This document shows, piece by piece, positions 1 to 64,000 of a stretch of DNA of 64,000 nt. The notes under the pieces are model-generated. The model worked only from the letters and a program-made list of their open reading frames with translations, had not been told where the DNA came from and did no database searches. The stretch's first letter is position 1, and each line of letters starts with the position of its first letter. The position numbers and the translations under genes are program-made. This stretch comes from Saccharopolyspora gloriosae (GTDB lineage: Bacteria > Actinomycetota > Actinomycetes > Mycobacteriales > Pseudonocardiaceae): assembly GCF_014203325.1 (NCBI RefSeq), contig NZ_JACHIV010000001.1, positions 5,767,501 through 5,831,500 of the forward strand. Direction: 5' to 3'.

Positions 1-130
1 GATTCCCCGCCCAACCGTGCACGAGGACCACGGCCGAACCCCCCACCGGCCCGCTGACCGTGTAGCGAATGGTCGTCTCCCCCGACCGCCGAACCTCGCG
101 GTTCTCCGAATCCCTGCGCACTTGCGCCAT
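1..130 (-). CDS. alpha/beta hydrolase, N-terminal fragment (runs off the window)
   Basis: This is the first 43 codons of a minus-strand gene whose ATG is at 130-128; the rest lies outside the window. The translation contains the stretch VVLVHGWAG, the HG oxyanion-hole signature at the end of strand beta-3 in alpha/beta hydrolases. The nucleophile and catalytic His are not in view, so the substrate cannot be named. The start is supported by a GGAGTG-like ribosome site just upstream on the minus strand (AGGAGTGCTC at about 140-131). Confidence 0.6.
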   Translation of the reverse strand, partial: MAQVRRDSENREVRRSGETTIRYTVSGPVGGSAVVLVHGWAGN

Positions 131-530
131 GAGCACTCCTGAAATCGGTCCCTCGTGCCGGTGATCCACCCCGACGCTAGGCAGGCCATCACCACCGGTC
201 AACGAAGCCCGAAGAGCGGGACGATCAGCGGCACCACCGGAATCCGCCGACCGCGCTTCGGAAATCGCCACGACCACCGCGCGTCGCCCACGGCAGCGGT
301 CCGGAGCGCGCGGGCGACGCCTCGGCCCCGACTGCCCCGGGACGACGATGTCGTCGCTCCGCCGGTGCCGGTAGGGTGGGCCACCGGTTGAGCAGTCAGC
401 CTGATCATGCACGCGAGTAGTCGCCGCTGATCACAGGCCTGGCTGCCCTCTTCGGGTCGCGTTCCCGCTGCGGACGTGTCCTCCCAGGCCGTGATGCGGC
501 TGCGCCTCGACGAGCGCCGAGGAGGATCCC
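131..530. other. 400-bp intergenic region, nothing recognised
   Basis: This gap lies between the start of the minus-strand hydrolase and the plus-strand STAS gene, so it must hold promoters for both. The open frames inside it have arginine-rich, low-complexity translations typical of shadow frames in high-GC DNA. I see no convincing gene, repeat or strong palindrome. Confidence 0.4.
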
Positions 531-983
531 GTGACCGGTTCGCCTGCATCGTTCGGGCCCACGCCCGTCCGCGCCGGGAGAGCATCGACCGACTTCACCA
601 GCACGCCCGAACCAGCGACGGCCCGTCCACCGCGAAGGCCGGGTCTGCGGCAGCGCGTTTCACGACCGGACCCGGACACGATCGTGCTCGCGGTCGACGG
701 GGACATCGACGCCGGGACCGTGCGGAGCTTCGAGGAAGTCCTGCTGCCGCGGCTGTCGGCGACCGCTCGACTGCTCGTGGTGGACCTGAGCGAAGTCGGA
801 TTCCTCGGGCTGGCGGGCCTGGAGGTCCTGCGGCACGCGCGGTTGCGCGCGCTCAGCACCGGGTCGCGACTGCGGCTGGTGGTCCGCGGCCACGCAGTGC
901 CCCACGCGCTCGACCGGACGGGCGTGGGCGCGGAGCTGAGCTGCCATCCCACCCTGGACGCGGCGTGCGCCTCAGCGCGCTGA
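531..983 (+). CDS. STAS-domain protein, anti-sigma-factor antagonist-like, phospho-acceptor site altered
   Basis: 150 aa. The C-terminal about 100 residues form a STAS domain (VDGDIDAGTV, then DLSEVGFLGLAGLEVL), the fold of SpoIIAA/RsbV anti-anti-sigma factors that bind a kinase-type anti-sigma factor. The GTG start follows GGAGG at 521-525. An about 45-residue Pro/Arg-rich N-terminal tail precedes the domain. In classical members the motif after the central strand reads D-S-S/T-G-L with a phosphorylated Ser; here it reads G-L-A-G-L, so the acceptor Ser/Thr is absent. Either phospho-control is lost or the partner differs. The GAF-ANTAR gene begins 42 bp downstream on the same strand and is probably co-transcribed. 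Confidence 0.75.
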   Translation: MTGSPASFGPTPVRAGRASTDFTSTPEPATARPPRRPGLRQRVSRPDPDTIVLAVDGDIDAGTVRSFEEVLLPRLSATARLLVVDLSEVGFLGLAGLEVLRHARLRALSTGSRLRLVVRGHAVPHALDRTGVGAELSCHPTLDAACASAR

Positions 984-1025
984 AACCGGCCGCTACGGTG
1001 CTGGTCCGGAGGAGGAGAGGACCGC

Positions 1026-1784
1026 ATGCAGCAGAACGAAGCTGAGGGCACCACCGCCTGGCAGGCCCAGCTCGACGAGATCACCGGCTCCCTGGAATCG
1101 CTGGCCGATGCCATGGATCGCGAGGACAGCCTCGACACGCTCCTCCACCGGGTCTGCGATCAGGTGCTGCGGGCGATTCCGGACGTGGACATGGCCGGGG
1201 TCACGCTGGAGACCGAGGACGGCCCCAAGACCGGCGCCTGCACCGACGAGACGACCTTCGAAGTCGATCTGGAGCAGTACCGAGCGGGCGCCGGGCCGTG
1301 CCTGCACGCCGCGGAGTCGGGTGAGATCGTGCGGGTCGACGCGGAGGGAGCCCGGCAGCGGTGGCCCGAATTCGCGGCGGCCGCGCGCCGCCTCGGAGTG
1401 GGCAGCTACCTGTCCGCGCCCCTGTTCATCGATTCCGAGTACCGCGGCGCGCTGAACCTCTACTCGTCGCGCGACCACGGGTACCGCGAACTCGACGAAA
1501 CGGTCCTGGAGCTCTACACCACCGCGGTGGAGGGGCACCTGCGGACGTGGCAACGCTATCTGGCGACCCGCAGGCTGACCGAGCAGTTGCGCACCGCCCT
1601 GGACTCGAGACCCGTCATCGACCAGGCGAAAGGAATCCTCATGGTCTTGCACGGCTACGACGCCGACCAGGCTTTCTCCTGGCTCGTCAAGCAATCGCAG
1701 AACACCAACACGAAGCTGCGGGACGCCGCCGAGCGCATCGTCTCCGAAACCGTCACCGCGCGCTCCAACGGGACGAGCGGCTAG
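1026..1784 (+). CDS. GAF and ANTAR domain transcription antitermination regulator
   Basis: 252 aa. Residues about 20-165 look like a GAF sensor domain (GAGPCLHA, SYLSAPLF, GALNLYSS). Residues about 185-245 form an ANTAR RNA-binding domain (TALDSRPVIDQAKGILM with the conserved Ala/Gly and the A-F-WLVKQSQNTN helix). ANTAR proteins bind paired hexaloop hairpins in nascent mRNA and prevent termination. The GAF ligand is unknown. The ATG at 1026 is preceded by GGAGGAGGAGAGG, an excellent ribosome site. The gene follows the STAS gene, a pairing typical of actinobacterial stress signalling, and is closed by a strong hairpin at 1830-1868. Confidence 0.85.
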   Translation: MQQNEAEGTTAWQAQLDEITGSLESLADAMDREDSLDTLLHRVCDQVLRAIPDVDMAGVTLETEDGPKTGACTDETTFEVDLEQYRAGAGPCLHAAESGEIVRVDAEGARQRWPEFAAAARRLGVGSYLSAPLFIDSEYRGALNLYSSRDHGYRELDETVLELYTTAVEGHLRTWQRYLATRRLTEQLRTALDSRPVIDQAKGILMVLHGYDADQAFSWLVKQSQNTNTKLRDAAERIVSETVTARSNGTSG

Positions 1785-1829
1785 CCGCTCACGTCCCGGC
1801 CGGGGGGGAGCTCCCCCGCGCACGCGGGG

Positions 1830-1868
1830 AGGGGTGCATCCGCTGCTGTGCCGAACGGATGCACCCCT
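1830..1868 (+). terminator. hairpin terminator of the STAS/GAF-ANTAR unit
   Basis: A perfect 13-bp inverted repeat (AGGGGTGCATCCG / CGGATGCACCCCT) with a 13-nt loop lies 46 bp after the GAF-ANTAR stop. A second palindrome, GGGGGAGCTCCCCC, sits just before it at 1804-1817. There is no U-tract, as usual for actinobacterial terminators. Confidence 0.6.
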
Positions 1869-2320
1869 GCGCGCTGCCCGGCAGGGCACGGCTTCCGGCT
1901 GAACCACACCCCACCTCGGTCGGCCCCGCCCCGGGAACAACGCCGACTTGCCATGCGAGTTTCCCGATCACCCCGCTCCTACACGTGGTTCGGCGAGATC
2001 GGACCGATTCGGCGCACGACGAGTCGATGTTTGAACACGAGCCCGTCCGGGCACATCGATGTCGGACCGCCGGTTGAACGCCACGGCCGGCTGCCGGAAC
2101 ACCTGATCTGAGCGCGAATCCCGCGCCACACCGCTGCGCCCGGCCACCACGGGCGATTGCGGCTCACGCAGCGAGCTGTACCGGCTCGACCCGGCGCGCG
2201 GCCGTGGGCCTCCGAAACGGGATTCGCCGCGGGTTCTCGACCTCATCGGCTCAGCGGACGGACCTCCCTCATCGGACGCGCCGGCACCGAACCACGACTC
2301 ACCGCCAGGAAAGGAAACCC
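1869..2320. other. 450-bp intergenic region before the DUF2267 gene
   Basis: No gene recognised. Open frames here are arginine/proline-rich shadows. The region should contain the promoter for the DUF2267 gene, but I cannot pick hexamers with confidence. Confidence 0.35.
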
Positions 2321-2701
2321 ATGCAGTACAAGGAATTCCTCGCACACCTGCGCCAGCACGGCGGCCCGCAGGACGACGACCAGGCGGATGCCGCGGTCAA
2401 GGTCGTGCTCGCCACCCTCGGGCAACGCTTGGCGGGCAACGAACCGCACGACCTGGCCGCTCAGCTGCCCACCGAACTCAAGCAGCCGCTGCTGCAGCAC
2501 AACGGCGAAGCGGAGGTGATCGACGACGTCGACGACTTCCTCCGGCGGGTGGCAGACCGCGAAGGTCCCGGAACCACCCCGGAACGAGCGCGGGAGCACG
2601 CCCGAGCCGTGTTCGCCACGCTCGCCGGCTTCGTGAGCGCGGGCGAGATCGACGACCTCCGCGCGCAACTGCCCGCCGGATACGCGGCGCTGCTGCCCTG
2701 A
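2321..2701 (+). CDS. DUF2267 family protein
   Basis: 126 aa, soluble, acidic and helical. The pattern YKEFLAHLRQHGG at the N-terminus and two related halves (AVKVVLATLGQRLAGNE and ARAVFATLAGFVSAGEI, each followed by DLxAQLP) match DUF2267, a duplicated helical domain common in actinobacteria and cyanobacteria, of unknown function and often linked to stress regulons. The ATG at 2321 is preceded by AGGAAAGGAAACC; longer upstream frames lack a ribosome site. It stands alone and is followed by a strong terminator. Confidence 0.75.
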   Translation: MQYKEFLAHLRQHGGPQDDDQADAAVKVVLATLGQRLAGNEPHDLAAQLPTELKQPLLQHNGEAEVIDDVDDFLRRVADREGPGTTPERAREHARAVFATLAGFVSAGEIDDLRAQLPAGYAALLP

Positions 2702-2753
2702 CCGGCGCCGGTCGAGCGAAACCGCCCGCGACCGGCCTTTCCGCCGCACGACC

Positions 2754-2789
2754 GAGCCCCCGTCGGTGACCGATCACCGGCGGGGGCTC
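2754..2789 (+). terminator. strong hairpin terminator
   Basis: GAGCCCCCG pairs with CGGGGGCTC, with an inner CGGTGA/TCACCG stem, 53 bp after the DUF2267 stop. Its sequence closely resembles the hairpin after the tRNA-Val gene at 13490-13526, suggesting a common terminator type in this genome. Confidence 0.75.
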
Positions 2790-3074
2790 CTGCGCGTGCA
2801 GCGGCACGTTTCCCCTCGCCACGCTACGACTCCGCGCAGGCAGCGGAGGTTCAGCGGCACCGGTCGGTCGGCTGGCGGCCCGGCCGATCGGCCGGGGAGC
2901 GTCCCCCGTGGGAGCTACGGGCAGGTGTCCACCTCGTGGTGATGATCTCGGCGCCCTGCGCGCTTAGCGTTCAGCGCAGCCGCAGCGCAGCTCGCGAAGT
3001 CGTGAAGGAACGCCGGATTTCGCCGCGCTGCACGGTGATCCGGCTTTTCCGATCTTTCTCCCGTGGAGGACAGC

Positions 3075-3986
3075 ATGATCCGCACTGGCAAGGCGTCCGC
3101 TCTGATCGCACTGTGCTGCGCCGTGGCCGGTGCCGGGCTGGCCGGGTGCGGCGACGGCGCGCGAGCCGGGTCGATCCCCGGCGCCGAGGCGTTGCTCGAC
3201 GACGAGGACCTGTTCACCGGGGCGAAGAAGTTCGACGTGGACGGCCGGTCGGTGAACGTGTCCTGCTCCGGTGTCGCGGTGCCCGGCAGGCCGGTCGTCG
3301 TCCTCCTGCACGGCGGCGGTGACGGGCTGGACGCGATGGCCGACCTGCAGCGGACCCTGGGTGAGAAGGGCCGGACCTGCTCCTACGACCGGCTCGGCGC
3401 GGGCGCCAGCGACCGCCCCGACGGGCCGCAGACCTTCGAGGACAGCGGGAAGGTGCTGACCGGGGTGATCGACCGGGTCGGCGTGGGCGAGCCGGTGGTG
3501 CTGGCCGGGCATTCGCTGGGCGGGCTGATCTCCGCCCGGTACGCCCCGGAGCATCCGGACGAGGTCGCGGGCGTGGTCCTGCTGGACGCCACCTCCCCGA
3601 CGCAGACCGCCGACCTGGAGCGGGAGATCCCCGCGGACGCCACCGGCCCGGCCGCGGAGCTGCGCGACCAGAGCCTGGCGATCTTCCGCGGCGAGAACCC
3701 GGAGCGGCTGGTGATGCCCGACGGGGAGGTGGCCTCCGCCGGGGACATCCCGATCGAGGTGATCCAGCACGGGAAGCAGTACCTCGCGGCCGTCCCCGAG
3801 TACGGCCCCGGACTGGAGAGCGCCTGGGCCGCGGGCCAGCAGCAGTGGCGCGCGCTGTCCACCCGCAGCGAGGCGAGCACCGCCGTGAACAGCGAGCACT
3901 ACATCTACCGCGACGAACCCGCGGTCGTGGTCCGAGCGATCGACCGCGTCGTCGCGCAGGCGGCCGAGGACGAGCTGTTCGGCTGA
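3075..3986 (+). CDS. secreted lipoprotein, alpha/beta hydrolase
   Basis: 303 aa. The N-terminus is a lipoprotein signal: basic MIRTGK, a hydrophobic stretch, then LAGC as lipobox, so the mature protein should be anchored outside the membrane. The hydrolase fold shows LLHGGGDG (oxyanion region), GHSLGG (nucleophile Ser) and a C-terminal His in NSEHYIYRDEP. This fits an extracellular esterase or peptidase; the substrate cannot be told. I use the ATG at 3075 because GGAGGA at 3065-3070 sits 4 nt upstream, rather than the in-frame GTG at 3063. It is convergent with the downstream response regulator gene. Confidence 0.8.
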   Translation: MIRTGKASALIALCCAVAGAGLAGCGDGARAGSIPGAEALLDDEDLFTGAKKFDVDGRSVNVSCSGVAVPGRPVVVLLHGGGDGLDAMADLQRTLGEKGRTCSYDRLGAGASDRPDGPQTFEDSGKVLTGVIDRVGVGEPVVLAGHSLGGLISARYAPEHPDEVAGVVLLDATSPTQTADLEREIPADATGPAAELRDQSLAIFRGENPERLVMPDGEVASAGDIPIEVIQHGKQYLAAVPEYGPGLESAWAAGQQQWRALSTRSEASTAVNSEHYIYRDEPAVVVRAIDRVVAQAAEDELFG

Positions 3987-3999
3987 CCGCCCGGGGAGA

Positions 4000-4659
4000 T
4001 CAGGTCGCCAAGCCGTGCCGGTAGGCGTAGACGACCGCTTGGACCCGGTCGCGGAGGTCGAGCTTGGTGAGGATCCGCGAGACGAAGGTCTTGACGGTCT
4101 CCTGGCTGATCACGAGGCGCGCGGCGATCTCGCCGTTGGACAGCCCGTCCGCGATCAGGCGCAGGACCTCCAGCTCTCGAGGGGTGAGCGGGAGGTCCTG
4201 CGGCTCGCCGTCGACCGGCCGGATCCGGGCCGCGTACTCACCCACGAGCCGGCGCGTCACCTCGGGGGCCAGCAGCGCCGTGCCGGTGGACACGGTCCGG
4301 ATGCCGTGCAGCAGCTGGTCCACCGGGGCGTCCTTGAGCAGGAATCCGCTGGCCCCCGCGCGCAACGCCTCGTAGACGTACTCGTCCAGGTTGAACGTGG
4401 TCACCACGAGCACCTTGACCGGCCGCGCGACCCCGGCACCGGCCAGCAGGCGGGTGGCCGCGATGCCGTCCAGCACCGGCATCCGCACGTCCATCACCAC
4501 GACGTCCGGCCGCAGCCGACCGGCGAGCTCGACCGCGGCCTTCCCGTCCCCGCACTCGCCCGCGACCTCGATGTCCGGCTGCGCGTCCATGATCGTCACC
4601 AATCCGGTGCGGACCAGCACCTGGTCGTCGCACACCAGGACCCGGATCGGCGCGCTCAC
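4000..4659 (-). CDS. NarL/FixJ-family response regulator
   Basis: 219 aa. An N-terminal receiver domain with acidic pocket DD at 11-12 and phospho-acceptor Asp in VVMDVRMP (about residue 57), and Lys in FLLKDAP, is followed by a C-terminal LuxR-type helix-turn-helix (LTPRELEVLRLIADGLSNGE, then VSRILTKL). It is a DNA-binding transcription factor activated by the adjacent kinase. The GTG start at 4659 overlaps the kinase stop by GTGA, indicating translational coupling. No target promoter can be assigned. The neighbouring lipoprotein hydrolase is convergent and may or may not be a target. Confidence 0.9.
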   Translation of the reverse strand: MSAPIRVLVCDDQVLVRTGLVTIMDAQPDIEVAGECGDGKAAVELAGRLRPDVVVMDVRMPVLDGIAATRLLAGAGVARPVKVLVVTTFNLDEYVYEALRAGASGFLLKDAPVDQLLHGIRTVSTGTALLAPEVTRRLVGEYAARIRPVDGEPQDLPLTPRELEVLRLIADGLSNGEIAARLVISQETVKTFVSRILTKLDLRDRVQAVVYAYRHGLAT

Positions 4660-5798
4660 GACGCGGCTCCGCCGGGGATGCGGGCCTGCACGACGAAGCC
4701 GCCGCCCGCGCTCGCACCCGCGCTGAAGTCGCCGCCGAGGACGTCGACGCGGTCGCGGAGACCGGCCAGTCCGCGCCCACTGCCGCCGGGATTCCCCGGC
4801 AGCGCACCGGATCCGTCGGTGCTGACCTGCACGGCGATCTCCCCCGCGCCGTGGCGGACCCGCACGGAGGTGCGGCTGCCGCGGGCGTGTTTGAGGGCGT
4901 TCGTCAGCGATTCCTGCACGACCCGGTAGGCCACGACGTCCGCGCTGCCCGTCGCCGCTTCGCCTTCCTCGGTGAACTCGACGGGCTGTCCGGCCCGGCG
5001 GGTCTGCTCCACCAGCGCCCGGATCTTGCCGACGTGCGGCGACCCGGCGTCGTGGTCGGGGTGGAGCACGTCGAGCAGGTGCCGCAGATCGGTGATGGCG
5101 CTCCTGCCGGTGTCGGTGACGGTGGTGAGGGTCTGGTCGAGGCGCTCCGGCGCGGCCGTCAGGTACCGCGCCGCCTCGGCCTGCACGACCATCGCCGTCA
5201 CGTGGTGGGTCACCACGTCGTGCAGTTCCCGGGCGATGCGGGCGCGTTCGGCGGCGCGGGTCTCCACCGCCACGCGGTGGCGGCGTTCGGCCTCCAGCGC
5301 GCGCGTGGACCGCACCCACGCCCCGATGCTCCACGCGATGACCGCGAGCACGTAGAACAGCACGTACCCGCTGGGCGGTTCCGGCGCCCCCAGCCGGACG
5401 AGCACGGCCACCAGCCCCAGGTACGTCGCGGTCAGCACGACGCACGCGGTGCGGCGGTGGTGGTCCAGGTGCACACCGGCGCTGATCAGCGAGAACGTCA
5501 GCGCGGTCCCCGCGACCATGTGGTAACTGCCCACTTCGGCGATGAGGAATCCCAGCACCACCAGGGCGAGCGACGCGCCCGGCCACCGCCTGCGCCAGGC
5601 CAGCGGCCAGCACTCGAGCGCGAGCGCCACGGCGGCCACCGCGTCGAAGGGACGTCCCGGCAGGTTCCCGACCTGCGTCTCCTGCCCGCGGAACATCGGC
5701 AGCAACGACGCGACGATCAGCAGCAGCGCGAGCGGGAAGTCCCGGGCCACCACGGGCTGCCGGTGCCACCACGCCCGGACGCGCCGCACCTTGATCAT
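4656..5798 (-). CDS. NarL-type sensor histidine kinase
   Basis: 380 aa. About five or six membrane segments occupy residues 20-165. A HisKA_3 dimerisation domain follows, with the phospho-accepting His at about 193 in ARELHDVVTHHV, then a HATPase_c domain with the N box (QESLTNALKHAR) and a glycine motif (GRGLAGLRDRV). There is little extracytoplasmic sequence, so the signal is probably sensed in the membrane. It is transcribed with and overlaps the response regulator. A decayed copy of the junction upstream of this gene occurs at 11405-11535. Confidence 0.9.
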   Translation of the reverse strand: MIKVRRVRAWWHRQPVVARDFPLALLLIVASLLPMFRGQETQVGNLPGRPFDAVAAVALALECWPLAWRRRWPGASLALVVLGFLIAEVGSYHMVAGTALTFSLISAGVHLDHHRRTACVVLTATYLGLVAVLVRLGAPEPPSGYVLFYVLAVIAWSIGAWVRSTRALEAERRHRVAVETRAAERARIARELHDVVTHHVTAMVVQAEAARYLTAAPERLDQTLTTVTDTGRSAITDLRHLLDVLHPDHDAGSPHVGKIRALVEQTRRAGQPVEFTEEGEAATGSADVVAYRVVQESLTNALKHARGSRTSVRVRHGAGEIAVQVSTDGSGALPGNPGGSGRGLAGLRDRVDVLGGDFSAGASAGGGFVVQARIPGGAAS

Positions 5799-5912
5799 GG
5801 CGAAAGATTAGCGGTAGCGGCGGTGGCCCCGGCACGTCCGCGGCGCTGGGCCGAGCCGCCGCGCCGCCGGACCGGACCCGCCCTTCACCGCGCCTGATCC
5901 GGTTCGCGGCCC

Positions 5913-6350
5913 TCAGCCACGAATCGCGACCCGGCGCCAGAGCGGCATCGTCACGACGATCAACGCGCTCGCGATGGTCGCTGGCATCGGTACTTCCCAG
6001 GCGCCCAGCAGCACCCTCGCCACCAGGTATCCGATCAGCAACCCGAACGTCACGAGCCGCCCCAGCACCAAGTTGAGCATTCCCACCCCGACCGACCGCG
6101 TGGTGATCGAGCGCCCGCCTCCCCGCGCGGCGGCGAAGCCCTTCCAGCGCGGCAGCACTACGAGGATCACCACGCTCGCGATCAGGACGTAGGTCAGCTG
6201 CGTGCTCAGATCCGGGCGGAGATCCGTACCGGCACCGACCCCCAGGACCACCACCGCGAACACCCGCAGCAACCAGTTCGGTTTCGGCCTCCCGCTCGCC
6301 GCCGACGGGCGGCGTTCAGCGATCTCGTCGTGCACCGACTGCGTCCGCAT
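5913..6350 (-). CDS. small integral membrane protein, function unknown
   Basis: 145 aa with four predicted hydrophobic helices (WLLRVFAVVVLGVG, LTYVLIASVVILVVLP, LVLGRLVTFGLLIGYLV, PATIASALIVVTMPLW) and a charged N-terminus. I do not recognise the family. It lies upstream of the two-component genes on the same strand with a 114-bp gap. A well-formed promoter lies about 70 bp upstream of the ATG. The 3' end of this gene, encoding RRVAIRG, is echoed in the relic at 11405-11535. Confidence 0.6.
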   Translation of the reverse strand: MRTQSVHDEIAERRPSAASGRPKPNWLLRVFAVVVLGVGAGTDLRPDLSTQLTYVLIASVVILVVLPRWKGFAAARGGGRSITTRSVGVGMLNLVLGRLVTFGLLIGYLVARVLLGAWEVPMPATIASALIVVTMPLWRRVAIRG

Positions 6351-6419
6351 CTCGAAACTCCACGTGATCGGCAGCGGCGAGCTCGGTGCTCGCCACGGGC
6401 TCTTGTACCGGCCCGAGCA

Positions 6420-6448
6420 AAACTATCCTCTAACTTTCCATTTGGCAA
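6420..6448 (-). promoter_or_regulatory. sigma-70-type promoter for the membrane protein gene
   Basis: On the minus strand TTGCCA (6448-6443), a 17-bp spacer and TAGTTT (6425-6420) form a good housekeeping-type promoter within an unusually AT-rich patch of this otherwise GC-rich gap. The transcript would start near 6413, leaving a leader of about 60 nt before the ATG at 6350. The rest of the 6351-6700 gap holds no gene I can support. Confidence 0.5.
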
Positions 6449-6700
6449 GTGCTTTCTTGATTGTCGGCATCGACACGGCCTGCATGGACACGACTTCAGC
6501 AGGTCACGGCGAGAGAGCCCTGACCGCCGCCGACCCGCTCCTTGCGCCCGTTTCTCGTCAGCGGAGCCACCGGCCGCCCGGGTCTTCGCACCGGACGACC
6601 GGCACCTCCGGCGACTCGGCCGAGCTCACCGCTCCCGACCTGACCGGCTCGGCCGACCCGACGACATCGTGTCCCCGGCCCTCCTCCGAGGTGATGCCCG

Positions 6701-7105
6701 TCAGCGGCGCAGCAGCGCGACCAGCGCGGCGGTGTCGTGCCTTCGGAACCAGGCGACGACGCACACCAGGACGAGCGTGACCGCCGGGATGGCGGCCAAC
6801 CCCGGGTCCTCGACGGCCATCAGGACCGTCGCACCGATCATGAGGGGAACCTGGCATACCGAGGCGAGCCCGCACAGGCGCGGCACGAGCAGCGCGATCG
6901 CCCCGGCGAACTCGAGCCAGCCGACGACCACCATGCCCGGGATGCCGAGCCCGATCAGGTCGAACGGACCGACGGCGATCGGATCTCCCAGCATCTTCGG
7001 CAGCGCGATCAGCGCGAACGCGATGGCCAGCAGCACCTGCAGCACCCACAGGGCGGCGGTGGCGGCGGCCGGGCGACTCCGGGTGGCGGGCGATGTCGTG
7101 GTCAT
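6701..7105 (-). CDS. DoxX family membrane protein
   Basis: 134 aa, four transmembrane helices. The pattern LWVLQVLLAIAFALIALPKM, then GIPGMVVVGWLEFAGAIALL, is typical of DoxX/DoxD-like proteins, small membrane proteins often tied to thiol or redox stress. I chose the ATG at 7105 because GGAA lies about 8 nt upstream; the ATG at 7120 has no spaced ribosome site. It lies downstream of the HIT gene on the same strand with a 95-bp gap, so they could share a transcript. Confidence 0.7.
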   Translation of the reverse strand: MTTTSPATRSRPAAATAALWVLQVLLAIAFALIALPKMLGDPIAVGPFDLIGLGIPGMVVVGWLEFAGAIALLVPRLCGLASVCQVPLMIGATVLMAVEDPGLAAIPAVTLVLVCVVAWFRRHDTAALVALLRR

Positions 7106-7200
7106 GGCGGTTCCGTTCATTCCGTGGCGACCGCGAACCGGTCGCCGTGCTCGATGGGTGCGAGTGGCTCGGCGCGCCGAGCTCGTGGGACAGGTGGACA

Positions 7201-7647
7201 TCAGGCGGGAGGGCGCTGCTCCGCCAGGCGGCTGCGGAGCCGCTGCTGGAGCGCCCCGAGCTGCTCGGCGTCCGCGCGGACGCCGGCGTGCGGGAGGAGC
7301 TCGTCGGCGCCGTACCGGGGGATCACGTGGAAGTGCAGGTGGAAGACGGTCTGCCCGGCCGCCGCCTCGTTGAACTGGACGACCTGCACGCCCGCGGGGC
7401 GGAGCTCGTCGGTGAGGGCACGAGCGAGGCGCTGCACCACGTGCACGACCGCGGTGAGTTGCCCGGGGGTCGCGTCCAGCAGGGTCCGCGGCCGACCGCT
7501 CTTCGGGATGACCAGCACATGCCCCGGCGACTGGGGGAAGACGTCGAGGAAGGCGAGGACCTCCTCGTCTTCGTGGACGACGTGCGCGGGCTCCGCACCG
7601 CGGATGATCTTCGCGAAGGGGTTCTCGGGGTCGTAGTTCTCGGTCAT
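7201..7647 (-). CDS. HIT family nucleotide hydrolase/transferase
   Basis: 148 aa. It contains the histidine triad HLHFHV near residue 110, plus NPFAKIIRGAEP at the N-terminus and FPQSPGHVLVIPK, all typical of HIT/Hint-type phosphoramidases acting on AMP-linked substrates. The length is normal for the family. The ATG at 7647 is preceded by AGAAGG about 10 nt upstream; the longer open frame has no support. It is a soluble cytoplasmic enzyme. Confidence 0.85.
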   Translation of the reverse strand: MTENYDPENPFAKIIRGAEPAHVVHEDEEVLAFLDVFPQSPGHVLVIPKSGRPRTLLDATPGQLTAVVHVVQRLARALTDELRPAGVQVVQFNEAAAGQTVFHLHFHVIPRYGADELLPHAGVRADAEQLGALQQRLRSRLAEQRPPA

Positions 7648-7959
7648 CGGCGGCACGGCCTTCTCATCTCGCAGGGGCGGGGTGCGGGCGGGAGCGGCAT
7701 CCCGCCTCCCTCCGCTGCTCGTCGCCGCGATTAGAGGCCGTGCCGTCGCGGCATGCTCAACCCGGAACAGCCCGTGCATGACGGGCATCACTCGCGCCGC
7801 GGCGCGACAGGCCCGTGGGCGGCGCTCAGGCTCGCCGGTGGCACGCCCGAGAACGGCAGGCGGGTGGCGCGCCGTCGCACCGCGGTCGCGCCACGGCCGA
7901 CGCTCTCGGGGATCGACGGATCAGGAAGGGACTGCGGCAGGCGCGGTCGCGCGAAGCGG

Positions 7960-8170
7960 TCGAGGTGCGGGTGAAGCCGCCGCGCAGATGTTCTCCCGCG
8001 AGGGCCGCGCCGCGATCACCGAACCGGACCGCCGAACGGAGGCCTCCTGCCGATCGGCGCGCTGCACCAGCACTTCCTCGACAAGGAGGCGCCGTTGCGG
8101 GCGGTCGCGCCGACGCCGCCCACAACTCGAACGCGATGTTCGCGAAAACCTCGACGCCGTCCTGCACCGC
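7960..8170 (+). pseudogene. decayed TetR-family regulator gene
   Basis: Fragments of a TetR N-terminal domain appear in order but in different frames: AAAQMFSREG (the usual AAxxLFxxxG helix 1), then IGALHQHFLDKEAPLRAV (the recognition-helix motif GxLYxHFxxKExLLxAV), then ADAAHNSNAMFAK. At least two frameshifts separate them and no intact reading frame joins them. It lies in a 620-bp gap between the HIT gene and an intact TetR gene and is probably a relic of a former regulator. Confidence 0.5.
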
Positions 8171-8270
8171 GACGGCCCGCGCGGGCCACCGGCGCCGCGG
8201 ATCACCAGCACGCGGGCGGCGGCGTCGGGGCGGACGGCATGGGCGACGTGCGGGCTCGACGGTCGCGGCG

Positions 8271-8918
8271 CTACCGGTCGCCGCCATCCGGCGCGTCGGG
8301 CGCAGCGGTCGAGCCGGAAGTGCTCAGGCTGTCCCACACCCGCATGACGTGGCCCACCGCCGCGTCGATGGTGCGCCGAGGAACGCCGTCGCGGGCTTCG
8401 GTGGAGATGCCCCACATGAAGCCGGCGAAAGCCGAGGCCAGCTCGGAAGGGTCGCACTGGGCGGGAAGGTCTCCGGCGGCGACGGCTCGTCGGATGCACG
8501 CGGTGAGGTCGCGGCGGACCAGTGCTCTGCGGTCGGCCAGTAGCGCGCGGGCCTGGTCGTGATCCGCCGCCCCCGCCGTGGCGGACAGCACCACCAGGCA
8601 CCCGCTGGGGTGGCTCGGATCGGTCTGCATGGCAACGGACTGGCGCAGGATGCGCTCAACCGCCGTTCTAGGCGGAAGTTCCTCGTCCGCGACATCGTCG
8701 GTGACCTGGCCGAAGGAACTGTTGTAGCGCCGCACGACGGCGTCGAAAAGCCCCTGCTTGGAGGAGAAAGCCGCGTAGAAGCTCGCCGAGGAGATGCCCA
8801 TCGCCGCGCGCAGCTGGGCCAGCGACGTCGCTTCGTAGCCGTGCTCCCAGAACAGCAACATCGCCCCGTCCAGGGCGCTGTCGAGGTCGAACTCCCGCGG
8901 CCGTCCCGTACGCGCCAT
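8271..8918 (-). CDS. TetR-family transcriptional repressor
   Basis: 215 aa. The N-terminal helix-turn-helix (ALDGAMLLFWEHGYEATSLA, then MGISSASFYAAFSSKQGLF) is clear; the C-terminal ligand domain matches the TetR_C group with MWGISTEARDG. It is divergent from the MFS transporter gene with only 82 bp between starts, and the gap carries a promoter and inverted repeats. The likely role is ligand-relieved repression of the transporter-hydrolase operon and of itself. The ligand is unknown. Confidence 0.85.
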   Translation of the reverse strand: MARTGRPREFDLDSALDGAMLLFWEHGYEATSLAQLRAAMGISSASFYAAFSSKQGLFDAVVRRYNSSFGQVTDDVADEELPPRTAVERILRQSVAMQTDPSHPSGCLVVLSATAGAADHDQARALLADRRALVRRDLTACIRRAVAAGDLPAQCDPSELASAFAGFMWGISTEARDGVPRRTIDAAVGHVMRVWDSLSTSGSTAAPDAPDGGDR

Positions 8919-8953
8919 CAGCCCTCTCCTCCCACCACTTCCAGACTAGACGA

Positions 8954-9000
8954 TCCACAAGAAGCTTGACAGCCGTTCGCGGCTCGCCTCTACTTGTGGA
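8954..9000 (+). promoter_or_regulatory. promoter and candidate TetR operator; leaderless MFS transcript
   Basis: TTGACA (8966-8971), a 17-bp spacer and TCTACT (8989-8994) place the transcription start at or near the GTG at 9001, so the MFS mRNA is probably leaderless; no ribosome site is visible. TCCACAAG (8954-8961) and CTTGTGGA (8993-9000) are perfect inverted repeats flanking the promoter, and CAAG-AAG-CTTG (8958-8968) overlaps the -35. These are the likely binding sites of the divergent TetR protein. Confidence 0.55.
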
Positions 9001-10248
9001 GTGATTAATCCAGAATTGGTTCCGGCAGCCGCCAAGGCGGATCGGGAGCCGAACCACCCGAGGGACGAGAACAGGAACAAGTTGCCGTGGCCAGCCCTTT
9101 TGGCCATGGCCCTGACCGGATTCGTCATCATCATGACCGAGACGCTGCCCGCGGGTTTGCTCCCCGAGGTCTCCTCAGGACTGGCCGTGAGCGAGGGGGC
9201 GGCCGGTCAGTTGGTCAGCGCGTACGCGCTCGGCACGGTCCTCGCCGCGATCCCGGCGATAGCAGCGACGCGGAGCTTGAGCCGCAAGCCCCTCCTGGTG
9301 CTGGGCATCGCCGGGTTCGTCGTCGCGAACGCGGTCACCGCGCTGTCCGGCGCGTACTCGCTGACGCTCGTCGCACGGTTCGTCGCCGGCGCGTTCTCCG
9401 GACTGCTGTGGGGGATGATCCCCGGGTACACCCGCCGCATCGTCGCGGCGGAGCGAGCCGGGACCGGCCTCGCGGTGGCGATGGTCGGCACGCCGGTGGC
9501 CCTGTCGATCGGCACGCCGCTGGGGACCTTCGCCGGTGCGCTGATCGGCTGGCGGTGGACGTTCGCCGCGATGTCGGTGCTCGCGGTCGCGCTCGTGGTC
9601 TGGGTGCTCATCGGTGTGCCGAACGCTCCCGGGCAGCCGTCCGAAAATCGCACATCACTGCTGCGAGTGCTGCTCATCCCCGGCGTCGCACCGGTCCTCG
9701 CCGTGGTGCTCGGGTGGATGCTGGCGCACAACATCCTCTACACCTACATCGCCCCGTTCCTGGCCTTCACCGGTGTCGGCGGGCGGGTCGACGTCGTGCT
9801 GCTGATCTTCGGTCTCTGCGCGCTGGCCGGGATCTGGTTCACCGGAACGCTCGTCGATCGAGCGTTGCGCCGGCTCGTGCTCGTCTCACTGGCCGGGTTC
9901 GGCCTGGTCGCGCTCGGTCTCGGCGTCGCGGGCGGCGTGCCCGTCGTGTTCTACCTCGCCGTCCTCGTGTGGGGCCTGACCTTCGGCGGTGCTTCGACCC
10001 AGCTCAACACCGCCGTGGCTGACGCGGCGGGCGACGAGACCGACATCGCCGCCGCAATGGTCACCACCGCCTGGAACCTGGCGATCTTCGGCGGAAGCGC
10101 CCTCGGCGCGGTCCTGCTGGAGACGGACGACCCCGGATCGTTCCCGTGGGCGCTGCTCGTGCTGATCGCGGCGAGCCTCCTGGTCGCGCTCTTCGCCCGG
10201 CGGCACGCCTTCACACCCGGACCGCGCTCCGGCGACTCGGCCACCTGA
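9001..10248 (+). CDS. MFS drug/metabolite efflux transporter (DHA1-like)
   Basis: 415 aa with about 12 membrane helices. Motifs include MTETLPAGLLPEVSSGL in the first helix-loop, typical of AraJ/sugar-efflux type DHA1 transporters, and RFVAGAFSGLLWGMIPGY in helix 4. It is a proton-driven exporter; the substrate is not identifiable. The GTG start appears leaderless. It is divergent from a TetR gene and followed 56 bp later by an epoxide-hydrolase-like gene, suggesting a detoxification pair that modifies and exports one compound. Confidence 0.85.
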   Translation: MINPELVPAAAKADREPNHPRDENRNKLPWPALLAMALTGFVIIMTETLPAGLLPEVSSGLAVSEGAAGQLVSAYALGTVLAAIPAIAATRSLSRKPLLVLGIAGFVVANAVTALSGAYSLTLVARFVAGAFSGLLWGMIPGYTRRIVAAERAGTGLAVAMVGTPVALSIGTPLGTFAGALIGWRWTFAAMSVLAVALVVWVLIGVPNAPGQPSENRTSLLRVLLIPGVAPVLAVVLGWMLAHNILYTYIAPFLAFTGVGGRVDVVLLIFGLCALAGIWFTGTLVDRALRRLVLVSLAGFGLVALGLGVAGGVPVVFYLAVLVWGLTFGGASTQLNTAVADAAGDETDIAAAMVTTAWNLAIFGGSALGAVLLETDDPGSFPWALLVLIAASLLVALFARRHAFTPGPRSGDSAT

Positions 10249-10304
10249 TCCGGCCGCACCGAACCACCTACCGGAAGCACGAACAGGAAACGCGAGGAGA
10301 GAAC

Positions 10305-11234
10305 ATGTCCACCGCTCTGCAGATTGGCCAGCCCGTCGGGGGATTCGGCTCGGTGTCCGGAACTCCCGGCTTGCCCGATGGCTTCGAGGAGGTGTTCGCC
10401 AGCCGGCTGGTCAACGTCGACGGCGTGCACCTGCACGTCGTCACAGGCGGGGACGGGCCGCCGGTGCTGCTGCTCGGAGGCTGGCCGCAGTTCTGGTACC
10501 AGTGGCGGCTGATCATGCCCGCGCTGGCGGAGGATCACACCGTCATCGCCGTGGACCCGCGCGGTGCCGGGCTGTCGGACAAGCCCGCCGAGGGCTACGA
10601 CTCGGGCACTCTCGCCCGCGAGACCCACCGGCTCATGCAGGTGCTGGGCTACGACCGGTTCGCCATGATCGCCCACGACGTCGGCGGGTGGACGGCGTAC
10701 GCCATGGTCGCCGACAACCCCGGCCCGGTCACCCGGCTGGCGATCGCCGAGATGCTCATCCCCGGCATCTCCCCCTCCCCGCCGCTGATCCCCGAAGACC
10801 GCTGGTCCAGCGACTTCGCGTGGCACTACAACTTCAACCGCACCACGGACATCAACGAGCGGCTGGTCGAAGGACGCGAACACCTCTACTTCGGCCACCA
10901 GTTCGCCACCAAAGCGGCCACACCCACCGCCGTCCCCGCCGCAGTCGTCGACGTCTACGTCCGCGCGCTGAGGATCCCCGGCGCGCTGCGCGCCAGCTTC
11001 GAGTTCTACCGGGCCATCGACGAGATCGTCGAACAAAGCGCACATCGCAAGAAGACACCGGTCGAGATCCCCATCCTCGCGATCTCCGGCAGCGCGGGAG
11101 GCCTGGACGTCGCTGCCGAGATGCGGGTCGGCGCCACCGACGTCACCGGCGTGGTCCTCGACGGCGGCCACTACATCTCCGAGGAAGCACCCGAAGCCTT
11201 CCTCGCGGCCGTGGAGACCTTCCTCAGGCGGTAG
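10305..11234 (+). CDS. epoxide-hydrolase-like alpha/beta hydrolase
   Basis: 309 aa. The nucleophile elbow reads AHDVGGW, with Asp in place of Ser, as in soluble epoxide hydrolases and haloalkane dehalogenases. The oxyanion region is LLLGGWPQFWYQW (HGWP-like, with G for H), followed by DPRGAGLSDKP, and the catalytic His is in DGGHYISEEAP near the C-terminus. Asp chemistry gives an ester intermediate on an epoxide or halide. The ATG at 10305 follows GAGGAGAG. It is co-oriented and close to the MFS gene, so probably under the same TetR control. Confidence 0.8.
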   Translation: MSTALQIGQPVGGFGSVSGTPGLPDGFEEVFASRLVNVDGVHLHVVTGGDGPPVLLLGGWPQFWYQWRLIMPALAEDHTVIAVDPRGAGLSDKPAEGYDSGTLARETHRLMQVLGYDRFAMIAHDVGGWTAYAMVADNPGPVTRLAIAEMLIPGISPSPPLIPEDRWSSDFAWHYNFNRTTDINERLVEGREHLYFGHQFATKAATPTAVPAAVVDVYVRALRIPGALRASFEFYRAIDEIVEQSAHRKKTPVEIPILAISGSAGGLDVAAEMRVGATDVTGVVLDGGHYISEEAPEAFLAAVETFLRR

Positions 11235-11404
11235 GTGCGCCTCCTTCCGCAGGCCGTCGCGGGGTTGGCGCCAGTGCGGTCCTGGCACACCGGGCGGAGC
11301 CACGGCGCGCCAGGACGGCTGCCCGGAAACGACCGAACCGTTCCCGCGGCGCAGCACCCGGTCAACCGGCGGTCGAACGATCGCACCGGCGAGCCGCACC
11401 GAAG

Positions 11405-11535
11405 GCCCCGAACGCGCCGCACCTCGACCACGGCGAAAGATCAGCGGCGGTGGCCGTTCTCCTGCTCCGCGCGAACCGACGGACACGCACCGGATCCGGG
11501 CGGCTCGCCGCCCTCAGCCACGAATCGCAGCCCGC
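11405..11535 (-). pseudogene. relic duplicate of the 5775-5937 intergenic junction
   Basis: This segment matches the junction between the kinase start and the end of the membrane protein gene at about 5775-5937. On the minus strand it carries MVEVRRVR (the kinase begins MIKVRRVR), then the shared block GGCGAAAGAT-AGCGG with a 6-bp deletion, and CCCTCAGCCACGAATCGC shared exactly, which in the original encodes the end RRVAIRG of the membrane protein. Neither gene is intact here. It looks like a duplicated fragment left after recombination. The rest of the 11235-11573 gap shows nothing else. Confidence 0.5.
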
Positions 11536-11573
11536 CGGAGCGGCGTGGTCTCGATGCTGAAAGCCCCGGCAGC

Positions 11574-12542
11574 TCAGCGATCGAGAGCCACCGGTTCCGG
11601 GTTCCGAGGTTCGGGCGGCGTGGCCGGGACGTGGGTGCGCAGGAAGGCGAGCTGGTCGGCGATGACCTTCTCGAATTGCGGGCCGACGTAGATGTCGAAG
11701 TGCCCCGCGGGATAGCGGACGACCTGGCCACGGCGCGCCCTGGCGGCGTGGCGCAGGGTCGCCGCGGCCGGGGCGACGGTGTCGTCGTCGCAGACGCAGA
11801 AGAGGATCGGGCAGCGAACCTCGGGGATTCGTCGACCCGGGGCGTAGAACGGGATTTCCATCGCCACGCGTGCCGGCACGTCGTTGCGGTACTCCGCCTC
11901 GGTGAAGCCCGACGCCTCGAGCAGTCCTGTCACGCCATCAACGACGTCCGCAGCGTCCATCAGCCCGACCTGACCAGTGCGGGCGGCGACCTTGACACGC
12001 GTCGGCGCTCGGCCGAAGAGCCGCCCGAGCTGATCCTTGGCCGCGGCTGCGACCAATCGTGCGAGCGCTCGCGGCGAGATCTGCCGAGCGGAGACCAGAC
12101 CGTCGGTGAAGGGGCACTGCGCGATCGCGGCGACCACGCCCGGATCGGCGGCAGCGGTGGTGATGGCATGCCCGCCGCCGAACGAGGTGCCCCACAGCAC
12201 GACGCGGTCGCCGTTGACCTCGGGGAGCGCGCGGGCACATGCGACCGCGGCGAGCCAGTCCTCGCGCTGCCGGCGAACGCTGAGCAGTTCTCGTGGCTGC
12301 CCGTCGCTGTCGCCGAAGTGGCGGTAGTCGAAGACCAGGCATGCGTACCCCGCGGCCTGGAAGTACTCCGCGAACGCCGCGAGTCGCAGCGCCTTCACCG
12401 CGCCGAGGCCGTGTGCCATGACCAGCACCGGCGGCGGGTCGGCGGGCGCGTCGGTGTCCGGCAGGTAGAGCCATGCGTGGCACGTACCGGTGCCGGACGG
12501 AAAACGCAGCTCACGGCGTGCGGGCGGAGCGGTGTCAGTCAT
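11574..12542 (-). CDS. alpha/beta hydrolase (dienelactone-hydrolase/peptidase-like)
   Basis: 322 aa. Motifs include VLVMAHGLGAVKALRL (oxyanion HG), DYRHFGDSDGQPREL, GTSFGGGHAI with nucleophile Ser, an Asp in CDDDTVAP, and His in PAGHFDIYVGP. This arrangement resembles the DUF1100/X-Pro-dipeptidyl-like cytoplasmic hydrolases; the substrate is unknown. The ATG at 12542 is divergent from a TetR gene whose operators lie directly upstream. The gene is probably repressed by that regulator. Confidence 0.8.
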   Translation of the reverse strand: MTDTAPPARRELRFPSGTGTCHAWLYLPDTDAPADPPPVLVMAHGLGAVKALRLAAFAEYFQAAGYACLVFDYRHFGDSDGQPRELLSVRRQREDWLAAVACARALPEVNGDRVVLWGTSFGGGHAITTAAADPGVVAAIAQCPFTDGLVSARQISPRALARLVAAAAKDQLGRLFGRAPTRVKVAARTGQVGLMDAADVVDGVTGLLEASGFTEAEYRNDVPARVAMEIPFYAPGRRIPEVRCPILFCVCDDDTVAPAAATLRHAARARRGQVVRYPAGHFDIYVGPQFEKVIADQLAFLRTHVPATPPEPRNPEPVALDR

Positions 12543-12550
12543 CGCGCGAA

Positions 12551-12604
12551 CCTTTCTTGATTGGTATTCAAGAAAGGTGACGTGTTCTTGACCGTCTGTC
12601 AAGA
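12551..12604. promoter_or_regulatory. two identical-architecture TetR operators
   Basis: Site 1 is CCTTTCTTGA, TTGGTAT, TCAAGAAAGG (12551-12577), a perfect 10-bp inverted repeat with a 7-bp spacer. Site 2 is TCTTGA, CCGTCTG, TCAAGA (12586-12604), with the same half-site and spacer length. The centres are 31 bp apart, close to three helical turns, so two dimers would sit on one face of DNA. They fill the 69-bp gap between divergent starts. Confidence 0.75.
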
Positions 12605-12611
12605 TGGAGTC

Positions 12612-13187
12612 GTGCCCCGCAACCGCCGCCCAGTGCCCAAGGAGCAGAGACGCGACGAGCTGGTGGCCGCCGCGGCGGAGCTCTTCGTCCTCGACGGCTA
12701 CGAGGCCACGTCGATGAGTCGCCTCGCCAAGCAGGCCGAGGTCACCCCGAACACGCTCTACTGGTATTTCCGGGACAAGGACGAACTCCTGGTGGCCGTC
12801 GCCGAGCGCTACCTCCGCGCCTTGCTCCACGAGCACGCGTCGCTGGCCGACCGACCGCTCGCCGAGCAGTTCCTGTGGCTCGTCGAGCGCCTGCGCCCCG
12901 TCCGCCACCTGGTCTCCACGGTGCACAGCCGCGTTGCCGTCTCGGATGCCGTCCGCTCTTGGCACGACAGCTTCCACCGCACCTTCGAGGAGATCTTCGA
13001 ACGCCGGCTCACGAGCCCGTTCGCCGCCGAGCACCGCGCCGGCGAAGTCGCGGCAGCGACCTTCGCGCTCGAGGGCGCGATCACCCACGACCTCGACGAC
13101 ACGACGACCCGCCGACTCTGCGAAATCACCGCCGACCGCCTCCACCACGCCGCCGCGCTCAACCCCGCGACGAGCGCGAACCCGTGA
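12612..13187 (+). CDS. TetR-family transcriptional repressor
   Basis: 191 aa. The N-terminal helix-turn-helix reads ELVAAAAELFVLDGYEATSM, then EVTPNTLYWYFRDKDELL. The GTG at 12612 is used because GGAG lies just upstream and the longer frame would run through the operators. Divergent from the hydrolase, with two matching operators between; autoregulation is expected. The C-terminal domain is typical in length; no ligand can be inferred. Confidence 0.8.
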   Translation: MPRNRRPVPKEQRRDELVAAAAELFVLDGYEATSMSRLAKQAEVTPNTLYWYFRDKDELLVAVAERYLRALLHEHASLADRPLAEQFLWLVERLRPVRHLVSTVHSRVAVSDAVRSWHDSFHRTFEEIFERRLTSPFAAEHRAGEVAAATFALEGAITHDLDDTTTRRLCEITADRLHHAAALNPATSANP

Positions 13188-13489
13188 ACGGCCTACCGCG
13201 CTCAGTCGACGCGCGTTGCGCGCCGCGGCCCTGACTCCGATACCCGAGATCCGGCAAGGTCGCGTCGACGCGGCATCTCGACGAAGAAGGGCATCTCGCC
13301 TCTCGCCGAATCGCTGTCGCACGGCGACCCCGGTGCGTCCGGGATCAACGGGGGCGCGTGCTCGGCGGTGTCGCGATCGAGCAACCCCACGCCTCGACAA
13401 GGGGCGGTTCCCACAGGGAACCACCGGCACGGCCGCATTTCACGTCAATCAGCCAAGATCAACGCCTCCCGATCCCTCCCGGACACGCA

Positions 13490-13526
13490 AGAACCCCCGC
13501 CGGTGAAGATCACCGACAGGGGCTCT
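13490..13526 (-). terminator. hairpin terminator after tRNA-Val
   Basis: On the minus strand AGAGCCCC pairs with GGGGTTCT around an inner CGGTGA/TCACCG stem, just after the tRNA 3' end. It is nearly the same sequence as the terminator at 2754-2789. The remaining part of the 13188-13490 gap shows no gene. Confidence 0.65.
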
Positions 13527-13534
13527 GACCTGTG

Positions 13535-13606
13535 TGCGCGATACTGGGATCGAACCAGTGACCTCTACCGTGTCAAGGTAGCGCTCTCCCGCTGAGCTAA
13601 ACGCGC
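13535..13606 (-). tRNA. tRNA-Val(GAC)
   Basis: 72 nt on the minus strand. The acceptor is GCGCGTT/ATCGCGC with discriminator A and one T-T mismatch. The D arm begins TAGCTCAGC; the anticodon stem is CTACC/GGTAG with loop TTGACAC, anticodon GAC, which reads GUC valine codons. The T arm is ACTGG-TTCGATC-CCAGT. The 3' CCA is not encoded. Confidence 0.92.
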
Positions 13607-13712
13607 CTGTTGAGTTGTGCTCGCCGTGGCGTGCGGGAACAGCATAGCGGAGGCGAGATCAACAGCCGCGCGGGCCCCGGCGGAACCGGGGCCCGCCGCT
13701 GGCGAAGCCGGT

Positions 13713-13913
13713 TCAGACCTCGCGCTCGAAGGTGATCAGCAGGCCTTCGACGCCGTCGGGACCGAAGCGGCCCTTGACGTCGGCGCCGGTGATCTCCTTG
13801 AGCCGCCAGCCCTCGGCGGCGTGCTCGTTGAGGATGCTTTCGAGCTTGTCACCGGACATCTTGCCGCCGAGCCACTTCTCCCAGAGCTCCACGACCTTGT
13901 ACTGGTACGACAT
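13713..13913 (-). CDS. DUF4177-like small protein
   Basis: 66 aa. The sequence YQYKVVELWEKWLGG, then LESILNEHAAEGWRLKEI and GLLITFEREV, matches the DUF4177 pattern (a short beta-alpha-beta fold with a conserved GW). Its function is unknown. The ATG at 13913 is preceded by GAGGAACGC; the longer frame adds an unsupported N-terminus. It lies downstream of icd on the same strand after icd's terminator, so it is probably transcribed alone. Confidence 0.7.
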   Translation of the reverse strand: MSYQYKVVELWEKWLGGKMSGDKLESILNEHAAEGWRLKEITGADVKGRFGPDGVEGLLITFEREV

Positions 13914-13990
13914 GCGTTCCTCCTCGGCTTCGGTCCCGCGCAGATCCCCTAGGTGGACGCGCGGGACGCTCGGAGGTTCCGAACGCGAAA

Positions 13991-14027
13991 ACGCCACTCC
14001 CACCCCGGTTCGGGGCGAAAGTGGCGT
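13991..14027 (-). terminator. terminator of icd
   Basis: ACGCCACT (13991-13998) pairs with AGTGGCGT (14020-14027), with an inner CCCCG-GTT-CGGGG stem, 22 bp after the icd stop. Confidence 0.65.
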
Positions 14028-14048
14028 CCGGTTACCGACAGCGGAAGA

Positions 14049-15269
14049 TCAGCGGTCGGCCATCTTCTTCTGCAGGTTCTCGTCCAGCGAGGCCAGGAAC
14101 TCCTCGGTGGTCTGGTAACCCTGGTCGCCGCCGACGAGCAGCGCGAGGTCCTTGGTCATCTTGCCGCTCTCGACGGTCTCGATGACGACCTGCTCCAGGG
14201 CGTTCGCGAAACCGGTGACCTCCGGGGTGGAGTCCAGCCGGCCGCGCTGGGCGATGCCGCGGGTCCAGGCGAAGATCGACGCGATCGGGTTCGTCGACGT
14301 CGGCTTGCCCTGCTGGTGCTGGCGGTAGTGGCGGGTGACCGTGCCGTGCGCGGCCTCCGCCTCGACCTTGCCGTCCTCGGTCATCAGGACCGAGGTCATC
14401 AGGCCCAGCGAACCGAAGCCCTGCGCGACGGTGTCGGACTGCACGTCACCGTCGTAGTTCTTGCACGCCCAGACGTAGCCGCCCTCCCACTTCATGGCCG
14501 TGGCGACCATGTCGTCGATGAGGCGGTGCTCGTAGGTCAGGCCCTTGGCGTCGTAGTCGGCCTTGAACTCGTTCTCGAAGACCTCCTCGAAGACGTCCTT
14601 GAAGACGCCGTCGTAGGCCTTGAGGATCGTGTTCTTGGTGGACATGTACACCGGGAACTCGCGCTCCAGCCCGTAGCGGAACGACGCGCGGGCGAACTCC
14701 TCGATGGAGCGCTTGTAGTTGTACATGGCCATGGCCACGCCGCCGTCGGTCGGGAACTGCGCGACCTCCTGCTGGATCGGCTCGGAGCCGTCCGCGGGCG
14801 TGTAGGTGATGGTGACCGTGCCCGGCCCCGGGACCTTGAAGTCCGTGGCCTTGTACTGGTCGCCGTGCGCGTGACGACCGATGACGATCGGCTTCGTCCA
14901 GGTCGGCACGTAGCGTGGGATGTTCGAGATCACGATGGGCTCGCGGAAGATGACGCCACCGAGGATGTTGCGGATGGTCCCGTTCGGGCTCCGCCACATC
15001 TTCTTGAGGCCGAACTCTTCTACTCGGGCCTCGTCGGGGGTGATCGTGGCGCACTTGACGCCGACGCCGTGCTGCGCGATGGCCTTCGCGGCGTCCACGG
15101 TCACCTGGTCGTTGGTGGCGTCCCGGTGCTCGATGCCCAGGTCGTAGTAATCGAGGTTCACGTCCAGATAGGGGTGGACCAGCTTGTCCTTGATGAAGGA
15201 CCAGATGATCCGGGTCATCTCGTCGCCGTCGAGCTCGGCGATCGTTCCCTGGACCTTGATCTTGCTCAT
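14049..15269 (-). CDS. icd: NADP-dependent isocitrate dehydrogenase
   Basis: 406 aa, the length of the homodimeric eukaryote-like IDH found in Mycobacterium (Icd1). It oxidatively decarboxylates isocitrate to 2-oxoglutarate in the TCA cycle, making NADPH. Visible signatures include [12 protein letters not shown] at the N-terminus, [26 protein letters not shown] (substrate-binding Ser/Asn), [20 protein letters not shown] (metal-binding Asp residues) and [11 protein letters not shown] (cofactor site). The ATG at 15269 is preceded by GAGAGGAGC. It is a single-gene unit with its own terminator. Confidence 0.97.
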
Positions 15270-15445
15270 GTGGCGGGGTGCTCCTCTCGCGAGATGCAAG
15301 CGGTACAAGCGTACTGCTATCGGTATCGATTGTGCCCCGCCCCCGCCTCCGGCGACAGCGGCATGAGACGAAAACGCCCACCCGGCCATCGAGGACGAGA
15401 TCACCTTCTAGTCTTTCGGGGGCAACGATCACGGGGGAGGCTGCA

Positions 15446-16279
15446 TTGGCGACGGGACCCACACACGCCATGAGCGGGCTGGCGGCCTGGTCGGCGGTGA
15501 CCGCGCTCGCCGACACGCACCTCATCGGGCAGCTGTCGCCGAAGACGTGGGTCGTCGGCGCCACGCTCGCCTCCGGCGCCGCGCTGCTGCCGGACATCGA
15601 CCACCCCAAGTCGACCGTGGCCAGCACCTTCGGCGCCGTCTCCCGCGGGGTGTCCTCGCTGTTCAGCGGGATCAGCGGGTTCATGTACCGGCTCACCCGC
15701 ACCAAGCGCGACAGCGACCGGGAGGGCACCCACCGCGGGTTCACCCACACCGTGGTCTTCGCGATCCTCGCCGGGCTCGTCACCACCGCCATCGTGCAGA
15801 GCAGCAACGGCACCGCGCTCGGCGTGCTCATGTTCGCGTTCGCCGGGCTCGCCGTGCGCGGCATCATGCACACCTGGAGCTCGCAGAAGGACGCGCTGCT
15901 CATCGCCGTGGCCTCGCTGGCGCTCACCCTGGCCTGCTGGTATTGGGCCGGGGACCAGCCGACCGAGGCGGCGGCGTTCGGGGTGGCGGTGATGCTCGGC
16001 TGCGTCGCGCACTTCATCGGCGACGCCATCACCGAGCAGGGCTGCCCGATGCTGTGGCCGGTGCCGCTGGACGGCAAGACGTGGTTCCCGGTGGCGCCGC
16101 CGAAGGCGATGCGGATGCGCACCGGCGGCAAGGTCGAGATGGTGCTGGTCGGCCCGGCGATGACGATCATCGCGGTGGTGCTGGGCTCGGTGGTGCTCTA
16201 CCGGGTCGGGGCCGCCCCGTGGGTCGCGACGCTGAACCTGCCGCCCGAGATCATGAGCTGGCTGCCGCCGCGGCCGTGA
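15446..16279 (+). CDS. YdjM-like membrane-bound metal-dependent hydrolase
   Basis: 277 aa. Motifs GPTHAMSGLAAW, LLPDIDHPKS, HRGFTHTVVF and CVAHFIGDAITEQGCPMLWP give the His/Asp set (THxxxG, DxDH, HRGxTH, HxxxD) of the YdjM/LexA-regulated, membrane-bound hydrolase family (DUF457). Several membrane helices lie between the motifs. I chose a TTG start at 15446 because GGGGGAGG sits 5 nt upstream and the conserved THxxxG motif is kept; the ATG at 15470 would lose it. The substrate is unknown; phospholipase-C-like metal sites are known in relatives. Confidence 0.8.
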   Translation: MATGPTHAMSGLAAWSAVTALADTHLIGQLSPKTWVVGATLASGAALLPDIDHPKSTVASTFGAVSRGVSSLFSGISGFMYRLTRTKRDSDREGTHRGFTHTVVFAILAGLVTTAIVQSSNGTALGVLMFAFAGLAVRGIMHTWSSQKDALLIAVASLALTLACWYWAGDQPTEAAAFGVAVMLGCVAHFIGDAITEQGCPMLWPVPLDGKTWFPVAPPKAMRMRTGGKVEMVLVGPAMTIIAVVLGSVVLYRVGAAPWVATLNLPPEIMSWLPPRP

Positions 16280-16369
16280 AGTGACGCAAAACGCCCACAC
16301 CGGCACGAGTCGCTCGATAGGGTGACGGACGGGCGGCGCGCGGGCGCCGACGGGACACCGGAGGAACCG

Positions 16370-16774
16370 ATGCGAGCCGGTAAGCAGCTCATCGTCGCGG
16401 CAGCGCTGGCACTGCCGGTGCTCGCCGGGTGCGGCCAGCTCCAGGAGACCCAGGAGCAGCTCGACCAGGCCCAGCAGGGCCTGGACAAGGCCTCCGCCTG
16501 CCTCGACGCGGTCGACGTCGCCGGCTACACCCCGAACCTCGCGGACCTCGATCGGGCGCAGGACGACGCGCGCGCCAAGGCCGACGAGATCGGCGCCCTC
16601 GCGCAGCGGGTCGGCGACAAGACGCTGCAGGACGACCTGCTCGACGTGCAGGCCTCGCTGGAGCAGGTCGCCACCGGCCAGGTCAACCTGCAGAACGGCC
16701 TGAACTGGTCGCAGCAGCACCTGGAGAAGACCACCGCCATCGCCTCCACCTGCTCCGACGTCACCGGCGGCTGA
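16370..16774 (+). CDS. small secreted lipoprotein with coiled-coil character
   Basis: 134 aa. A short signal ends in the lipobox LAGC at about residue 22. The mature part is Gln/Asp/Leu-rich with heptad-like spacing (LQETQEQLDQAQQGLDKA) and three further Cys residues. It has no recognised domain. The ATG at 16370 is preceded by GGAGGAACC. Function unknown; an envelope-associated helical protein is the safest description. Confidence 0.7.
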   Translation: MRAGKQLIVAAALALPVLAGCGQLQETQEQLDQAQQGLDKASACLDAVDVAGYTPNLADLDRAQDDARAKADEIGALAQRVGDKTLQDDLLDVQASLEQVATGQVNLQNGLNWSQQHLEKTTAIASTCSDVTGG

Positions 16775-16867
16775 CCGCCCTCGCACGAAGATCGCCGCTG
16801 GTCAGCGGCCCGCGAGCACTGCGGCGCGGGCCGCCGGTCACCTAGCCTGGACGCGGAGGTGAGGGTG

Positions 16868-17065
16868 ATGAGAGCAGCGATCGGCGATCAACTGCACGTG
16901 CACAGCCGGACGGTCGAGGAGACCGACCGCACCGGGCTGATCCTGGAGGTGCGCGGCACGGCCGGCGCACCGCCGTACCTGGTCCGCTTCGACGACGGGC
17001 ACGAACGACTCGTGTACCCGGGACCGGACTGCATCGTCGAGCCACGGCGCGCGCAAGAGGCCTGA
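16868..17065 (+). CDS. DUF1918 protein
   Basis: 65 aa. IGDQLHVHSRTVEETDRTGL, EVRGTAGAPPYLVRFDDGHE and YPGPDCIV match DUF1918, a small SH3-like barrel common in actinobacteria with no assigned function. Start ATG 16868 follows GGAGG at 16855-16859 with an 8-nt spacer; two GTG codons upstream would overlap that ribosome site. Confidence 0.8.
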   Translation: MRAAIGDQLHVHSRTVEETDRTGLILEVRGTAGAPPYLVRFDDGHERLVYPGPDCIVEPRRAQEA

Positions 17066-17114
17066 CCCGCCCGGCGAAGGTGCCGTTCGACCCGGACGGC
17101 ACCGCCGGGCGCGT

Positions 17115-17792
17115 TCACCAGGGCTCGGCCAGCAACGAGTCGATCTCCGCCCGGAACAGCAGTTCCGGATCCACCCCGGTTCCCGCGAACTGGCCCTGCA
17201 CCTCCAGGCTCAGCACCCCGTACAGCCGGGTCCAGGCCAGCACCCCGCGCCGCAGCGCCGCTGCAGGCAGCTCCTCCCCCGACCGCTTCGCCCGCAGCGC
17301 CGTCAGCTGCCGGTCCAGCGCGGTGCGCCCCGGCGGCAGATCCGCGGGCACCAGCTCCGCGAACAGCGCTTGGAGCGTGCGCAGCGCGCGGTCGGCGAGT
17401 TCGTAGGTCTCCTCCGGCGCGGCGTAACCCGGCACCGGCGTGCCGTAGAGCAGCAGGTAGCGGTGCGGCTGCGCCAGCGCCCACCGGCGCCATTCCAGCG
17501 CGACCTCCCGCAGCCGCCCGGCGGGCGCCTTCTTGCGGTGCTGCTCGGCCGCCGCCTCCACCGCTTCGGCCATGTCCCGGTACGCGTCGACGATCAGGGC
17601 GCTGAGCAGCGCGTCCCGGTTCTCGAAGTAGCGGTACAGGGCGGGCCCGGTGATGCCCATGCGCTTGGCGATGGCGTTCAGCGAGATGCCCGCGGGGCCG
17701 GATTCGGCGAGCTGGTCCAGCGCCACCTCCTTGGCCTCGGCGCGGGTCTGGTCCCGGTAGCGCTCGCGGGGGCTGCGCTGCGGTGCGGGCAT
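17115..17792 (-). CDS. TetR-family transcriptional repressor
   Basis: 225 aa. The N-terminal helix-turn-helix reads GPAGISLNAIAKRMGITGPA, then LYRYFENRDALL. The C-terminal half matches the TetR_C group with WRRWALAQPHRYLLLYGTPV. ATG at 17792 follows GGAGG-TCGACGA. Divergent from a quinone-reductase-type gene, with a palindromic operator in the 93-bp gap; it probably represses that gene and itself. Confidence 0.85.
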   Translation of the reverse strand: MPAPQRSPRERYRDQTRAEAKEVALDQLAESGPAGISLNAIAKRMGITGPALYRYFENRDALLSALIVDAYRDMAEAVEAAAEQHRKKAPAGRLREVALEWRRWALAQPHRYLLLYGTPVPGYAAPEETYELADRALRTLQALFAELVPADLPPGRTALDRQLTALRAKRSGEELPAAALRRGVLAWTRLYGVLSLEVQGQFAGTGVDPELLFRAEIDSLLAEPW

Positions 17793-17839
17793 TCGTCGAC
17801 CTCCCAGTTGACGCCGTGATGGTAACAGGTGCATCCTTG

Positions 17840-17856
17840 CGTTAGAGGTTCTAACG
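17840..17856. promoter_or_regulatory. palindromic TetR operator
   Basis: CGTTAGA-GGT-TCTAACG, a perfect 7-bp inverted repeat with a 3-bp spacer, sits between the divergent TetR and oxidoreductase genes, 30 bp upstream of the oxidoreductase ATG. Its size and place fit a TetR site. Confidence 0.7.
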
Positions 17857-17885
17857 TTCACTACTAGCTATCACGGAGATGGCTC

Positions 17886-18923
17886 ATGGAGACCGCCACG
17901 ATCACCGGCCGCGAACTCGTGCTCACCGGGCTCGGCGACCCGCAGGACGTGCTCACCAGCAGGGAGACCGCGCACTCCGCACCCGCCGCCGGACGCGTGC
18001 TGGTCCGCGTCGAAGCGACCGGGCTCTCGTTCGCCGAAGTGCAGATGCTCGGCGGGCGCTACCCGATGCAGCCCGCCTTCCCCTTCGTCCCCGGCTACGA
18101 CCTCGTCGGCGAAGTCATCGCCACCGGCCCCGGCGTCACCACCTGCCTGCCGGGGCAGCGCGTCGCCGCGCTCACCCGCACCGGCGCCTGGGCCGACCAC
18201 GTCGAGATCGCCGCCGACCCCGCCGTCGTCGTACCCGGCGAAGTCCCCGCCGACGAAGCCGTCGCGCTGGTCACCAACGGCGTCACCGCCTGGCAACTGC
18301 TGCACCGCAGCGCCCGCGTGCCGCGCGGCGCGACCGTGCTGGTGCACGGCGCGGGCGGCGGCGTCGGCAGCACCCTGCTCCAGCTGTGCCGCCTCGCCGG
18401 CGTGCGCGCCATCGGCACCGCCTCCGGGCACCGGCACGAAGCGCTGCGCGAACTCGGCGCCGACCTCGTCGACCACCGCACCGAAGACGTCGGCCGGCGC
18501 GTCCGGGAACTCGCGCCCGCCGGAGTGGACGCCGTGTTCGACCCGCTCGGCCCCGACAGCCTCGCCCGCTCCTGGGAACTGCTCGCACCCGGCGGGCGGC
18601 TCCTCAACTACGGCAGCGCGAGCACCCTCGACGACGACACCACGTGGTGGAAGCCCTACGCCGACGTCACCCGGCTCATCGCCCGCTGGGAAGCGCTGCG
18701 GCTGCTCGGGCGCACCGGCGGACGGCGCGCTCGGATGTACTACGTGCGGACCGGCCGCCGCTACCGCGACGACCTCAGCCGACTGCTGGCGCTGCTCGCC
18801 GACGGTGCGCTGCACCCGCTGATCTCGCACCGGATCCCGCTCGCCGACGCCGCGGACGCGCTCGCGCTGCACCGGTCCGGCGCGGCCACCGGCAAGATCG
18901 TGCTGCTGCCGCAGCAGGGCTGA
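17886..18923 (+). CDS. zinc-independent MDR oxidoreductase (NADPH:quinone reductase-like)
   Basis: 345 aa. An N-terminal GroES-like domain (GRVLVRVEATGLSFAEVQ, PFVPGYDLVGEV) is followed by a Rossmann domain with the nucleotide motif VLVHGAGGGVGS near residue 155. The structural-zinc Cys cluster of alcohol dehydrogenases is absent, placing it with quinone reductases/enoyl reductases that use NADPH. ATG at 17886 follows ACGGAGATGG. Likely induced by a reactive compound through the divergent TetR. Confidence 0.85.
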   Translation: METATITGRELVLTGLGDPQDVLTSRETAHSAPAAGRVLVRVEATGLSFAEVQMLGGRYPMQPAFPFVPGYDLVGEVIATGPGVTTCLPGQRVAALTRTGAWADHVEIAADPAVVVPGEVPADEAVALVTNGVTAWQLLHRSARVPRGATVLVHGAGGGVGSTLLQLCRLAGVRAIGTASGHRHEALRELGADLVDHRTEDVGRRVRELAPAGVDAVFDPLGPDSLARSWELLAPGGRLLNYGSASTLDDDTTWWKPYADVTRLIARWEALRLLGRTGGRRARMYYVRTGRRYRDDLSRLLALLADGALHPLISHRIPLADAADALALHRSGAATGKIVLLPQQG

Positions 18924-18954
18924 AACCGCCCAGGCGCAACGAAAACCACCCGAG

Positions 18955-18985
18955 CGGCCTCCTCGCGACGACGGCGAGGAGGCCG
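18955..18985 (+). terminator. terminator of the oxidoreductase gene
   Basis: CGGCCTCCTCGC pairs with GCGAGGAGGCCG, a perfect 12-bp stem with a 7-nt loop, 31 bp after the stop codon. Confidence 0.65.
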
Positions 18986-19101
18986 CGAGGTTCCGCCCGC
19001 GGACCGATCTGGATCACGAAAAGGCGGCAGGTTCACCAGCCGCACCGCACGCCTGATTAGGGTGGGCGCGGCGTGACGTCAGGCGAGGAGGCGGTGACGA
19101 G

Positions 19102-19944
19102 TTGCACGACGACCAGGCCACCGAGACCCCTGCCGACCTCTCGGAGCTGCTGGCGAGAGCCTCCGGCGTCGCACCCTCGGTACCGCTGCCCGACGGCGAA
19201 CTGCTCGCCGAGCAGTCCACCCGCGCCACCGGCGACGAACCGCCGCTGTGCTGGATCAGCCACGACCGCCCCGCACCCCGGCTGCTCGGCGCGCTGCGCG
19301 GCGACCACCGGCGCACCGGGCTCTGGCCGCTGCTGCTGTGCGATGACACCGAGACCTACGGCAGCCGGTGCACCGTCGGCGTCGTGCCACCGGAACCGCT
19401 CGAACACATCGACCTGTGGCGGGCCGAGGACGTCATGCTGCGGATCTGGGACGGGCTGTGCCGCGCCGACGACGACCTCGGACCCGCCTACGACATGGAC
19501 TCGCTGGCGCCGTTCGACGCGAACTGCCCCGAACTCGCCCCCGCCGGGAACCTGCTGGCGGACCCCGACATCCTCGCCAACCAGCAGGCCGCCCGGTTCG
19601 TCGACGACGAGACGCGGCTCGGACTCGTACCCGTGCGGCGCGGCTCCGACGTGCTCACCGTGCTCGGCTGGTCCGGCGCGGCCAACCACGTGTCCCGCAC
19701 CGCCGGGCTCTCCGCGCTGCTGCGCAGCTGGGAAGACCGCTTCGGAGCGCGACTCCTGCGACTCGGACCGGACCGGCTGGACGTGAGCGTCGCCGCTCCC
19801 CCGCAGGACCCCGCGCACGCCACCTCGGTGGCCGCCGAACACTGGGCGTTCTGCCCCGACCGAGTCCTGCAGGACTCCGGCAGCATCGCGTCCTACGCCC
19901 GCGAAATCCGCGGTCGGCGGACTTGGTCCTTCTGGTGGGAGTAG
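19102..19944 (+). CDS. DUF4253 domain protein
   Basis: 280 aa, soluble, Trp-rich at the C-terminus. The C-terminal 110 residues (LVPVRRGSDVLTVLGWSGAA, LLRSWEDRFGARLLRLGPDR, AEHWAFCPDRVLQDSGSIAS) match DUF4253, found in Streptomyces and relatives with unknown function. I use the TTG at 19102, with GGCGAGGAGGCGG about 9 nt upstream; no ATG or GTG in frame is better placed. Repeat element copy A begins about 25 bp after its stop. Confidence 0.7.
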   Translation: MHDDQATETPADLSELLARASGVAPSVPLPDGELLAEQSTRATGDEPPLCWISHDRPAPRLLGALRGDHRRTGLWPLLLCDDTETYGSRCTVGVVPPEPLEHIDLWRAEDVMLRIWDGLCRADDDLGPAYDMDSLAPFDANCPELAPAGNLLADPDILANQQAARFVDDETRLGLVPVRRGSDVLTVLGWSGAANHVSRTAGLSALLRSWEDRFGARLLRLGPDRLDVSVAAPPQDPAHATSVAAEHWAFCPDRVLQDSGSIASYAREIRGRRTWSFWWE

Positions 19945-19969
19945 AGCGCTGGGCTCATTCTGCTTCGGT

Positions 19970-20212
19970 GGTCGGGTAGCGGAACCTCAGCGGCTTCCTC
20001 GCTGCGGGATCTTTTTCCCGAGTGGCTCCGCCACGAGGGAAAAAGCTGTCCTCGCGAGGAAGCCACTGAGAACCCGCCGGTGGGCGGCTTCTTGACGTGG
20101 GCTATTCGCTGCGCGAATACAGGCACGACCTTCGGCCGCCGGGCAGACTTCGCTTCGCTCGTCCAAGGCACGGCTTCGCCGCTAGGCACGGCCTTTGGGG
20201 GCACGGCTCGTA
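19970..20212 (+). repeat. structured 3' element, copy A
   Basis: One of seven related elements, read on the plus strand starting about 25 bp after the DUF4253 stop. A 99-nt nested hairpin (19979-20077) has outer arms joined by one G-U wobble and an inner CTTTTTCCC/GGGAAAAAG stem. It is followed by hairpin TATTCGC-TGC-GCGAATA (20103-20119) and then GGCC/GGCTTCGCC-type mini-hairpins. It is the only copy pointing rightwards, and the gene it follows also points rightwards. Confidence 0.85.
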
Positions 20213-20244
20213 GGGAGTTCGGCTGGGAGGCGTGACTCCGCTGC

Positions 20245-20541
20245 TCAGAAGGCGAGGGGGCCGCCGACGATGGTGACGGCTACTGCCATCAGGACCAGGC
20301 CGAAGCCGCCGTAGAGGATGAGGTCGACCGTGCGGGAGCGCACTGCGAGCAGGCCCACCTGGTCGCGCGTCAAGAACGCTCGTGCCGCCGCCGCTAGCAG
20401 CAGCGCCAGGCTCAGCAGCATCGAACCCTCGCGCCAGGCGTGCATCGCCACCCGCAGGAAACCGATCGCCGCGACCAGCAGCACCAGTGCGAACGGCACG
20501 TGCACCGCCCACTTCGATCGATCACCGAAGCGTTCGTTCAT
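20245..20541 (-). CDS. DUF3017 membrane protein
   Basis: 98 aa with three hydrophobic helices (WAVHVPFALVLLVAAIGFLR, MLLSLALLLAAAARAFL, LILYGGFGLVLMAVAVTIV) and the conserved LTRDQVGLLAVRSRTVD between the last two. The pattern matches DUF3017, which in actinobacteria lies beside folD, as here. Function unknown. ATG at 20541 follows GGGAGG-CCGG; a longer frame exists but lacks a ribosome site. It starts 70 bp after the folD stop and is likely in the same operon. Confidence 0.8.
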   Translation of the reverse strand: MNERFGDRSKWAVHVPFALVLLVAAIGFLRVAMHAWREGSMLLSLALLLAAAARAFLTRDQVGLLAVRSRTVDLILYGGFGLVLMAVAVTIVGGPLAF

Positions 20542-20611
20542 GCCGGCCTCCCACGCTTGCCCGAAGTGCCGGGTAATCGTAGAGCCCAGCCCGCGATGAC
20601 CGTCCGAACCT

Positions 20612-21463
20612 TCAGCCGACATGGCGCTCCGCGGCCTCCACGACGTTGGTGAGCAGCATGGCCCGGGTCATCGGCCCCACCCCGCCGGGGTTCGGCGACA
20701 AGTGCCCGGCGATCTCGGCGACCTCGGGGTGCACGTCCCCGGCGATGCCCTCGTCGGTGCGCGTGACGCCGACGTCGAGCACCGCGGCGCCGGGCTTGAC
20801 CATGTCCGGGGTGATCAGGTGCGGCCGGCCCGCGGCGGCCACCACGACGTCCGCGCGGCGCACCTCCGCGGCCAGGTCCGGAGTGCCCGTGTGGCACAGG
20901 GTCACCGTGGCGTTCTCGCTGCGCCGGGTCAGCAGCAGCCCCAGCGGGCGCCCCACGGTGATGCCGCGGCCGACGACGGCGACGTGCGCGCCGTCCAGCG
21001 CGACCTCGTGGCGCCGCAGCAGCTCCACGATGCCGCGCGGCGTGCACGGCAGCGGCGCCGGTTCGCCGAGGACCAGGCGGCCCAGGCTGATCGGGTGCAG
21101 GCCGTCGGCGTCCTTGTCCGGCGCGACCCGCTCCAGCAGCGGACCGGCGTCGAGGTGCGCGGGCAGCGGGAGCTGCACGATGTAGCCGGTGCAGGCGGGG
21201 TCGCCGTTGAGGTCGTCGAGCACCGCCTCCAGCTCGCCCTGGGTGCTCTCGGCCGGGAGGTCGCGGCGCAACGAGGCGATGCCGAGCTTCGCGCAGTCGT
21301 TGTGCTTGCCGCGCACGTACGACTGCGAGCCCGGGTCGTCACCGACCAGCACCGTCCCCAGTCCGGGAGTGACGCCGCGCTCGGCGAGCCGGGCGACGCG
21401 CGTCCGCAGCTCGTCGTAGATCGCGTTCTTGGTGGCCTTGCCGTCCAGGATCGTGGCGCTCAC
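20612..21463 (-). CDS. folD: bifunctional methylenetetrahydrofolate dehydrogenase/cyclohydrolase
   Basis: 283 aa, the normal FolD length. It interconverts 5,10-methylene-THF and 10-formyl-THF, feeding purN and purH, both present in this window. Signatures are [15 protein letters not shown] with the catalytic Lys, [35 protein letters not shown] (the NADP-binding loop in its actinobacterial form) and [11 protein letters not shown]. The GTG at 21463 gives the usual MSATILDGK start. It is followed by DUF3017. Confidence 0.96.
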
Positions 21464-21519
21464 GGTGCCAATCGTGGCAGACGTGGCCCCGGCCGGATCA
21501 CCGGCCGTCCGGCCCGTGC

Positions 21520-22488
21520 TCAGGCGCGCGCGGTGCGATCCGGGATGGAGGCGACGGCGACCGCGACGAAGGTGAGCCCGACGCCGATCACCGTGGTCAC
21601 CGGGACCGCGGTGCCGGGCGCGGGCACGAACAGGTCGAGCAGCAGCGCGCCGAGCAGCTGCCCGGCCACCATGCCCATGCTCAGCACCAGGACCCCCGTG
21701 CGGTGCACCAGCGCCGCCGCGCCACCGATCACGAAGATGCCCAGCACCCCGCCGATGTAGAGCCACGGCTGCGCGGGCAGCCCGGACGGCAGGCCGCGCG
21801 CCGCGACCTCCACCAGCCAGGCCAGCAGCAGCCCCACCGCGCCGACCCCGAAGTTGATCACCGCGGCGGCGGCAGGGGACCCCGCGGTCTGCTTCACCCG
21901 CCCGTTCACCGCCTGCTGCCACGCCACGCCGATGCCGGCCAGCGCGGGCACCAGGATCAGCCAGCTCGCGCCCGACCCGGTCAGCTCGTCCCACACGGCC
22001 ACGAGCACCGCGATCACCGCCAGCACCGCGCCCACCACGCGCGGCGAGGTCACCCGCTGCGGCCCGGCCGGGCCGAGCCCGACCCGGTCGACGACCAACC
22101 CGCTGCCGACCTGGCCCGCCACCACGGCCACCGTGAACAGCGCGACGCCCAGCGCCGCCGCCGACAGGCCCTGGCCGAACACGAGGAACCCGCCCGCGAC
22201 CCCGCCGAGGCACTGCCACCAGCGCAGCCCTCCCCCGCGCAGCGCGTCGCGCACCGCGCGCAGGCCCGCCCGCGCCACCGGCATGAACGACGTCGCGATC
22301 AGCAGCACGACGAGCCCCGAGCCGAACGAGATCAGCGCCGCCGCGAGCCCGTCGTGCAGCTGCGCGCCGAGCGCGCCGTTGAGCCGCGACTGCACCGCCA
22401 GCACCACGCCGACGACGACGGCGCCCAGCATGCCGAGGCCTCGGCTGCGCGCGGCGGAACGGGAACCGGAATCGGGTTGAGCGCTCAC
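21520..22488 (-). CDS. DMT-family transporter (YdcZ/DUF606-like)
   Basis: 322 aa, about ten hydrophobic helices in two similar halves: each half has a Q-x-x-x-N-G motif ([10 protein letters not shown] and [10 protein letters not shown]) and a later GxxLGxxxV-type helix. This internal duplication is typical of the DMT group related to YdcZ. Substrate unknown. The GTG at 22488 overlaps the stop of the upstream MFS gene by GTGA, so the two are translationally coupled. Confidence 0.75.
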
Positions 22489-23750
22489 GTGGCGGCAGTC
22501 TCCTCCGCGCACGGCGCCGGACGCGAGTTCCGGACGCTGGGGTGTGCCACGAGGCACACCGCCACCGCCGCCAGCACCGCCCCCATCGCGGCGGCCGCGG
22601 CCGGGCCGGACACGTCCAGCAACGCGCCCGTCGCGGGCGCCGCGATCGCCGAGCCGACCATGCCCGCGCTGGCCAGCCAGCCGAACGCCTCCGCCCGCCG
22701 CCCCTCCGGCGCGAGCTCGCCGAGCCGCGCGTTGGTCGCCGCGAACATCGGCGCGATCGCCAGCCCGCCCACCAGCAGCACCGCCGTCACCAGCCACGGC
22801 GAGCCGGGAACGGCCACCGGCGGCAGCACCGGGACGAGCGCGACGATGCCCGCGACGGCCAGCGCGCCGCGCAACCACACCCGCGGCCGACCGGCCGCCG
22901 CGCCCAGCAGCAGCCCGCCGACCAGCGAGCCGATCGCCCACGCCGCCGCCAGGTAGCCCGCCAGCTCCGGGGTGCCGCGCTCCCGCGCCCAGCCGACGAT
23001 CAGCAGGTCCACGGTGATCACACCGCCGATCATCAGGCAGCCGAAGCCGAGCAGGAGACCGAAGCCCGGCGCCGCGAGCAACGACGCCCCGCCCCGGTCC
23101 GCCACCTCCGGCGGCACCGCCCGCAGCCCGGCCCGCCGCAGCGTCGCGGCGAACACGGCTGCACCGAGCGCGCCGAACGCGCCGCACCACAGGGTCGCCG
23201 CGAACGCGCCCTGCGCGGCCACGGCGAACGCGGCGAGGATCGGGGCGGCCACAAAAAGCAGCTCCTGCGCGGTCGCCTCGACGGCGAACGCCGCCTGCCG
23301 GGCGGGGCCGTCGGCGATCCGCACCCACATGGCCCGCCCGACCTGCCCGGAAGGCGGGAACGACAACCCCGTGGCGAACGCCACGGGCAGCAGCAGCCAC
23401 CACCACGACGCGGGCAACCAGCCGCCCGGCCGCGCGAGCAGCGCGATCAGCCCCAGCCCGAGCCCGTAACCGCAGCCCGTGATCAGCAGCACCTTCGACG
23501 GCCCCGACCGGTCCGCGGCGCGACCCCGGAACGGTCCGGCGACGGCCTGACCGACGGTGATCGCGCCGCCGACGACGCCACCCGCCGCGTACGACCCGGT
23601 CCAGTCCGCGATCAGGAAGGTGAGCACCAGGTTGATCGCCGGTTGGTGCAGCCGCGCCAGCAGGCAGGCGCCGAGCAGCGCGAAGGCGTGCGGGACCTGG
23701 GCGAGCAGCAGGTAGGGGCGCAGCACTCGGATCACTGTGCCGGGGCGCAC
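22485..23750 (-). CDS. MFS transporter
   Basis: 421 aa, about 12 membrane helices, with [20 protein letters not shown] as the helix 2-3 loop motif of MFS proteins and a second-half counterpart. It resembles drug or metabolite exporters; the substrate is unknown. GTG at 23750 is the start with a very short leader if the GATAAT box at 23772-23767 is used. It forms an operon with the DMT gene. A 20-bp palindrome upstream suggests repression by an unlinked regulator. Confidence 0.8.
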
Positions 23751-23766
23751 CTGTGACGGCCACCGA

Positions 23767-23801
23767 ATTATCGTTCACCGGATCACACCTGGTGGTGTGA
23801 T
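23767..23801 (-). promoter_or_regulatory. promoter with a perfect 20-bp palindrome upstream of the MFS-DMT operon
   Basis: On the minus strand GATAAT (23772-23767) is a good -10 box about 10 bp before the probable transcript start. ATCACACCTGGTGGTGTGAT (23782-23801) is a perfect inverted repeat with 8-bp arms and a 4-bp centre, covering the -35 region, where no good -35 hexamer is present. It is a strong candidate operator; the regulator gene is not adjacent. Confidence 0.6.
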
Positions 23802-23989
23802 GTCGCTCGGAGCATCCACAAGGCAGGCTTTGGAGCTCGGAACAGCCCACCCGACGATCACCGCCGAGCTCACGGCGCCGAACCATTGCACCGAACTCAC
23901 CCGGGAAGACACACCACGATCGACCCTTCGAGTAGCGTTTTCGCGGGGTGGGGTCGGTGTGCCTGGATGAGAGGGGGAGGATGTCACCC

Positions 23990-26900
23990 ATGTCGCGTCC
24001 GACAGCGATCAGTCCGGAAGAGCAGGAACAGATAGCCCGCAGGATCGGCGTCCTGCTGTTGCAGGCCGCACCTGAGGACTGGCAGCAGATCACGGTCGAG
24101 TACCGCGCCACGGGCGAGTACCAGGATCTGCTCGGGGAGGTCGCCGCCCAGGACGGGGGCACCGAACCGTGGGAGCCGCCCGAAGAACTATGGGCGATCT
24201 TCGAGCACCTCCGCGAGGGCATGTACCGGCCCGATGTGGGTACCTGGCTCAGCGCGCTCTACGTGGTGGAGCGGCCGTCGAGCTACCGCATCGACATCAA
24301 CTTCGACGCCGAGCCGCAGTGGCAGCGCCCGCTGCCGCGCGCCGCGTACGTCGACGAGCTGCGCCGCTACCCGCGCACCGACGACAACGTGCCGGACTGG
24401 ATGCGGGGGAAGCTGGACGCCGCGACCGCCCCGGCGGACCCGGCCGGTCCCGGACCGGCCCAGCAGCAGGCGCCCGCCCCCCAGGCGCCGGCCGCGCAGG
24501 CTCCGGTCGCACCGCAGCCGACGGGACAGGTGCCCGCCGCCCAGGAACGCCCCGCCCCGGAACAGGCCGGGCCCGAGCTGCCGGTGCGGGAACCGTCCCG
24601 TCCCGAGCAGCACGCCCCGGAGCAGGCTCCCGCGTTCGGCGCCGCCGCCGAGCAGGCCCGCCCCGAGCCGCCCGAAACGTCCACTTCGGACGAACCGGGC
24701 GCCGGGTTCCGCACGGCGCTGGTGTTCGACGACTTCGACGAGCAGGGGCGCCCGCTGGTGGCGACCCGCGCGCCGGTGCACCAGGACGAGGTCGGCGCGC
24801 TGCGCCACTACCTGGAGAACGCGCCGATCGTGCTCGCCTCGCGCGACAACGACGACGACCTGCTCGACCCGAACGCGCCCGCATCGGTGCCCTCCACCTG
24901 GCACACCGACGGCGTGTGGGTGTGGCCGGGCGCGGTCCCGTACTACCTGGTGCAGTACGGCGTGCCGCCGCAGCCGGAGCTCGTCGAGCACGTCCGCTCC
25001 CGCCGGTTCGCCCTCGCCGAGGTCGACGACCGCACTCGGGACGCGGCCGTGCGCGAGCTGTTCGACCAGCCGGACTTCGACCAGGCCGACGCGACCGGCC
25101 AAGCCGGCTACGACGACCAGGCCACCGGCGAGACGCCGCGCGTGGAGGAGGACTTCGCGGTGCGGCTGCCCGCGCCCGCCCAGGCGCGCGAGGACTCCCC
25201 GGCCGAGTCGTGGCAGGACGCCCCCGCCGACGCGAACGCGTTCGCGGCTCCCCGCCCCGACACCGGCTTCGCGGCGAGCACTCCGCTGCTCACCCACCGC
25301 GACGAGCTCTCCGAGCAGGCCCCGGCCGAGGCGGACCTGCCGCTGCTCACCCACGATTCGGAGCCGCTGATCGACCACGACGCGGAACGCGTCGAGCAGG
25401 CTCCGGCCGGGCTGGACCTGGGCGACGCGGACGAGGAACCCGGGTCGCGCCACGGCGTCGACGCCGACGAGGACCTCGACGAGACGCAGGCGATCCTGGC
25501 GCGGCTGCACGACCGGCTCACCGAGCTGGGCGTCGACGGCCACGAGTACCGCATCGGCAGCCACTCCGCCGACGCGCGCTGCCTGCTGCGCGACGAACCC
25601 GGCTGGGTCGTCACCGCGGGCGAGGACGACCTGCACGGCGACCTGCACTTCGAGCACGCCGATCAGGCGGCGGCGTTCCTGCTCGGCAGCCTGCTGCTGT
25701 CCAGCACGGCGCCGCTGCCCGCCGCCGAGGACCAGCGGCGGCGTTCGCTGCCGGAGGCCGCGGTGGACGCGCCGGAGGTTCCGGAACCGTCCGCGCCCGA
25801 GCCCGACGTGGCCCGCGCCGCGGAGCCGGAAGCCGAGGCCCCCGCCGCCGTCGGCGGTGCCGCGCTGGTCTCCGGTGCCGCCGCGGGATTCGCCGCCTCG
25901 TCCGACGAGCGCAGCGGTTCCGGCGGGTCCGGCGGGTTCGCCGCGTTCGGCAGCACGCCCGAATCCCCTGCCGACGGCCTCTTCAAGGACCACCGGGAGG
26001 AGCCGGACGACGCCGCGGCCAAGCCCGCCGAGTTCGAGACCGCGGGTGCCGAGTCCGGCCCGGCGGAGGACCGCTCGGCAGGCGCTCAGCGCGAAGCGGC
26101 GAACGCCGAACCGGACGCGGGGGCCGAGGCCCAGCGCGCCCCGATCGGTGACCTGCCTCGCCGCGGCAGCACCCCGCCCGAGCCGGCGCAGCGCCAGCCC
26201 GAGGCGGGCACCGGCGGGCACTTCCTGTTCACCGCGAACCAGGGACCGGCCGAGGCGGAATCCGCCGACGGCGGCGACTTCCAGACCGCCGCCGCTCCCG
26301 ACGCGGAGGCGACCCGGTTCCAGCCGCTGCCGACGGTGCAGCCCGGCTCGAACGTCAACGGCGCCGCCCCCAACGGCGCGGCCTCCAACGGCGCGGCGCC
26401 GAACGGTTTCGCCCCGACCCCGCAGGGCCCCGGTCAAGGCCAGGCGCCGCAGGGTCCGGGCGGACCGCAGGGCCCCGGCCCGCAGCAAGGCCCCGGTGGC
26501 CAGCAGGCACCGGCGAACCAGCCGTTGCCGCAGCGCGGCGGTCCGCGCCCCGAGCAGGACCCGGCCGGACGCCCGCCCGCGGGCGGCCCCGGACCGCAGG
26601 GCCCGCACGGCGGCCCGGGTGCCGCTCCGACCGGGGGCGCCGAGCGCCGTCCCGGCCCGCCCGGACCCGGCATGGCCGGTCCGCCGCGGCAGGGACCGGG
26701 CCCGCAGGGACCGCAGGGCGAGCCGCAGGGCCGCCCCGGCGGGCCGATCAAGCGCCCGCCGCAGAACGGCCCGGGTGAGCAGCAGCAGCAGCCGCACCCC
26801 CAGCAACAGCAGCAGCCGGCCGGGAACATCCAGCCGCTGCGCGGCGAACCGCCGTTGACGCTGTACCGGGACCGGCGGACCCTCGTGCTGCAGCCCGGCA

Positions 26901-27175
26901 CCGAGCTGGACCGCTTCGGCGACCCGGCGGGCAACGTCACCTACGCCGCGCACACGCCGTACAGCCAGCGTTCGCTGCCGCCGCAGTGGTCCACCCGCCA
27001 GTACGCGGCGTTCCGCGTGCAGCGGCCGGTGCAGGCGCTGCGCGGCACGGCGGTCCCGTGGTTCGAGCAGCCCGGCGGCGGCACCGCCTACGTGCTGCCC
27101 GGTTCGGTGAACGACCTCCTCGCCGACGGCACCTTGCAGGAGATCAACGACGCCCAGCGCCCACCGAACGAATAA
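23990..27175 (+). CDS. giant TNT-domain (NAD glycohydrolase-type) protein with YezG-like N-terminus
   Basis: 1061 aa, no signal peptide or membrane helix. Residues about 5-145 resemble the YezG/DUF600 immunity-type domain (EQIARRIGVLLLQAAPEDWQ, then YRIDINFDAEPQWQRPLP). Two further globular regions lie at about 240-365 and 490-575, separated by Pro/Glu/Ala-rich linkers. Residues about 770-955 are Pro/Gly/Gln-rich and disordered. Residues 956-1061 match a TNT domain: GTELDRFGDPAGN, YSQRSLPPQW, VPWFEQPGGGTAYVLPG and LLADGTLQEI. TNT domains (as in mycobacterial CpnT) cleave NAD. I use ATG 23990, 9 nt after GAGGGGGAGG. It is alone in its transcript with terminator 27191-27224. No separate immunity gene is adjacent. 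Confidence 0.8.
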   Translation: MSRPTAISPEEQEQIARRIGVLLLQAAPEDWQQITVEYRATGEYQDLLGEVAAQDGGTEPWEPPEELWAIFEHLREGMYRPDVGTWLSALYVVERPSSYRIDINFDAEPQWQRPLPRAAYVDELRRYPRTDDNVPDWMRGKLDAATAPADPAGPGPAQQQAPAPQAPAAQAPVAPQPTGQVPAAQERPAPEQAGPELPVREPSRPEQHAPEQAPAFGAAAEQARPEPPETSTSDEPGAGFRTALVFDDFDEQGRPLVATRAPVHQDEVGALRHYLENAPIVLASRDNDDDLLDPNAPASVPSTWHTDGVWVWPGAVPYYLVQYGVPPQPELVEHVRSRRFALAEVDDRTRDAAVRELFDQPDFDQADATGQAGYDDQATGETPRVEEDFAVRLPAPAQAREDSPAESWQDAPADANAFAAPRPDTGFAASTPLLTHRDELSEQAPAEADLPLLTHDSEPLIDHDAERVEQAPAGLDLGDADEEPGSRHGVDADEDLDETQAILARLHDRLTELGVDGHEYRIGSHSADARCLLRDEPGWVVTAGEDDLHGDLHFEHADQAAAFLLGSLLLSSTAPLPAAEDQRRRSLPEAAVDAPEVPEPSAPEPDVARAAEPEAEAPAAVGGAALVSGAAAGFAASSDERSGSGGSGGFAAFGSTPESPADGLFKDHREEPDDAAAKPAEFETAGAESGPAEDRSAGAQREAANAEPDAGAEAQRAPIGDLPRRGSTPPEPAQRQPEAGTGGHFLFTANQGPAEAESADGGDFQTAAAPDAEATRFQPLPTVQPGSNVNGAAPNGAASNGAAPNGFAPTPQGPGQGQAPQGPGGPQGPGPQQGPGGQQAPANQPLPQRGGPRPEQDPAGRPPAGGPGPQGPHGGPGAAPTGGAERRPGPPGPGMAGPPRQGPGPQGPQGEPQGRPGGPIKRPPQNGPGEQQQQPHPQQQQQPAGNIQPLRGEPPLTLYRDRRTLVLQPGTELDRFGDPAGNVTYAAHTPYSQRSLPPQWSTRQYAAFRVQRPVQALRGTAVPWFEQPGGGTAYVLPGSVNDLLADGTLQEINDAQRPPNE

Positions 27176-27190
27176 CCCAGCAGCACAACG

Positions 27191-27224
27191 AGAACCGGCA
27201 CCGCCTTGGGGCGATGCCGGTTCT
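27191..27224 (+). terminator. intrinsic terminator of the TNT gene
   Basis: AGAACCGGCA pairs with TGCCGGTTCT (perfect 10 bp) followed by TTCTTG, giving a short U-rich tail, 15 bp after the stop. Confidence 0.8.
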
Positions 27225-27325
27225 TTCTTGCCTTAAAACCCCAGCGCCGTAAGGACAAAACGAGCAAGCCCGCCGCACCCCGGCCAACCCGCGCAGCGTG
27301 CGCCGAGGCCCCACCTGCCCACAAC

Positions 27326-27637
27326 CGAAAGCCGTGCCCTAGCGGCGAAAGCCGTGCCTCAGGCGGGCGAAGCCGTGCAGTGGGCGGCGAAGCCACGCAG
27401 TGGGCGGGCGAAGCCACGCTTGCTTTGCGGCGTAGCCGTGCCTGTGGGCGGGCGAAGCCACGCCTGCTTTGCGGCGTAGCCGTGCCTGTATGTGCGAAGC
27501 ACATAGCCCACGTCAAAAAGGTGACAACCCGCGGGTTCTCAGCCGGTCTCTCGCGAGGACAGCTTTTTCCCTCGTGGCGGAGCCACTAGGGAAAAAGATC
27601 CCGCAGCGAGAGACCGGCTGAGGTTCCGCCACCCGAC
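27326..27637 (-). repeat. structured 3' element, copy B (longest mini-hairpin array)
   Basis: Read on the minus strand it begins about 20 bp after the pentapeptide gene stop. The nested hairpin is 27531-27629 with a perfectly paired GCCGGTCTCTCGC/GCGAGAGACCGGC outer stem. Then come TATGTGC-GAA-GCACATA (27489-27505) and an array of about eight GGC-GAA-GCC type mini-hairpins joined by GTGCCT- or CGC-type linkers. It is the longest array of the seven copies. Confidence 0.85.
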
Positions 27638-27658
27638 CCCCAAAGCAAAACGACCGGC

Positions 27659-28258
27659 TCACTCCACGCGAAGCCCCATCGACGTGGCGAAGGCTAGGGC
27701 TGTTTGCATGTCTACTCGTGCTCCGGTGAGGGAGCTCTGCGCTAGGCCGTCCGCGTCGATGCGGGCTCCGCGCAGGTCGGCGTCGTCGAGCTTCGTGCCG
27801 AGCAGCCGCGCGCCGACCAGGTCCGCGTCCCGGAGGTCGCAGCGGCGCAGGTCGGCTTCGCTGAGGTTGGCCTCCCGGAACCGGATGCCGCGCAGGTCGA
27901 CCTTGCGCAGGTCGGCGCGGCCCATCCCGGCCAGCGTCAGGTCCGTCTCGCGCAGCACCCACTGCCGCAATCTGCAGTCCACGAACGACGATCCGAGCAG
28001 GCTGCACCCGTCGAAGCTGGAATCGCGCAGCACCGCGCGGGTGAACCGGCACGATCGGAAGGCGGTCGCCCGATGCCGCGACTCGGCGAAATCGGTGCGG
28101 GTGAAGGTGCATTCGGTGAACACGCAGTTGCGCGTGCGCAACGCGCCGAGGTCGGCGTCGGTGAAATCGCACTGCTCGAATTCCCGGCCGTCCCATTCCG
28201 CACCGGTCAGGACCGCGTCGGTGAAATCCTCGCCGATGGTGCGTTGCGCCTCTGCCAT
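27659..28258 (-). CDS. pentapeptide repeat protein
   Basis: 199 aa. From about residue 25 to 180 it shows pentapeptide repeats of the A(D/N)Lxx form (DFTDADLGALRTRNCVFTEC, ADLRKVDLRGIRFREANLSE, ADLRRCDLRDADLVGARLLG), which fold as a right-handed quadrilateral beta-helix resembling DNA. Some members (Qnr, MfpA) protect gyrase from quinolones, but most have no known role, and nothing here singles out that function. ATG at 28258 is used; upstream in-frame codons are not supported. It is convergent with the TNT gene. Confidence 0.85.
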   Translation of the reverse strand: MAEAQRTIGEDFTDAVLTGAEWDGREFEQCDFTDADLGALRTRNCVFTECTFTRTDFAESRHRATAFRSCRFTRAVLRDSSFDGCSLLGSSFVDCRLRQWVLRETDLTLAGMGRADLRKVDLRGIRFREANLSEADLRRCDLRDADLVGARLLGTKLDDADLRGARIDADGLAQSSLTGARVDMQTALAFATSMGLRVE

Positions 28259-28366
28259 GCGCCCAGCTTCGCAGAGCGCGCTCGGAACCGGACCGGTCAC
28301 CCGTGGTCGTCGCAGTGCGCTGGGGGTGCTCCGAGCGGTGCAGCGGGGTGCGCGGATGAGAATTGA

Positions 28367-28570
28367 TCAGATCGGCGGTTGCAATCCCGGCAACCGGCCC
28401 GCTCCGCCGCAATGGGGGCAGCTGCGCCACTCGCCCATCGACATGCCCGTCTCGGTCTCCCGCGTGGCTTGGATGACGTACAGGCGCGGTTCACTCACTT
28501 TGCGGAACCCCGCGCAGCTAAAGCACACGGTGTTCGGCCCTTGCTCGAATCCAGGCCCGTCCTCGCTCAT
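28367..28570 (-). CDS. small putative zinc-ribbon protein
   Basis: 67 aa with CFSCAG and CPHCGG, two CxxC pairs about 31 residues apart (likely one Zn site), separated by a segment containing SEPRLYVIQATRETETG. ATG at 28570 is preceded by GAAGATG-like sequence; an earlier ATG at 28639 is possible. It could be a tiny nucleic-acid or redox protein. Function unknown. Confidence 0.5.
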   Translation of the reverse strand: MSEDGPGFEQGPNTVCFSCAGFRKVSEPRLYVIQATRETETGMSMGEWRSCPHCGGAGRLPGLQPPI

Positions 28571-28685
28571 GCCGACATCTTCACACGGACGGCCGATCCG
28601 TGAGACCGGATCAAGATCGCCCGCATTCGAGTCCACCATTCGGCGGAGCGGAAGAAAGATTAATCCGGCCGAGAATGAATGGCGG

Positions 28686-29147
28686 TTACGGAACGACCAC
28701 CACGGGACGCACCGCTTCCACGACGAGCGTCGCGGGAACGGTGCCGAGGAGTCCGCCGCGCCGCCGGGACCGGCCCACGACGATCAGGTCGGCCCGGTAC
28801 TGCTCGGCGACCTGCTCCAGGCCCACCGCCGGATCACCGCGGTGGTGCACGAAGTCCCAGTCGATGTCGATGTAGCGCAGGTGCGCCACGACCTCCTTCT
28901 TCAACTCCTCGACGAGGCTTTCGGCGGCTTCGCTGGCCACCGCGACCCCCATCGGGGACCAGTAGGCCACCCCGCCCACCGCCTCGACGTACACCAGGAC
29001 CAGGCGCGCGCGTTCGCGACGGGCCAGTCCGGCCGCCCACGCGGCGGCGTGGAAGCTCGCGGGGCTGCCGTCCATTCCGACGACGATGCCGCCCAGCCCG
29101 TCTTTCCCGATTTCGAACTCACGCTCGGTCTTGTCGCCTTCGGCCAC
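28686..29147 (-). CDS. universal stress protein (UspA-like)
   Basis: 153 aa, one Usp domain. GIVVGMDGSPASFHAAAWAA is the N-terminal strand and helix with the ATP-binding Asp, and LIVVGRSRRRGGLLGTVPAT is the C-terminal phosphate-binding loop. The loop departs from the textbook G-x2-G-x9-G-S form in its last residue, ending with T-V. GTG at 29147 is my preferred start; ATG at 29198 would add 17 residues overlapping the divergent M20 gene. It is expected to bind ATP under stress. Confidence 0.75.
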   Translation of the reverse strand: MAEGDKTEREFEIGKDGLGGIVVGMDGSPASFHAAAWAAGLARRERARLVLVYVEAVGGVAYWSPMGVAVASEAAESLVEELKKEVVAHLRYIDIDWDFVHHRGDPAVGLEQVAEQYRADLIVVGRSRRRGGLLGTVPATLVVEAVRPVVVVP

Positions 29148-29205
29148 GCCGGAATGGTAGTAGCAGGCCCGCCACGTCCCGACGACCATGCGCCACACTC
29201 GGGGC

Positions 29206-30504
29206 GTGACGACCTATCGCAGCAGCTTCGAGCACGGCGAATCCGCGCACTCCGAGGTCGAGCGCCGGGCGCTGGACGCGGTCGACCTCGACGGAATCCT
29301 CCAGGACCTGCGGGAACTCGTCGCCATCCCCAGCGTCGGCGGCACCACCGGCGAGCAGGACGCGCAGCAGTGGTGCGCCGACCGGCTCCGCGGCCTCGGG
29401 CACCGGGTGGACCACTGGCGGATCGATCTCGACGAGCTCACCGCGCAGCCCGGCTTCCCCGGTCAGGAAGCGCAGCGGGACGCGGCCTACGGGTGCGTCG
29501 GCGTCGCGGGCGACGGTGATCCGGCGCTGGTGTTCTGCGGGCACACCGACGTCGTGCCGCCCGGCGACCTGGATCGCTGGCCCGATCGCGACCCGTACGC
29601 GCTGCGCGTGCGCGACGGCATCGCCGCCGGGCGCGGTACCTGCGACATGAAGGGCGGCATCGCGGCGTTCCTCGGCGCGCTGCAAGCGCTGCGCACGGCG
29701 GGGATCTCGCTGCGGCGGCCCGTCGGGGTGCACGCGGTGGTCGGCGAGGAGGACGGCGGGCTCGGCGCGTTCGCGACCTTGCGGCGCGGGCACCGGGCCG
29801 CGGCGTGCGTGCTCGCCGAACCCAGCGGGGGCACCATCGTCGCCGCCAACGGCGGATCGCTCACGTTCCGGCTGGAGATCAGCGGTCAGAGCACGCACGG
29901 CTCCACCCGGCTGCGCGGGGTGAACGCCGTCGACGGGCTGGCCGGGCTGCTGCCCGCGCTGCGGGAGCTGGAGGCGCGGCGCAACGCCGACCCGGACCCG
30001 CTCGTCGCGCACCTGGAACTGCCGTACCCGCTGTCGGTGGGTGTGGTCCGGGCCGGGGACTGGGCCAGCACGGTGCCCGACCTCGCCGTCGCCGAGGGCC
30101 GGTACGGGGTGCGGCTGGACGAGGACCTCGCGCAGGCGAAGGAGGAGTTCACCACCGCCATCGCGCGGGCCTGCGCCGACGACCCGTGGTTCGCGGAGCA
30201 CCCGGTGCGGGTGAGCTGGCCCGGCGGCGTGTTCGCCAGCGGGCGGCTACCGAAGGGGCATCCGCTGCTGGAGGAGACCCGCGGCGCGGTGCTCGACGCC
30301 GGTGGCGCCGAGCCCGCGGTGCTGGGCGCCCCGTACGGCACCGACCTCCGGCAGTACGCCGCGGCCGGCGTCCCGACGCTGCAGTTCGGCCCCGGCGACA
30401 TCGGCTACGCCCACGCCCACGACGAGCAGGTCTCCGTGGCCGAGCTGGAGCAGGTGGCGCGCACCTACGTCCTGCTCGCCCTCCGCCGCTGCGGCACGAC
30501 CTGA
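29206..30504 (+). CDS. M20 family metallopeptidase (ArgE/DapE/CPG2 type)
   Basis: 432 aa. The dizinc site is visible: CGHTDVVPPGD (His and metal region), RGTCDMKGGIAAFLG (bridging Asp), GEEDGG (catalytic Glu pair) and the C-terminal His in GYAHAHDEQV. The dimerisation insert contains GQSTHGSTRLRGVNAVD. It cleaves an amide or peptide bond with a free carboxylate; the exact substrate is unclear. GTG at 29206 is used (ATG at 29188 is also in frame). Divergent from the universal stress gene. Confidence 0.85.
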   Translation: MTTYRSSFEHGESAHSEVERRALDAVDLDGILQDLRELVAIPSVGGTTGEQDAQQWCADRLRGLGHRVDHWRIDLDELTAQPGFPGQEAQRDAAYGCVGVAGDGDPALVFCGHTDVVPPGDLDRWPDRDPYALRVRDGIAAGRGTCDMKGGIAAFLGALQALRTAGISLRRPVGVHAVVGEEDGGLGAFATLRRGHRAAACVLAEPSGGTIVAANGGSLTFRLEISGQSTHGSTRLRGVNAVDGLAGLLPALRELEARRNADPDPLVAHLELPYPLSVGVVRAGDWASTVPDLAVAEGRYGVRLDEDLAQAKEEFTTAIARACADDPWFAEHPVRVSWPGGVFASGRLPKGHPLLEETRGAVLDAGGAEPAVLGAPYGTDLRQYAAAGVPTLQFGPGDIGYAHAHDEQVSVAELEQVARTYVLLALRRCGTT

Positions 30505-30781
30505 CCCCGCCCCGAAAGCACCACCCCTGTGTACAACTCCACGATCAAGGCCCCCGAAACACCCCCGCCCACCCGGCCACACCTTGTTCAACCACCCGCA
30601 ATTTCGCGAGAATTTGCGAGGCAGCACCGACCGGCTCACCCGGAACTTCCACCCGAAACCGCAGATCAGTGGGCTATTGAGTGATCTTCGGCGGCGGTGG
30701 GGCGTTTCAATTTCTCGCGAAATTGCTGGAGTTGTCCACAGGGGCGTGAGGTGTCCACAGGGCGTGGGGTCACGGGCGGGG
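30505..30781. promoter_or_regulatory. DnaA-box-like cluster with two 18-bp pseudo-palindromes
   Basis: Between the convergent M20 and dnaE2 genes lie TTGTACACA (30536-30528, minus), TTGTCCACA (30732-30740), which is the actinobacterial DnaA-box consensus, and GTGTCCACA (30751-30759). CAATTTCGCGAGAATTTG (30599-30616) and an inverted copy differing by one base (30725-30708) flank the middle. The patch is AT-rich for this DNA. A DnaA-titration or protein-binding locus is possible but not shown. Confidence 0.4.
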
Positions 30782-33700
30782 TCAGCAGAAGTCTCGGGAG
30801 GTGGAGGGGACTCGCATGTCGAGGCGCTGGAGGCGGTCGGCTCGGAGGTTCACGACGCCCTCGGTGCGCTCCACCGTCCCGCGGACCAGCAGCGCGGCAC
30901 TGCCGCGGGCCACCGAGCGGTAGCGCGCCCACAGCCCCGGCGAGCACACCACGTTGATCATCCCGGTCTCGTCCTCCATGTTCAGGAAGGTGATGCCGCC
31001 CGCCGTGGCCGGGCGCTGCCGGTGCGTCACCGCACCCCCGACCAGCACCCGGCTCCCGTGCTCCACATCGGACAGACCGGCGGCCGGGACCGCCCCCAGC
31101 TCGTCCAGCCGGGAACGCAGGAACTGCACCGGGAAGCTGTCCGGGGACACCCCCGTCGCCCACACGTCCGCGGCCGCCAGCTCCACCCCGTCCATGCCGG
31201 GCAGCACCGGAGCCGCCGCCGTCACCGTCGTGCCCGGCAACCGGTCCGGACGGTCCCCGGCGGCGGCCGCCGCGTTCCACAACGCCTCCCTGCGGGACAA
31301 GCCGAAGCAGCCGAACGCCCCCGCCGTGGCCAGCGCCTCCATCTGCGGCGCCGTCAACGACACCCGCCGCGCCACGTCCACCAGATCCGCGAACGGGCCG
31401 TGCTCGGCGCGCTCGGCCACCAGCCGCTCCGCGACGCCCTCGCCGACGGTGCGCACCGACGCCAACCCCAGCCGCACCGCCTTCCCACCGTCCGACTCCG
31501 GGTCCGCCTCCAGGTCGGCCCGCACCCGGCTCGCGTTCACGTCCGGCCCGAACACCCGGACCCCGTGCCTGCGCGCGTCCGCGGCCAGCGACTGCGGCGA
31601 GTAGAACCCCATCGGCTGCGCCTTGAGCAACGCCGAGCAGAACGCCGCCGGGTAGTAGCGCTTGAACCAGGCGCTGGCGAACACGAGCAGCGCGAAGCTC
31701 AACGCGTGGCTCTCCGGGAAGCCGTAGTTGGCGAACGCCAGCAGCCGCGCGTACACCCGCTCCCCCAGCTCCTCGCCGATGCCGTTGGCCGCCATCCCCT
31801 CGAACAACCGGTCCCGCAGCCGCCGCATCCGCTCCCCGGAGCGCTTCGCGCCCATCGCCCGGCGCAGCTCGTCGGCCTCCGCCGCGGAGAAGCCCGCGAC
31901 GTCCACCGCCAGCTGCATCAGCTGCTCCTGGAACAGCGGGACGCCCAAGGTCTTCGCCAGCGCGCCCTCCATCAGCGGGTGCTCGTACTCCCACTCCTCC
32001 AGGCCGTTGCGGCGGCGGATGTAGGGGTGCACCGAGCCGCCCTGGATCGGACCGGGGCGGATCAGCGCCACCTCCACCACCAGGTCGTAGAACTCCCGCG
32101 GCTTCAACCTCGGCAACGTCGCCAGCTGGGCCCGGCTCTCCACCTGGAACACGCCGATCGCGTCGGCGCGGCGCAGCATCTCGTACACCGCGTCGTCGGC
32201 CAGGTCCAGCTCACCCAGGTCGACGCGGCGGCCGTGGTGCTCGGCGACCAGGTCGATCGCGTAGTGCAGCGCCGAGAGCATGCCCAGGCCCAGCAGGTCG
32301 AACTTCACCAGGCCCGCCGCGGCGCAGTCGTCCTTGTCCCACTGCAGCACCGTGCGGCCCGGCATCCGCGCCCACTCCACCGGGCACACCTCGCTCACCG
32401 GCTGGTGGCAGAGCACCATGCCGCCGGAGTGGATGCCCAGGTGCCGGGGGAACCCGATGAGCGCGTTCGCCAGCTCCGTCACCTGGCTCGGGATCTCGTC
32501 GTCCGGGGGCAGCTCGTGCCAGCTCTCCACCTGCTTGCTCCACGCGTCCTGCTGCCCCGGCGAATGCCCCAGCGCCCGCGCCACGTCGCGCACCGCCGAC
32601 TTCGGCCGGTACGAGATCACGTTCGCCACCTGCGCGGCGTGCGTGCGGCCGTGCTTGCGGTAGACGTACTGGATCACCTCTTCGCGGCGGTCCGACTCGA
32701 TGTCCAGGTCGATGTCCGGCGGGCCGTCCCGCTCCGGCGCCAGGAACCGCTCGAACAGCAGCTCGTAGCGCACCGGGTCCGCGTTGGTGATCCGCAGCGC
32801 GAAGCACACCGCCGAGTTCGCCGCCGAACCCCGGCCCTGGCACAAGATGTCCTGCTCCTGGCAGAACCGCACGATGTCCTGCACCACCAGGAAATAACCG
32901 GGGAAGTCCAGCTGTTCGATCACCGCCAGCTCGTGCTCCAGCTGCCGGTAGGCGGCCGGGCTCCGCTGCGGCGGGCCGTAGCGGTCCAGCGCTCCCCGCA
33001 TCGTCAGCTCCCGCAGGTGCCCCGCCTCGGTGCGCCCCGGCGGGACGTCGAACGGCGGCAGCCGCGGCGCCACCAGGCGCAGGTCGAACGCGCACTCCCG
33101 GCCCAGTTCCGCGGCGGCGGCCACCACGCCCGGGTAGCGGGCGAACCGGCGCTCCATCTCCGCCCCGGAACGCAGGTGCGCCGCCGCCGACGGCGGCAGC
33201 CAGCCGTCCATCGCGTCCAGGCTGCTGCGCGCGCGGATCGCCGCCAGCACCGACGCGACCCGCTCCCGGCTGGGGGTGGCCAGGTGCGCCGCCGTGGACG
33301 CCACCGCCCGCAGGTCGTGGCGCCGCGCCAGCTCGTACAGCGCGTCGTTGCGCACCGAATCCTCCGGAGCTCCGTGATCGGTCAGCTCCACCGCCACGTT
33401 GTCCGCGCCGAACAGCGCCACCAACCGGTCCAGTTCCGCCGACGCCGCCGACATCCCGCCGGACTCCCACGCCGAGCGCACCGCGCCCTTGCGGCAGCCG
33501 GTCAGCACCAGCCAGTGGCCCGCGGCCTCCGCGGCGAGTTCCGCCAAGTCGTACTGCGGCCGGCCCTTCTCCTGCCCGCGCAGCTGCGCGGTGCTGATCG
33601 CCCGGCACAACCGGCCGTAGCCCGCCGGGTCGCGGGCCAGCACCAGCAGGTGCCGGTCCGGCGGGTCCGGTTCCCCGGTGCGCCCGCTCGCCCGCCCGCC

Positions 33701-34084
33701 CGCCGGGCCGAGGCTCAGCTCGGAGCCGAACAGGGTGCGCATGCCGTGTTCGGCGGCGGCCTCCGCGAAGCGCACCACCCCGTACATGCCGTCGTGGTCG
33801 GTCAGCGCCACCGATTCCAGCCCGAGCCGGGCCGCTTCGGCGACCAGTTCCTCCGGGTAGCTCGCGCCGTCGAGGAAGCTGAAGTGCGAGTGCGCGTGCA
33901 GTTCGGCGTACGGCACCGCCGCGACGGCGGGTTCACCGCCGCCCGCGTAGGGCGCGCGGGCCCGGGTCCAGGCCGGGCTGTCCCCGCCGTCGCCGGGGAA
34001 GGACTCGTCGCGTGGCAGGGTTCCCTTGCCGGACAACGCCTTTTCCAGTTCCGACCAGGACTGCGGCGGATTGAACCAGCTCAC
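30782..34084 (-). CDS. dnaE2: error-prone DNA polymerase III alpha subunit (ImuC/DnaE2)
   Basis: 1100 aa. The PHP domain begins YAELHAHSHFSFLDGASYPE, followed by the polymerase core with QGRGSAANSAVCFALR and PDIDLDIESDRREEVIQYVY (catalytic Asp residues), VDVAGFSAAEADELRRAMGA, and a C-terminal OB-type region. DnaE2 performs translesion synthesis with ImuB and ImuA' after DNA damage. GTG at 34084 overlaps the imuB stop by GTGA, so it is translationally coupled and last in the imuA'-imuB-dnaE2 operon. Its length is normal for the family. Confidence 0.95.
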   Translation of the reverse strand: MSWFNPPQSWSELEKALSGKGTLPRDESFPGDGGDSPAWTRARAPYAGGGEPAVAAVPYAELHAHSHFSFLDGASYPEELVAEAARLGLESVALTDHDGMYGVVRFAEAAAEHGMRTLFGSELSLGPAGGRASGRTGEPDPPDRHLLVLARDPAGYGRLCRAISTAQLRGQEKGRPQYDLAELAAEAAGHWLVLTGCRKGAVRSAWESGGMSAASAELDRLVALFGADNVAVELTDHGAPEDSVRNDALYELARRHDLRAVASTAAHLATPSRERVASVLAAIRARSSLDAMDGWLPPSAAAHLRSGAEMERRFARYPGVVAAAAELGRECAFDLRLVAPRLPPFDVPPGRTEAGHLRELTMRGALDRYGPPQRSPAAYRQLEHELAVIEQLDFPGYFLVVQDIVRFCQEQDILCQGRGSAANSAVCFALRITNADPVRYELLFERFLAPERDGPPDIDLDIESDRREEVIQYVYRKHGRTHAAQVANVISYRPKSAVRDVARALGHSPGQQDAWSKQVESWHELPPDDEIPSQVTELANALIGFPRHLGIHSGGMVLCHQPVSEVCPVEWARMPGRTVLQWDKDDCAAAGLVKFDLLGLGMLSALHYAIDLVAEHHGRRVDLGELDLADDAVYEMLRRADAIGVFQVESRAQLATLPRLKPREFYDLVVEVALIRPGPIQGGSVHPYIRRRNGLEEWEYEHPLMEGALAKTLGVPLFQEQLMQLAVDVAGFSAAEADELRRAMGAKRSGERMRRLRDRLFEGMAANGIGEELGERVYARLLAFANYGFPESHALSFALLVFASAWFKRYYPAAFCSALLKAQPMGFYSPQSLAADARRHGVRVFGPDVNASRVRADLEADPESDGGKAVRLGLASVRTVGEGVAERLVAERAEHGPFADLVDVARRVSLTAPQMEALATAGAFGCFGLSRREALWNAAAAAGDRPDRLPGTTVTAAAPVLPGMDGVELAAADVWATGVSPDSFPVQFLRSRLDELGAVPAAGLSDVEHGSRVLVGGAVTHRQRPATAGGITFLNMEDETGMINVVCSPGLWARYRSVARGSAALLVRGTVERTEGVVNLRADRLQRLDMRVPSTSRDFC

Positions 34085-36072
34085 CTGTACACCCCTTGCA
34101 CCCACCACTCGTCGTTCTCGTGCACCAGCAGCAGGGCTACTTCGCCCTGCTCATCGGGATCTCCGCCCGCCGCGGCCTGCGGCCCGCCGGTGGCCCCGGA
34201 GCCAGGCGAGTTCGCATCGAACTCCGCCCCGGACCCGTCGTCCGGGCGCGAGGAGCGGCCGCCCCGGTCGTGCGCACCAGGTCCGGCCGGTTCCGCGTGC
34301 CGGTGCCCGCGTCCGGGCGACGGCCGCTGCGGGGCCCGACCGCTCGGCAGGTTCCGGACCGGCGCGACGGTGCCCGGCTCCGCGCGGCCGGTCTCCCCGG
34401 CCGGGGCCAGCACGACCTGCATCCGCGCCACCGTTCCCGGCGAGACACCTGCCCCCGCCACCTCCGGCCCGGCACCCGAGGCGGACGCCGCCGGACCCGC
34501 CGCGTCCGGGGCGCCGCGAGGCGGGTCCCACCAGCGCTCCCGCAGCGGCCACGGCCCGGCCCAGCCGACCACCGTCCGCGCGCGTCCCCGCACCAGCACC
34601 CGGTGCGGCGGTGCGGTCAGCTCCAGCCGGGAGGTGATCCGCACCGGCTCTCCCGCCGCGTCCAGGACCGTCGCGGGCCACGGCGACTCGGGCAGCACCG
34701 ACGGCGACGGCGCCGGAATCCGCCCCGGCCACGGCCGATCCGGTTCCCGCTGCGGGCGACGCTCCGCGCCCCACGGCACCAGCGTCACCCGATCCCGCGC
34801 GTCCCGGCCGCCGGACGGGATTCCCACCAGCACCTGGTCCGGGCCGAGCAGACCTTGCACGCGCACGAACGCCCTGCCCGCACGAGCATCGGCTGCGCCG
34901 GTGGCCGAGCGCATCAGGTCCAGCTGGAGCCCGCCCGCGCCCACGACCTCCTCCGGGCACAGCTCCAGCACCGCCACCCCTGAGGTGGGGCGGGGTTCCC
35001 GCGAGCGGGCGCTGAGCCAGCCGTCGAGCTGCCAGCGCACCCGGTCCACGGTGTCGGCCGGGGTCAGCGGCTCCGCGCACCGCCACACCCGGTGCAGCTG
35101 TTCGCCGTTCTCGGTCCGCGCCGAGATGCCCAGCCGCGTGCAGGCGAGACCGCGCTCGCCCAGCAGCAGGTGCAGCCGTTCCGCCAGCGACTTCGCGGCG
35201 AACGCGGCGGCGTCCACCCGGTCCACCGGTGGATCCAGCCGCTCGGTGACCGCCAGCTCCGGCGGCGGGCGCCGCCGATCCGGCGGGCGTTCTTCCTCGC
35301 CGCGCGCGGCGCGCTGAGCCAGCAGCGCATCGGCGCCGAAGCGGGTCGCGACGTCACCGGGCACCAGCGCGGCGAACTCGCCGAGCGTGCGGATGCCCAA
35401 GCGGCGCAGCAGATCCACCAGTTCCGCCCGGTCCGTCGTGAGCCGCTGCGCGGGCTGGTCGATCTCGGCGATGTCGAGCGGGGCGAGGAACTCCCGGCTC
35501 CCGCCCGGTGCCACCAGCACTCCGCGCCGAGCCGCGAGCACTCCGGCGAACAGCCCGTCGGCCGCTCCCACCTGGCATTCCACCCCGGCTCGCGCGGCGA
35601 CCTGGTCGACCAGCCGTTCCGCGGCGGCGTCCTCCGACCCGAAGTACCGCGCCGGCCCGCGTGCCGGGACCGCCACCAGCCCCGGGCGCACGATCTCCAC
35701 GCCGGGCGTGAGCTGCTCCACCGCCGCCACGACCGGCTCGAACAGCCGCGCGTCCCGCGCGGGGTCGTGCTCGGACACCGCGAGCTCCGGGCACCGCCCC
35801 TGCGCTTCCCGGCGCCGCATCCCGCGCCGCACTCCGGCGTCCCGCGCCGTCGCCGAACAGGCCAACACCCGGTTCGCGCTGAACACCGCGGCGGGTGCCA
35901 GCGGGCCGAGCCCGTCGGCCAGCGCCGCGGCGACCACCGGCCAATCCGGGCACCACACGAGGAACCGCCGCACCGCGCGACCGGGCCGCGCATCCGGCTC
36001 CACCGCGCCCGGATCGGCGAAGCCCTCCACTGCCCGGCCGGGAGAGGAACGGCCCGCGACGTCATCCGGCAC
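34081..36072 (-). CDS. imuB: ImuB, catalytically dead Y-family polymerase-like adaptor
   Basis: 663 aa. The N-terminal part has the ImuB hallmark FLVWCPDWPVVAAAL in place of the catalytic Y-family motif, then GMRRREAQGRCPEL and a helix-hairpin region LLRRLGIRTLGEFAAL. ImuB links DnaE2 to the sliding clamp without polymerising itself. GTG at 36072 overlaps the imuA' gene by 11 bp. The protein is longer than usual because of an about 110-residue Pro/Gly/Arg-rich insert before the conserved C-terminal end VALLLVHENDEWWVQGVYR. Confidence 0.88.
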   Translation of the reverse strand: MPDDVAGRSSPGRAVEGFADPGAVEPDARPGRAVRRFLVWCPDWPVVAAALADGLGPLAPAAVFSANRVLACSATARDAGVRRGMRRREAQGRCPELAVSEHDPARDARLFEPVVAAVEQLTPGVEIVRPGLVAVPARGPARYFGSEDAAAERLVDQVAARAGVECQVGAADGLFAGVLAARRGVLVAPGGSREFLAPLDIAEIDQPAQRLTTDRAELVDLLRRLGIRTLGEFAALVPGDVATRFGADALLAQRAARGEEERPPDRRRPPPELAVTERLDPPVDRVDAAAFAAKSLAERLHLLLGERGLACTRLGISARTENGEQLHRVWRCAEPLTPADTVDRVRWQLDGWLSARSREPRPTSGVAVLELCPEEVVGAGGLQLDLMRSATGAADARAGRAFVRVQGLLGPDQVLVGIPSGGRDARDRVTLVPWGAERRPQREPDRPWPGRIPAPSPSVLPESPWPATVLDAAGEPVRITSRLELTAPPHRVLVRGRARTVVGWAGPWPLRERWWDPPRGAPDAAGPAASASGAGPEVAGAGVSPGTVARMQVVLAPAGETGRAEPGTVAPVRNLPSGRAPQRPSPGRGHRHAEPAGPGAHDRGGRSSRPDDGSGAEFDANSPGSGATGGPQAAAGGDPDEQGEVALLLVHENDEWWVQGVYR

Positions 36073-36928
36073 GGTCGCCACCCGCCACCGAACGCAGCGC
36101 CCCGCGTCCTCGGTCGGTCCGCGCGGAGCCGCCCGGCATTCCCGGGACCACCCAGCCGTCCGAAGCGTCCGGACCGCTTCCGCCCTCCGCGCCTCGACCG
36201 GCCAGGCCGTCCTGCCCGTCGCCCGGAATCCGGACCGGCGGCTCACCGACCTCCGCGTCCGGCACCGGCGACGCCACCGGTCCACCTCGGCCCGGCAAGA
36301 GCAACCGGCACGAACGCGGCCGGGAAGCCGCGCCTCGACCGCTCGCCCCCACCGTGATCTCCCGCTCCCGCAGGTGACCATGGCCCTGCCCGAGGCCGTG
36401 CCAGCGCGCCTGCGTGCAGCGCAACCGCACTTCGGCCCCCGGCCAGGAACCGAACGGCAGCAGCACCGCGCCACGGTGCCGAGCCCGCGTGGACAACCGG
36501 CGGGCATCGGCCTCGGTCACCAGCCCCGGTCGACCGACCACCACCAGGTCCACCCCGTCGAGCAAGGCGGAGATCACCGCGACCGGGTCGTCGCCCGGTC
36601 GCGGGACCAAGGCCAGCCGGGACAGCTCCACCCCGGCCTCGGCCGCCGCGGCCAGCCCGAGACCGGGCAGCCCGACCACGGCCGCCCAAGATCCCGCCGC
36701 CGTCGCCTCGGACAGCAAGGCGAACAGCAGCGAAGTCGATTCGTGCACCGCCACCGTGCTGCCACGGCGCAGGCCTGGCCATGGCAGCACGGCGGCGAAT
36801 TCCGCCCGCGTGGGCAGCACCCGTCCCGCAACGGGATCGCCGCCCACCTCTGCGGCCGAGGAGGCCACGGACACCCCGTGAGCCGTGGCCACCCCGTCCA
36901 ACGCCACCAAGGGCGTACTCGCGGACAT
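36062..36928 (-). CDS. imuA': ImuA'-like RecA-fold protein of the mutasome
   Basis: 288 aa. The central region resembles a RecA fold lacking the Walker A lysine loop (WPGLRRGSTVAVHESTSLLF), with ALLDGVDLVVVGRPGLVTEA where Walker B would be. The C-terminal about 60 residues are Gly/Pro/Arg-rich. In mycobacteria ImuA' binds ImuB and is needed for damage mutagenesis. ATG at 36928 follows GGGGAGACAGCGG, but this ribosome site lies inside a 15-bp stem (see 36929-37005). An open frame extends to 37162, so a longer product cannot be excluded. Confidence 0.8.
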   Translation of the reverse strand: MSASTPLVALDGVATAHGVSVASSAAEVGGDPVAGRVLPTRAEFAAVLPWPGLRRGSTVAVHESTSLLFALLSEATAAGSWAAVVGLPGLGLAAAAEAGVELSRLALVPRPGDDPVAVISALLDGVDLVVVGRPGLVTEADARRLSTRARHRGAVLLPFGSWPGAEVRLRCTQARWHGLGQGHGHLREREITVGASGRGAASRPRSCRLLLPGRGGPVASPVPDAEVGEPPVRIPGDGQDGLAGRGAEGGSGPDASDGWVVPGMPGGSARTDRGRGALRSVAGGDRAG

Positions 36929-37005
36929 CCGCTGTCTCCCCACCTCGTTCGCAGGGATGCCCGACCCCTTCTCGGGCATCCACGTCCGCTGTGGGGAGAC
37001 AGCGG
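36929..37005 (-). promoter_or_regulatory. imuA' leader hairpin sequestering the ribosome site
   Basis: A perfect 15-bp inverted repeat: CCGCTGTCTCCCCAC (37005-36991 on the minus strand) pairs with GTGGGGAGACAGCGG (36943-36929), which ends at the ATG. Within its loop a second perfect 10-bp stem, GGATGCCCGA/TCGGGCATCC (36981-36972 and 36964-36955), forms. The Shine-Dalgarno GGGGAGA is fully paired, suggesting translational repression of the whole coupled operon. Confidence 0.6.
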
Positions 37006-37282
37006 AGAGGTCGTGTCGTCTGCACCCGAACGACACCACCCCGTGGAGCAACCGCCCCCCGACGGCGATCGCTCCAGAGTTCTTCCAGTTCTTCCAGTCC
37101 TTCCGGCGGCCCCTCGCTCGCGGACCACCGCTGTTGCCGTTGCACCCCTTCCTCGACATCACCCGTTGACGATCACCCGTCGTTCCCGCACGCCCCCGCG
37201 ACGCGGGGGAACCTCCGGATTCCAGCGGGCCGAGAACCCCGCGTCCCGGACCACCCAGGCCGTTCCCGGCCTTTTCCAGAGA

Positions 37283-37298
37283 TCGAACTTGCGTTCGA
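37283..37298. promoter_or_regulatory. LexA SOS box, perfect
   Basis: TCGAACTTGCGTTCGA matches the actinobacterial LexA consensus TCGAAC-N4-GTTCGA exactly. It lies about 355 bp upstream of the imuA' start, the only gene reading away from it, supporting DNA-damage induction of imuA'-imuB-dnaE2. Confidence 0.8.
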
Positions 37299-37353
37299 TT
37301 GACCTAAGTAAACCCTGGCCACAGCGCCGCCGTCAAGGCGTTCACACCAAAGA

Positions 37354-37369
37354 GCGAACACAAGTTCGA
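37354..37369. promoter_or_regulatory. second LexA SOS box, one mismatch
   Basis: GCGAACACAAGTTCGA differs from the consensus only in its first base. It is centred 71 bp from the perfect box. Two sites would allow tight or cooperative repression of the mutasome operon. Confidence 0.65.
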
Positions 37370-37497
37370 TAACCGCAGGTCGACGTCGCACCGCCCCGTC
37401 CAAGCCCCCCGGCCTCGCCCCGGACGGACCCATCCTGCACCCGAACACCGACAATCCCGCCCACGGCGAAGCCCCGCCCGGACGTCCCCGGCGCACG

Positions 37498-37531
37498 AAA
37501 AAGGGGCGGCACGGGATTCCCGTGCCGCCCC
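37498..37531 (-). terminator. intrinsic terminator downstream of purH and of repeat copy C
   Basis: On the minus strand GGGGCGGCACGGGA pairs with TCCCGTGCCGCCCC and is followed by TTTTT (37502-37498). It lies about 295 bp after the purH stop, beyond repeat copy C, so copy C would be inside the purH transcript. Confidence 0.75.
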
Positions 37532-37563
37532 TCCCCGGAGCCCTTCTTCTCACCGCTTCCAAT

Positions 37564-37796
37564 CAGCGGCGAAGCCGTGCCTGGCGGCCGAAGGCCGTGC
37601 CTTGGGCGGCGAAGCCCGCCTGCCTTGCGGCCGAAGGCCGTGCCTGTATTCGCGCAGCGAATAGCCCACGTCGAAAAGCCCTCACCCGCGGGTTCTCAGC
37701 TTCCTTCTCGCGAGGACAGCTTTTTCCCTCGTGGCGGAGCCACTTGGGAAAAAGATCCCGCAGCGAGAAGGACGCTGAGGTTCCGCCACCCGACCA
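37564..37796 (-). repeat. structured 3' element, copy C
   Basis: Read on the minus strand it begins about 30 bp after the purH stop. Nested hairpin 37688-37786 (one U-C mismatch in the outer stem), then TATTCGC-GCA-GCGAATA (37647-37663), then about four mini-hairpins including GGCC-GAA-GGCC. A true U-tailed terminator follows at 37531-37498. Confidence 0.85.
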
Positions 37797-37825
37797 CAGA
37801 GCAAAACGAGCCGTGAAACCCCAGC

Positions 37826-39391
37826 TCAGTGCGCGAAGTGTCGGGTGCCTGTCAGGTACAACGGCACGCCCGCCGCCTCGCACGCCTCGATGGTCTCGTT
37901 GTCCCGCACCGAACCGCCGGGCTGCACGATGGCCCGCACGCCCGCCTCGATCAGCGCCTGCGGCCCGTCGCCGAACGGGAAGAACGCGTCGGAGGCGACC
38001 ACCGAACCGCGGGCCCGCTCACCGGCCCGGGCCACCGCCAGCCGCGCCGAGTCGACCCGGTTGACCTGGCCCATGCCGACACCGACCGTGGCGCCGTCAT
38101 CGGCCAGCAGGATCGCGTTCGACTTCACCGCGCGGCACGCGCGCCAGGCGAAGCTCAGGTCGGCCAGCGTCGCCTCGTCCGCCGCGGACCCCGCCGCCAG
38201 CGTCCAGTTCGCCGGGTCGTCGCCCTCGGCGTCGATCGCGTCGGACTGCTGCGCCAGCACCCCGCCGGAGATGGCCCGCATCTCGATCCGGCCCGACCGC
38301 GGCGGCTGCGCGGTCAGCACGCGCACGTTCTTCTTCCGCGTCAGCACGTCGACGGCGCCGTCGGCGTACCCGGGAGCGACGACGACCTCGGTGAACACCT
38401 CCGCGATCTGCTCCGCCATCGGCACCGTCACCTCGCGGTTCGCCGCGATCACGCCGCCGAACGCGCTCACCGGGTCGCACTCGTGCGCCTTGCGGTGCGC
38501 GTCGGCGATGTCGTCGGCGACGGCGATGCCGCACGGGTTCGCGTGCTTGATGATCGCCACGCAGGGCTGCGCGTGGTCGTGCGCGGAGCGCCACGCGGCG
38601 TCCGCGTCCACGTAGTTGTTGTACGACATCTCCTTGCCGTGCAGCTGGGCCGCCGCGGCCAGGCCCGTCGCCTCGCCGCCGGAGACGTAGAGCGCGGCGG
38701 CCTGGTGCGGGTTCTCGCCGTAGCGCAGCGCCGAACGCCGCTCCCACGTCTCGCCCAGCCAGCCGGGGAACGCCGAGTCGTCGCCCGTCGGCACCCGGCT
38801 CATCCACCCGGCCACGGCCACGTCGTAGGACGCCGTGTGGCGGAAGGCCTCCGCGGCCAGCTCCACCCGCTCGGGCAGGGTGAAGCCGCCCGCGCGCACC
38901 TGCTCCAGCAGCCACTCGTACTTGCTCGGGTCGACGACCACGGCGACGTTGCCGTGGTTCTTCGCCGAGGCGCGCACCATCGCGGGGCCGCCGATGTCGA
39001 TCTGCTCGATCACCTCGTCCGGGCCCGCGCCGGAGGCGACGGTCCGCACGAACGGGTACAGGTTCACCACGAGCAGGTCGAACGCCGGGATGTCCAGTTC
39101 CGCCAGCTGCTCGGCGTGCTCCGGGCGCCGGAGGTCGGCGAGCAGGCCCGCGTGCACCCGCGGATGCAGCGTCTTGACCCGGCCGTCCAACGCCTCCGGG
39201 AACCCGGTGAGCTCCTCGACGGGGGTCACCGGCACTCCGGCGTCGGCGAGGGCGCGCGCGGTGCCGCCCGTGGAGACGATCTCCACGCCGGCCGCGTGCA
39301 GCCCGGTGGCCAGGTCCAGCAGGCCGGACTTGTCGGACACGCCGATCAACGCCCGGCGCACCGGCCGCCGTTCCTGCGAGTTCTGGGTCAC
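37826..39391 (-). CDS. purH: bifunctional AICAR formyltransferase/IMP cyclohydrolase
   Basis: 521 aa, normal PurH length; performs the last two steps of IMP synthesis. The N-terminal IMP cyclohydrolase part shows [43 protein letters not shown] and [17 protein letters not shown]; the transformylase part shows [24 protein letters not shown] (catalytic Lys-His) and [22 protein letters not shown] at 39391 overlaps the purN stop (GTGA), so purN-purH are coupled. It uses 10-formyl-THF from FolD. Confidence 0.97.
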
Positions 39392-40128
39392 GGGATTTCC
39401 ACCTTCCGTCCCTGCACGGTCCAGCCGTGCCGCGCGAGCTGTTCCAGGGTCTCGACCAGCAGCCGCCGCTCGACCGCCTTGATGCGTTCGTGCAGGCTCG
39501 CCTCGTCATCGCCGGGCAGTACCGGCACGGCCTCCTGCGCCAGGATCGGGCCGGTGTCCACGCCCGCGTCGACCACGAACAGCGTGCAGCCGGTGACGCG
39601 CACCCCGTAGTCCAGGGCGTCGCGCACCCCGTGCATACCGGGGAACGCGGGCAGCAGCGCCGGGTGGCTGTTGAGGTAGCGACCGCCGAAGCGGGCCAGG
39701 AAGCGCTCACCGGCGAGCTTCATGAAGCCCGCGGACACGACCAGGTCCGGTTCGTAGGCGGCGCACGCCTCGGTCAGCGCCTCGTCCCAGTCCTGCCTGG
39801 AGGCGTGGTCGGCGACGCGGCGCACGAACGTCGGGATCCCGGCGCGCTCGGCTCGGGCGAGGCCTTCGATGCCGGGCCGGTCCGCGCCGACCGCCACGAT
39901 CCGCACCGGGTGCCCGGCTTGCGCGGTGGCGTCCAGCATGGCTTGCAGCAGGGTTCCGGAACCGGAGACCAGCACGAGCACGCGGGCGGGTTCGGCGGGG
40001 CGGAACCGCGTCGGCCCCTGCGCGGCCGGATCCGGCCCGGAGGCGCCGGGGGCAGGGTCCGGATGTGCTGCGGAGGCCGCGTTCGATGCGGGGGTGCTCA
40101 GCTCTGACTCCTGACAGTGCCTGGTCAC
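39388..40128 (-). CDS. purN: phosphoribosylglycinamide formyltransferase
   Basis: 246 aa. GAR transformylase of purine synthesis. The active-site set is present: [14 protein letters not shown] (Asn and His) and [12 protein letters not shown] (Asp). The N-terminal loop reads [11 protein letters not shown], differing from the common GSGSNLQAL. An about 45-residue Pro/Ala-rich extension precedes the domain if the GTG at 40128 (after GGTGAGATC) is the start; no closer start codon with a ribosome site exists. Located between DUF6350 and purH, the conserved actinobacterial order. Confidence 0.93.
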
Positions 40129-40207
40129 GATCTCACCGAGCAGCGTAGGCGGCGGGCCCGTCCCGGACTCGGCCAGGTCCGGCGCGAGTGGCCCAGCCCT
40201 CACCGGC

Positions 40208-41773
40208 TCAGCGGTCGTCGGCCCGGGGTTCGGCGCCGGAGGACGGCGCGCCCGGCTCGGGCTCCGCGTCGTGGTCGTCGCCGGGCCGCTCGTCGACGGC
40301 GGGCCCCTCGTCGGCGTAGAGGTCCCCGGACCAGGACACCACCGGTTCGGCGGCGTCGGCCTGCTGGGCGCGCAGGACCAGGTCGGCCCATTCCGCCTCG
40401 TCGACGTCGAACTCGTCGGCTTCGAGGTCCACTTCTTCCAGTTCGGGAGCGTCCTGGTCCTCGTCGGCGTCGTTCTCGGCGTCGTCCTCGTCTGAGTCGT
40501 CCGCCGTTTCGGAGTCGTCCGCCGCGTCGTCCGCCACCTCGTCGACGACCTCGTCCGCCACGTCGGGCTCCGGCGGCGCCTCCGCGTCAGACTCCGCCGC
40601 GGGGGACGCCGGATCGGCCGGGAACAACCACATCGCGGGCAGCGCGGGGACCAGCACCCAGCCGAAGGTGACCAGCGCCGAGAGCACCGGATGCAGCGAG
40701 ATCGGGTCGAATCCACCGCCACCGGCGCTGCCACCGGTCGCGGCGGCGACCACCAGCACGCCGCTCGCCGCGACCAGCGCGGCGAGCGCGACCGACGCCG
40801 ACCGGTGCGCGCCGCCGAGGTCGCGACCGCAGCGCACGCCCACGAACACGCCCGCGGCGACCGGCAGCAGCACGACCGCGGACCACCACCACGCCGCGTC
40901 CCCCGGCGGGAGCGCCACCAGCAGCGGGAACTCCGGAACCGGACCGGGCGACGTGCCGTAGAAGCGCACGGCCAGCTCGCCGACGCCGATCCCCGGCCCG
41001 GCCGCGAACGACCACCCGGCCACCATCGCGTTGGGCAGGTACAGCAACGACAGCAGCAGCATCCCGAACACGTCCCCCGCCGAGTCCGCCCTGCTCAGCA
41101 AGTCCCCGACGCGCGGCGCGGACAGGAACAGCGCGATCACCGCCACCAGCGCGCCGGCGCCCAGCAGGCACGCCCAGGCCAGCAGGCCACCGCGGAGCCC
41201 GGCGCTGATCGTCGGACCCGCGAGCCGCCGCAGGGCGGCGAGCAGCTCGCCGTACCGGCAGGCCCCGGCCGCCGAAGCGGCGGCGGCGATCAGTCCGCAG
41301 CGCAGGAACGCCCCCGGCACCGACGCGTCGACGACTCCGCCGAGCAGCGCGGCCAGCGCCGCCCCCAGCACCGCGTGCGTGAAGCCGACCACGCCGATCA
41401 CCCGGACCGCGTCGCGGGCACCGCTGAGCTCGTAGCGGCGCAGGAAGGCGGCGGTGATCGCGGCGATCAGCAGGCCGAGCGCGATGGTCGGCAGGAACGG
41501 CAGCACCGACAGCGGCGCGCCGAGGATCAGCAGCGGCACCTGGTGGGCGGCGAGCCACCCCGGCACCGCGGCGGCCAGCAGGGCCGGCAGCGCGACGTCC
41601 GCACCGCGGGCGGTGCCGGTGGCGAGCGCGAGCAGCGTCGCGGCCAGCAGGTAGCCGATCAGGGTCGTGGTGACCACGACCAAGCCGAGGCGCCGCGCCC
41701 CGATCCGGTCGCGGTGCTCCTCGTCGGGCTCGGGCACCAGGTCCGGATCGGGCAGCGATTCGATCAGCGGCAT
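40208..41773 (-). CDS. DUF6350 polytopic membrane protein with acidic tail
   Basis: 521 aa. About ten membrane helices fill residues 25-390, with conserved stretches LPNAMVAGWSFAAGPGIGVG and YGTSPGPVPEFPLLVALPPG typical of DUF6350. From about residue 400 the cytoplasmic tail is extremely acidic (about 130 residues rich in Asp/Glu). Its position between sucD and purN is conserved in Streptomyces and relatives. Function unknown. ATG at 41773 is used; the open frame extends 21 residues further. Confidence 0.82.
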   Translation of the reverse strand: MPLIESLPDPDLVPEPDEEHRDRIGARRLGLVVVTTTLIGYLLAATLLALATGTARGADVALPALLAAAVPGWLAAHQVPLLILGAPLSVLPFLPTIALGLLIAAITAAFLRRYELSGARDAVRVIGVVGFTHAVLGAALAALLGGVVDASVPGAFLRCGLIAAAASAAGACRYGELLAALRRLAGPTISAGLRGGLLAWACLLGAGALVAVIALFLSAPRVGDLLSRADSAGDVFGMLLLSLLYLPNAMVAGWSFAAGPGIGVGELAVRFYGTSPGPVPEFPLLVALPPGDAAWWWSAVVLLPVAAGVFVGVRCGRDLGGAHRSASVALAALVAASGVLVVAAATGGSAGGGGFDPISLHPVLSALVTFGWVLVPALPAMWLFPADPASPAAESDAEAPPEPDVADEVVDEVADDAADDSETADDSDEDDAENDADEDQDAPELEEVDLEADEFDVDEAEWADLVLRAQQADAAEPVVSWSGDLYADEGPAVDERPGDDHDAEPEPGAPSSGAEPRADDR

Positions 41774-41881
41774 GCGGCCGAATCTCGCACCCGGCTCCGC
41801 GCGCACCGCCCATGACTCGCCGCAGCGTCCGCCCATCGGGCGACGTCGATCACGCTGCGTCCAGGCCGGTTCCGGAACGCG

Positions 41882-41918
41882 CGAAGGGCGCCGCCGCGAA
41901 TGCGGTCGGCGCCCTTCG
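41882..41918 (-). terminator. terminator of the DUF5336 gene
   Basis: CGAAGGGCGCC pairs with GGCGCCCTTCG, a perfect 11-bp stem with 15-nt loop, 29 bp after the DUF5336 stop. Confidence 0.7.
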
Positions 41919-41946
41919 GCTCGCGGACCCGGTCCGCGCGATCGAA

Positions 41947-42891
41947 CTAGTGCGAGGAACCCGGGTACGGCATCTGCCGCGTGCCCTCGGGCCCGTCGGG
42001 GACCTGCGACTGCGGGCCGGAGGCCGGGCCGGGGTCACCGGTGGCCGAGCCGCCCGCGGGGCTCTCCGGGCCCTGCGGACCGGGGCCACCCGGACCGCCC
42101 GGAGCACCGGGACCGCCGTAGCCGCCCGGCGCGCCCGGTCCGCCGTAACCGCCCTGCGGGCCCGGACCACCGGGGCCGCCCTGACCGGGGTGCCCGGGAC
42201 CGCCCTGCGGTCCGGGACCGCCGGGGTGTCCGCCGGGCGGCGGCTGGCCGGGGCCGCCCTGCGGCCCGCCGTAACCGGGCTGACCGCCCGGCGGCGGTCC
42301 CCACTGCTGCTGGGGCTGGCCGGGCTGCTGCCCGAACGGCGGCTGGCCGCCGGGGCCGCCCGGACCGGGCTGGCCGGGGCCGCCGAGCGGCGGGAACGGA
42401 CCGGTGTTCGGGCCTTGCTGGCGTCCGCGCGGCTCGGGCTTCTTGCCGCCGCCGACCGCGACGACCTCGGCCTCGGCGAGCACCAGCACGACGACGGCGA
42501 CGGCCTGCACGAGGGCCAGGACCAGCTGCACGATCACGACGGCGCCTGCGAGTCCGCCGACCACGGCCTGCAGCAGCGCCAGCACGCCGTAGACCGCGAG
42601 CGGGGTGGCGGCGACCAGGGTGTTCGGGGACTTCGGCAGCTTCCGCATCCCCATCAGCACGGCGGTCGCGATGATCGCGAGACCGGCGGTTCCGGTGATG
42701 AGCCCGGCGGCGGCCGGGTCGAAGAAGCCGAGGACGTACGCGACGATCCCGGCGCCCGCGGCCACGAGGGGCAGGACGGACTTGATGTCGGTGCCGCCCG
42801 CGTCACCGGGCTGCGGCGTCTCCGCACGAGGAGGCCCTGCGTGCGGAGGTGCCTGCTGGTGGGGCGGGGGCGCACCGTAGGGCGTGGACAT
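41947..42891 (-). CDS. DUF5336 membrane protein (mycobacterial 34-kDa antigen-like)
   Basis: 314 aa. An about 35-residue Pro-rich start, four hydrophobic helices at about 36-150 (VLPLVAAGAGIVAYVLGFFD, AGLITGTAGLAIIATAVLMG, LVAATPLAVYGVLALLQAVV, VVIVQLVLALVQAVAVVVLV) and a 160-residue Gly/Pro/Gln-rich C-terminal tail with GGPGGPGPQ-type repeats. This layout matches DUF5336. Function unknown; an envelope or scaffolding role is plausible. ATG at 42891 follows GGAGGAGTCC. A 24-bp palindrome lies 42 bp upstream. Confidence 0.8.
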   Translation of the reverse strand: MSTPYGAPPPHQQAPPHAGPPRAETPQPGDAGGTDIKSVLPLVAAGAGIVAYVLGFFDPAAAGLITGTAGLAIIATAVLMGMRKLPKSPNTLVAATPLAVYGVLALLQAVVGGLAGAVVIVQLVLALVQAVAVVVLVLAEAEVVAVGGGKKPEPRGRQQGPNTGPFPPLGGPGQPGPGGPGGQPPFGQQPGQPQQQWGPPPGGQPGYGGPQGGPGQPPPGGHPGGPGPQGGPGHPGQGGPGGPGPQGGYGGPGAPGGYGGPGAPGGPGGPGPQGPESPAGGSATGDPGPASGPQSQVPDGPEGTRQMPYPGSSH

Positions 42892-42932
42892 GATTGAGAG
42901 GACTCCTCCTCGCCGAGGGTCAGGAGAACGCA

Positions 42933-42956
42933 AGTGTCACTTGGAAGAGTGACACT
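42933..42956. promoter_or_regulatory. 24-bp palindrome upstream of the DUF5336 gene
   Basis: AGTGTCACT and AGTGACACT form a perfect 9-bp inverted repeat around TGGAAG. Each arm is itself a pseudo-palindrome (AGTG-N-CACT). Its place 42-65 bp upstream of the ATG suits an operator at the promoter. The rest of the 42892-43203 gap shows no gene. Confidence 0.55.
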
Positions 42957-43203
42957 CGAAACGGTATCGGACTGTGATTCAGCCGCCGAACGGGTACGAC
43001 GATCCGCGGTCGTCCGCCCGAATCGCTCGGCCGAACCGCGCCCCGGCGCGTTCACCCCGGTCACCACCCGCGCGGAGCCCGCAGGGGACCGGCCGAGACG
43101 TGGCCCATCGCGGCGGCGGGCGCTCCCGGTTGGCAACTGTGGAGAAGTTCACCGCCGCGGCCCGGAACACGACCGGCCCCATGACCTCGGACGACGGGCC
43201 GGA

Positions 43204-43248
43204 ACGACCGGGGCCGGGCACCCGAATAAGGTGCCCGGCCCCGGTCGT
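43204..43248 (-). terminator. terminator of sucCD
   Basis: A perfect 19-bp inverted repeat (ACGACCGGGGCCGGGCACC and its complement) with a 7-nt loop CGAATAA, 12 bp after the sucD stop. Confidence 0.8.
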
Positions 43249-43259
43249 GAAGCGGAAAG

Positions 43260-44144
43260 TCAGCCCTTGACGATCTCGCGCATGAGGTTCGCGGTCTCGC
43301 TGGGGGTCTTGCCGACCTTGACGCCGGCGGCCTCCAGAGCTTCCTTCTTCGCCGCCGCGGTACCCGACGAACCGGACACGATGGCGCCCGCGTGGCCCAT
43401 CGTCTTGCCCTCCGGCGCGGTGAACCCGGCGACGTAGCCCACCACGGGCTTGGTGATGTTGGCCTTGATGTAGTCCGCGGCGCGCTCCTCGGCGTCGCCA
43501 CCGATCTCGCCGATCATCACGATCGCCTCGGTCTCCGGGTCGTCCTGGAACGCCTGGAGCGCATCGATGTGCGTGGTGCCGATGATCGGGTCACCGCCGA
43601 TGCCGACCGCGGTGGAGAAACCGATGTCGCGCAGCTCGTACATCATCTGGTACGTCAGCGTGCCCGACTTCGACACCAGGCCGATCTTGCCGGGGCCGGT
43701 GATGTCCGCCGGGATGATGCCCGCGTTGGACTTGCCGGGCGAGATCACGCCGGGGCAGTTCGGCCCGACGATGCGGGTCTTGTTGCCGGTGGCGTTCGCG
43801 TGCGCCCAGAAGTACGCCGAGTCGTGCACCGGGATGCCCTCGGTGATGACCACGGCGAGCGGGATCTCGGCGTCGATGGCCTCGACGACCGCGTCCTTGG
43901 CGAACTTCGGCGGCACGAACAGCACCGACACGTCGGCGCCGGTCTCCTTCATCGCCTCGGCGACGGTGCCGAAGACCTTGAGCTGCTTGCCCTCGATCTC
44001 GACGGTCTGCCCGGCCTTGCGGGCGTTGACGCCACCGACGATGTTCGTGCCCGACTTCAGCATCCGCGCGGTGTGCTTGGTGCCCTCGGACCCGGTGATG
44101 CCCTGGACGATGACCTTGCTGTCGTCATTGAGGAAGATGGCCAT
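43260..44144 (-). CDS. sucD: succinyl-CoA synthetase alpha subunit
   Basis: 294 aa. Converts succinyl-CoA to succinate with NTP formation, together with SucC. The CoA-binding Rossmann part has [19 protein letters not shown] and [14 protein letters not shown]; the phosphohistidine loop is [17 protein letters not shown] with the catalytic His. ATG at 44144 lies 3 bp after the sucC stop codon, so the two are co-translated. Confidence 0.97.
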
Positions 44145-44147
44145 GGG

Positions 44148-45317
44148 TCACGCCCCCGCAGCAGCAAGTTCGGCGGCCTTGTCGGCCGCGCCGTCCATCG
44201 TGTCGACCAAGGTGACCAGCGGGTGGTTCGCCTCGGCCAGGATGCGCCGGCCTTCCTCGACGTTGTTGCCGTCGAGGCGGACGACCAGCGGCTTGGTCGC
44301 GTCGTCGCCCAGGATCTTCAGCGCCTGCACGATGCCGTTGGCGACGGCGTCGCACGCGGTGATCCCGCCGAAGACGTTGACGAACACCGACTTCACGTCG
44401 CTGTCGCCGAGGATCACGTCCAGTCCGGCCGCCATGACCTCGGCGGACGCGCCGCCGCCGATGTCCAGGAAGTTCGCCGGCTTGACGTTGTTGTGCGCCT
44501 CGCCCGCGTAGGCCACCACGTCCAGCGTGGACATGACCAGACCGGCACCGTTGCCGATGATGCCGACCTCGCCGTCCAGCTTGACGTAGTTGAGGTCCTT
44601 GGCCTTGGCCTTCGCCTCCAGCGGGTCCTCCGCCTCGGCGTCGACCAGACCGGCCTGCTGCGGCTGCCGGAACGAAGCGTTCTCGTCCAGCGTGACCTTG
44701 CCGTCCAACGCGATGATCTTGCCCTGCGGGTCCTTGACCAGCGGGTTGATCTCGACGAGCGTGGCGTCCTCCGAAACGAAGGTCTCCCACAGCTTGACGA
44801 TCACGTCGACGACCTGGTCGGCGACCTCGGCCGGGAACTTCGCGGCGTCGACGATCTCGCGGGCCTTGGCGGCGTCCACGCCCTGGATCGGGTCGATCGC
44901 GATGCGCGCCAGAGCCTCGGGCTTGGTCGCGGCGACTTCCTCGATCTCCATCCCACCCTCGACCGAGGCCATCGCCAGGAAGTTCCTGTTGGCGCGGTCG
45001 AGCAGGAAGGAGAAGTAGTACTCGTCGGCGATGTCGGAGGCGGTCGTGATCAGCACACGACGCGTCACGTGGCCCTTGATGTCCAAGCCGAGGATCGCCT
45101 CGGCCTTGGTCTGGGCCTCGTCCGGCGTCTCGGCCAGCTTCACGCCGCCGGCCTTGCCGCGGCCCCCGGTTTTCACCTGGGCCTTGACCACCACGGGCCC
45201 GCCGAGTTCATCGGCGGCTGCCTTGGCCTCTTCGGGGGTTACGGCCACGGAACCGGGCAGCGTCGGCACTCCGTGGGAAGCGAAGAGTTCCTTCGCCTGG
45301 TACTCGTACAGGTCCAC
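44148..45317 (-). CDS. sucC: succinyl-CoA synthetase beta subunit
   Basis: 389 aa. ATP-grasp nucleotide-binding half ([36 protein letters not shown]) and the C-terminal CoA-ligase domain ([38 protein letters not shown]). GTG at 45317 follows AGGAGAGTCGA. It leads the sucC-sucD operon. Confidence 0.97.
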
Positions 45318-45712
45318 TCGACTCTCCTGCGACGTCGGTGTCGGACTCGGCGACGATAGCGACCTGCGAGGACCGCCGGTGCGCCGCACCCGGTGAACTG
45401 GCTCACCTCATTGGCCCGATCGCCGCAGGTGAATGCATCCAGACCGGCTATTTCACCGAGTTGAAACCGCTGGATGCGGCGCGTAAGTGACGAACGGAAC
45501 ACCTCTTCAGGACCCGTCAAGGGGACCCAGAACACAATTTCCCCGGTTTTTCCGGAGCAGTGAGGTTCCGTCGGAGCACGCCGAACCGACCGGTTCGTCT
45601 CCGCCGCCGCCCACGCGGTCCGCGACGGCGGCCCCGGACCGCGACCGCGAGCCTCACCGCCCGCCTTTGATCTTGGCTTTCCGGCCGAGCAATGTTCTTG
45701 ATCCGTGTCTTG
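45318..45712. other. sucC upstream region, no gene seen
   Basis: Holds the sucCD promoter, not assigned. GCATCCAG (45435-45442) and CTGGATGC (45470-45477) form a perfect 8-bp inverted repeat with a 27-nt loop. Two T-rich stretches near 45536-45550 are visible. No reading frame here looks real. Confidence 0.35.
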
Positions 45713-45873
45713 TCAGCGGCGAAGCCGCTGAGCAGCGACCAGCTTGAGCAACCGGCACCGCAGCGGGTTCTCAGCGGTTTCCTCGCGAGGACAGCTTTTT
45801 CGCTCGTGGCGGAGCCACTCGGCAAAAAGATCCCGCAGCGAGGAAACCGCTGAGGTTCCGCCACCCGACCCAC
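45713..45873 (-). repeat. structured 3' element, copy D (short, partly degenerate)
   Basis: Read on the minus strand it begins about 23 bp after the stop of the large membrane protein gene. The nested hairpin 45763-45861 keeps a perfect outer stem GCGGTTTCCTCGC/GCGAGGAAACCGC, but the inner T/A stem has two changes that break pairing. The TATxxGC hairpin and its CCCACGTC flank are missing, and only one mini-hairpin (CAGCGGC-GAA-GCCGCTG, extended) remains. Confidence 0.75.
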
Positions 45874-45895
45874 TACCCAGGCCAGGGACCAAGGG

Positions 45896-47659
45896 TCAGT
45901 CCCGGCGAGCGGCGAGGATCGCTGTGATCAGCAGGGTGAGGATCGCGGCCAGGGCGAACCACAGCCCCAGCGCGGGGGAGCCGCCCTCGGTGCGGTCGGC
46001 GGTGAGCGGGAACTCCAGGGCGCGCGCGGCCATCACCAGCGCCGCGCCGCCGAGCAGCGCCACCGCCCGCGCGGGACGGCTGCGGGCCGCGAGCACCGCG
46101 GCGATCAGCACCGCCGCACCTGCCCCGATCAGGCCCCACGAGGTGGTGCCGAACTCGGTGAACACGCCCGGCGCGGTGTAGCCGGGAGCGGCGAGCACCG
46201 GCAGCAGGACAGCGGCCAGGCCCAGCAGCGCCGAGATCCCGGCGGGCACCGCCACGACCGGCCGCCAGTCCCGTTCGGTGAGGTCCACGTCGTCGCGCTC
46301 CACGCCGCCGGCGAGCGCGGCCACGATCGCGGCGAGCACCGCGAGCACCATCGCCGCCCCGGACGTCCACGCCCCCGGGCCCGCGGTCGCCCCGGCGACT
46401 TGGGTGGAGGTGAGCACGGTGTCCAGCGCGGCGGCGCCCGCCAGCGGCAGCATCGCCCAGGCCACGGTCAGCGCGGGGCGCAGCGCGGTGGCGGTGCGCG
46501 GCACGAGCAGGCCCGCGCCGAGCAGCACCAGCACGACACCGCCGGGCCACAGCAGCCGCGCGGGGTAGAGCGAGGGGTCGTCGACCCAGCTCGGCATCTC
46601 CAGGTGCGGCAGGAGCGCGGAGGTGATCGCGAGCGCCCCGGCGGCCAGCGCCAGCACGCCCGAGGTCCGCAGCAGCTTCGTCAGCGCGGGCAGCGCCACG
46701 TCGCCGCGGTCGCGGTCGGGATTGCGCCCGCCCACCACGGCGAGGGCCACCAGCGCCACCGCCGCGGCCAGCCCGAGCACCGGGCCCCAGCCGAGCTGGA
46801 GCCGGGGCAGCACGGCCACCGAGAGCAGCGGTGGCACCACGGCGGCGGCCAGTCCGGCGGCGAGCCCGAGCAGTCCGCCGCGCACCAGCTCCGGATCGGT
46901 GGCTCCGGCCGTGAACGCGGCGGCGGCGGGCACCGCGATCGCCAGCAGCAGGCTGCCGACCGCGACCGCGACCGGTGCGTCCACGACGGACTTGGCCAGC
47001 AGGTACGGGTCGTCGGAGATGAACGGACCCATCAGCAGGCCGACCGCGGCGACGGCCGTCGCGCACAGCACCAGCGCGAGCAGGCCCTGCCGTCGAGCTC
47101 CGGCGGCGGAGGCCGCCCCGGCCTCGCCCGCGCGGGGGGAATCGTGCGGCGCGCCGTCGCTGACGGGAAGCCCGCTGAAGGGATCACCGCCGAACGAGGT
47201 GCCGGCGGTGTGCTCGAACAGGCCGCGTCCCGCGATCAGCGCGAGGACGCCCGCGACGAGGGTGAGCACGTGCCCGGCGAGCAGCACCCAGGTGCCGAAG
47301 GCCGGGGCGAGCGGGTCGAGCGTGTCGGGCAGCAGCAGTTCCGGGCGGGCGGCGAGGCCCGCGTCGACGACGAGCTGCGCATCGTGCGCGAGCCTGCCGG
47401 GCGCGAGCACCGCGGGCCCGAGCAGCACGGCGGCGGCCAGGGCGGGGCGAGCGCGCCGGGACAGCCCGGCGAGCACGGCGGGGATCAGCGCCAGGAGCAG
47501 CAGCACCGGCCAGGCCTGGAACGCCGCGGGCATGTCCGGCACGACCAGGCCCAGCAGCGGGGCGAGCCCGGTGAGCAGTGCGCCGAGGGCGGACAGCGCG
47601 ATCGCCGCGGTGAGACCGGTCGGGGGGCCGCCGGGTTCGGGTGCCGCCGGACGGCTCAT
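45896..47659 (-). CDS. large polytopic membrane protein, unknown
   Basis: 587 aa, about 14-16 hydrophobic helices rich in Ala/Leu/Val/Gly, with soluble loops around residues 160-195 (AGTSFGGDPFSGLPVSDG). I do not recognise a family. ATG at 47659 is chosen because GGAGG sits 5 nt upstream; a GTG 45 bp earlier has no ribosome site. The gene stands alone between sucC and a regulatory gap. Confidence 0.7.
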   Translation of the reverse strand: MSRPAAPEPGGPPTGLTAAIALSALGALLTGLAPLLGLVVPDMPAAFQAWPVLLLLALIPAVLAGLSRRARPALAAAVLLGPAVLAPGRLAHDAQLVVDAGLAARPELLLPDTLDPLAPAFGTWVLLAGHVLTLVAGVLALIAGRGLFEHTAGTSFGGDPFSGLPVSDGAPHDSPRAGEAGAASAAGARRQGLLALVLCATAVAAVGLLMGPFISDDPYLLAKSVVDAPVAVAVGSLLLAIAVPAAAAFTAGATDPELVRGGLLGLAAGLAAAVVPPLLSVAVLPRLQLGWGPVLGLAAAVALVALAVVGGRNPDRDRGDVALPALTKLLRTSGVLALAAGALAITSALLPHLEMPSWVDDPSLYPARLLWPGGVVLVLLGAGLLVPRTATALRPALTVAWAMLPLAGAAALDTVLTSTQVAGATAGPGAWTSGAAMVLAVLAAIVAALAGGVERDDVDLTERDWRPVVAVPAGISALLGLAAVLLPVLAAPGYTAPGVFTEFGTTSWGLIGAGAAVLIAAVLAARSRPARAVALLGGAALVMAARALEFPLTADRTEGGSPALGLWFALAAILTLLITAILAARRD

Positions 47660-48264
47660 CTGCGCCTCCGAGGTTTCGAACGGGAGATCGGGCCGTGCGC
47701 TCACCGCGCCGACGCTAGCAACCGATCTACCGGGTTCCCCCTGGGGTTCAGCGGATCGCTACGGACGGTCGCGGCGGATCGGCCACGGGCGGCGGTTGCG
47801 CCCGCCCCGCGACGATCCCGGTGCCGTCGGGAATAACGGAGGTTCTTAGCGCGCTCGTACGACTTGAGGCCTCGGAAGGGTCATCGGGGTTGAGTGCATT
47901 GCGCTGTTTTTTCTGTGACTTGCGCCACACTCAGGCGTGTCTCGCTACCGGGCGAAGCGGAACGACCCCGTTTCCATAGTCCAAATGGGAGCGACTTCCT
48001 CGATCACGAACCGGCAGGCAGTGCCACTCGGTAACCCCGCCGGGATCGCCGTTTCACCGTGCGCGACCACCCGCGCCGACCTCCGCATCGCCACTGTCCG
48101 TGAGCGAACGGCCACTGATCGGGATTTGCCCCTAGGGGATCAGCCTGGTTACTGTCCCCCGGTCCGTTGTCACGGTCCGATCACGACTGCCGGTTACCCC
48201 GACCGGCGCCCCGGAACCCCGTCCGGGAGCGTGTTACGGACTCCCCGAGACGGAAGGGCAGGCC
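47660..48264. other. 600-bp regulatory gap before the M23 peptidase gene
   Basis: No coding frame is convincing. The GTTAC/GTAAC core occurs at about 48031, 48150, 48194 and 48234; related motifs are bound by MtrA upstream of cell-wall hydrolase genes in actinobacteria, so this could be an MtrA-controlled leader, but the match is loose. I checked for the ydaO (c-di-AMP) riboswitch often found before such genes and did not see its conserved cores. Confidence 0.3.
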
Positions 48265-49086
48265 TTGTCTCGACACCGCTCCCCCGGCGGCGCCCCGATC
48301 GCCGAGGAGTCGTCCCCGCACGATCCCCCGCATCAGCGCCAGCGGCGGTTCTCCACCCCACCTTCGGTCATTCGCGGACGCCTGGTCGTCGCGGCCGTCG
48401 CGGCAGGCGCTTTCGCCGCCGCCGGTCAGTCGATGGCCAGCGGCGAGCCCGCTCCGGACCAGGACGGCATCAACCCGATGGCTTCCGGCCAGGACGCCGC
48501 CGCCTCGTTCGGCTCCGTCGTCGGTGACTCCGGCGGCGGCATGGGCGGCTCCGCCCCGGCGCCGGAGATGCTCCCGGTCCCCCGGGCCAGCAGCGCCGGC
48601 TCCGAAGTCGAGAAGCTGGCCAAGAGCGAGCGCATCTCCGAGCAGCGCGCCGAAGAAGAAGCCGAGCGGATCGCCGCTGAGGAGGAGGCGAAGCGGCCGA
48701 AGGTCGTCGCCCCCGCCGAGGGCTCCTTCACCTCCGGTTTCGGTGGCCGCTGGGGCACCACGCACTACGGCATCGACATCGCCAACAGCAAGGGCACCCC
48801 GATCGTCTCCGCGCAGGACGGCGTGGTCATCGAGGCGGGTCCGGCCAGCGGCTTCGGCCTGTGGGTGCGCGTGCAGCACGACGACGGCACGATCACCGTC
48901 TACGGCCACGTCAACACCATCACCGCCAGCGAAGGCGAGAGCGTCAAGGCCGGCGACCAGATCGCCACCATGGGCAACCGCGGCTTCTCCACCGGCACCC
49001 ACCTGCACTTCGAGGTGTGGAACGCCAGCGGCAAGAAGATCAACCCGATGCCCTGGCTGAGCGCTCGCGGCGTCGACGTCAGCTGA
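48265..49086 (+). CDS. secreted M23 (LytM-type) peptidase
   Basis: 273 aa. An N-terminal cytoplasmic tail of about 35 residues is followed by a hydrophobic stretch (RGRLVVAAVAAGAFAAAGQS) that acts as signal or anchor. A Glu/Ala-rich coiled coil spans about 110-150, then the M23 domain: SGFGGRWGTTHYGIDIANSK (first His and Asp of the zinc site) and FSTGTHLHFEVWNASGKKIN (HxH). It cleaves peptidoglycan cross-links. The TTG start at 48265 follows GGAAGGGCAGG. Confidence 0.88.
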   Translation: MSRHRSPGGAPIAEESSPHDPPHQRQRRFSTPPSVIRGRLVVAAVAAGAFAAAGQSMASGEPAPDQDGINPMASGQDAAASFGSVVGDSGGGMGGSAPAPEMLPVPRASSAGSEVEKLAKSERISEQRAEEEAERIAAEEEAKRPKVVAPAEGSFTSGFGGRWGTTHYGIDIANSKGTPIVSAQDGVVIEAGPASGFGLWVRVQHDDGTITVYGHVNTITASEGESVKAGDQIATMGNRGFSTGTHLHFEVWNASGKKINPMPWLSARGVDVS

Positions 49087-49092
49087 TCTCCC

Positions 49093-49110
49093 GCCATCCG
49101 AGCGGATGGC
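49093..49110 (+). terminator. terminator of the M23 gene
   Basis: GCCATCCG-AG-CGGATGGC, a perfect 8-bp stem, 7 bp after the stop. Confidence 0.6.
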
Positions 49111-49137
49111 CCGTCCGACCGCACCCGGTCCGATGCG

Positions 49138-49189
49138 CCATCCGCTCGACGCGGCAGGGGTAGCCATCCGCTCGACGCGGCAGGGGTAG
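49138..49189. repeat. two tandem 26-bp direct repeats
   Basis: The unit beginning CCATCCGCTCGACGCGGCAG occurs twice head to tail (49138-49163 and 49164-49189), with a third partial, altered copy starting CCTCCGCTCG. Its first bases repeat the arm of the terminator hairpin just upstream, suggesting slippage in the 3' region of the M23 gene. Confidence 0.7.
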
Positions 49190-49409
49190 CCCTCCGCTCG
49201 TCCGTCAGGGCGGGCATCTCCTCGCGGAGGAGTTCGGAGAGGCGGCGCTTCTCGGCCAGCCGCCTACTGCGCGACGAGTTCGGACTCCAGGTGGCCCGCT
49301 CCGCGTTCACCGCGCCCCGGATTCATACGGCTTCTTCATTCCACGACTTCGTGCAGCAAACGTAGCGTCGGGTTCTCACCGAAAGCACACTTCTGCTGGG
49401 AGAACCGTC

Positions 49410-50231
49410 ATGACCCGCGAGAAGGCCGACTTCACCGGTGCCCGAGCGACCATGCTCGCCACCCTCTACGGCCGGGCGCTGCACAGCCGCACCGAGAACC
49501 CGGTGCTGCACGACCCGTACGCGGAGGAGGCGGTCGCGCGCATCGACCACGACTTCTCCACCACGGGGTTGCGCGGTGGGGACGCGCTGTCGATCGCGCT
49601 GCGCGGTCGCACGTTCGACGACCTGACCGCGGCCCGGCTCGCCGCCGACCCGGAGGTCACGGTGCTGCACCTGGGCTGCGGGCTCGACAGCCGCGGGCAG
49701 CGGCTCGCGCCGCCGCCGAGCGTCGAGTGGTACGACATCGACTTCCCCGAGGTCATCGACCTGCGCGACCGGATCTACCCGGCGCGGGAGCACCACCACA
49801 CCATCGGCTCCCCCGTCACCGCCCCTGATCTGCTCGACGGCATCCCGAACGACAAGCCCGCCCTGGTCGTCGCGGAGGGCCTCGTCATGTACTTGGAGGA
49901 GGCGGAGGGCGTAGCGCTGCTGCGGCGGATCACCGAGCACTTCCCCGGCGGCCACCTCGTCTTCGACGTCCAGAGCCCGCTGGCGGTGCGCTGGGCGCAC
50001 CGCCTCAACGGAGCGGTCCGAGCGGCCGACGCCCGCTTGAAGTGGGGGGTCCGCAGCGGCACCGAACTGGAACGAGCGGTCCCCGGCCTGTTCCTCGACG
50101 AGGAGATGACCTTCTTCGACATCCCCGGCCTGGAACGCCTCACCCCCACCAACCGAGCCCTAGTCCACACCCTAGGAAAAATCCCGACCTTCAGAAAACA
50201 AGCCCTAATCCTCACCATGCACTTCAACTAA
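49410..50231 (+). CDS. LCM/Tcmp-type SAM-dependent methyltransferase
   Basis: 273 aa. EVTVLHLGCGLDSRGQRL is the SAM-binding loop (GxGxDSR form), VEWYDIDFPEVIDLR binds the ribose, and LVVAEGLVMYLEE is the conserved motif of leucine carboxyl methyltransferase-like O-methyltransferases such as TcmP. In actinobacteria these modify natural products or unknown acids; no biosynthetic genes are adjacent. ATG at 49410 follows GGGAGAACC. Terminates before element copy E. Confidence 0.85.
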   Translation: MTREKADFTGARATMLATLYGRALHSRTENPVLHDPYAEEAVARIDHDFSTTGLRGGDALSIALRGRTFDDLTAARLAADPEVTVLHLGCGLDSRGQRLAPPPSVEWYDIDFPEVIDLRDRIYPAREHHHTIGSPVTAPDLLDGIPNDKPALVVAEGLVMYLEEAEGVALLRRITEHFPGGHLVFDVQSPLAVRWAHRLNGAVRAADARLKWGVRSGTELERAVPGLFLDEEMTFFDIPGLERLTPTNRALVHTLGKIPTFRKQALILTMHFN

Positions 50232-50286
50232 CCCCCCACCCAAAAAAGCAAAGCAGCACCCCACGACCAAGACAAAGCCAAACCGT

Positions 50287-50571
50287 TACGGCGAAGCCGT
50301 GCAATGGGCGGGCGAAGCCACGCCTGCCTCGCGGCCGAAAGGCCGTGCCTAGCGGCGAAGCCGTGCTCTGGGCGGCGAAGCAAGCCTGCCTTGCGGCGTA
50401 GCCGTGCCTGTATGTGCGAAGCACATAGCCCACGTCAAAAAGGTGACGACCCGCGGGTTCTCAGTGGCTTCCTCGCGAGGACAGCTTTTTTCCTCGTGGC
50501 GGAGCCACTTGGAAAAAAGATCCCGCAGCGAGGAAGCCACTGAGGTTCCGCCACCCGACCACCAAAGCAAA
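50287..50571 (-). repeat. structured 3' element, copy E
   Basis: Read on the minus strand it begins about 16 bp after the pcrA stop. Nested hairpin 50453-50551 has a perfect outer stem GTGGCTTCCTCGC/GCGAGGAAGCCAC. The inner stem is TTTTTTCC/GGAAAAAA, a paired C-to-T and G-to-A change compared with the other copies. Then TATGTGC-GAA-GCACATA and five to six mini-hairpins. Confidence 0.85.
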
Positions 50572-50586
50572 ACGAGCCCAGAGAAC

Positions 50587-53040
50587 TCAAAGCTTAGTAA
50601 GCGGAACGCTGCCGATTAGCATGAGACGGACCGTGCCCGAGCTGCCGAAGTCGATGGTGGCCGTGGCGCGCGGACCTTCGCCTTCGGTGGCCAGCACCGT
50701 GCCCAGGCCGTACTTGTCGTGCGTCACCCGGTCCCCGGCGTCGAGCTTGATCGACACCGTGTTCTTCCAGCCGGGCGCTCCGGTGCTGCGCAGCCCGCGC
50801 GCGGCCACGGAGGCCTGCGCCGAGTCCGAACCGCCCCGGTCGAAGCCGCTGCGCCCGCCCCACGTGCTGCGCACTTGCGGCGCGGAGCGTTCCGGTTCGA
50901 TGCGGCGCCATTCGAGCAGTTCTTCGGGGATCTCGCCGAGGAACCGGGAGGCGGGGTTCGTCATGGGCTGGCCCCACGCGGAACGCATCAGCGCCCGGGA
51001 CAGGTACAGCCGCTGCTGGGCGCGGGTGATGCCGACGTAGGCGAGCCTGCGTTCTTCCGCGAGCTCCGCGGGGTCGCTCAGCGCCCGCATGTGCGGGAAG
51101 ATCCCGTCTTCCCAGCCGGTGGAGAACACCACCGGGAATTCGAGGCCCTTCGCGGTGTGCAGCGTCATGAGGGTGACCACGCCGTCGCCGGATTCGGGCA
51201 GCGAGTCGGCGTCGGCGACGAGCGACACGCGTTCCAGGAACGCGGACAGCGAGTCGTCGGCGGGCAGGCCCAGCGCCTGTTCCTCGGTGTCCTCCACGGC
51301 CGGTTCCGGCGGCGCGACCACGGCTTCCGCGGAGGGGTCGGTGGTCTCGGCGTTCACTTCGCCCGCTTGCGGCGCGCGGGCTTCGGTGAATTCCCTGGCG
51401 ACCGTGACGAGTTCCGTCAGGTTCTCCACCCGCGTCGCGTCCTGCGGGTCGTCGCTGGCTTCCAGCTCACCGCGGTATCCGGTGCGTTCCAGCACGGCGT
51501 CGAGGACTTCGGCCACGTCGGATTCGCGGGCCACTTCGCCGAGTTCGTCGAGCAGCGCCACGAATCCGGCGATCTGCTTCTGGGCGCGCGTGGCCAGCGC
51601 CGGGATCCGGTTCTGCGACGCCAGCCGCAGCGCGGCGGCGAACGAGATCCGCTGCTGGTCGGCGTGCGCGGCGACGACGGCCTCCGCCCGGTCCCCGATG
51701 CCGCGCTTGGGCACGTTGAGGATCCGCCGCAGGCTCACCGTGTCGTCCGGGTTGTCCAGCACCCGCAGGTAGGCCAGCGCGTCCCGGACTTCGCGGCGCT
51801 CGTAGAACCGCACGCCGCCCACCACGCGGTAGGGCAGGCCGAGGCGGATGAAGACCTCTTCGAAGACCCGGGATTGGTTGTTGGTCCGGTAGAACACGGC
51901 GATGTCGTTGAAGGTGACTTCGCCGTCGTCGACGAGCCGGTCGATCTCGCCCGCGACGAACGCGGCCTCGTCGTGCTCGTTGTCGGCGACGTAGCCGACG
52001 ATCGGCGCACCGTCGCCGGCGTCGCTCCACAGCCGCTTGTCCCGGCGGTTCGGGTTGCGGCGGATCACCGAGTTGGCCGCGGTCAGGATCGTCTGCGTGG
52101 AGCGGTAGTTCTGCTCCAGCAGGATCGTGCGCGCCTGCGGGTAGTCCCGTTCGAACTCTTCGATGTTGCGGATCGTCGCGCCGCGGAACGCGTAGATCGA
52201 CTGGTCGGCGTCGCCGACGACGCACAGCTCGGCGGGCGGGGTGCCGAGCTCGGTGTCCGCGGTGCCGACGAGCTCGCGGACCAGGGCGTACTGCGCGTGG
52301 TTGGTGTCCTGGTACTCGTCGACCATGACGTGCCGGAAGCGGCGCCGGTAGTGCTCGGCGACGTCCGGGTGGTCCCGCAGCAGGTCGACGGTGCGCATGA
52401 TGAGGTCGTCGAAGTCCATCGCCTGCGAATCGACGAGCCTGCGCTGGTAGGCGGCGTAGACCTGCGCGACCTTGCGCTCCATGTCGTTGCCCGCGCGCTC
52501 GGCCGCTTCTTCCGGCGTGACGAGCTCGTTCTTCAGGTTCGACACCTGGATCGAGAGGGTCCGCGCGGGGTAGCGCTTCGAGTCGAGCTCCAGTTCCCGG
52601 CCGATCATCGTGATCAGCCGCTTGGAGTCGTCGGAGTCGTAGATGGAGAAGTTCGACGACAGCCCCAGCGTCTTCGCCTCGCGGCGCAGCACCCGCACGC
52701 ACATCGAGTGGAACGTGGAGACCCACATCGCGTTCGCCCGGCGCCCCACCAGGTCGCCGACGCGTTCCTTCATCTCGGCGGCGGCCTTGTTGGTGAAGGT
52801 GATCGCCATGATCTGGCCGGGGTGGACGCCTTGCGCCAGCAGGTGGGCGATGCGGCTCGTGAGCACCCGGGTCTTGCCGGAACCGGCGCCCGCGACGATC
52901 AGCAGCGGCGAACCGGAGTGCACCACGGCGTCGCGCTGCTGCGAGTTCAGGCCCGCGAGCAGGGCGTCCGGCGCGTGCCCCGCCGGGCCGGAACCGGACT
53001 CGGAGGAACCGTCGTGCGGAAGATCGAAGAGGGTGCTCAT
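50587..53040 (-). CDS. pcrA: UvrD/PcrA superfamily 1 DNA helicase
   Basis: 817 aa. Motifs in order: NSQQRDAVVHSG (Q motif), IVAGAGSGKTRVL (Walker A), ITFTNKAAAEMKERV, VMVDEYQDTNHAQY (DExx), VVGDADQSIYAFRGA, LEQNYRST, TLMTLHTAKGLEFPVVF and YVGITRAQQRLYL. A Glu-rich insert lies near 540-590. The C-terminal tail ends with a Tudor-like RNA-polymerase-binding region (GDRVTHDKYGLGTVLATEGE) typical of PcrA. It acts in replication and repair by 3'-5' unwinding. ATG at 53040. Confidence 0.95.
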   Translation of the reverse strand: MSTLFDLPHDGSSESGSGPAGHAPDALLAGLNSQQRDAVVHSGSPLLIVAGAGSGKTRVLTSRIAHLLAQGVHPGQIMAITFTNKAAAEMKERVGDLVGRRANAMWVSTFHSMCVRVLRREAKTLGLSSNFSIYDSDDSKRLITMIGRELELDSKRYPARTLSIQVSNLKNELVTPEEAAERAGNDMERKVAQVYAAYQRRLVDSQAMDFDDLIMRTVDLLRDHPDVAEHYRRRFRHVMVDEYQDTNHAQYALVRELVGTADTELGTPPAELCVVGDADQSIYAFRGATIRNIEEFERDYPQARTILLEQNYRSTQTILTAANSVIRRNPNRRDKRLWSDAGDGAPIVGYVADNEHDEAAFVAGEIDRLVDDGEVTFNDIAVFYRTNNQSRVFEEVFIRLGLPYRVVGGVRFYERREVRDALAYLRVLDNPDDTVSLRRILNVPKRGIGDRAEAVVAAHADQQRISFAAALRLASQNRIPALATRAQKQIAGFVALLDELGEVARESDVAEVLDAVLERTGYRGELEASDDPQDATRVENLTELVTVAREFTEARAPQAGEVNAETTDPSAEAVVAPPEPAVEDTEEQALGLPADDSLSAFLERVSLVADADSLPESGDGVVTLMTLHTAKGLEFPVVFSTGWEDGIFPHMRALSDPAELAEERRLAYVGITRAQQRLYLSRALMRSAWGQPMTNPASRFLGEIPEELLEWRRIEPERSAPQVRSTWGGRSGFDRGGSDSAQASVAARGLRSTGAPGWKNTVSIKLDAGDRVTHDKYGLGTVLATEGEGPRATATIDFGSSGTVRLMLIGSVPLTKL

Positions 53041-53180
53041 CGCCGGTCCACGTTACCGGCAGCCCCCGACAGCCCCCGCCCGCGCCCGGCCGCCCGGACG
53101 CGCCGGAGATGATCCCACCTACCGGGAGCACCCTCCCGGCTGATGGCCGACGGGTTGCGGGTTGTGGCAGACTGGACGAC

Positions 53181-53258
53181 GTGCTGACGCGGAAGCGCAT
53201 CTCTTGCGCGAACTTTTTTTACGGGCGGACCGGGATTCCGACGCCCGTAGCCGTGTGA
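53181..53258 (+). CDS. leader peptide with a Phe-Phe-Tyr codon run (attenuator of chorismate mutase)
   Basis: A 25-codon frame starting GTG and ending TGA encodes MLTRKRISCANFFYGRTGIP followed by TPVAV. The T7 run at 53214-53220 is the Phe-Phe-Tyr codons, and the next gene downstream is chorismate mutase, the branch point to Phe and Tyr. Hairpins follow at 53221-53248, 53253-53266 and 53274-53302. This fits ribosome-mediated attenuation: stalling at FFY when charged tRNA-Phe or tRNA-Tyr is scarce would change folding. I recall a similar leader being described for csm in Corynebacterium glutamicum, but have not verified it. Confidence 0.75.
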   Translation: MLTRKRISCANFFYGRTGIPTPVAV

Positions 53259-53273
53259 GCGCACACCACTACG

Positions 53274-53302
53274 ACGCCCCGGAGTCCTCGGACTCGGGGC
53301 GT
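53274..53302 (+). terminator. attenuator terminator hairpin of chorismate mutase
   Basis: ACGCCCC-G-GAGTCC pairs with GGACTC-GGGGCGT (13 bp with one bulged G) and is followed by TTTCAC. It starts 15 bp after the leader peptide stop and 46 bp before the chorismate mutase ATG. An earlier stem ACGGGCG/CGCCCGT (53221-53248) lies inside the leader frame directly after the Tyr codon. Confidence 0.65.
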
Positions 53303-53347
53303 TTCACATGTCCGGTCCGGGGTGGGGGCCGATTCGGAGGACGAGTC

Positions 53348-53662
53348 ATGAACGCCGCTGTGGACGGTGACCAGCACCAGCCCGAACCGACCGACCCCGC
53401 GGACGCCGCGCGTCCGGCCACGGAGGTCATCTCCGGCTTCCGCGAGGAGATCGACTACCTCGACGCCGAGATCATGCGCCTGATCAAGCGCCGCGCCGAG
53501 GTCTCCCGGCAGGTCGGCGAGGCCAGGATGGCCGACGGCGGCCCCCGCATCGTCTACAACCGCGAGATGGACGTGCTCGCCCGCTACCGCGAACTCGGCC
53601 CGGAGGGCCGCGAACTCGCCATGATCCTCCTCCGCCTGGGCCGCGGCCGACTCGGACGCTGA
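53348..53662 (+). CDS. chorismate mutase, AroQ class
   Basis: 104 aa. EVISGFREEIDYLDAEIMRL, IKRRAEVSRQVGEARM and REMDVLARYRELGPEG show the conserved Arg, Lys, Asp and Glu positions of all-helical AroQ mutases, which turn chorismate into prephenate. It is the stand-alone short form, as in Mycobacterium and Corynebacterium, where it works with the DAHP synthase. ATG at 53348 follows GGAGGACGA. Preceded by the FFY leader. Confidence 0.88.
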   Translation: MNAAVDGDQHQPEPTDPADAARPATEVISGFREEIDYLDAEIMRLIKRRAEVSRQVGEARMADGGPRIVYNREMDVLARYRELGPEGRELAMILLRLGRGRLGR

Positions 53663-53720
53663 ACCGACCGCGAAGTCGCACACGACCTGACGTGCGAATT
53701 CAGGCTTTGAGCCTGCCCCG

Positions 53721-53980
53721 TGCCGTAGGCCGCGAAGCAAACCTGCCTCGCGGTCGAAGGCCGTGCCTCGCGGCGAAGCCGTGCAGTAGGCGGCGAAGCG
53801 AGCCTGCTTTGCGGCGAAGCCGTGCCTGTATGTGCGAAGCACATAGCCCACGTCCAAAAGCCGCCCACCAGCGGGTTCTCAGCGTTCTTCTCGCGAGGAC
53901 AGCTTTTTCCCTCGTGGCGGAGCCACTAGGGAAAAAGATCCCGCAGCGAGAAGGACGCTGAGGTTCCGCCACCCGACCAC
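53721..53980 (-). repeat. structured 3' element, copy F
   Basis: Read on the minus strand it begins about 31 bp after the stop of the SDR gene. Nested hairpin 53871-53969 with one G-U wobble in the outer stem and a perfect CTTTTTCCCT/AGGGAAAAAG inner stem, then TATGTGC-GAA-GCACATA, then about five mini-hairpins. It lies between two convergent genes. Confidence 0.85.
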
Positions 53981-54010
53981 CCAAGCAAAAAGAGCCGTGA
54001 AACCCCCACC

Positions 54011-54802
54011 TCAGTGAGCAGTCCAGCCGCCGTCCATGGGGAAGGAGGAACCGGTGACCGAGGCGGTGTTGGGTCCGCACAGCCAGTAGATGAGGTCTGC
54101 GACCTCGTCGGGTTCCACGAGGCGTTTGACGGGGGTCCGGGCCAGCAGGACGTCTTCGACCACTTGCTCTTCCGGGACCCGGTGCAGTTCGGCCTGCTCG
54201 GCCACTTGGCGCTCGACCAGCGGGGTGCGTACGAAGCCGGGGCAGATGCAGTTGGAGGTGACTCCGTACCCGGCCGCTTCGACGGCGATGGTCTTGGACA
54301 GGCCTTCCAGCCCGTGCTTGGCGGCCACGTAGGCGCTCTTGTACGGCGAGGCGCGCAGGCCGTGCACGGAGGAGATGTTGACGATGCGGCCCCAGCCGCG
54401 TTCGTACATCCCGGGCAGGGCCGCTCTGGCCAGGCGGAACGGGGTTTCCAACATCACCTTCACCAGTTTGGTGAAGGTCTCCGGCGGGAACTGGTGCACG
54501 GGTGCGACGTGTTGCAGGCCGGCGTTGTTGACGACGATGTCGGCGTGCTCGCCCAGCGGCGCCGCCGCGTCCGGGTCTTCCAGATCGACGATGCGGACTT
54601 CGGCGCCGATCTCTTCGGCGATCAGCTGCACGGCTTCGGCTTCGCGGTCGACGACGATGACGGTCGCGCCGCCTGCGGCGAGGCGGCGGGCGGCGGCGGT
54701 GCCGATGCCGCTGGCGGCGCCGGTGACGACCGCGCGCTTGCCGGCGAGGGAGTACGGGTCCGGGAGGCCAGGAGACGGGGAACCAGCCGGTCGATCACTC
54801 AT
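54011..54802 (-). CDS. 3-hydroxybutyrate dehydrogenase-like SDR
   Basis: 263 aa. Classical short-chain dehydrogenase: VVTGAASGIGTAAARRLAAG (NAD-binding), NNAG, and the catalytic Ser-Tyr-Lys in ISSVHGLRASPYKSAYVAAK. NNAGLQHVAPVHQFPPE and GFVRTPLVERQVAEQAE are typical of 3-hydroxybutyrate dehydrogenases, which oxidise 3-hydroxybutyrate to acetoacetate. The first about 15 residues are a Pro/Ser-rich tail. ATG at 54802. Confidence 0.85.
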   Translation of the reverse strand: MSDRPAGSPSPGLPDPYSLAGKRAVVTGAASGIGTAAARRLAAGGATVIVVDREAEAVQLIAEEIGAEVRIVDLEDPDAAAPLGEHADIVVNNAGLQHVAPVHQFPPETFTKLVKVMLETPFRLARAALPGMYERGWGRIVNISSVHGLRASPYKSAYVAAKHGLEGLSKTIAVEAAGYGVTSNCICPGFVRTPLVERQVAEQAELHRVPEEQVVEDVLLARTPVKRLVEPDEVADLIYWLCGPNTASVTGSSFPMDGGWTAH

Positions 54803-54962
54803 AGCCTGAGAACCTATGCGTGATGCCGATCTCAATCCAGTGGATCGGCACAACCGCTTTCGAGGCCTGCGGCACAACCCCAGCTCGGCGGCGAACTTGC
54901 CCGGCGGGGCCTCAGGGGAATCACCCATACCGGACGGGAGCGGGACAGGGCAGACTGGAGGC

Positions 54963-55283
54963 ATGGGTGCACTCATCGGGATCGTCGCATTGCTCGTGAC
55001 CTTGGTGGCGGTCGTCGCCGCCGTCGGGCACGGCGCTTATTTGGGGATGCTGACCTCGGCGGCGAAGAAGCGGCCCGGCGGTCAGCCCGTGGTCGACTTC
55101 GCGCGCAAGCGGCTGCCCGTCGCGGGCGCGACGGTGGGCGTCACGCTGCTGGCCCTGCTGATCTCCACCGGGACGAGCGTGGGCGCGGACGTGTTCGCGA
55201 TCCTGCTCGGCGCCGGTGGTGGCGCGGCGTCGCTCAAGGCGTTGCAGACCAGCCAGTCGAAGTTCCGCAACAACGACTACTGA
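54963..55283 (+). CDS. small two-helix membrane protein, unknown
   Basis: 106 aa. Two hydrophobic helices (IGIVALLVTLVAVVAAVGHG and VAGATVGVTLLALLISTGTS) separated by a basic loop, then a Gly-rich helix and KALQTSQSKFRNNDY. No family recognised. ATG at 54963 is immediately preceded by GGAGGC, a tight spacing. Confidence 0.6.
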   Translation: MGALIGIVALLVTLVAVVAAVGHGAYLGMLTSAAKKRPGGQPVVDFARKRLPVAGATVGVTLLALLISTGTSVGADVFAILLGAGGGAASLKALQTSQSKFRNNDY

Positions 55284-55488
55284 GCCGCGCGGACCGTTCC
55301 GCCGCCGGGCGCGGTCCGCTCCGACCAGGAGCGGGCCGCCGTCCGGAGTCGAACTCACCTCGATCGGCTCCACCGCGATTTCGCAAGATGAAATCCGCGA
55401 AGGCCCGTAGCTCGTTCGGGCGATCCTCGCCGCAATCACCGCCTCGTGTGACGCGCGGGACGGGCGATGCTGCCTAGCCTCCCCGACC

Positions 55489-56634
55489 ATGACCCTTTCG
55501 GCGGTGCCGCGTCCGGCGGCGCCCTCCGCGCCGGCGTCGGCCGGTGCTCCGGCCGCTGATCGCCCCGGCCCGTCGTGGCCCGCGCAGGATCCGGCCGGTG
55601 CGGACCGGAGCATCAGCTGGAGCGGCTTGATCGAGCAGCCCGCTCCGGGCGCGGGACCCCACCGGATCCGGGCCGTGAGCGCCTGCACCGCGGACACCGG
55701 CAGGCACGACCCGTTCGACTTCACCGGCACCGGTGCGCTGCCCGCGCTCAGATCGGTCGTCCCGGTGAGCTCCGCCGAACCGTCCCCCGAGGGCGCCGAT
55801 GATCTTCCCGGTGCGGACCCGTTCAGCGACACGACGCCGGTGGGCGGGCTGCACAAGTTCGACCTCGGCATGGTGCCCGCCTCCGTCACGCCCCCGCGCT
55901 CGTCGCGGCGCGCCGCGTGGTTCGCGGTGGCGTCCTCCGGTGCCGCGTTCGGCGGCCTGCTGCTGGTCGCGACCACGCTGGTGGGGCCGACCACGTCGAT
56001 CGAGGGCCTGCAGCTGCCCGGGATGCCGCGCGCGACGCACTTCCCCGCTCCCGCCCCGGAACGCGTGATCGCCGGACCGTCCGCGCCCGCCGAGCCGTCA
56101 CCCACGTCGGCGCCCGGCCACCCGCCGCGGCCGGCGGGAGCACCGCTGCCGCCCCCGTTCCCGCACCTGCCACCAGCCCCCGCGGAGCGACCGGCCGCCG
56201 TCGCGGCACCGGAGTCCTCCGCCGCGCCGGCTCCCGCACCCGAACCGCCGGGAGCGGCGGCACCGGAGCAGTCGTCGACCGTGCCGTCGCCGTCCCCGTC
56301 GATCAGCTATCGCGGGGAGCTGCTGACGCTGACCGACCCGCGGACGGTGGCGGCGCGCTCCGGGAACTACTTCGCGGCGGTGCGCGGCGGCGACCTCCGA
56401 GCGGCGTACGCGATGACGACGGGGCGCCTGCACGACGGCGGCTTCGCGGCGTTCGCCGCTCCGTACCGCGACGCCGCGTCGATCGAGGTGCTCGACGTGT
56501 CCGCCTCCTCGTCGAGCACGGTGACCACGCTGCGCATCACCGGGGCCGACGGCGCGGTGTCGCAGCAGCAACGGCGCTTGCGCTTCACCTCGGGCGACGA
56601 CCCGCGGATCTACGCCGACGACGCCGTGACCTGA
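55489..56634 (+). CDS. single-pass membrane protein with Pro-rich linker and possible NTF2-like end
   Basis: 381 aa. The first 140 residues are cytoplasmic and disordered, then one membrane helix (AAWFAVASSGAAFGGLLLVA) at about 144-163, a 100-residue Pro/Ala-rich linker outside, and about 100 residues at the C-terminus (ARSGNYFAAVRGGDLRAAYA) resembling the start of an NTF2-like fold. Function unknown. A TAGCCT box just upstream would give a near-leaderless mRNA from ATG 55489. Confidence 0.6.
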   Translation: MTLSAVPRPAAPSAPASAGAPAADRPGPSWPAQDPAGADRSISWSGLIEQPAPGAGPHRIRAVSACTADTGRHDPFDFTGTGALPALRSVVPVSSAEPSPEGADDLPGADPFSDTTPVGGLHKFDLGMVPASVTPPRSSRRAAWFAVASSGAAFGGLLLVATTLVGPTTSIEGLQLPGMPRATHFPAPAPERVIAGPSAPAEPSPTSAPGHPPRPAGAPLPPPFPHLPPAPAERPAAVAAPESSAAPAPAPEPPGAAAPEQSSTVPSPSPSISYRGELLTLTDPRTVAARSGNYFAAVRGGDLRAAYAMTTGRLHDGGFAAFAAPYRDAASIEVLDVSASSSSTVTTLRITGADGAVSQQQRRLRFTSGDDPRIYADDAVT

Positions 56635-56776
56635 TCAGCAGAGCTACTACCCGGAGTGATCGGTTGGGCTGTTCGAGGCGTTCGCCCAGCCGGGCCCAAT
56701 CCCTTTCAGGTGAAGTCGCACTAAGAACCACCCGGGCACGCTCAGTGAGGAGTAGGAGTGCATCCAGAGCCGCCGT

Positions 56777-57802
56777 GTGACACCCGATCCGGCTACGCAG
56801 GACTGGCACTCGGTCGGCCTCGACCCGAAGGAGGCTCGGCGAACCGAGATGCGGCACCGAAACCCCACCCCGAGGGGAAGCCGTCACACGGACCAGGACG
56901 AACCGCAGGACACCGCAACGCGCACCGACCGGTCCCCGGAATCCGCCGCGCTCCCGCCGACGACGTGGCTCCCGTGGCGCTGGACCGGGCGGCACGAGCA
57001 GTGCCGATGTCACGCCGAACGCGCCGCGGACGAGTCGAGCGCCGTCACCGCGAAGGACAAGGACACCGAACCACTCGTCCTGCGCCCCGTCTTCATCGAA
57101 CCGAGCCTGTCCGACCGGACCACCATCCCGGGTTACGGCACCGTCGCGGAACTGGTGCGGCGCAAGCCGAAACCGCTCTGGTTCGCACCGCAACCGCTGC
57201 GGTTGAGCGCGGAGGAATCGGCCCGCACCGAGCAGCTCGTCAACGACCTGCTCGACACCGACGAACCGAGCTTCACCCGGCCGGAATCACCGGCTGCCCG
57301 CGTCCTGGTCGGCACGCTGTGCACCGCGCTGATGGTCGGAGCGGCGGTCGCGACGGCCACGCTCACCGGGGGCGTTCCGCCCGGCGACGACGGCACCGCG
57401 CGCTCCCCTGGGCCGGAGGCGTTCGCGCCCGGCCTCGCCGTCGAAGCGGAACGACCGGCCCACCCGGCGGCGGCGCTGATCGACCCGGCGGCGGGCAGCG
57501 AACGCGCCGCGGTGGCGGCGGCCCGCGAGTTCTACCGCCGCCTGGACCGCTCCCCGGAGCTCGCCGAGCGACGACTGCTGGCGGACGTGCCCACCAGCGG
57601 CCGCGCCCCTTGGCGGGACGTGACCCGGGTGCGACCGCTGCGGGTGCGCGCGGACTCCGCGCACCAGGTGCTGGCCACCGTCGAGGTCGCGCACCGGGAC
57701 GGCTCGCGATCGGTGCTGCGCCAGCGGCTCGGCCTCGGCGCGACCGGCCGACCGGACCGGATCGGAGTGGAAACGCTGTCGCTGCAGCACTTCCCCCGCT
57801 GA
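56777..57802 (+). CDS. single-pass membrane protein, unknown
   Basis: 341 aa. A long hydrophilic N-terminal region contains a CRCHAER segment and YGTVAELVRRKPKPLWFAPQ; one membrane helix lies at about 177-199 (VLVGTLCTALMVGAAVATAT). The extracellular part is about 140 residues with AREFYRRLDRSPELAERRLL and a beta-rich end. Layout resembles the preceding gene, so they may be functional partners. The start is uncertain: GTG 56777 has a weak ribosome site. Confidence 0.5.
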   Translation: MTPDPATQDWHSVGLDPKEARRTEMRHRNPTPRGSRHTDQDEPQDTATRTDRSPESAALPPTTWLPWRWTGRHEQCRCHAERAADESSAVTAKDKDTEPLVLRPVFIEPSLSDRTTIPGYGTVAELVRRKPKPLWFAPQPLRLSAEESARTEQLVNDLLDTDEPSFTRPESPAARVLVGTLCTALMVGAAVATATLTGGVPPGDDGTARSPGPEAFAPGLAVEAERPAHPAAALIDPAAGSERAAVAAAREFYRRLDRSPELAERRLLADVPTSGRAPWRDVTRVRPLRVRADSAHQVLATVEVAHRDGSRSVLRQRLGLGATGRPDRIGVETLSLQHFPR

Positions 57803-58293
57803 CGGCGCTTCCCGGCGGCGGGCGTACCGTCGAGGTGGCAATCACAACAATGCGACAACGACGTTCCGACGTCCGTCGCCGCCGAGTCCGCTGCCGGGTC
57901 CGTTCCGGCACGAACCGGACACCGGCCGCACGCGCGGTGCCGGTGCGGGCACGCTCCGCCGCCGAATCGAGCGCTCCACGTGTGGACTGCGGAAACACTT
58001 CGGGCGGCAGGAGCGATCAGACCTACGACGGCAGCTCGCAGGACGCCGCAGGAGATCGGTACCGCCGATCTCACGACTTCGGGTCTACGGCGCGAAGGCG
58101 TCGGCTAGGCTGCCGTACCGCGGCCAGTTACGGCCCCCGGCCGAACCGGGTCGCGCTGAACGAACGTGTTACTTGTCGGAGGGCCGAACCGGTCCGCTCA
58201 AAACGCCGATGCCCGACGGGGCGGTGCCGATCCGGAAGTGTCCGGGTGGAATCCGCGCCGAGCGGGCATCGATAGCAGTACGGGGAGACGTCG
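57803..58293. promoter_or_regulatory. regulatory gap before the kinase pair with a 21-bp palindrome
   Basis: GAGATCGG-TACCG-CCGATCTC (58052-58072) is a perfect 8-bp inverted repeat. A TAGGCT box near 58106 could be a -10 element, giving a leader of about 180 nt for the first kinase. No gene seen in the gap. Confidence 0.4.
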
Positions 58294-59760
58294 GTGAGCG
58301 ACGAAGGTCGCCTGGTCGCCGGACGCTACCGAGTGCAGCGACGCATCGGCAGTGGCGCGATGGGCGTGGTGTGGGAATGCATTGACGAACGCCTGCATCG
58401 CACTGTCGCGGTCAAGCAGTTGTTGCTGCAGCCCGGATTGGACCCGGGTGAGGCCGAGGAAGCGCGGCAGCGGGCAATGCGGGAAGGCCGCATCGCGGCG
58501 CGCCTGCAGCACCAGCACGCGATCTCGGTCTACGACGTAGCCGAGGACGAAGGCCAGCCAGTGCTGGTCATGGAGTACCTGCCCTCCACCAGCCTGGCGG
58601 CGATGATGTCCGACCACGGGCCGTTGCCGCCTCGGGAGGTGGCTCGAATCGGTGCTCAGGCGGCAGCCGCGCTCGGTGCCGCGCACGCGGCGGGAGTGGT
58701 GCACCGCGACATCAAGCCGGGCAACATCCTGCTCGGCGACAACGGCACGGTGAAGATCACCGACTTCGGCATCTCACGCGCCCAGGGCGACGTGCAGGTG
58801 ACGAAGACGGGGATGCTGGCGGGCACGCCCGCCTACCTGTCGCCGGACGTCGCGATGGGCCAGGAGCCCTCCGGTGCCTCCGACGTGTTCTCGCTGGGCG
58901 CGACGCTCTACGCCGCGATCGAGGGCAGGCCGCCGTTCGGCTTGAACGAGAACACGCTGGCGCTGCTGCACTCGGTGGCCGCGGGCCGCATCGAACCGCC
59001 GCAGCAGTCCGGCGCGATGGCCCAGCCGCTGATGGCGATGATGCAGGTGCGCGTCGAGGACCGGCCGGACATGGCTCAGGTCCGGGAGATGCTGCTGGCG
59101 GTCGCCGACGGCAACGCGGTCACCTCGGTGCCCACGATGGCCGCGCCGATCCCGCCCGCGATCAGCCCGGAGCACGGCGGCAGCAGGCCGGACCTGCAGC
59201 CGACCAGCGTCGTCGGGCACGACTACGGCAACGGCACCGCCTACTACGACGAGGATCCGTACGGCGCGCAGGACTCCAATCCGCGCACCGCGTACCTGGG
59301 TGGTGCGGATCCGCGCAGCGACGTGGCGCTGGAGGACCGGCCGAGGCGCAGCAAGCGCCCGGTGGTGATCTCCGGCATCGCGCTGGCCGCGGCGGCCGTG
59401 GTCGCGGTGCTGGTGACGTCGGCGTTCCTCAGCGGCGGCAACGACCCGGGGCCGACCGGCAACCAGACCGGGACCAGCGAGCAACCGCAGATCCCGGTTC
59501 CGCCGCCGCAGACCACGGCGTCCTCGGAGAGCCAGACCTACGAGGAGGAGACCACCTCGGAGGAGACCTCCAGCCCCACGACGTCCTCGCAGCCGTCGTC
59601 GCAGCCGTCGACGACGGAGCAGCCGACCTCGACGCAGTCGGAGCCGACCGAGACGTCCGACGACAGCGACGACCAGCCGACCTCCACTCAGGAGACCGGC
59701 GCGAGCGAGACGAACTCGCCGCAATCGGGCAACGTCACCGCGTACCGGCTTCCGGGCTGA
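58294..59760 (+). CDS. receptor-type Ser/Thr protein kinase
   Basis: 488 aa. Complete Hanks-type kinase domain at residues 8-270: GSGAMGVVWECID (Gly loop), TVAVKQLLL (ATP Lys), VVHRDIKPGNILL (catalytic loop), ITDFGISRA and GTPAYLSPDVA. A juxtamembrane linker precedes one helix (VVISGIALAAAAVVAVLVTS) at about 353-375. The external tail is Ser/Thr/Gln/Glu-rich with no PASTA or other domain. GTG at 58294 follows GGGGAG. Confidence 0.92.
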   Translation: MSDEGRLVAGRYRVQRRIGSGAMGVVWECIDERLHRTVAVKQLLLQPGLDPGEAEEARQRAMREGRIAARLQHQHAISVYDVAEDEGQPVLVMEYLPSTSLAAMMSDHGPLPPREVARIGAQAAAALGAAHAAGVVHRDIKPGNILLGDNGTVKITDFGISRAQGDVQVTKTGMLAGTPAYLSPDVAMGQEPSGASDVFSLGATLYAAIEGRPPFGLNENTLALLHSVAAGRIEPPQQSGAMAQPLMAMMQVRVEDRPDMAQVREMLLAVADGNAVTSVPTMAAPIPPAISPEHGGSRPDLQPTSVVGHDYGNGTAYYDEDPYGAQDSNPRTAYLGGADPRSDVALEDRPRRSKRPVVISGIALAAAAVVAVLVTSAFLSGGNDPGPTGNQTGTSEQPQIPVPPPQTTASSESQTYEEETTSEETSSPTTSSQPSSQPSTTEQPTSTQSEPTETSDDSDDQPTSTQETGASETNSPQSGNVTAYRLPG

Positions 59761-59782
59761 CCGGCCCAGGTGGGGTCGTTCT

Positions 59783-59826
59783 CCGGGCCGGGGACGGGCA
59801 TCTGCGGATGCGCGTCCCCGGCCCGG
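59783..59826 (+). terminator. terminator between the two kinase genes
   Basis: CCGGGCCGGGGACG pairs with CGTCCCCGGCCCGG, a perfect 14-bp stem with a 16-nt loop, 23 bp after the first kinase stop. The second kinase is therefore probably transcribed at least partly from its own promoter. Confidence 0.65.
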
Positions 59827-59966
59827 TGCGTTTCGCCCGGGTCGGTTCGCGCACCCGGACCTAGTGCGTTCGGCAGTCACCGCACCAGTAACGTGAACCC
59901 GATGAGCACGAGCCGGTCCGGGGGGCCCGGTCTAAGCCGCCACCACTGCAGCATCAGGAGAGACCT

Positions 59967-61529
59967 GTGAGCGCCGAGGGCCGTTTGATCACGGGCCGTT
60001 ACCGGTTGGAAAAGCGCATCGGCAGCGGCGCCATGGGAATCGTGTGGCGCGCGGTCGACGAGCGGCTGCACCGCACGGTTGCGGTCAAGCAGCTGCTGCT
60101 CCAGCCCGGTTACACCGATGAGGAGACCGAGGAGGCGCGCCAGCGCTCGATGCGCGAGGGCCGCATCGCCGCCCGGTTGCAGCACCAGAACGCCATCGTG
60201 GTCTTCGACGTGGCCGAGGACGAGGGCCAGCCGGTGCTCGTCATGGAGTACCTGCCGTCGCAGAGCCTGGCGACCGTGCTCAGCGAGCAGGGCGTGCTGC
60301 CCCCGCAGTCCGTGGCGCGGATCGGTTCGCAGGTCGCGGGCGCGCTCGCGGCGGCGCACATGGCGGGCATCGTGCACCGCGACCTCAAGCCGGGCAACAT
60401 CCTGCTCGGCGACAACGGCATCGCGAAGATCACCGACTTCGGCATCTCCCGCGCCATAGGCGATGTCGCGGTGACCAAGAGCGGCATCCTCGCCGGCACC
60501 CCCGCCTACCTGTCCCCCGAGGTGGCGCTGGGCCGCGACCCGGCTCCCGCCTCCGACGTGTTCTCGCTGGGCGCCACGCTGTACGCGGCGGTGGAGGGCG
60601 AGCCCCCGTTCGGCACGGACGAGAACGCGATCAGCCTGCTGCACCGGGTGGCGCGCGGCCAGGTGGAACCGCCGCGCCAGGCGGGGCCGCTGGCCCCGGC
60701 GCTGATGCAGCTGCTGCTGCCGGACCCGGTGGACCGGCCGACGATGGCGCAGACCAGGAGCATGCTGCTCGCGGTGGCGGAAGGACGACCGCTGCCCGGC
60801 GGGTCGACGCCGTCCTCCGGCTGGCAGCGCCCGGCCGCGGCGCCGCAGCAGGGCAGGCAGCGGGAGGCCCCGGCGACCCGGGTGGGCGCCCCGGTGCCCG
60901 CGGGCTCCGGCAATCCCCCGACCCAGGTGGGTCAGCCCGCGGTGGCCGAACCGGCCGGTGGCGGTTCCTCGTCGCGCAAGGCGGTGCTGCTGTGGGCGGC
61001 GGCGCTGCTGGTCGCGGTGCTGGTGGGCGTGCTGACCGCGAGCGCGTTCGGCTCCGGTTCGGATCAGCCCAAGCAGTCGCAGCCGACTCCGATCGCCTCT
61101 CCCCCCTCTCCCGAGCCGGTGACGACGACGGCGCCGCCGACGACCTCCGCGCCGACGTCCTCGGCTTCGCCGACGACGAGCAGCACGTCCAGCTCGGCCA
61201 CCTCCAGCAAGGAGGACGACGACGAGCAGCCGTCGAAGGACGAGATCGAGGACGTCGTGAAGACGTACTACTCCTCGGTGCCGGACGACCTGGACAAGTC
61301 CTGGTCGCTGCTGGGGCCGGGGTTGCAGTCGGTCGGCAAGGACACCTACAAGGCGTTCTGGCAGTCGATCGACGACGTGAAGATCGTGTCCGGCCCCAAG
61401 TCCGCGGGGTCGAAGGTGCTGGTGGTCCTGCAGTTCGAGAAGGACGGCAAGACCAGCAAGGAGCGCCACGTGCTCGGCATGGTCGCCCGGGACGGCAAAG
61501 CGCTGATCAACAGCGATTCCCGGATGTGA
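59967..61529 (+). CDS. receptor-type Ser/Thr protein kinase with extracellular NTF2-like domain
   Basis: 520 aa. Paralogue of the preceding kinase: GSGAMGIVWRAVD, TVAVKQLLL, IVHRDLKPGNILL, ITDFGISRA and GTPAYLSPEVA, with high identity across the domain. A Pro/Gln-rich linker and one helix (AVLLWAAALLVAVLVGVLTA) at about 338-362 follow. Outside, a Ser/Thr linker leads to about 95 residues (DEIEDVVKTYYSSVPDDLDK, then FWQSIDDVKIVSGPK) that look like an NTF2-like sensor domain. GTG at 59967 follows AGGAGAGAC. Confidence 0.92.
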   Translation: MSAEGRLITGRYRLEKRIGSGAMGIVWRAVDERLHRTVAVKQLLLQPGYTDEETEEARQRSMREGRIAARLQHQNAIVVFDVAEDEGQPVLVMEYLPSQSLATVLSEQGVLPPQSVARIGSQVAGALAAAHMAGIVHRDLKPGNILLGDNGIAKITDFGISRAIGDVAVTKSGILAGTPAYLSPEVALGRDPAPASDVFSLGATLYAAVEGEPPFGTDENAISLLHRVARGQVEPPRQAGPLAPALMQLLLPDPVDRPTMAQTRSMLLAVAEGRPLPGGSTPSSGWQRPAAAPQQGRQREAPATRVGAPVPAGSGNPPTQVGQPAVAEPAGGGSSSRKAVLLWAAALLVAVLVGVLTASAFGSGSDQPKQSQPTPIASPPSPEPVTTTAPPTTSAPTSSASPTTSSTSSSATSSKEDDDEQPSKDEIEDVVKTYYSSVPDDLDKSWSLLGPGLQSVGKDTYKAFWQSIDDVKIVSGPKSAGSKVLVVLQFEKDGKTSKERHVLGMVARDGKALINSDSRM

Positions 61530-61531
61530 GC

Positions 61532-62428
61532 TCAGGCTCCGGCGGCGGCGGTCAGGGCCGCCAGCAGTGAGCGCGTGGCCGGTTGGTCGGCCACGGTTTC
61601 GCGCGTCGCGACGTGGATGCGGCGGATCGGTTCCGGTCGGCGCACTTCGCGGACGACGACGCCCGGGTGCAGGACGCGGGTGGCCAGGCGCGGTTGCAGG
61701 CCGACGCCCAGCCCGGCGGCGACGAAGCCCTGCGCCGAGTAGTCCCCGCCGGTCTCCAGCGCGATCCGCGGCGTGAACCCGGCGGCGCCGAAGGCGTCCC
61801 GCAGCGATTCCGCGCACGGCCCCGCGCGCATGGCGTCCCCGAGCACGAAGGGCTCGTCGGCGAGCCGGGCGAGGTCGATCCGCTCCTCGTCGCACAGCGG
61901 ATGCCCGAGCGGCAGCACCAGGTGGTACGGCTCGTCCACGAGGTGTTCGACGCGCACGCCGTGCGCTCGCGGCACGTCGCGGCCGACGACGATCACCGCG
62001 AGGTCGGCTTCGCCGGTGGCGACTTCGCCGAGGATCCCCTCGTCGATCATCTTCAGGTCGAGCCGCACCTCGGGCCGCTCCGCGCGGAACTTCGCCACTG
62101 CGGGCGGGATGAGCCCGACACCGGCGGTGTTGAAGTAGCGCACGCGCAGCACTCCGGTGCGGCCCGCGCGCAGGTCGGCGAGGTCGGCGTCGGCGTCGGC
62201 GAGCAGCCCGGCGAGTTCGGTGGCGCGTTCGGCCAGCAGCCGCCCGGCCGCGGTGGGGCGCACGCCGCGGCCCACCTTCTCCAGCAGCGCGGTGCCCGCT
62301 TCGCGTTCCAGCGTGGTGATCTGCTGGCTGATCGCCGAGGGCGTGTAGCCGAGGTTGGTGGCGGCACTGCTGATCGAGCCGCCGGTGACGACGGCTCTGA
62401 GGACCTGCATCCGGCGGGCGTCGAGCAT
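61532..62428 (-). CDS. LysR-family transcriptional regulator
   Basis: 298 aa. The N-terminal winged helix reads MQVLRAVVTGGSISSAATNL, then GYTPSAISQQITTLEREAGT; the periplasmic-binding-like effector domain follows. It is divergent from an EamA transporter gene with a 155-bp gap holding a palindrome, the usual arrangement for local control. Convergent with the second kinase (2-bp gap between stops). Effector unknown. Confidence 0.88.
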   Translation of the reverse strand: MLDARRMQVLRAVVTGGSISSAATNLGYTPSAISQQITTLEREAGTALLEKVGRGVRPTAAGRLLAERATELAGLLADADADLADLRAGRTGVLRVRYFNTAGVGLIPPAVAKFRAERPEVRLDLKMIDEGILGEVATGEADLAVIVVGRDVPRAHGVRVEHLVDEPYHLVLPLGHPLCDEERIDLARLADEPFVLGDAMRAGPCAESLRDAFGAAGFTPRIALETGGDYSAQGFVAAGLGVGLQPRLATRVLHPGVVVREVRRPEPIRRIHVATRETVADQPATRSLLAALTAAAGA

Positions 62429-62472
62429 GGACCCGACACTACAGCAGATCTGAAGTGTTCGTTCATTTTATT

Positions 62473-62489
62473 TCGATTGTGCTAATCGA
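62473..62489. promoter_or_regulatory. LysR-type operator palindrome
   Basis: TCGATT-GTGCT-AATCGA, perfect 6-bp arms, contains an ATT-N5-AAT core of the sort bound by LysR proteins. It lies 45 bp from the LysR start and 95 bp from the EamA start, in an AT-rich patch. Confidence 0.6.
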
Positions 62490-62583
62490 TCGTCCGCCGG
62501 ATCGTGGTGTTCGCGGCCGCACGCTCACACCACTGCTCCGCCGACCGTCCGCGGGACGGGGCGGACCCACGAAGGGACGAACG

Positions 62584-63537
62584 ATGAACCATCCGGCGAG
62601 CTACCTGCGGGTCGGCGCGTTGGCGCTGCTGTGGGGAGCCAGTTTCCTGCTGATCAAGCTCGCGCTGACCGCGCTGTCACCGGTGCAGGTCGCGTTCACC
62701 CGCATCGCGCTCGGCGCGGCGGTGCTGGTGGTGCTGTGCGCGCTGCGCGGCATCCGGTTGCGCGGCGATCGGCGGCTGTGGGCGCACGTCGCGGTGGCCG
62801 GGTTCTTCGCGAGCGCGCTGCCGTGGGTGCTGTTCAGCATGGCCGAGCGCACCGTGGATTCCGGGCTGGCCGGGGTGCTGAACGCGACGACGCCGCTGTG
62901 GACGATCCTGTTCGGCTTCCTGGCGGGCACGCAGCGCGACGTGCCGCCGCGGATGCTGGCGGGCCTGGCCATCGGGTTCGGCGGCGTGCTGCTGATCATG
63001 GCGCCCTGGGACGCCACCGCGAGCGGCATCGGGCTGCTGGCCTGCCTCGGCGCGACGGCCAGCTACGGCATCGCCTACGTGCACATCGGCCGGAACCTGA
63101 CCGCGTCGCGCGACGGCGGACCCGCGCCCGTGCCGCTGGCGACGGCGGGCATGCAGCTCGTCGCCGCCACCGGCATCGCGGCGTTCGCGCTGCCGCTGGA
63201 CGGTCTCCCGCCGGTGCGCTTCGACCTGGTCGCGCTGCTGGCGGTCGCGGTGCTCGGCGTGTTCGGCACCGGAGTGGGTTTCGCGCTGAACTACCGCCTG
63301 ATCGCCGACGAGGGCCCCACCGCGGCGGCGACCGTCACCTACCTGATGCCGATCGTCTCGGTGCTGCTGGGCGCCCTGGTCCTCGGCGAGCAGATCGGCC
63401 CCCGGGTCGTGCTGGGCATCGCCCTGGTCCTCGCAGGCGTCGCCCTCACCCGCCGCACCAACCGCCCCAGCCCCCGCCGCCTGCCCCCCGCCGCCCGGGT
63501 CTTCACGGACCTCACCACCAACCACCCCATGAAGTGA
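62584..63537 (+). CDS. EamA/DMT-family transporter
   Basis: 317 aa, ten membrane helices in two EamA repeats (LALLWGASFLLIKLALTALS and ATASYGIAYVHIGRNL; later VTYLMPIVSVLLGALVLGEQ). These export or import small metabolites such as amino acids or their analogues. ATG at 62584 follows GAAGGGACGA. Likely controlled by the divergent LysR protein. Convergent with the LuxR-type gene, with element copy G in between. Confidence 0.87.
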   Translation: MNHPASYLRVGALALLWGASFLLIKLALTALSPVQVAFTRIALGAAVLVVLCALRGIRLRGDRRLWAHVAVAGFFASALPWVLFSMAERTVDSGLAGVLNATTPLWTILFGFLAGTQRDVPPRMLAGLAIGFGGVLLIMAPWDATASGIGLLACLGATASYGIAYVHIGRNLTASRDGGPAPVPLATAGMQLVAATGIAAFALPLDGLPPVRFDLVALLAVAVLGVFGTGVGFALNYRLIADEGPTAAATVTYLMPIVSVLLGALVLGEQIGPRVVLGIALVLAGVALTRRTNRPSPRRLPPAARVFTDLTTNHPMK

Positions 63538-63591
63538 CCCCGAACCACCCACGCCGAAGGCCGCGCAGCGAGCGGACAAACCCCGCCCACC

Positions 63592-63830
63592 CCGCGGCAG
63601 AAGGCCGTGCCTAGCGGCGAAGCCGTGCAGTCGGGCTGCGAAGCAAGCCTGCCTTGCGGCCGAAGGCCGTGCCTGTATTCGCGAAGCGAATAGCCCACGT
63701 CCAAAAGCCGACCACCCGCGGGTTCTCAGCTTCCTTCTCGCGAGGACAGCTTTTTCCCTCGTGGCGGAGCCACTCGGGAAAAAGATCCCGCAGCGAGAAG
63801 GACGCTGAGGTTCCGCCACCCGACCACAGA
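63592..63830 (-). repeat. structured 3' element, copy G
   Basis: Read on the minus strand it begins about 48 bp after the stop of the LuxR-type gene. Nested hairpin 63718-63816 with the same arms as copy C (one mismatch), then TATTCGC-GAA-GCGAATA, then three to four mini-hairpins including GGCC-GAA-GGCC. Confidence 0.85.
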
Positions 63831-63877
63831 GCAAAACGACCGGCTCGGGCCCACCGCCCACCAAAGCCGAACGAGGC

Positions 63878-64000
63878 TCAGACCAACCGTCGATCCGTAG
63901 CCCAACGCGAGAGTTCGTACCTGTTGGAGAGCTGGGTCTTGCGCAGCACGCTGGACACGTGGGTTTCGACGGTCTTCACCGAGATGAACAGCTCCGACGC
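63878..64000 (-). CDS. LuxR/NarL-type regulator, C-terminal fragment (runs off the window)
   Basis: The last 40 codons and the stop of a minus-strand gene. The translation SELFISVKTVETHVSSVLRK, then TQLSNRYELSRWATDRRLV, is the recognition helix and end of a LuxR-family helix-turn-helix. It is the end of a NarL-type response regulator or a stand-alone LuxR protein; the N-terminal domain is outside the window. Confidence 0.8.
   Translation of the reverse strand, partial: ASELFISVKTVETHVSSVLRKTQLSNRYELSRWATDRRLV

What the first reader, a model, noticed from the sequence alone, without database searches (positions are those of the whole stretch)
19970..63830. Seven-copy dispersed structured element, one about every 9 kb
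Copies at 19970, 27326, 37564, 45713, 50287, 53721 and 63592 share a modular layout: (1) a 99-nt nested hairpin bounded by GCGG and CCGC, (2) a TATxxGC hairpin followed by CCCACGTC, (3) a variable array of mini-hairpins with GAA loops (GGC-GAA-GCC or GGCC-GAA-GGCC) joined by GTGCCT-type linkers. All are intergenic. I do not recognise a named family. If the density holds genome-wide there would be hundreds of copies. Alternatives are a REP/BIME-like element moved by a RAYT-type transposase, or a regulatory RNA family.
Basis: seen in the sequence. Interest (0 to 1): 0.88.

Follow-up and report, generated by a model that had tools for sequence, protein, structure and literature searches.

The report
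Mobile hairpin elements behind stop codons
Hundreds of copies of a folded, mobile-looking DNA hairpin sit just behind gene stop codons in a soil-type actinobacterium and its relatives, mostly pointing the same way as gene and replication fork, and neither their mover nor their job is known.

Summary
All seven copies are real, intergenic and related. They belong to a family of about 345 copies in this 6.83-Mb genome, found in 64 of 249 genomes of the same bacterial family. A limited search of the class found it in no other family (2 of 394 genomes matched, both of this family).

The unit is a ~100-nt hairpin with conserved internal mismatches and covarying stems, followed by a small hairpin or an array of mini-hairpins.

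(1) In gene sense the core motif starts about 41 nt after a stop codon (174 of 214 have a same-sense gene upstream, 143 of those at 30-55 nt).
(2) Orientation follows the replication fork. In convergent pairs it lies behind the fork-codirectional gene in 59 of 78.

Orthologous sites are gained, lost or occupied from the other side between species, so it looks mobile. The usual REP mover (Y1/RAYT) is absent from this genome and from 13 of 20 element-bearing relatives; this genome has no reverse transcriptase. No Rfam match.

Best reading: a RAYT-independent, REP-like mobile 3'-end hairpin, probably serving as a transcript end. Mover and function are unproven.

The parts
19945..20215 (+). Copy 1 (gene sense +): leader, core hairpin 19979-20078, TAT hairpin, short array; follows the stop at 19944
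27326..27658 (-). Copy 2 (gene sense -): core hairpin 27531-27630, TAT hairpin 27489-27505, CCCACGTC 27507-27514, array upstream of these; follows the stop of the minus-strand gene whose low end is 27659
37564..37825 (-). Copy 3: array, TAT hairpin, core 37688-37787; follows the stop of the minus-strand gene 37826-39391 (AICARFT/IMPCHase family)
45650..45895 (-). Copy 4: core 45763-45862 with the single small hairpin near 45714-45730 instead of TAT hairpin plus array; the stretch 45650-45895 is replaced by about 32 nt in relative G001
50287..50586 (-). Copy 5: array, TAT hairpin, core 50453-50552; follows the stop of the UvrD-type helicase gene 50587-53040; absent in G003 (16-nt spacer)
53718..54010 (-). 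Copy 6: array, TAT hairpin, core 53871-53970; follows the stop of the SDR gene 54011-54802; empty in G003-G005, on the other side in G001
63592..63850 (-). Copy 7: array, TAT hairpin, core 63718-63817; the gene on its right is cut by the window end, so the stop-codon rule was not testable; approximate right end

Best explanation
A non-autonomous, palindromic mobile DNA element of the REP/MITE kind, about 110-300 nt, confined as far as searched to one actinobacterial family (named hosts are Pseudonocardiaceae). It multiplies by copying into the spacer just behind stop codons, in gene sense, and its folded form is what is preserved. Shown: copy number, covarying stems with conserved mismatches, the ~41-nt distance from the stop codon, gain/loss at orthologous sites, and orientation with the replication fork. 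Inferred: (a) movement goes through a single-stranded, folded DNA form acted on by an unidentified enzyme that is neither Y1/RAYT nor a reverse transcriptase in this genome; (b) the copy is tolerated or kept because its sense transcript supplies the strong hairpin that ends or protects the upstream gene's mRNA, taking the native terminator's place; (c) fork orientation arises because the antisense strand folds better, so orientations that expose that strand as lagging-strand template are lost.
For: 345 copies, 0 reversed-pattern controls in this genome. On 46 diverse copies 95.6% of cells pair, 18 of 31 pairs show two-sided changes, and none of 500 shuffles reaches the covariation score. Stop-to-core distance median 41, IQR 38-45, for 174 of 214 elements. 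None of 116 inside gene calls. All 7 orthologous spacers with an element in at least one of the compared species differ in presence, or in side, among own and G001-G005. At the copy-6 site the relatives without the element (G003; G004 and G005, which are alike there) carry a short perfect hairpin, read by eye. Strong native hairpins behind stops in this genome start at a median of 25 nt. Convergent pairs: element behind the codirectional gene in 14/15, 15/18 and 30/45. Antisense strand of the core more stable in 44 of 46 (DNA parameters) and 40 of 46 (RNA parameters). In one low-copy genus a copy directly behind gatB is present in 5 of 7 genomes looked at, with paired stem changes between them.
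Against: No mover was found: among the 25 largest neighbour clusters shown, none is a small dedicated partner. No target-site duplication was identifiable. Termination was not tested; P3-type copies show no clear U-tract. Strong native hairpins exceed letter shuffles only about twofold (49 against 27 of 120). Two-sided changes can also arise from arm-to-arm correction in DNA palindromes. The inner stem shows no strand preference and one conserved G-U pair favours the gene-sense strand; for the small hairpin the strand difference in energy is slight (DNA parameters: 10 of 25 favour antisense, 4 of 25 gene sense). 34 of 214 elements have an opposite-sense gene upstream.
Confidence: 0.5

Rival explanations
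1. A REPIN-type element moved by a RAYT (Y1 HUH transposase).
For: Dispersed, extragenic, palindromic, hundreds of copies. Some relatives have Y1_Tnp genes (7 of 20). Y1 elements favour the lagging-strand template (PMC6006769, passages read).
Against: No Y1_Tnp in this genome nor in G001-G003, G018, G068, G079, G172, G197, G208, G219, G229, G236, G244. If the better-folding antisense strand were the active one, IS608-like insertion predicts the opposite fork orientation from that seen (inference).
Confidence: 0.12
2. A cis-acting structured RNA in 3' UTRs (terminator, stabiliser or protein-binding site) spread by recombination rather than by a dedicated mover.
For: Fixed sense position behind stop codons; very stable hairpin; conserved internal-loop sequences across genera; gatB copy present in several species.
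Against: The more stable fold is on the strand antisense to the gene. Mini-hairpin triloops are mostly GNA on that strand, a known feature of stable DNA hairpins. Fork orientation holds even in convergent pairs, which RNA alone does not explain.
Confidence: 0.25
3. A remnant of group II (class C) intron-like retrotransposition, which also targets the place behind terminators with a strand bias.
For: Position behind genes and strand bias resemble those reported for class C introns (PMC8919778, passages read).
Against: No RVT_1 gene in this genome, G002 or G018; 2 in G017. No Rfam hit at gathering threshold apart from one tRNA in the window. That paper places class C introns on the lagging strand by its own definition, whereas these elements are codirectional in sense.
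Confidence: 0.03
4. Orientation and position reflect an active targeting step: single-stranded element DNA is joined at the replication fork where the gene-sense strand is exposed, as in recombineering-like incorporation into the nascent lagging strand.
For: The better-folding strand has the sense of the nascent lagging strand in most copies; bias is strongest in G017 (23 of 24).
Against: No enzyme known; differential loss of the unstable orientation explains the same bias more simply.
Confidence: 0.1

Closest known systems
REP/BIME elements and REPINs with RAYT transposases
   Same: Hundreds of short palindromic intergenic copies, non-autonomous, structure conserved, turnover between species
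   Different: No Y1_Tnp in this genome; larger two-part hairpin with conserved internal mismatches and hypervariable covarying stems; narrow distance from stop codon; fork orientation
Bacterial MITEs
   Same: Small, non-coding, palindromic, mobile-looking
   Different: No target-site duplication identified; pairing between the two ends no better than shuffled partners; no recurrent partner transposase beside copies
Group II class C introns
   Same: Reported to lie just behind terminators with strand bias (PMC8919778, passages only)
   Different: No reverse transcriptase in this genome; far shorter; no intron-family match in Rfam; strand reported there is the lagging one by that paper's definition
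Integron attC sites (recalled, not tested by any search)
   Same: Folded hairpin just behind a stop codon in fixed orientation, with the bottom strand as the folded one
   Different: Flanking genes are ordinary and syntenic with or without the element, so no gene cassettes; on reading the core, AAC appears on both arms rather than as inverted AAC/GTT boxes
Extraordinarily stable DNA mini-hairpins with GNA loops
   Same: C-GNA-G loops with free N in the small hairpins; GNA DNA mini-hairpins are described in work cited by PMC6479982 (passages read)
   Different: Here they are a genomic repeat module, in arrays in this species and close relatives

Membership tests
REPIN/RAYT | Many short palindromic extragenic copies | tested here: met
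   345 pattern hits; 0 of 116 inside gene calls
REPIN/RAYT | A RAYT (Y1_Tnp) gene in the same genome | tested here: not met
   0 in own genome; 7 of 20 element-bearing relatives have a Y1_Tnp match
REPIN/RAYT | Copies flanking the RAYT gene | not tested
   In the 7 relatives with Y1_Tnp the surroundings were not fetched
MITE | Terminal inverted repeats | tested here: not met
   Longest complementary run between the two ends equals shuffled partners in four groups; tails were picked by a small-hairpin pattern, which in G000 also took in array copies, and exact ends are not known
MITE | Target-site duplication | tested here: inconclusive
   Few empty sites; spacers too diverged to define ends
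Mobile element in general | Presence/absence at orthologous sites | tested here: met
   7 of 7 spacers of the window with an element in at least one species differ among own and G001-G005; G004/G005 were comparable at only 2 of them, and a strict pattern may miss diverged copies
Rfam families | Score above a family threshold | tested here: not met
   Only a tRNA in the window; copy 5 at E up to 1 gave only mir-2331, E 0.45, far below threshold
Group II intron / retroelement | Reverse transcriptase available | tested here: not met
   0 in G000, G002, G018; 2 in G017
Intrinsic terminator | Stable hairpin shortly behind the stop codon | tested here: met
Intrinsic terminator | Measured transcript 3' ends at the element | not testable with these tools
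   No RNA data held

The most novel reading that the evidence does not exclude
A new class of replication-coupled mobile element: a DNA hairpin recognised as folded single-stranded DNA on the strand antisense to the gene, placed behind stop codons by a mover that is not a Y1/HUH RAYT, and used by its hosts as portable gene ends.
Probability: 0.25. Interest if true: 0.88.

Novelty: new variant of a known kind. Interest (0 to 1): 0.72.

Why it matters
If right, many gene ends in a bacterial family have been rewritten by a repeat whose mover is unknown. The narrow stop-codon distance and the fork orientation make the insertion mechanism directly testable. It would also offer a clean case to separate DNA-level from RNA-level selection on hairpins, and may account for transcript ends in antibiotic-producing genera such as Saccharopolyspora and Amycolatopsis.

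Tried and rejected
Outer closing stem (CCTGTC/GACAGG) joining both ends of the element: rejected, observed pairing equals shuffled partners. Flanking GYGGTSC direct repeats as target-site duplication: within G000 the two sides are not correlated (44 GTC/GTC, 13 GTC/TGC, 7 TGC/GTC, 1 TGC/TGC; 25 of 90 rows with an untyped side left out), so the repeat looks lineage-level. Regulon: genes in front of copies are unrelated (20 of the 23 G017 genes listed: 10 window proteins, some of them neighbours on the other side). High expression as cause of fork bias: not measured; the G017 genes are mostly accessory metabolism by Pfam name. Partner gene: of the 25 neighbour clusters shown (four or more members), the largest is acyl-CoA dehydrogenase (one member checked), the others I named by eye; one 4-member cluster in G018 and named genomes is a DDE transposase of the IS4/5 type (one member checked), which may be a chance neighbour. 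Strand-specific hypermutation around copies: the averaged profile showed G/T skew only downstream, which may be arrays or old copies; not pursued. Plasmid and phage collections: no match. Literature: no description found in searches (listings; passages of PMC3610266, PMC8919778, PMC6006769, PMC6479982 and PMC3116915). Subscription papers are not held, so this is not proof of novelty. PMC3610266 reports 190 putative intergenic ncRNAs in S. erythraea; whether any overlaps this element was not checked.
Full report
WHAT WAS CHECKED. The seven places were read and aligned. All seven share a 100-nt core that is almost invariant except for a covarying stem; in seven sequences alone, 8 of 39 predicted pairs show changes on both sides. 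The core folds far better than shuffles (z -7.8 on both strands of copy 3, -10.3 for copy 5). Six of seven carry the TAT hairpin, CCCACGTC and an array; copy 4 (45763) carries instead one small hairpin. Rfam has nothing at its thresholds except a tRNA elsewhere in the window, and a permissive scan of copy 5 gave only noise.

THE GENOME AND ITS RELATIVES. The window lies in a single-contig 6.83-Mb genome. A covariance model from the seven copies gave 150 hits, the number scored being 150. A core pattern with up to 3 mismatches gave 269 hits, and a pattern of the most conserved arms with up to 2 mismatches gave 345, with 0 reversed-pattern controls in this genome. Of 249 genomes of the same family, this one included, 64 have at least one match (16 of 46 genera by the tool's tally); the reversed control gave 2 hits in all, so a single hit in a genome may be chance. 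In 394 genomes of the class, a second model from 46 diverse copies matched only G000 and G050, both of this family; that search used stricter filters, scored only 9 candidates per genome, and listed only 22 of the 394 genomes, so weak or diverged copies elsewhere are not excluded. In one search, 10 of 31 genomes (this one included) matched, one of them (G028, another family, one hit at E 1.5e-4) doubtful.

ANATOMY. In gene sense: stop codon, about 40 nt ending in GYGGTSCGGGTRGC, then GCGGAACCTCAG - variable stem - GCTSCGGGATC - variable inner hairpin - GCTGTCCTCGC - variable stem - CTGAGAACCCGC, then GGYGGTSC..., then a small hairpin or an array. Elements outside the CM searches were found by a pattern of four conserved motifs, so diverged copies are left out; the pattern fixes stem length but not pairing. 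From 69 diverse copies (60 listed) I aligned 46 (two of them extra window copies). On these, 95.6% of cells pair against 79.5% after shuffling. 18 of 31 pairs show two-sided change, and the covariation score of 0.401 is not reached in 500 shuffles nor by any slid version. Intermediate one-sided changes are rare, so arm-to-arm correction in DNA may contribute besides selection; but the mismatched motifs between the stems are conserved, which correction would erase (inference). Array tails were seen in 40 of 90 copies of this genome, in NFXS83 (8 elements in 7 named loci, and L031) and in G002, and not in the G010, G017, G018 or other named copies typed.

RULE 1, BEHIND STOP CODONS. Genes were called by my own codon-usage script. 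Of 116 elements, 112 have a neighbour on the core side; in 95 of these it is in the same sense, and none of the 116 lies inside a gene call. On the larger set, 174 of 214 have a same-sense gene upstream, 34 an opposite one, 6 none. Distance from stop to the core motif GGAACC has median 41 and IQR 38-45, and 143 of the 174 are at 30-55 nt. The 34 opposite cases have median 93.5 nt. Copies were sampled from best matches and dense stretches, not at random. Strong native hairpins behind stops without the element (49 of 120 tested, 27 in letter shuffles) start at median 25 nt, so the element sits near the place where terminators sit.

RULE 2, WITH THE REPLICATION FORK. dnaA places the origin at 6.47 Mb here and near position 1 in G017 and G018. 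Orientation by half-chromosome was 87 of the 101 listed (of 110) in G018 and 35 of the 37 listed (of 46) in G017. For this genome it was 97 of 150 before the origin was known and 104 of 150 at the best two breakpoints, which fall next to dnaA. Gene strand bias in the same stretches is 58%, 58% and 53%. In convergent pairs, where one gene of each kind is present, the element is behind the codirectional gene in 14 of 15 (G017), 15 of 18 (G018) and 30 of 45 (own), together 59 of 78, p 6e-6 (152 of the 214 elements could be placed). So the bias is not just gene strand bias. It is weakest in the window's own genome (p 0.036 for 30 of 45). The genes concerned that I scanned are ordinary.

MOBILITY. 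In the window's spacers compared with G001-G005, all 7 spacers with an element in at least one species differ between species. The copy-6 site is empty in G003, G004 and G005, which carry short perfect hairpins there (read by eye; G004 and G005 are alike); it is filled behind one gene in own and G002, and behind the opposite gene in G001. The copy-1 site is filled behind opposite genes in own against G001-G003; the copy-2, copy-3 and copy-5 sites lack the pattern in G003; the copy-4 site has it in own only; one spacer is filled only in G002 and G003. Some comparisons were missing or rearranged, and copy 7 was not compared. No target duplication could be read. Against this turnover, in one low-copy genus (g46) 5 of 7 genomes searched (G083, G110, G130, G161, G175) carry a copy directly behind gatB, with paired stem changes visible between them (GatB by Pfam; L173 and L265 are the same sequence), which suggests it can be retained.

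WHICH STRAND FOLDS. The strand antisense to the gene is the more stable for the core in 44 of 46 (DNA parameters) and 40 of 46 (RNA parameters); for 25 distinct small hairpins it is 10 against 4 and 9 against 3, the rest equal. In the variable outer stem, non-Watson-Crick pairs are G-T on that strand more often than on the other (46 to 15 without position 3, 84 to 19 with it, 119 distinct stems); in the inner stem the two are equal, 19 to 17, and one conserved G-U pair favours the gene-sense strand. Of 163 non-array elements with enough sequence, 123 have a perfect hairpin of 6 bp or more behind the core and 105 of those have triloops; 101 of the 105 are GNA on the antisense strand, with N = A 48, C 22, G 25, T 6. 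In 49 array copies 205 of 258 triloops are GNA, against 31 of 462 in coding controls. Related copies are not independent. GNA loops make very stable DNA mini-hairpins (PMC6479982, passages read, citing earlier work I did not read). This points to folded single-stranded DNA, but does not prove it.

WHAT MOVES IT. No Y1_Tnp in this genome or in 13 of 20 element-bearing relatives, though 7 have one; no reverse transcriptase in own, G002 or G018, two in G017; no recurrent small partner gene among the neighbour clusters shown. The REPIN model needs a RAYT (PMC3116915, passages read). So the family works like REP/BIME elements but fails the test for RAYT-REPINs in this genome.

CONCLUSION. I hold that this is a RAYT-independent, REP-like mobile hairpin that settles behind stop codons, oriented with gene and fork, probably tolerated because it can end or protect the upstream transcript. 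Copy number, structure, position, orientation and turnover are shown; mover, single-stranded intermediate and transcript-end role are inferred.

Noticed in passing
window 23990-27175 (+): Large protein whose C-terminus matches Pfam TNT (PF14021); element copy 2 lies in the spacer behind it, but follows the convergent neighbour.
   Followed up: no
window 58450-58749 and 60123-60422: 79% identical direct repeat of 300 nt inside two neighbouring genes, probably a gene duplication.
   Followed up: no
window 30595-30729: Unrelated intergenic inverted repeat (35-nt arms, 65 nt apart) in a spacer that carries the element in G002 and G003 but not here.
   Followed up: partly
L243 about 5172-5341 (G002): In G002 the copy-5 array has grown into a regular tandem array of roughly 38-nt two-hairpin units (overlapping matches).
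   Followed up: no
G000, 200-400 nt downstream of cores in gene sense: G/T-rich strand skew (GC skew about +0.13, AT skew about -0.17) against about 0 at control stops.
   Followed up: partly
L265 (same as L173), L266, L267, L269, L277: A copy behind gatB in 5 of 7 genomes searched of one low-copy genus, with paired stem changes, possibly domesticated.
   Followed up: partly
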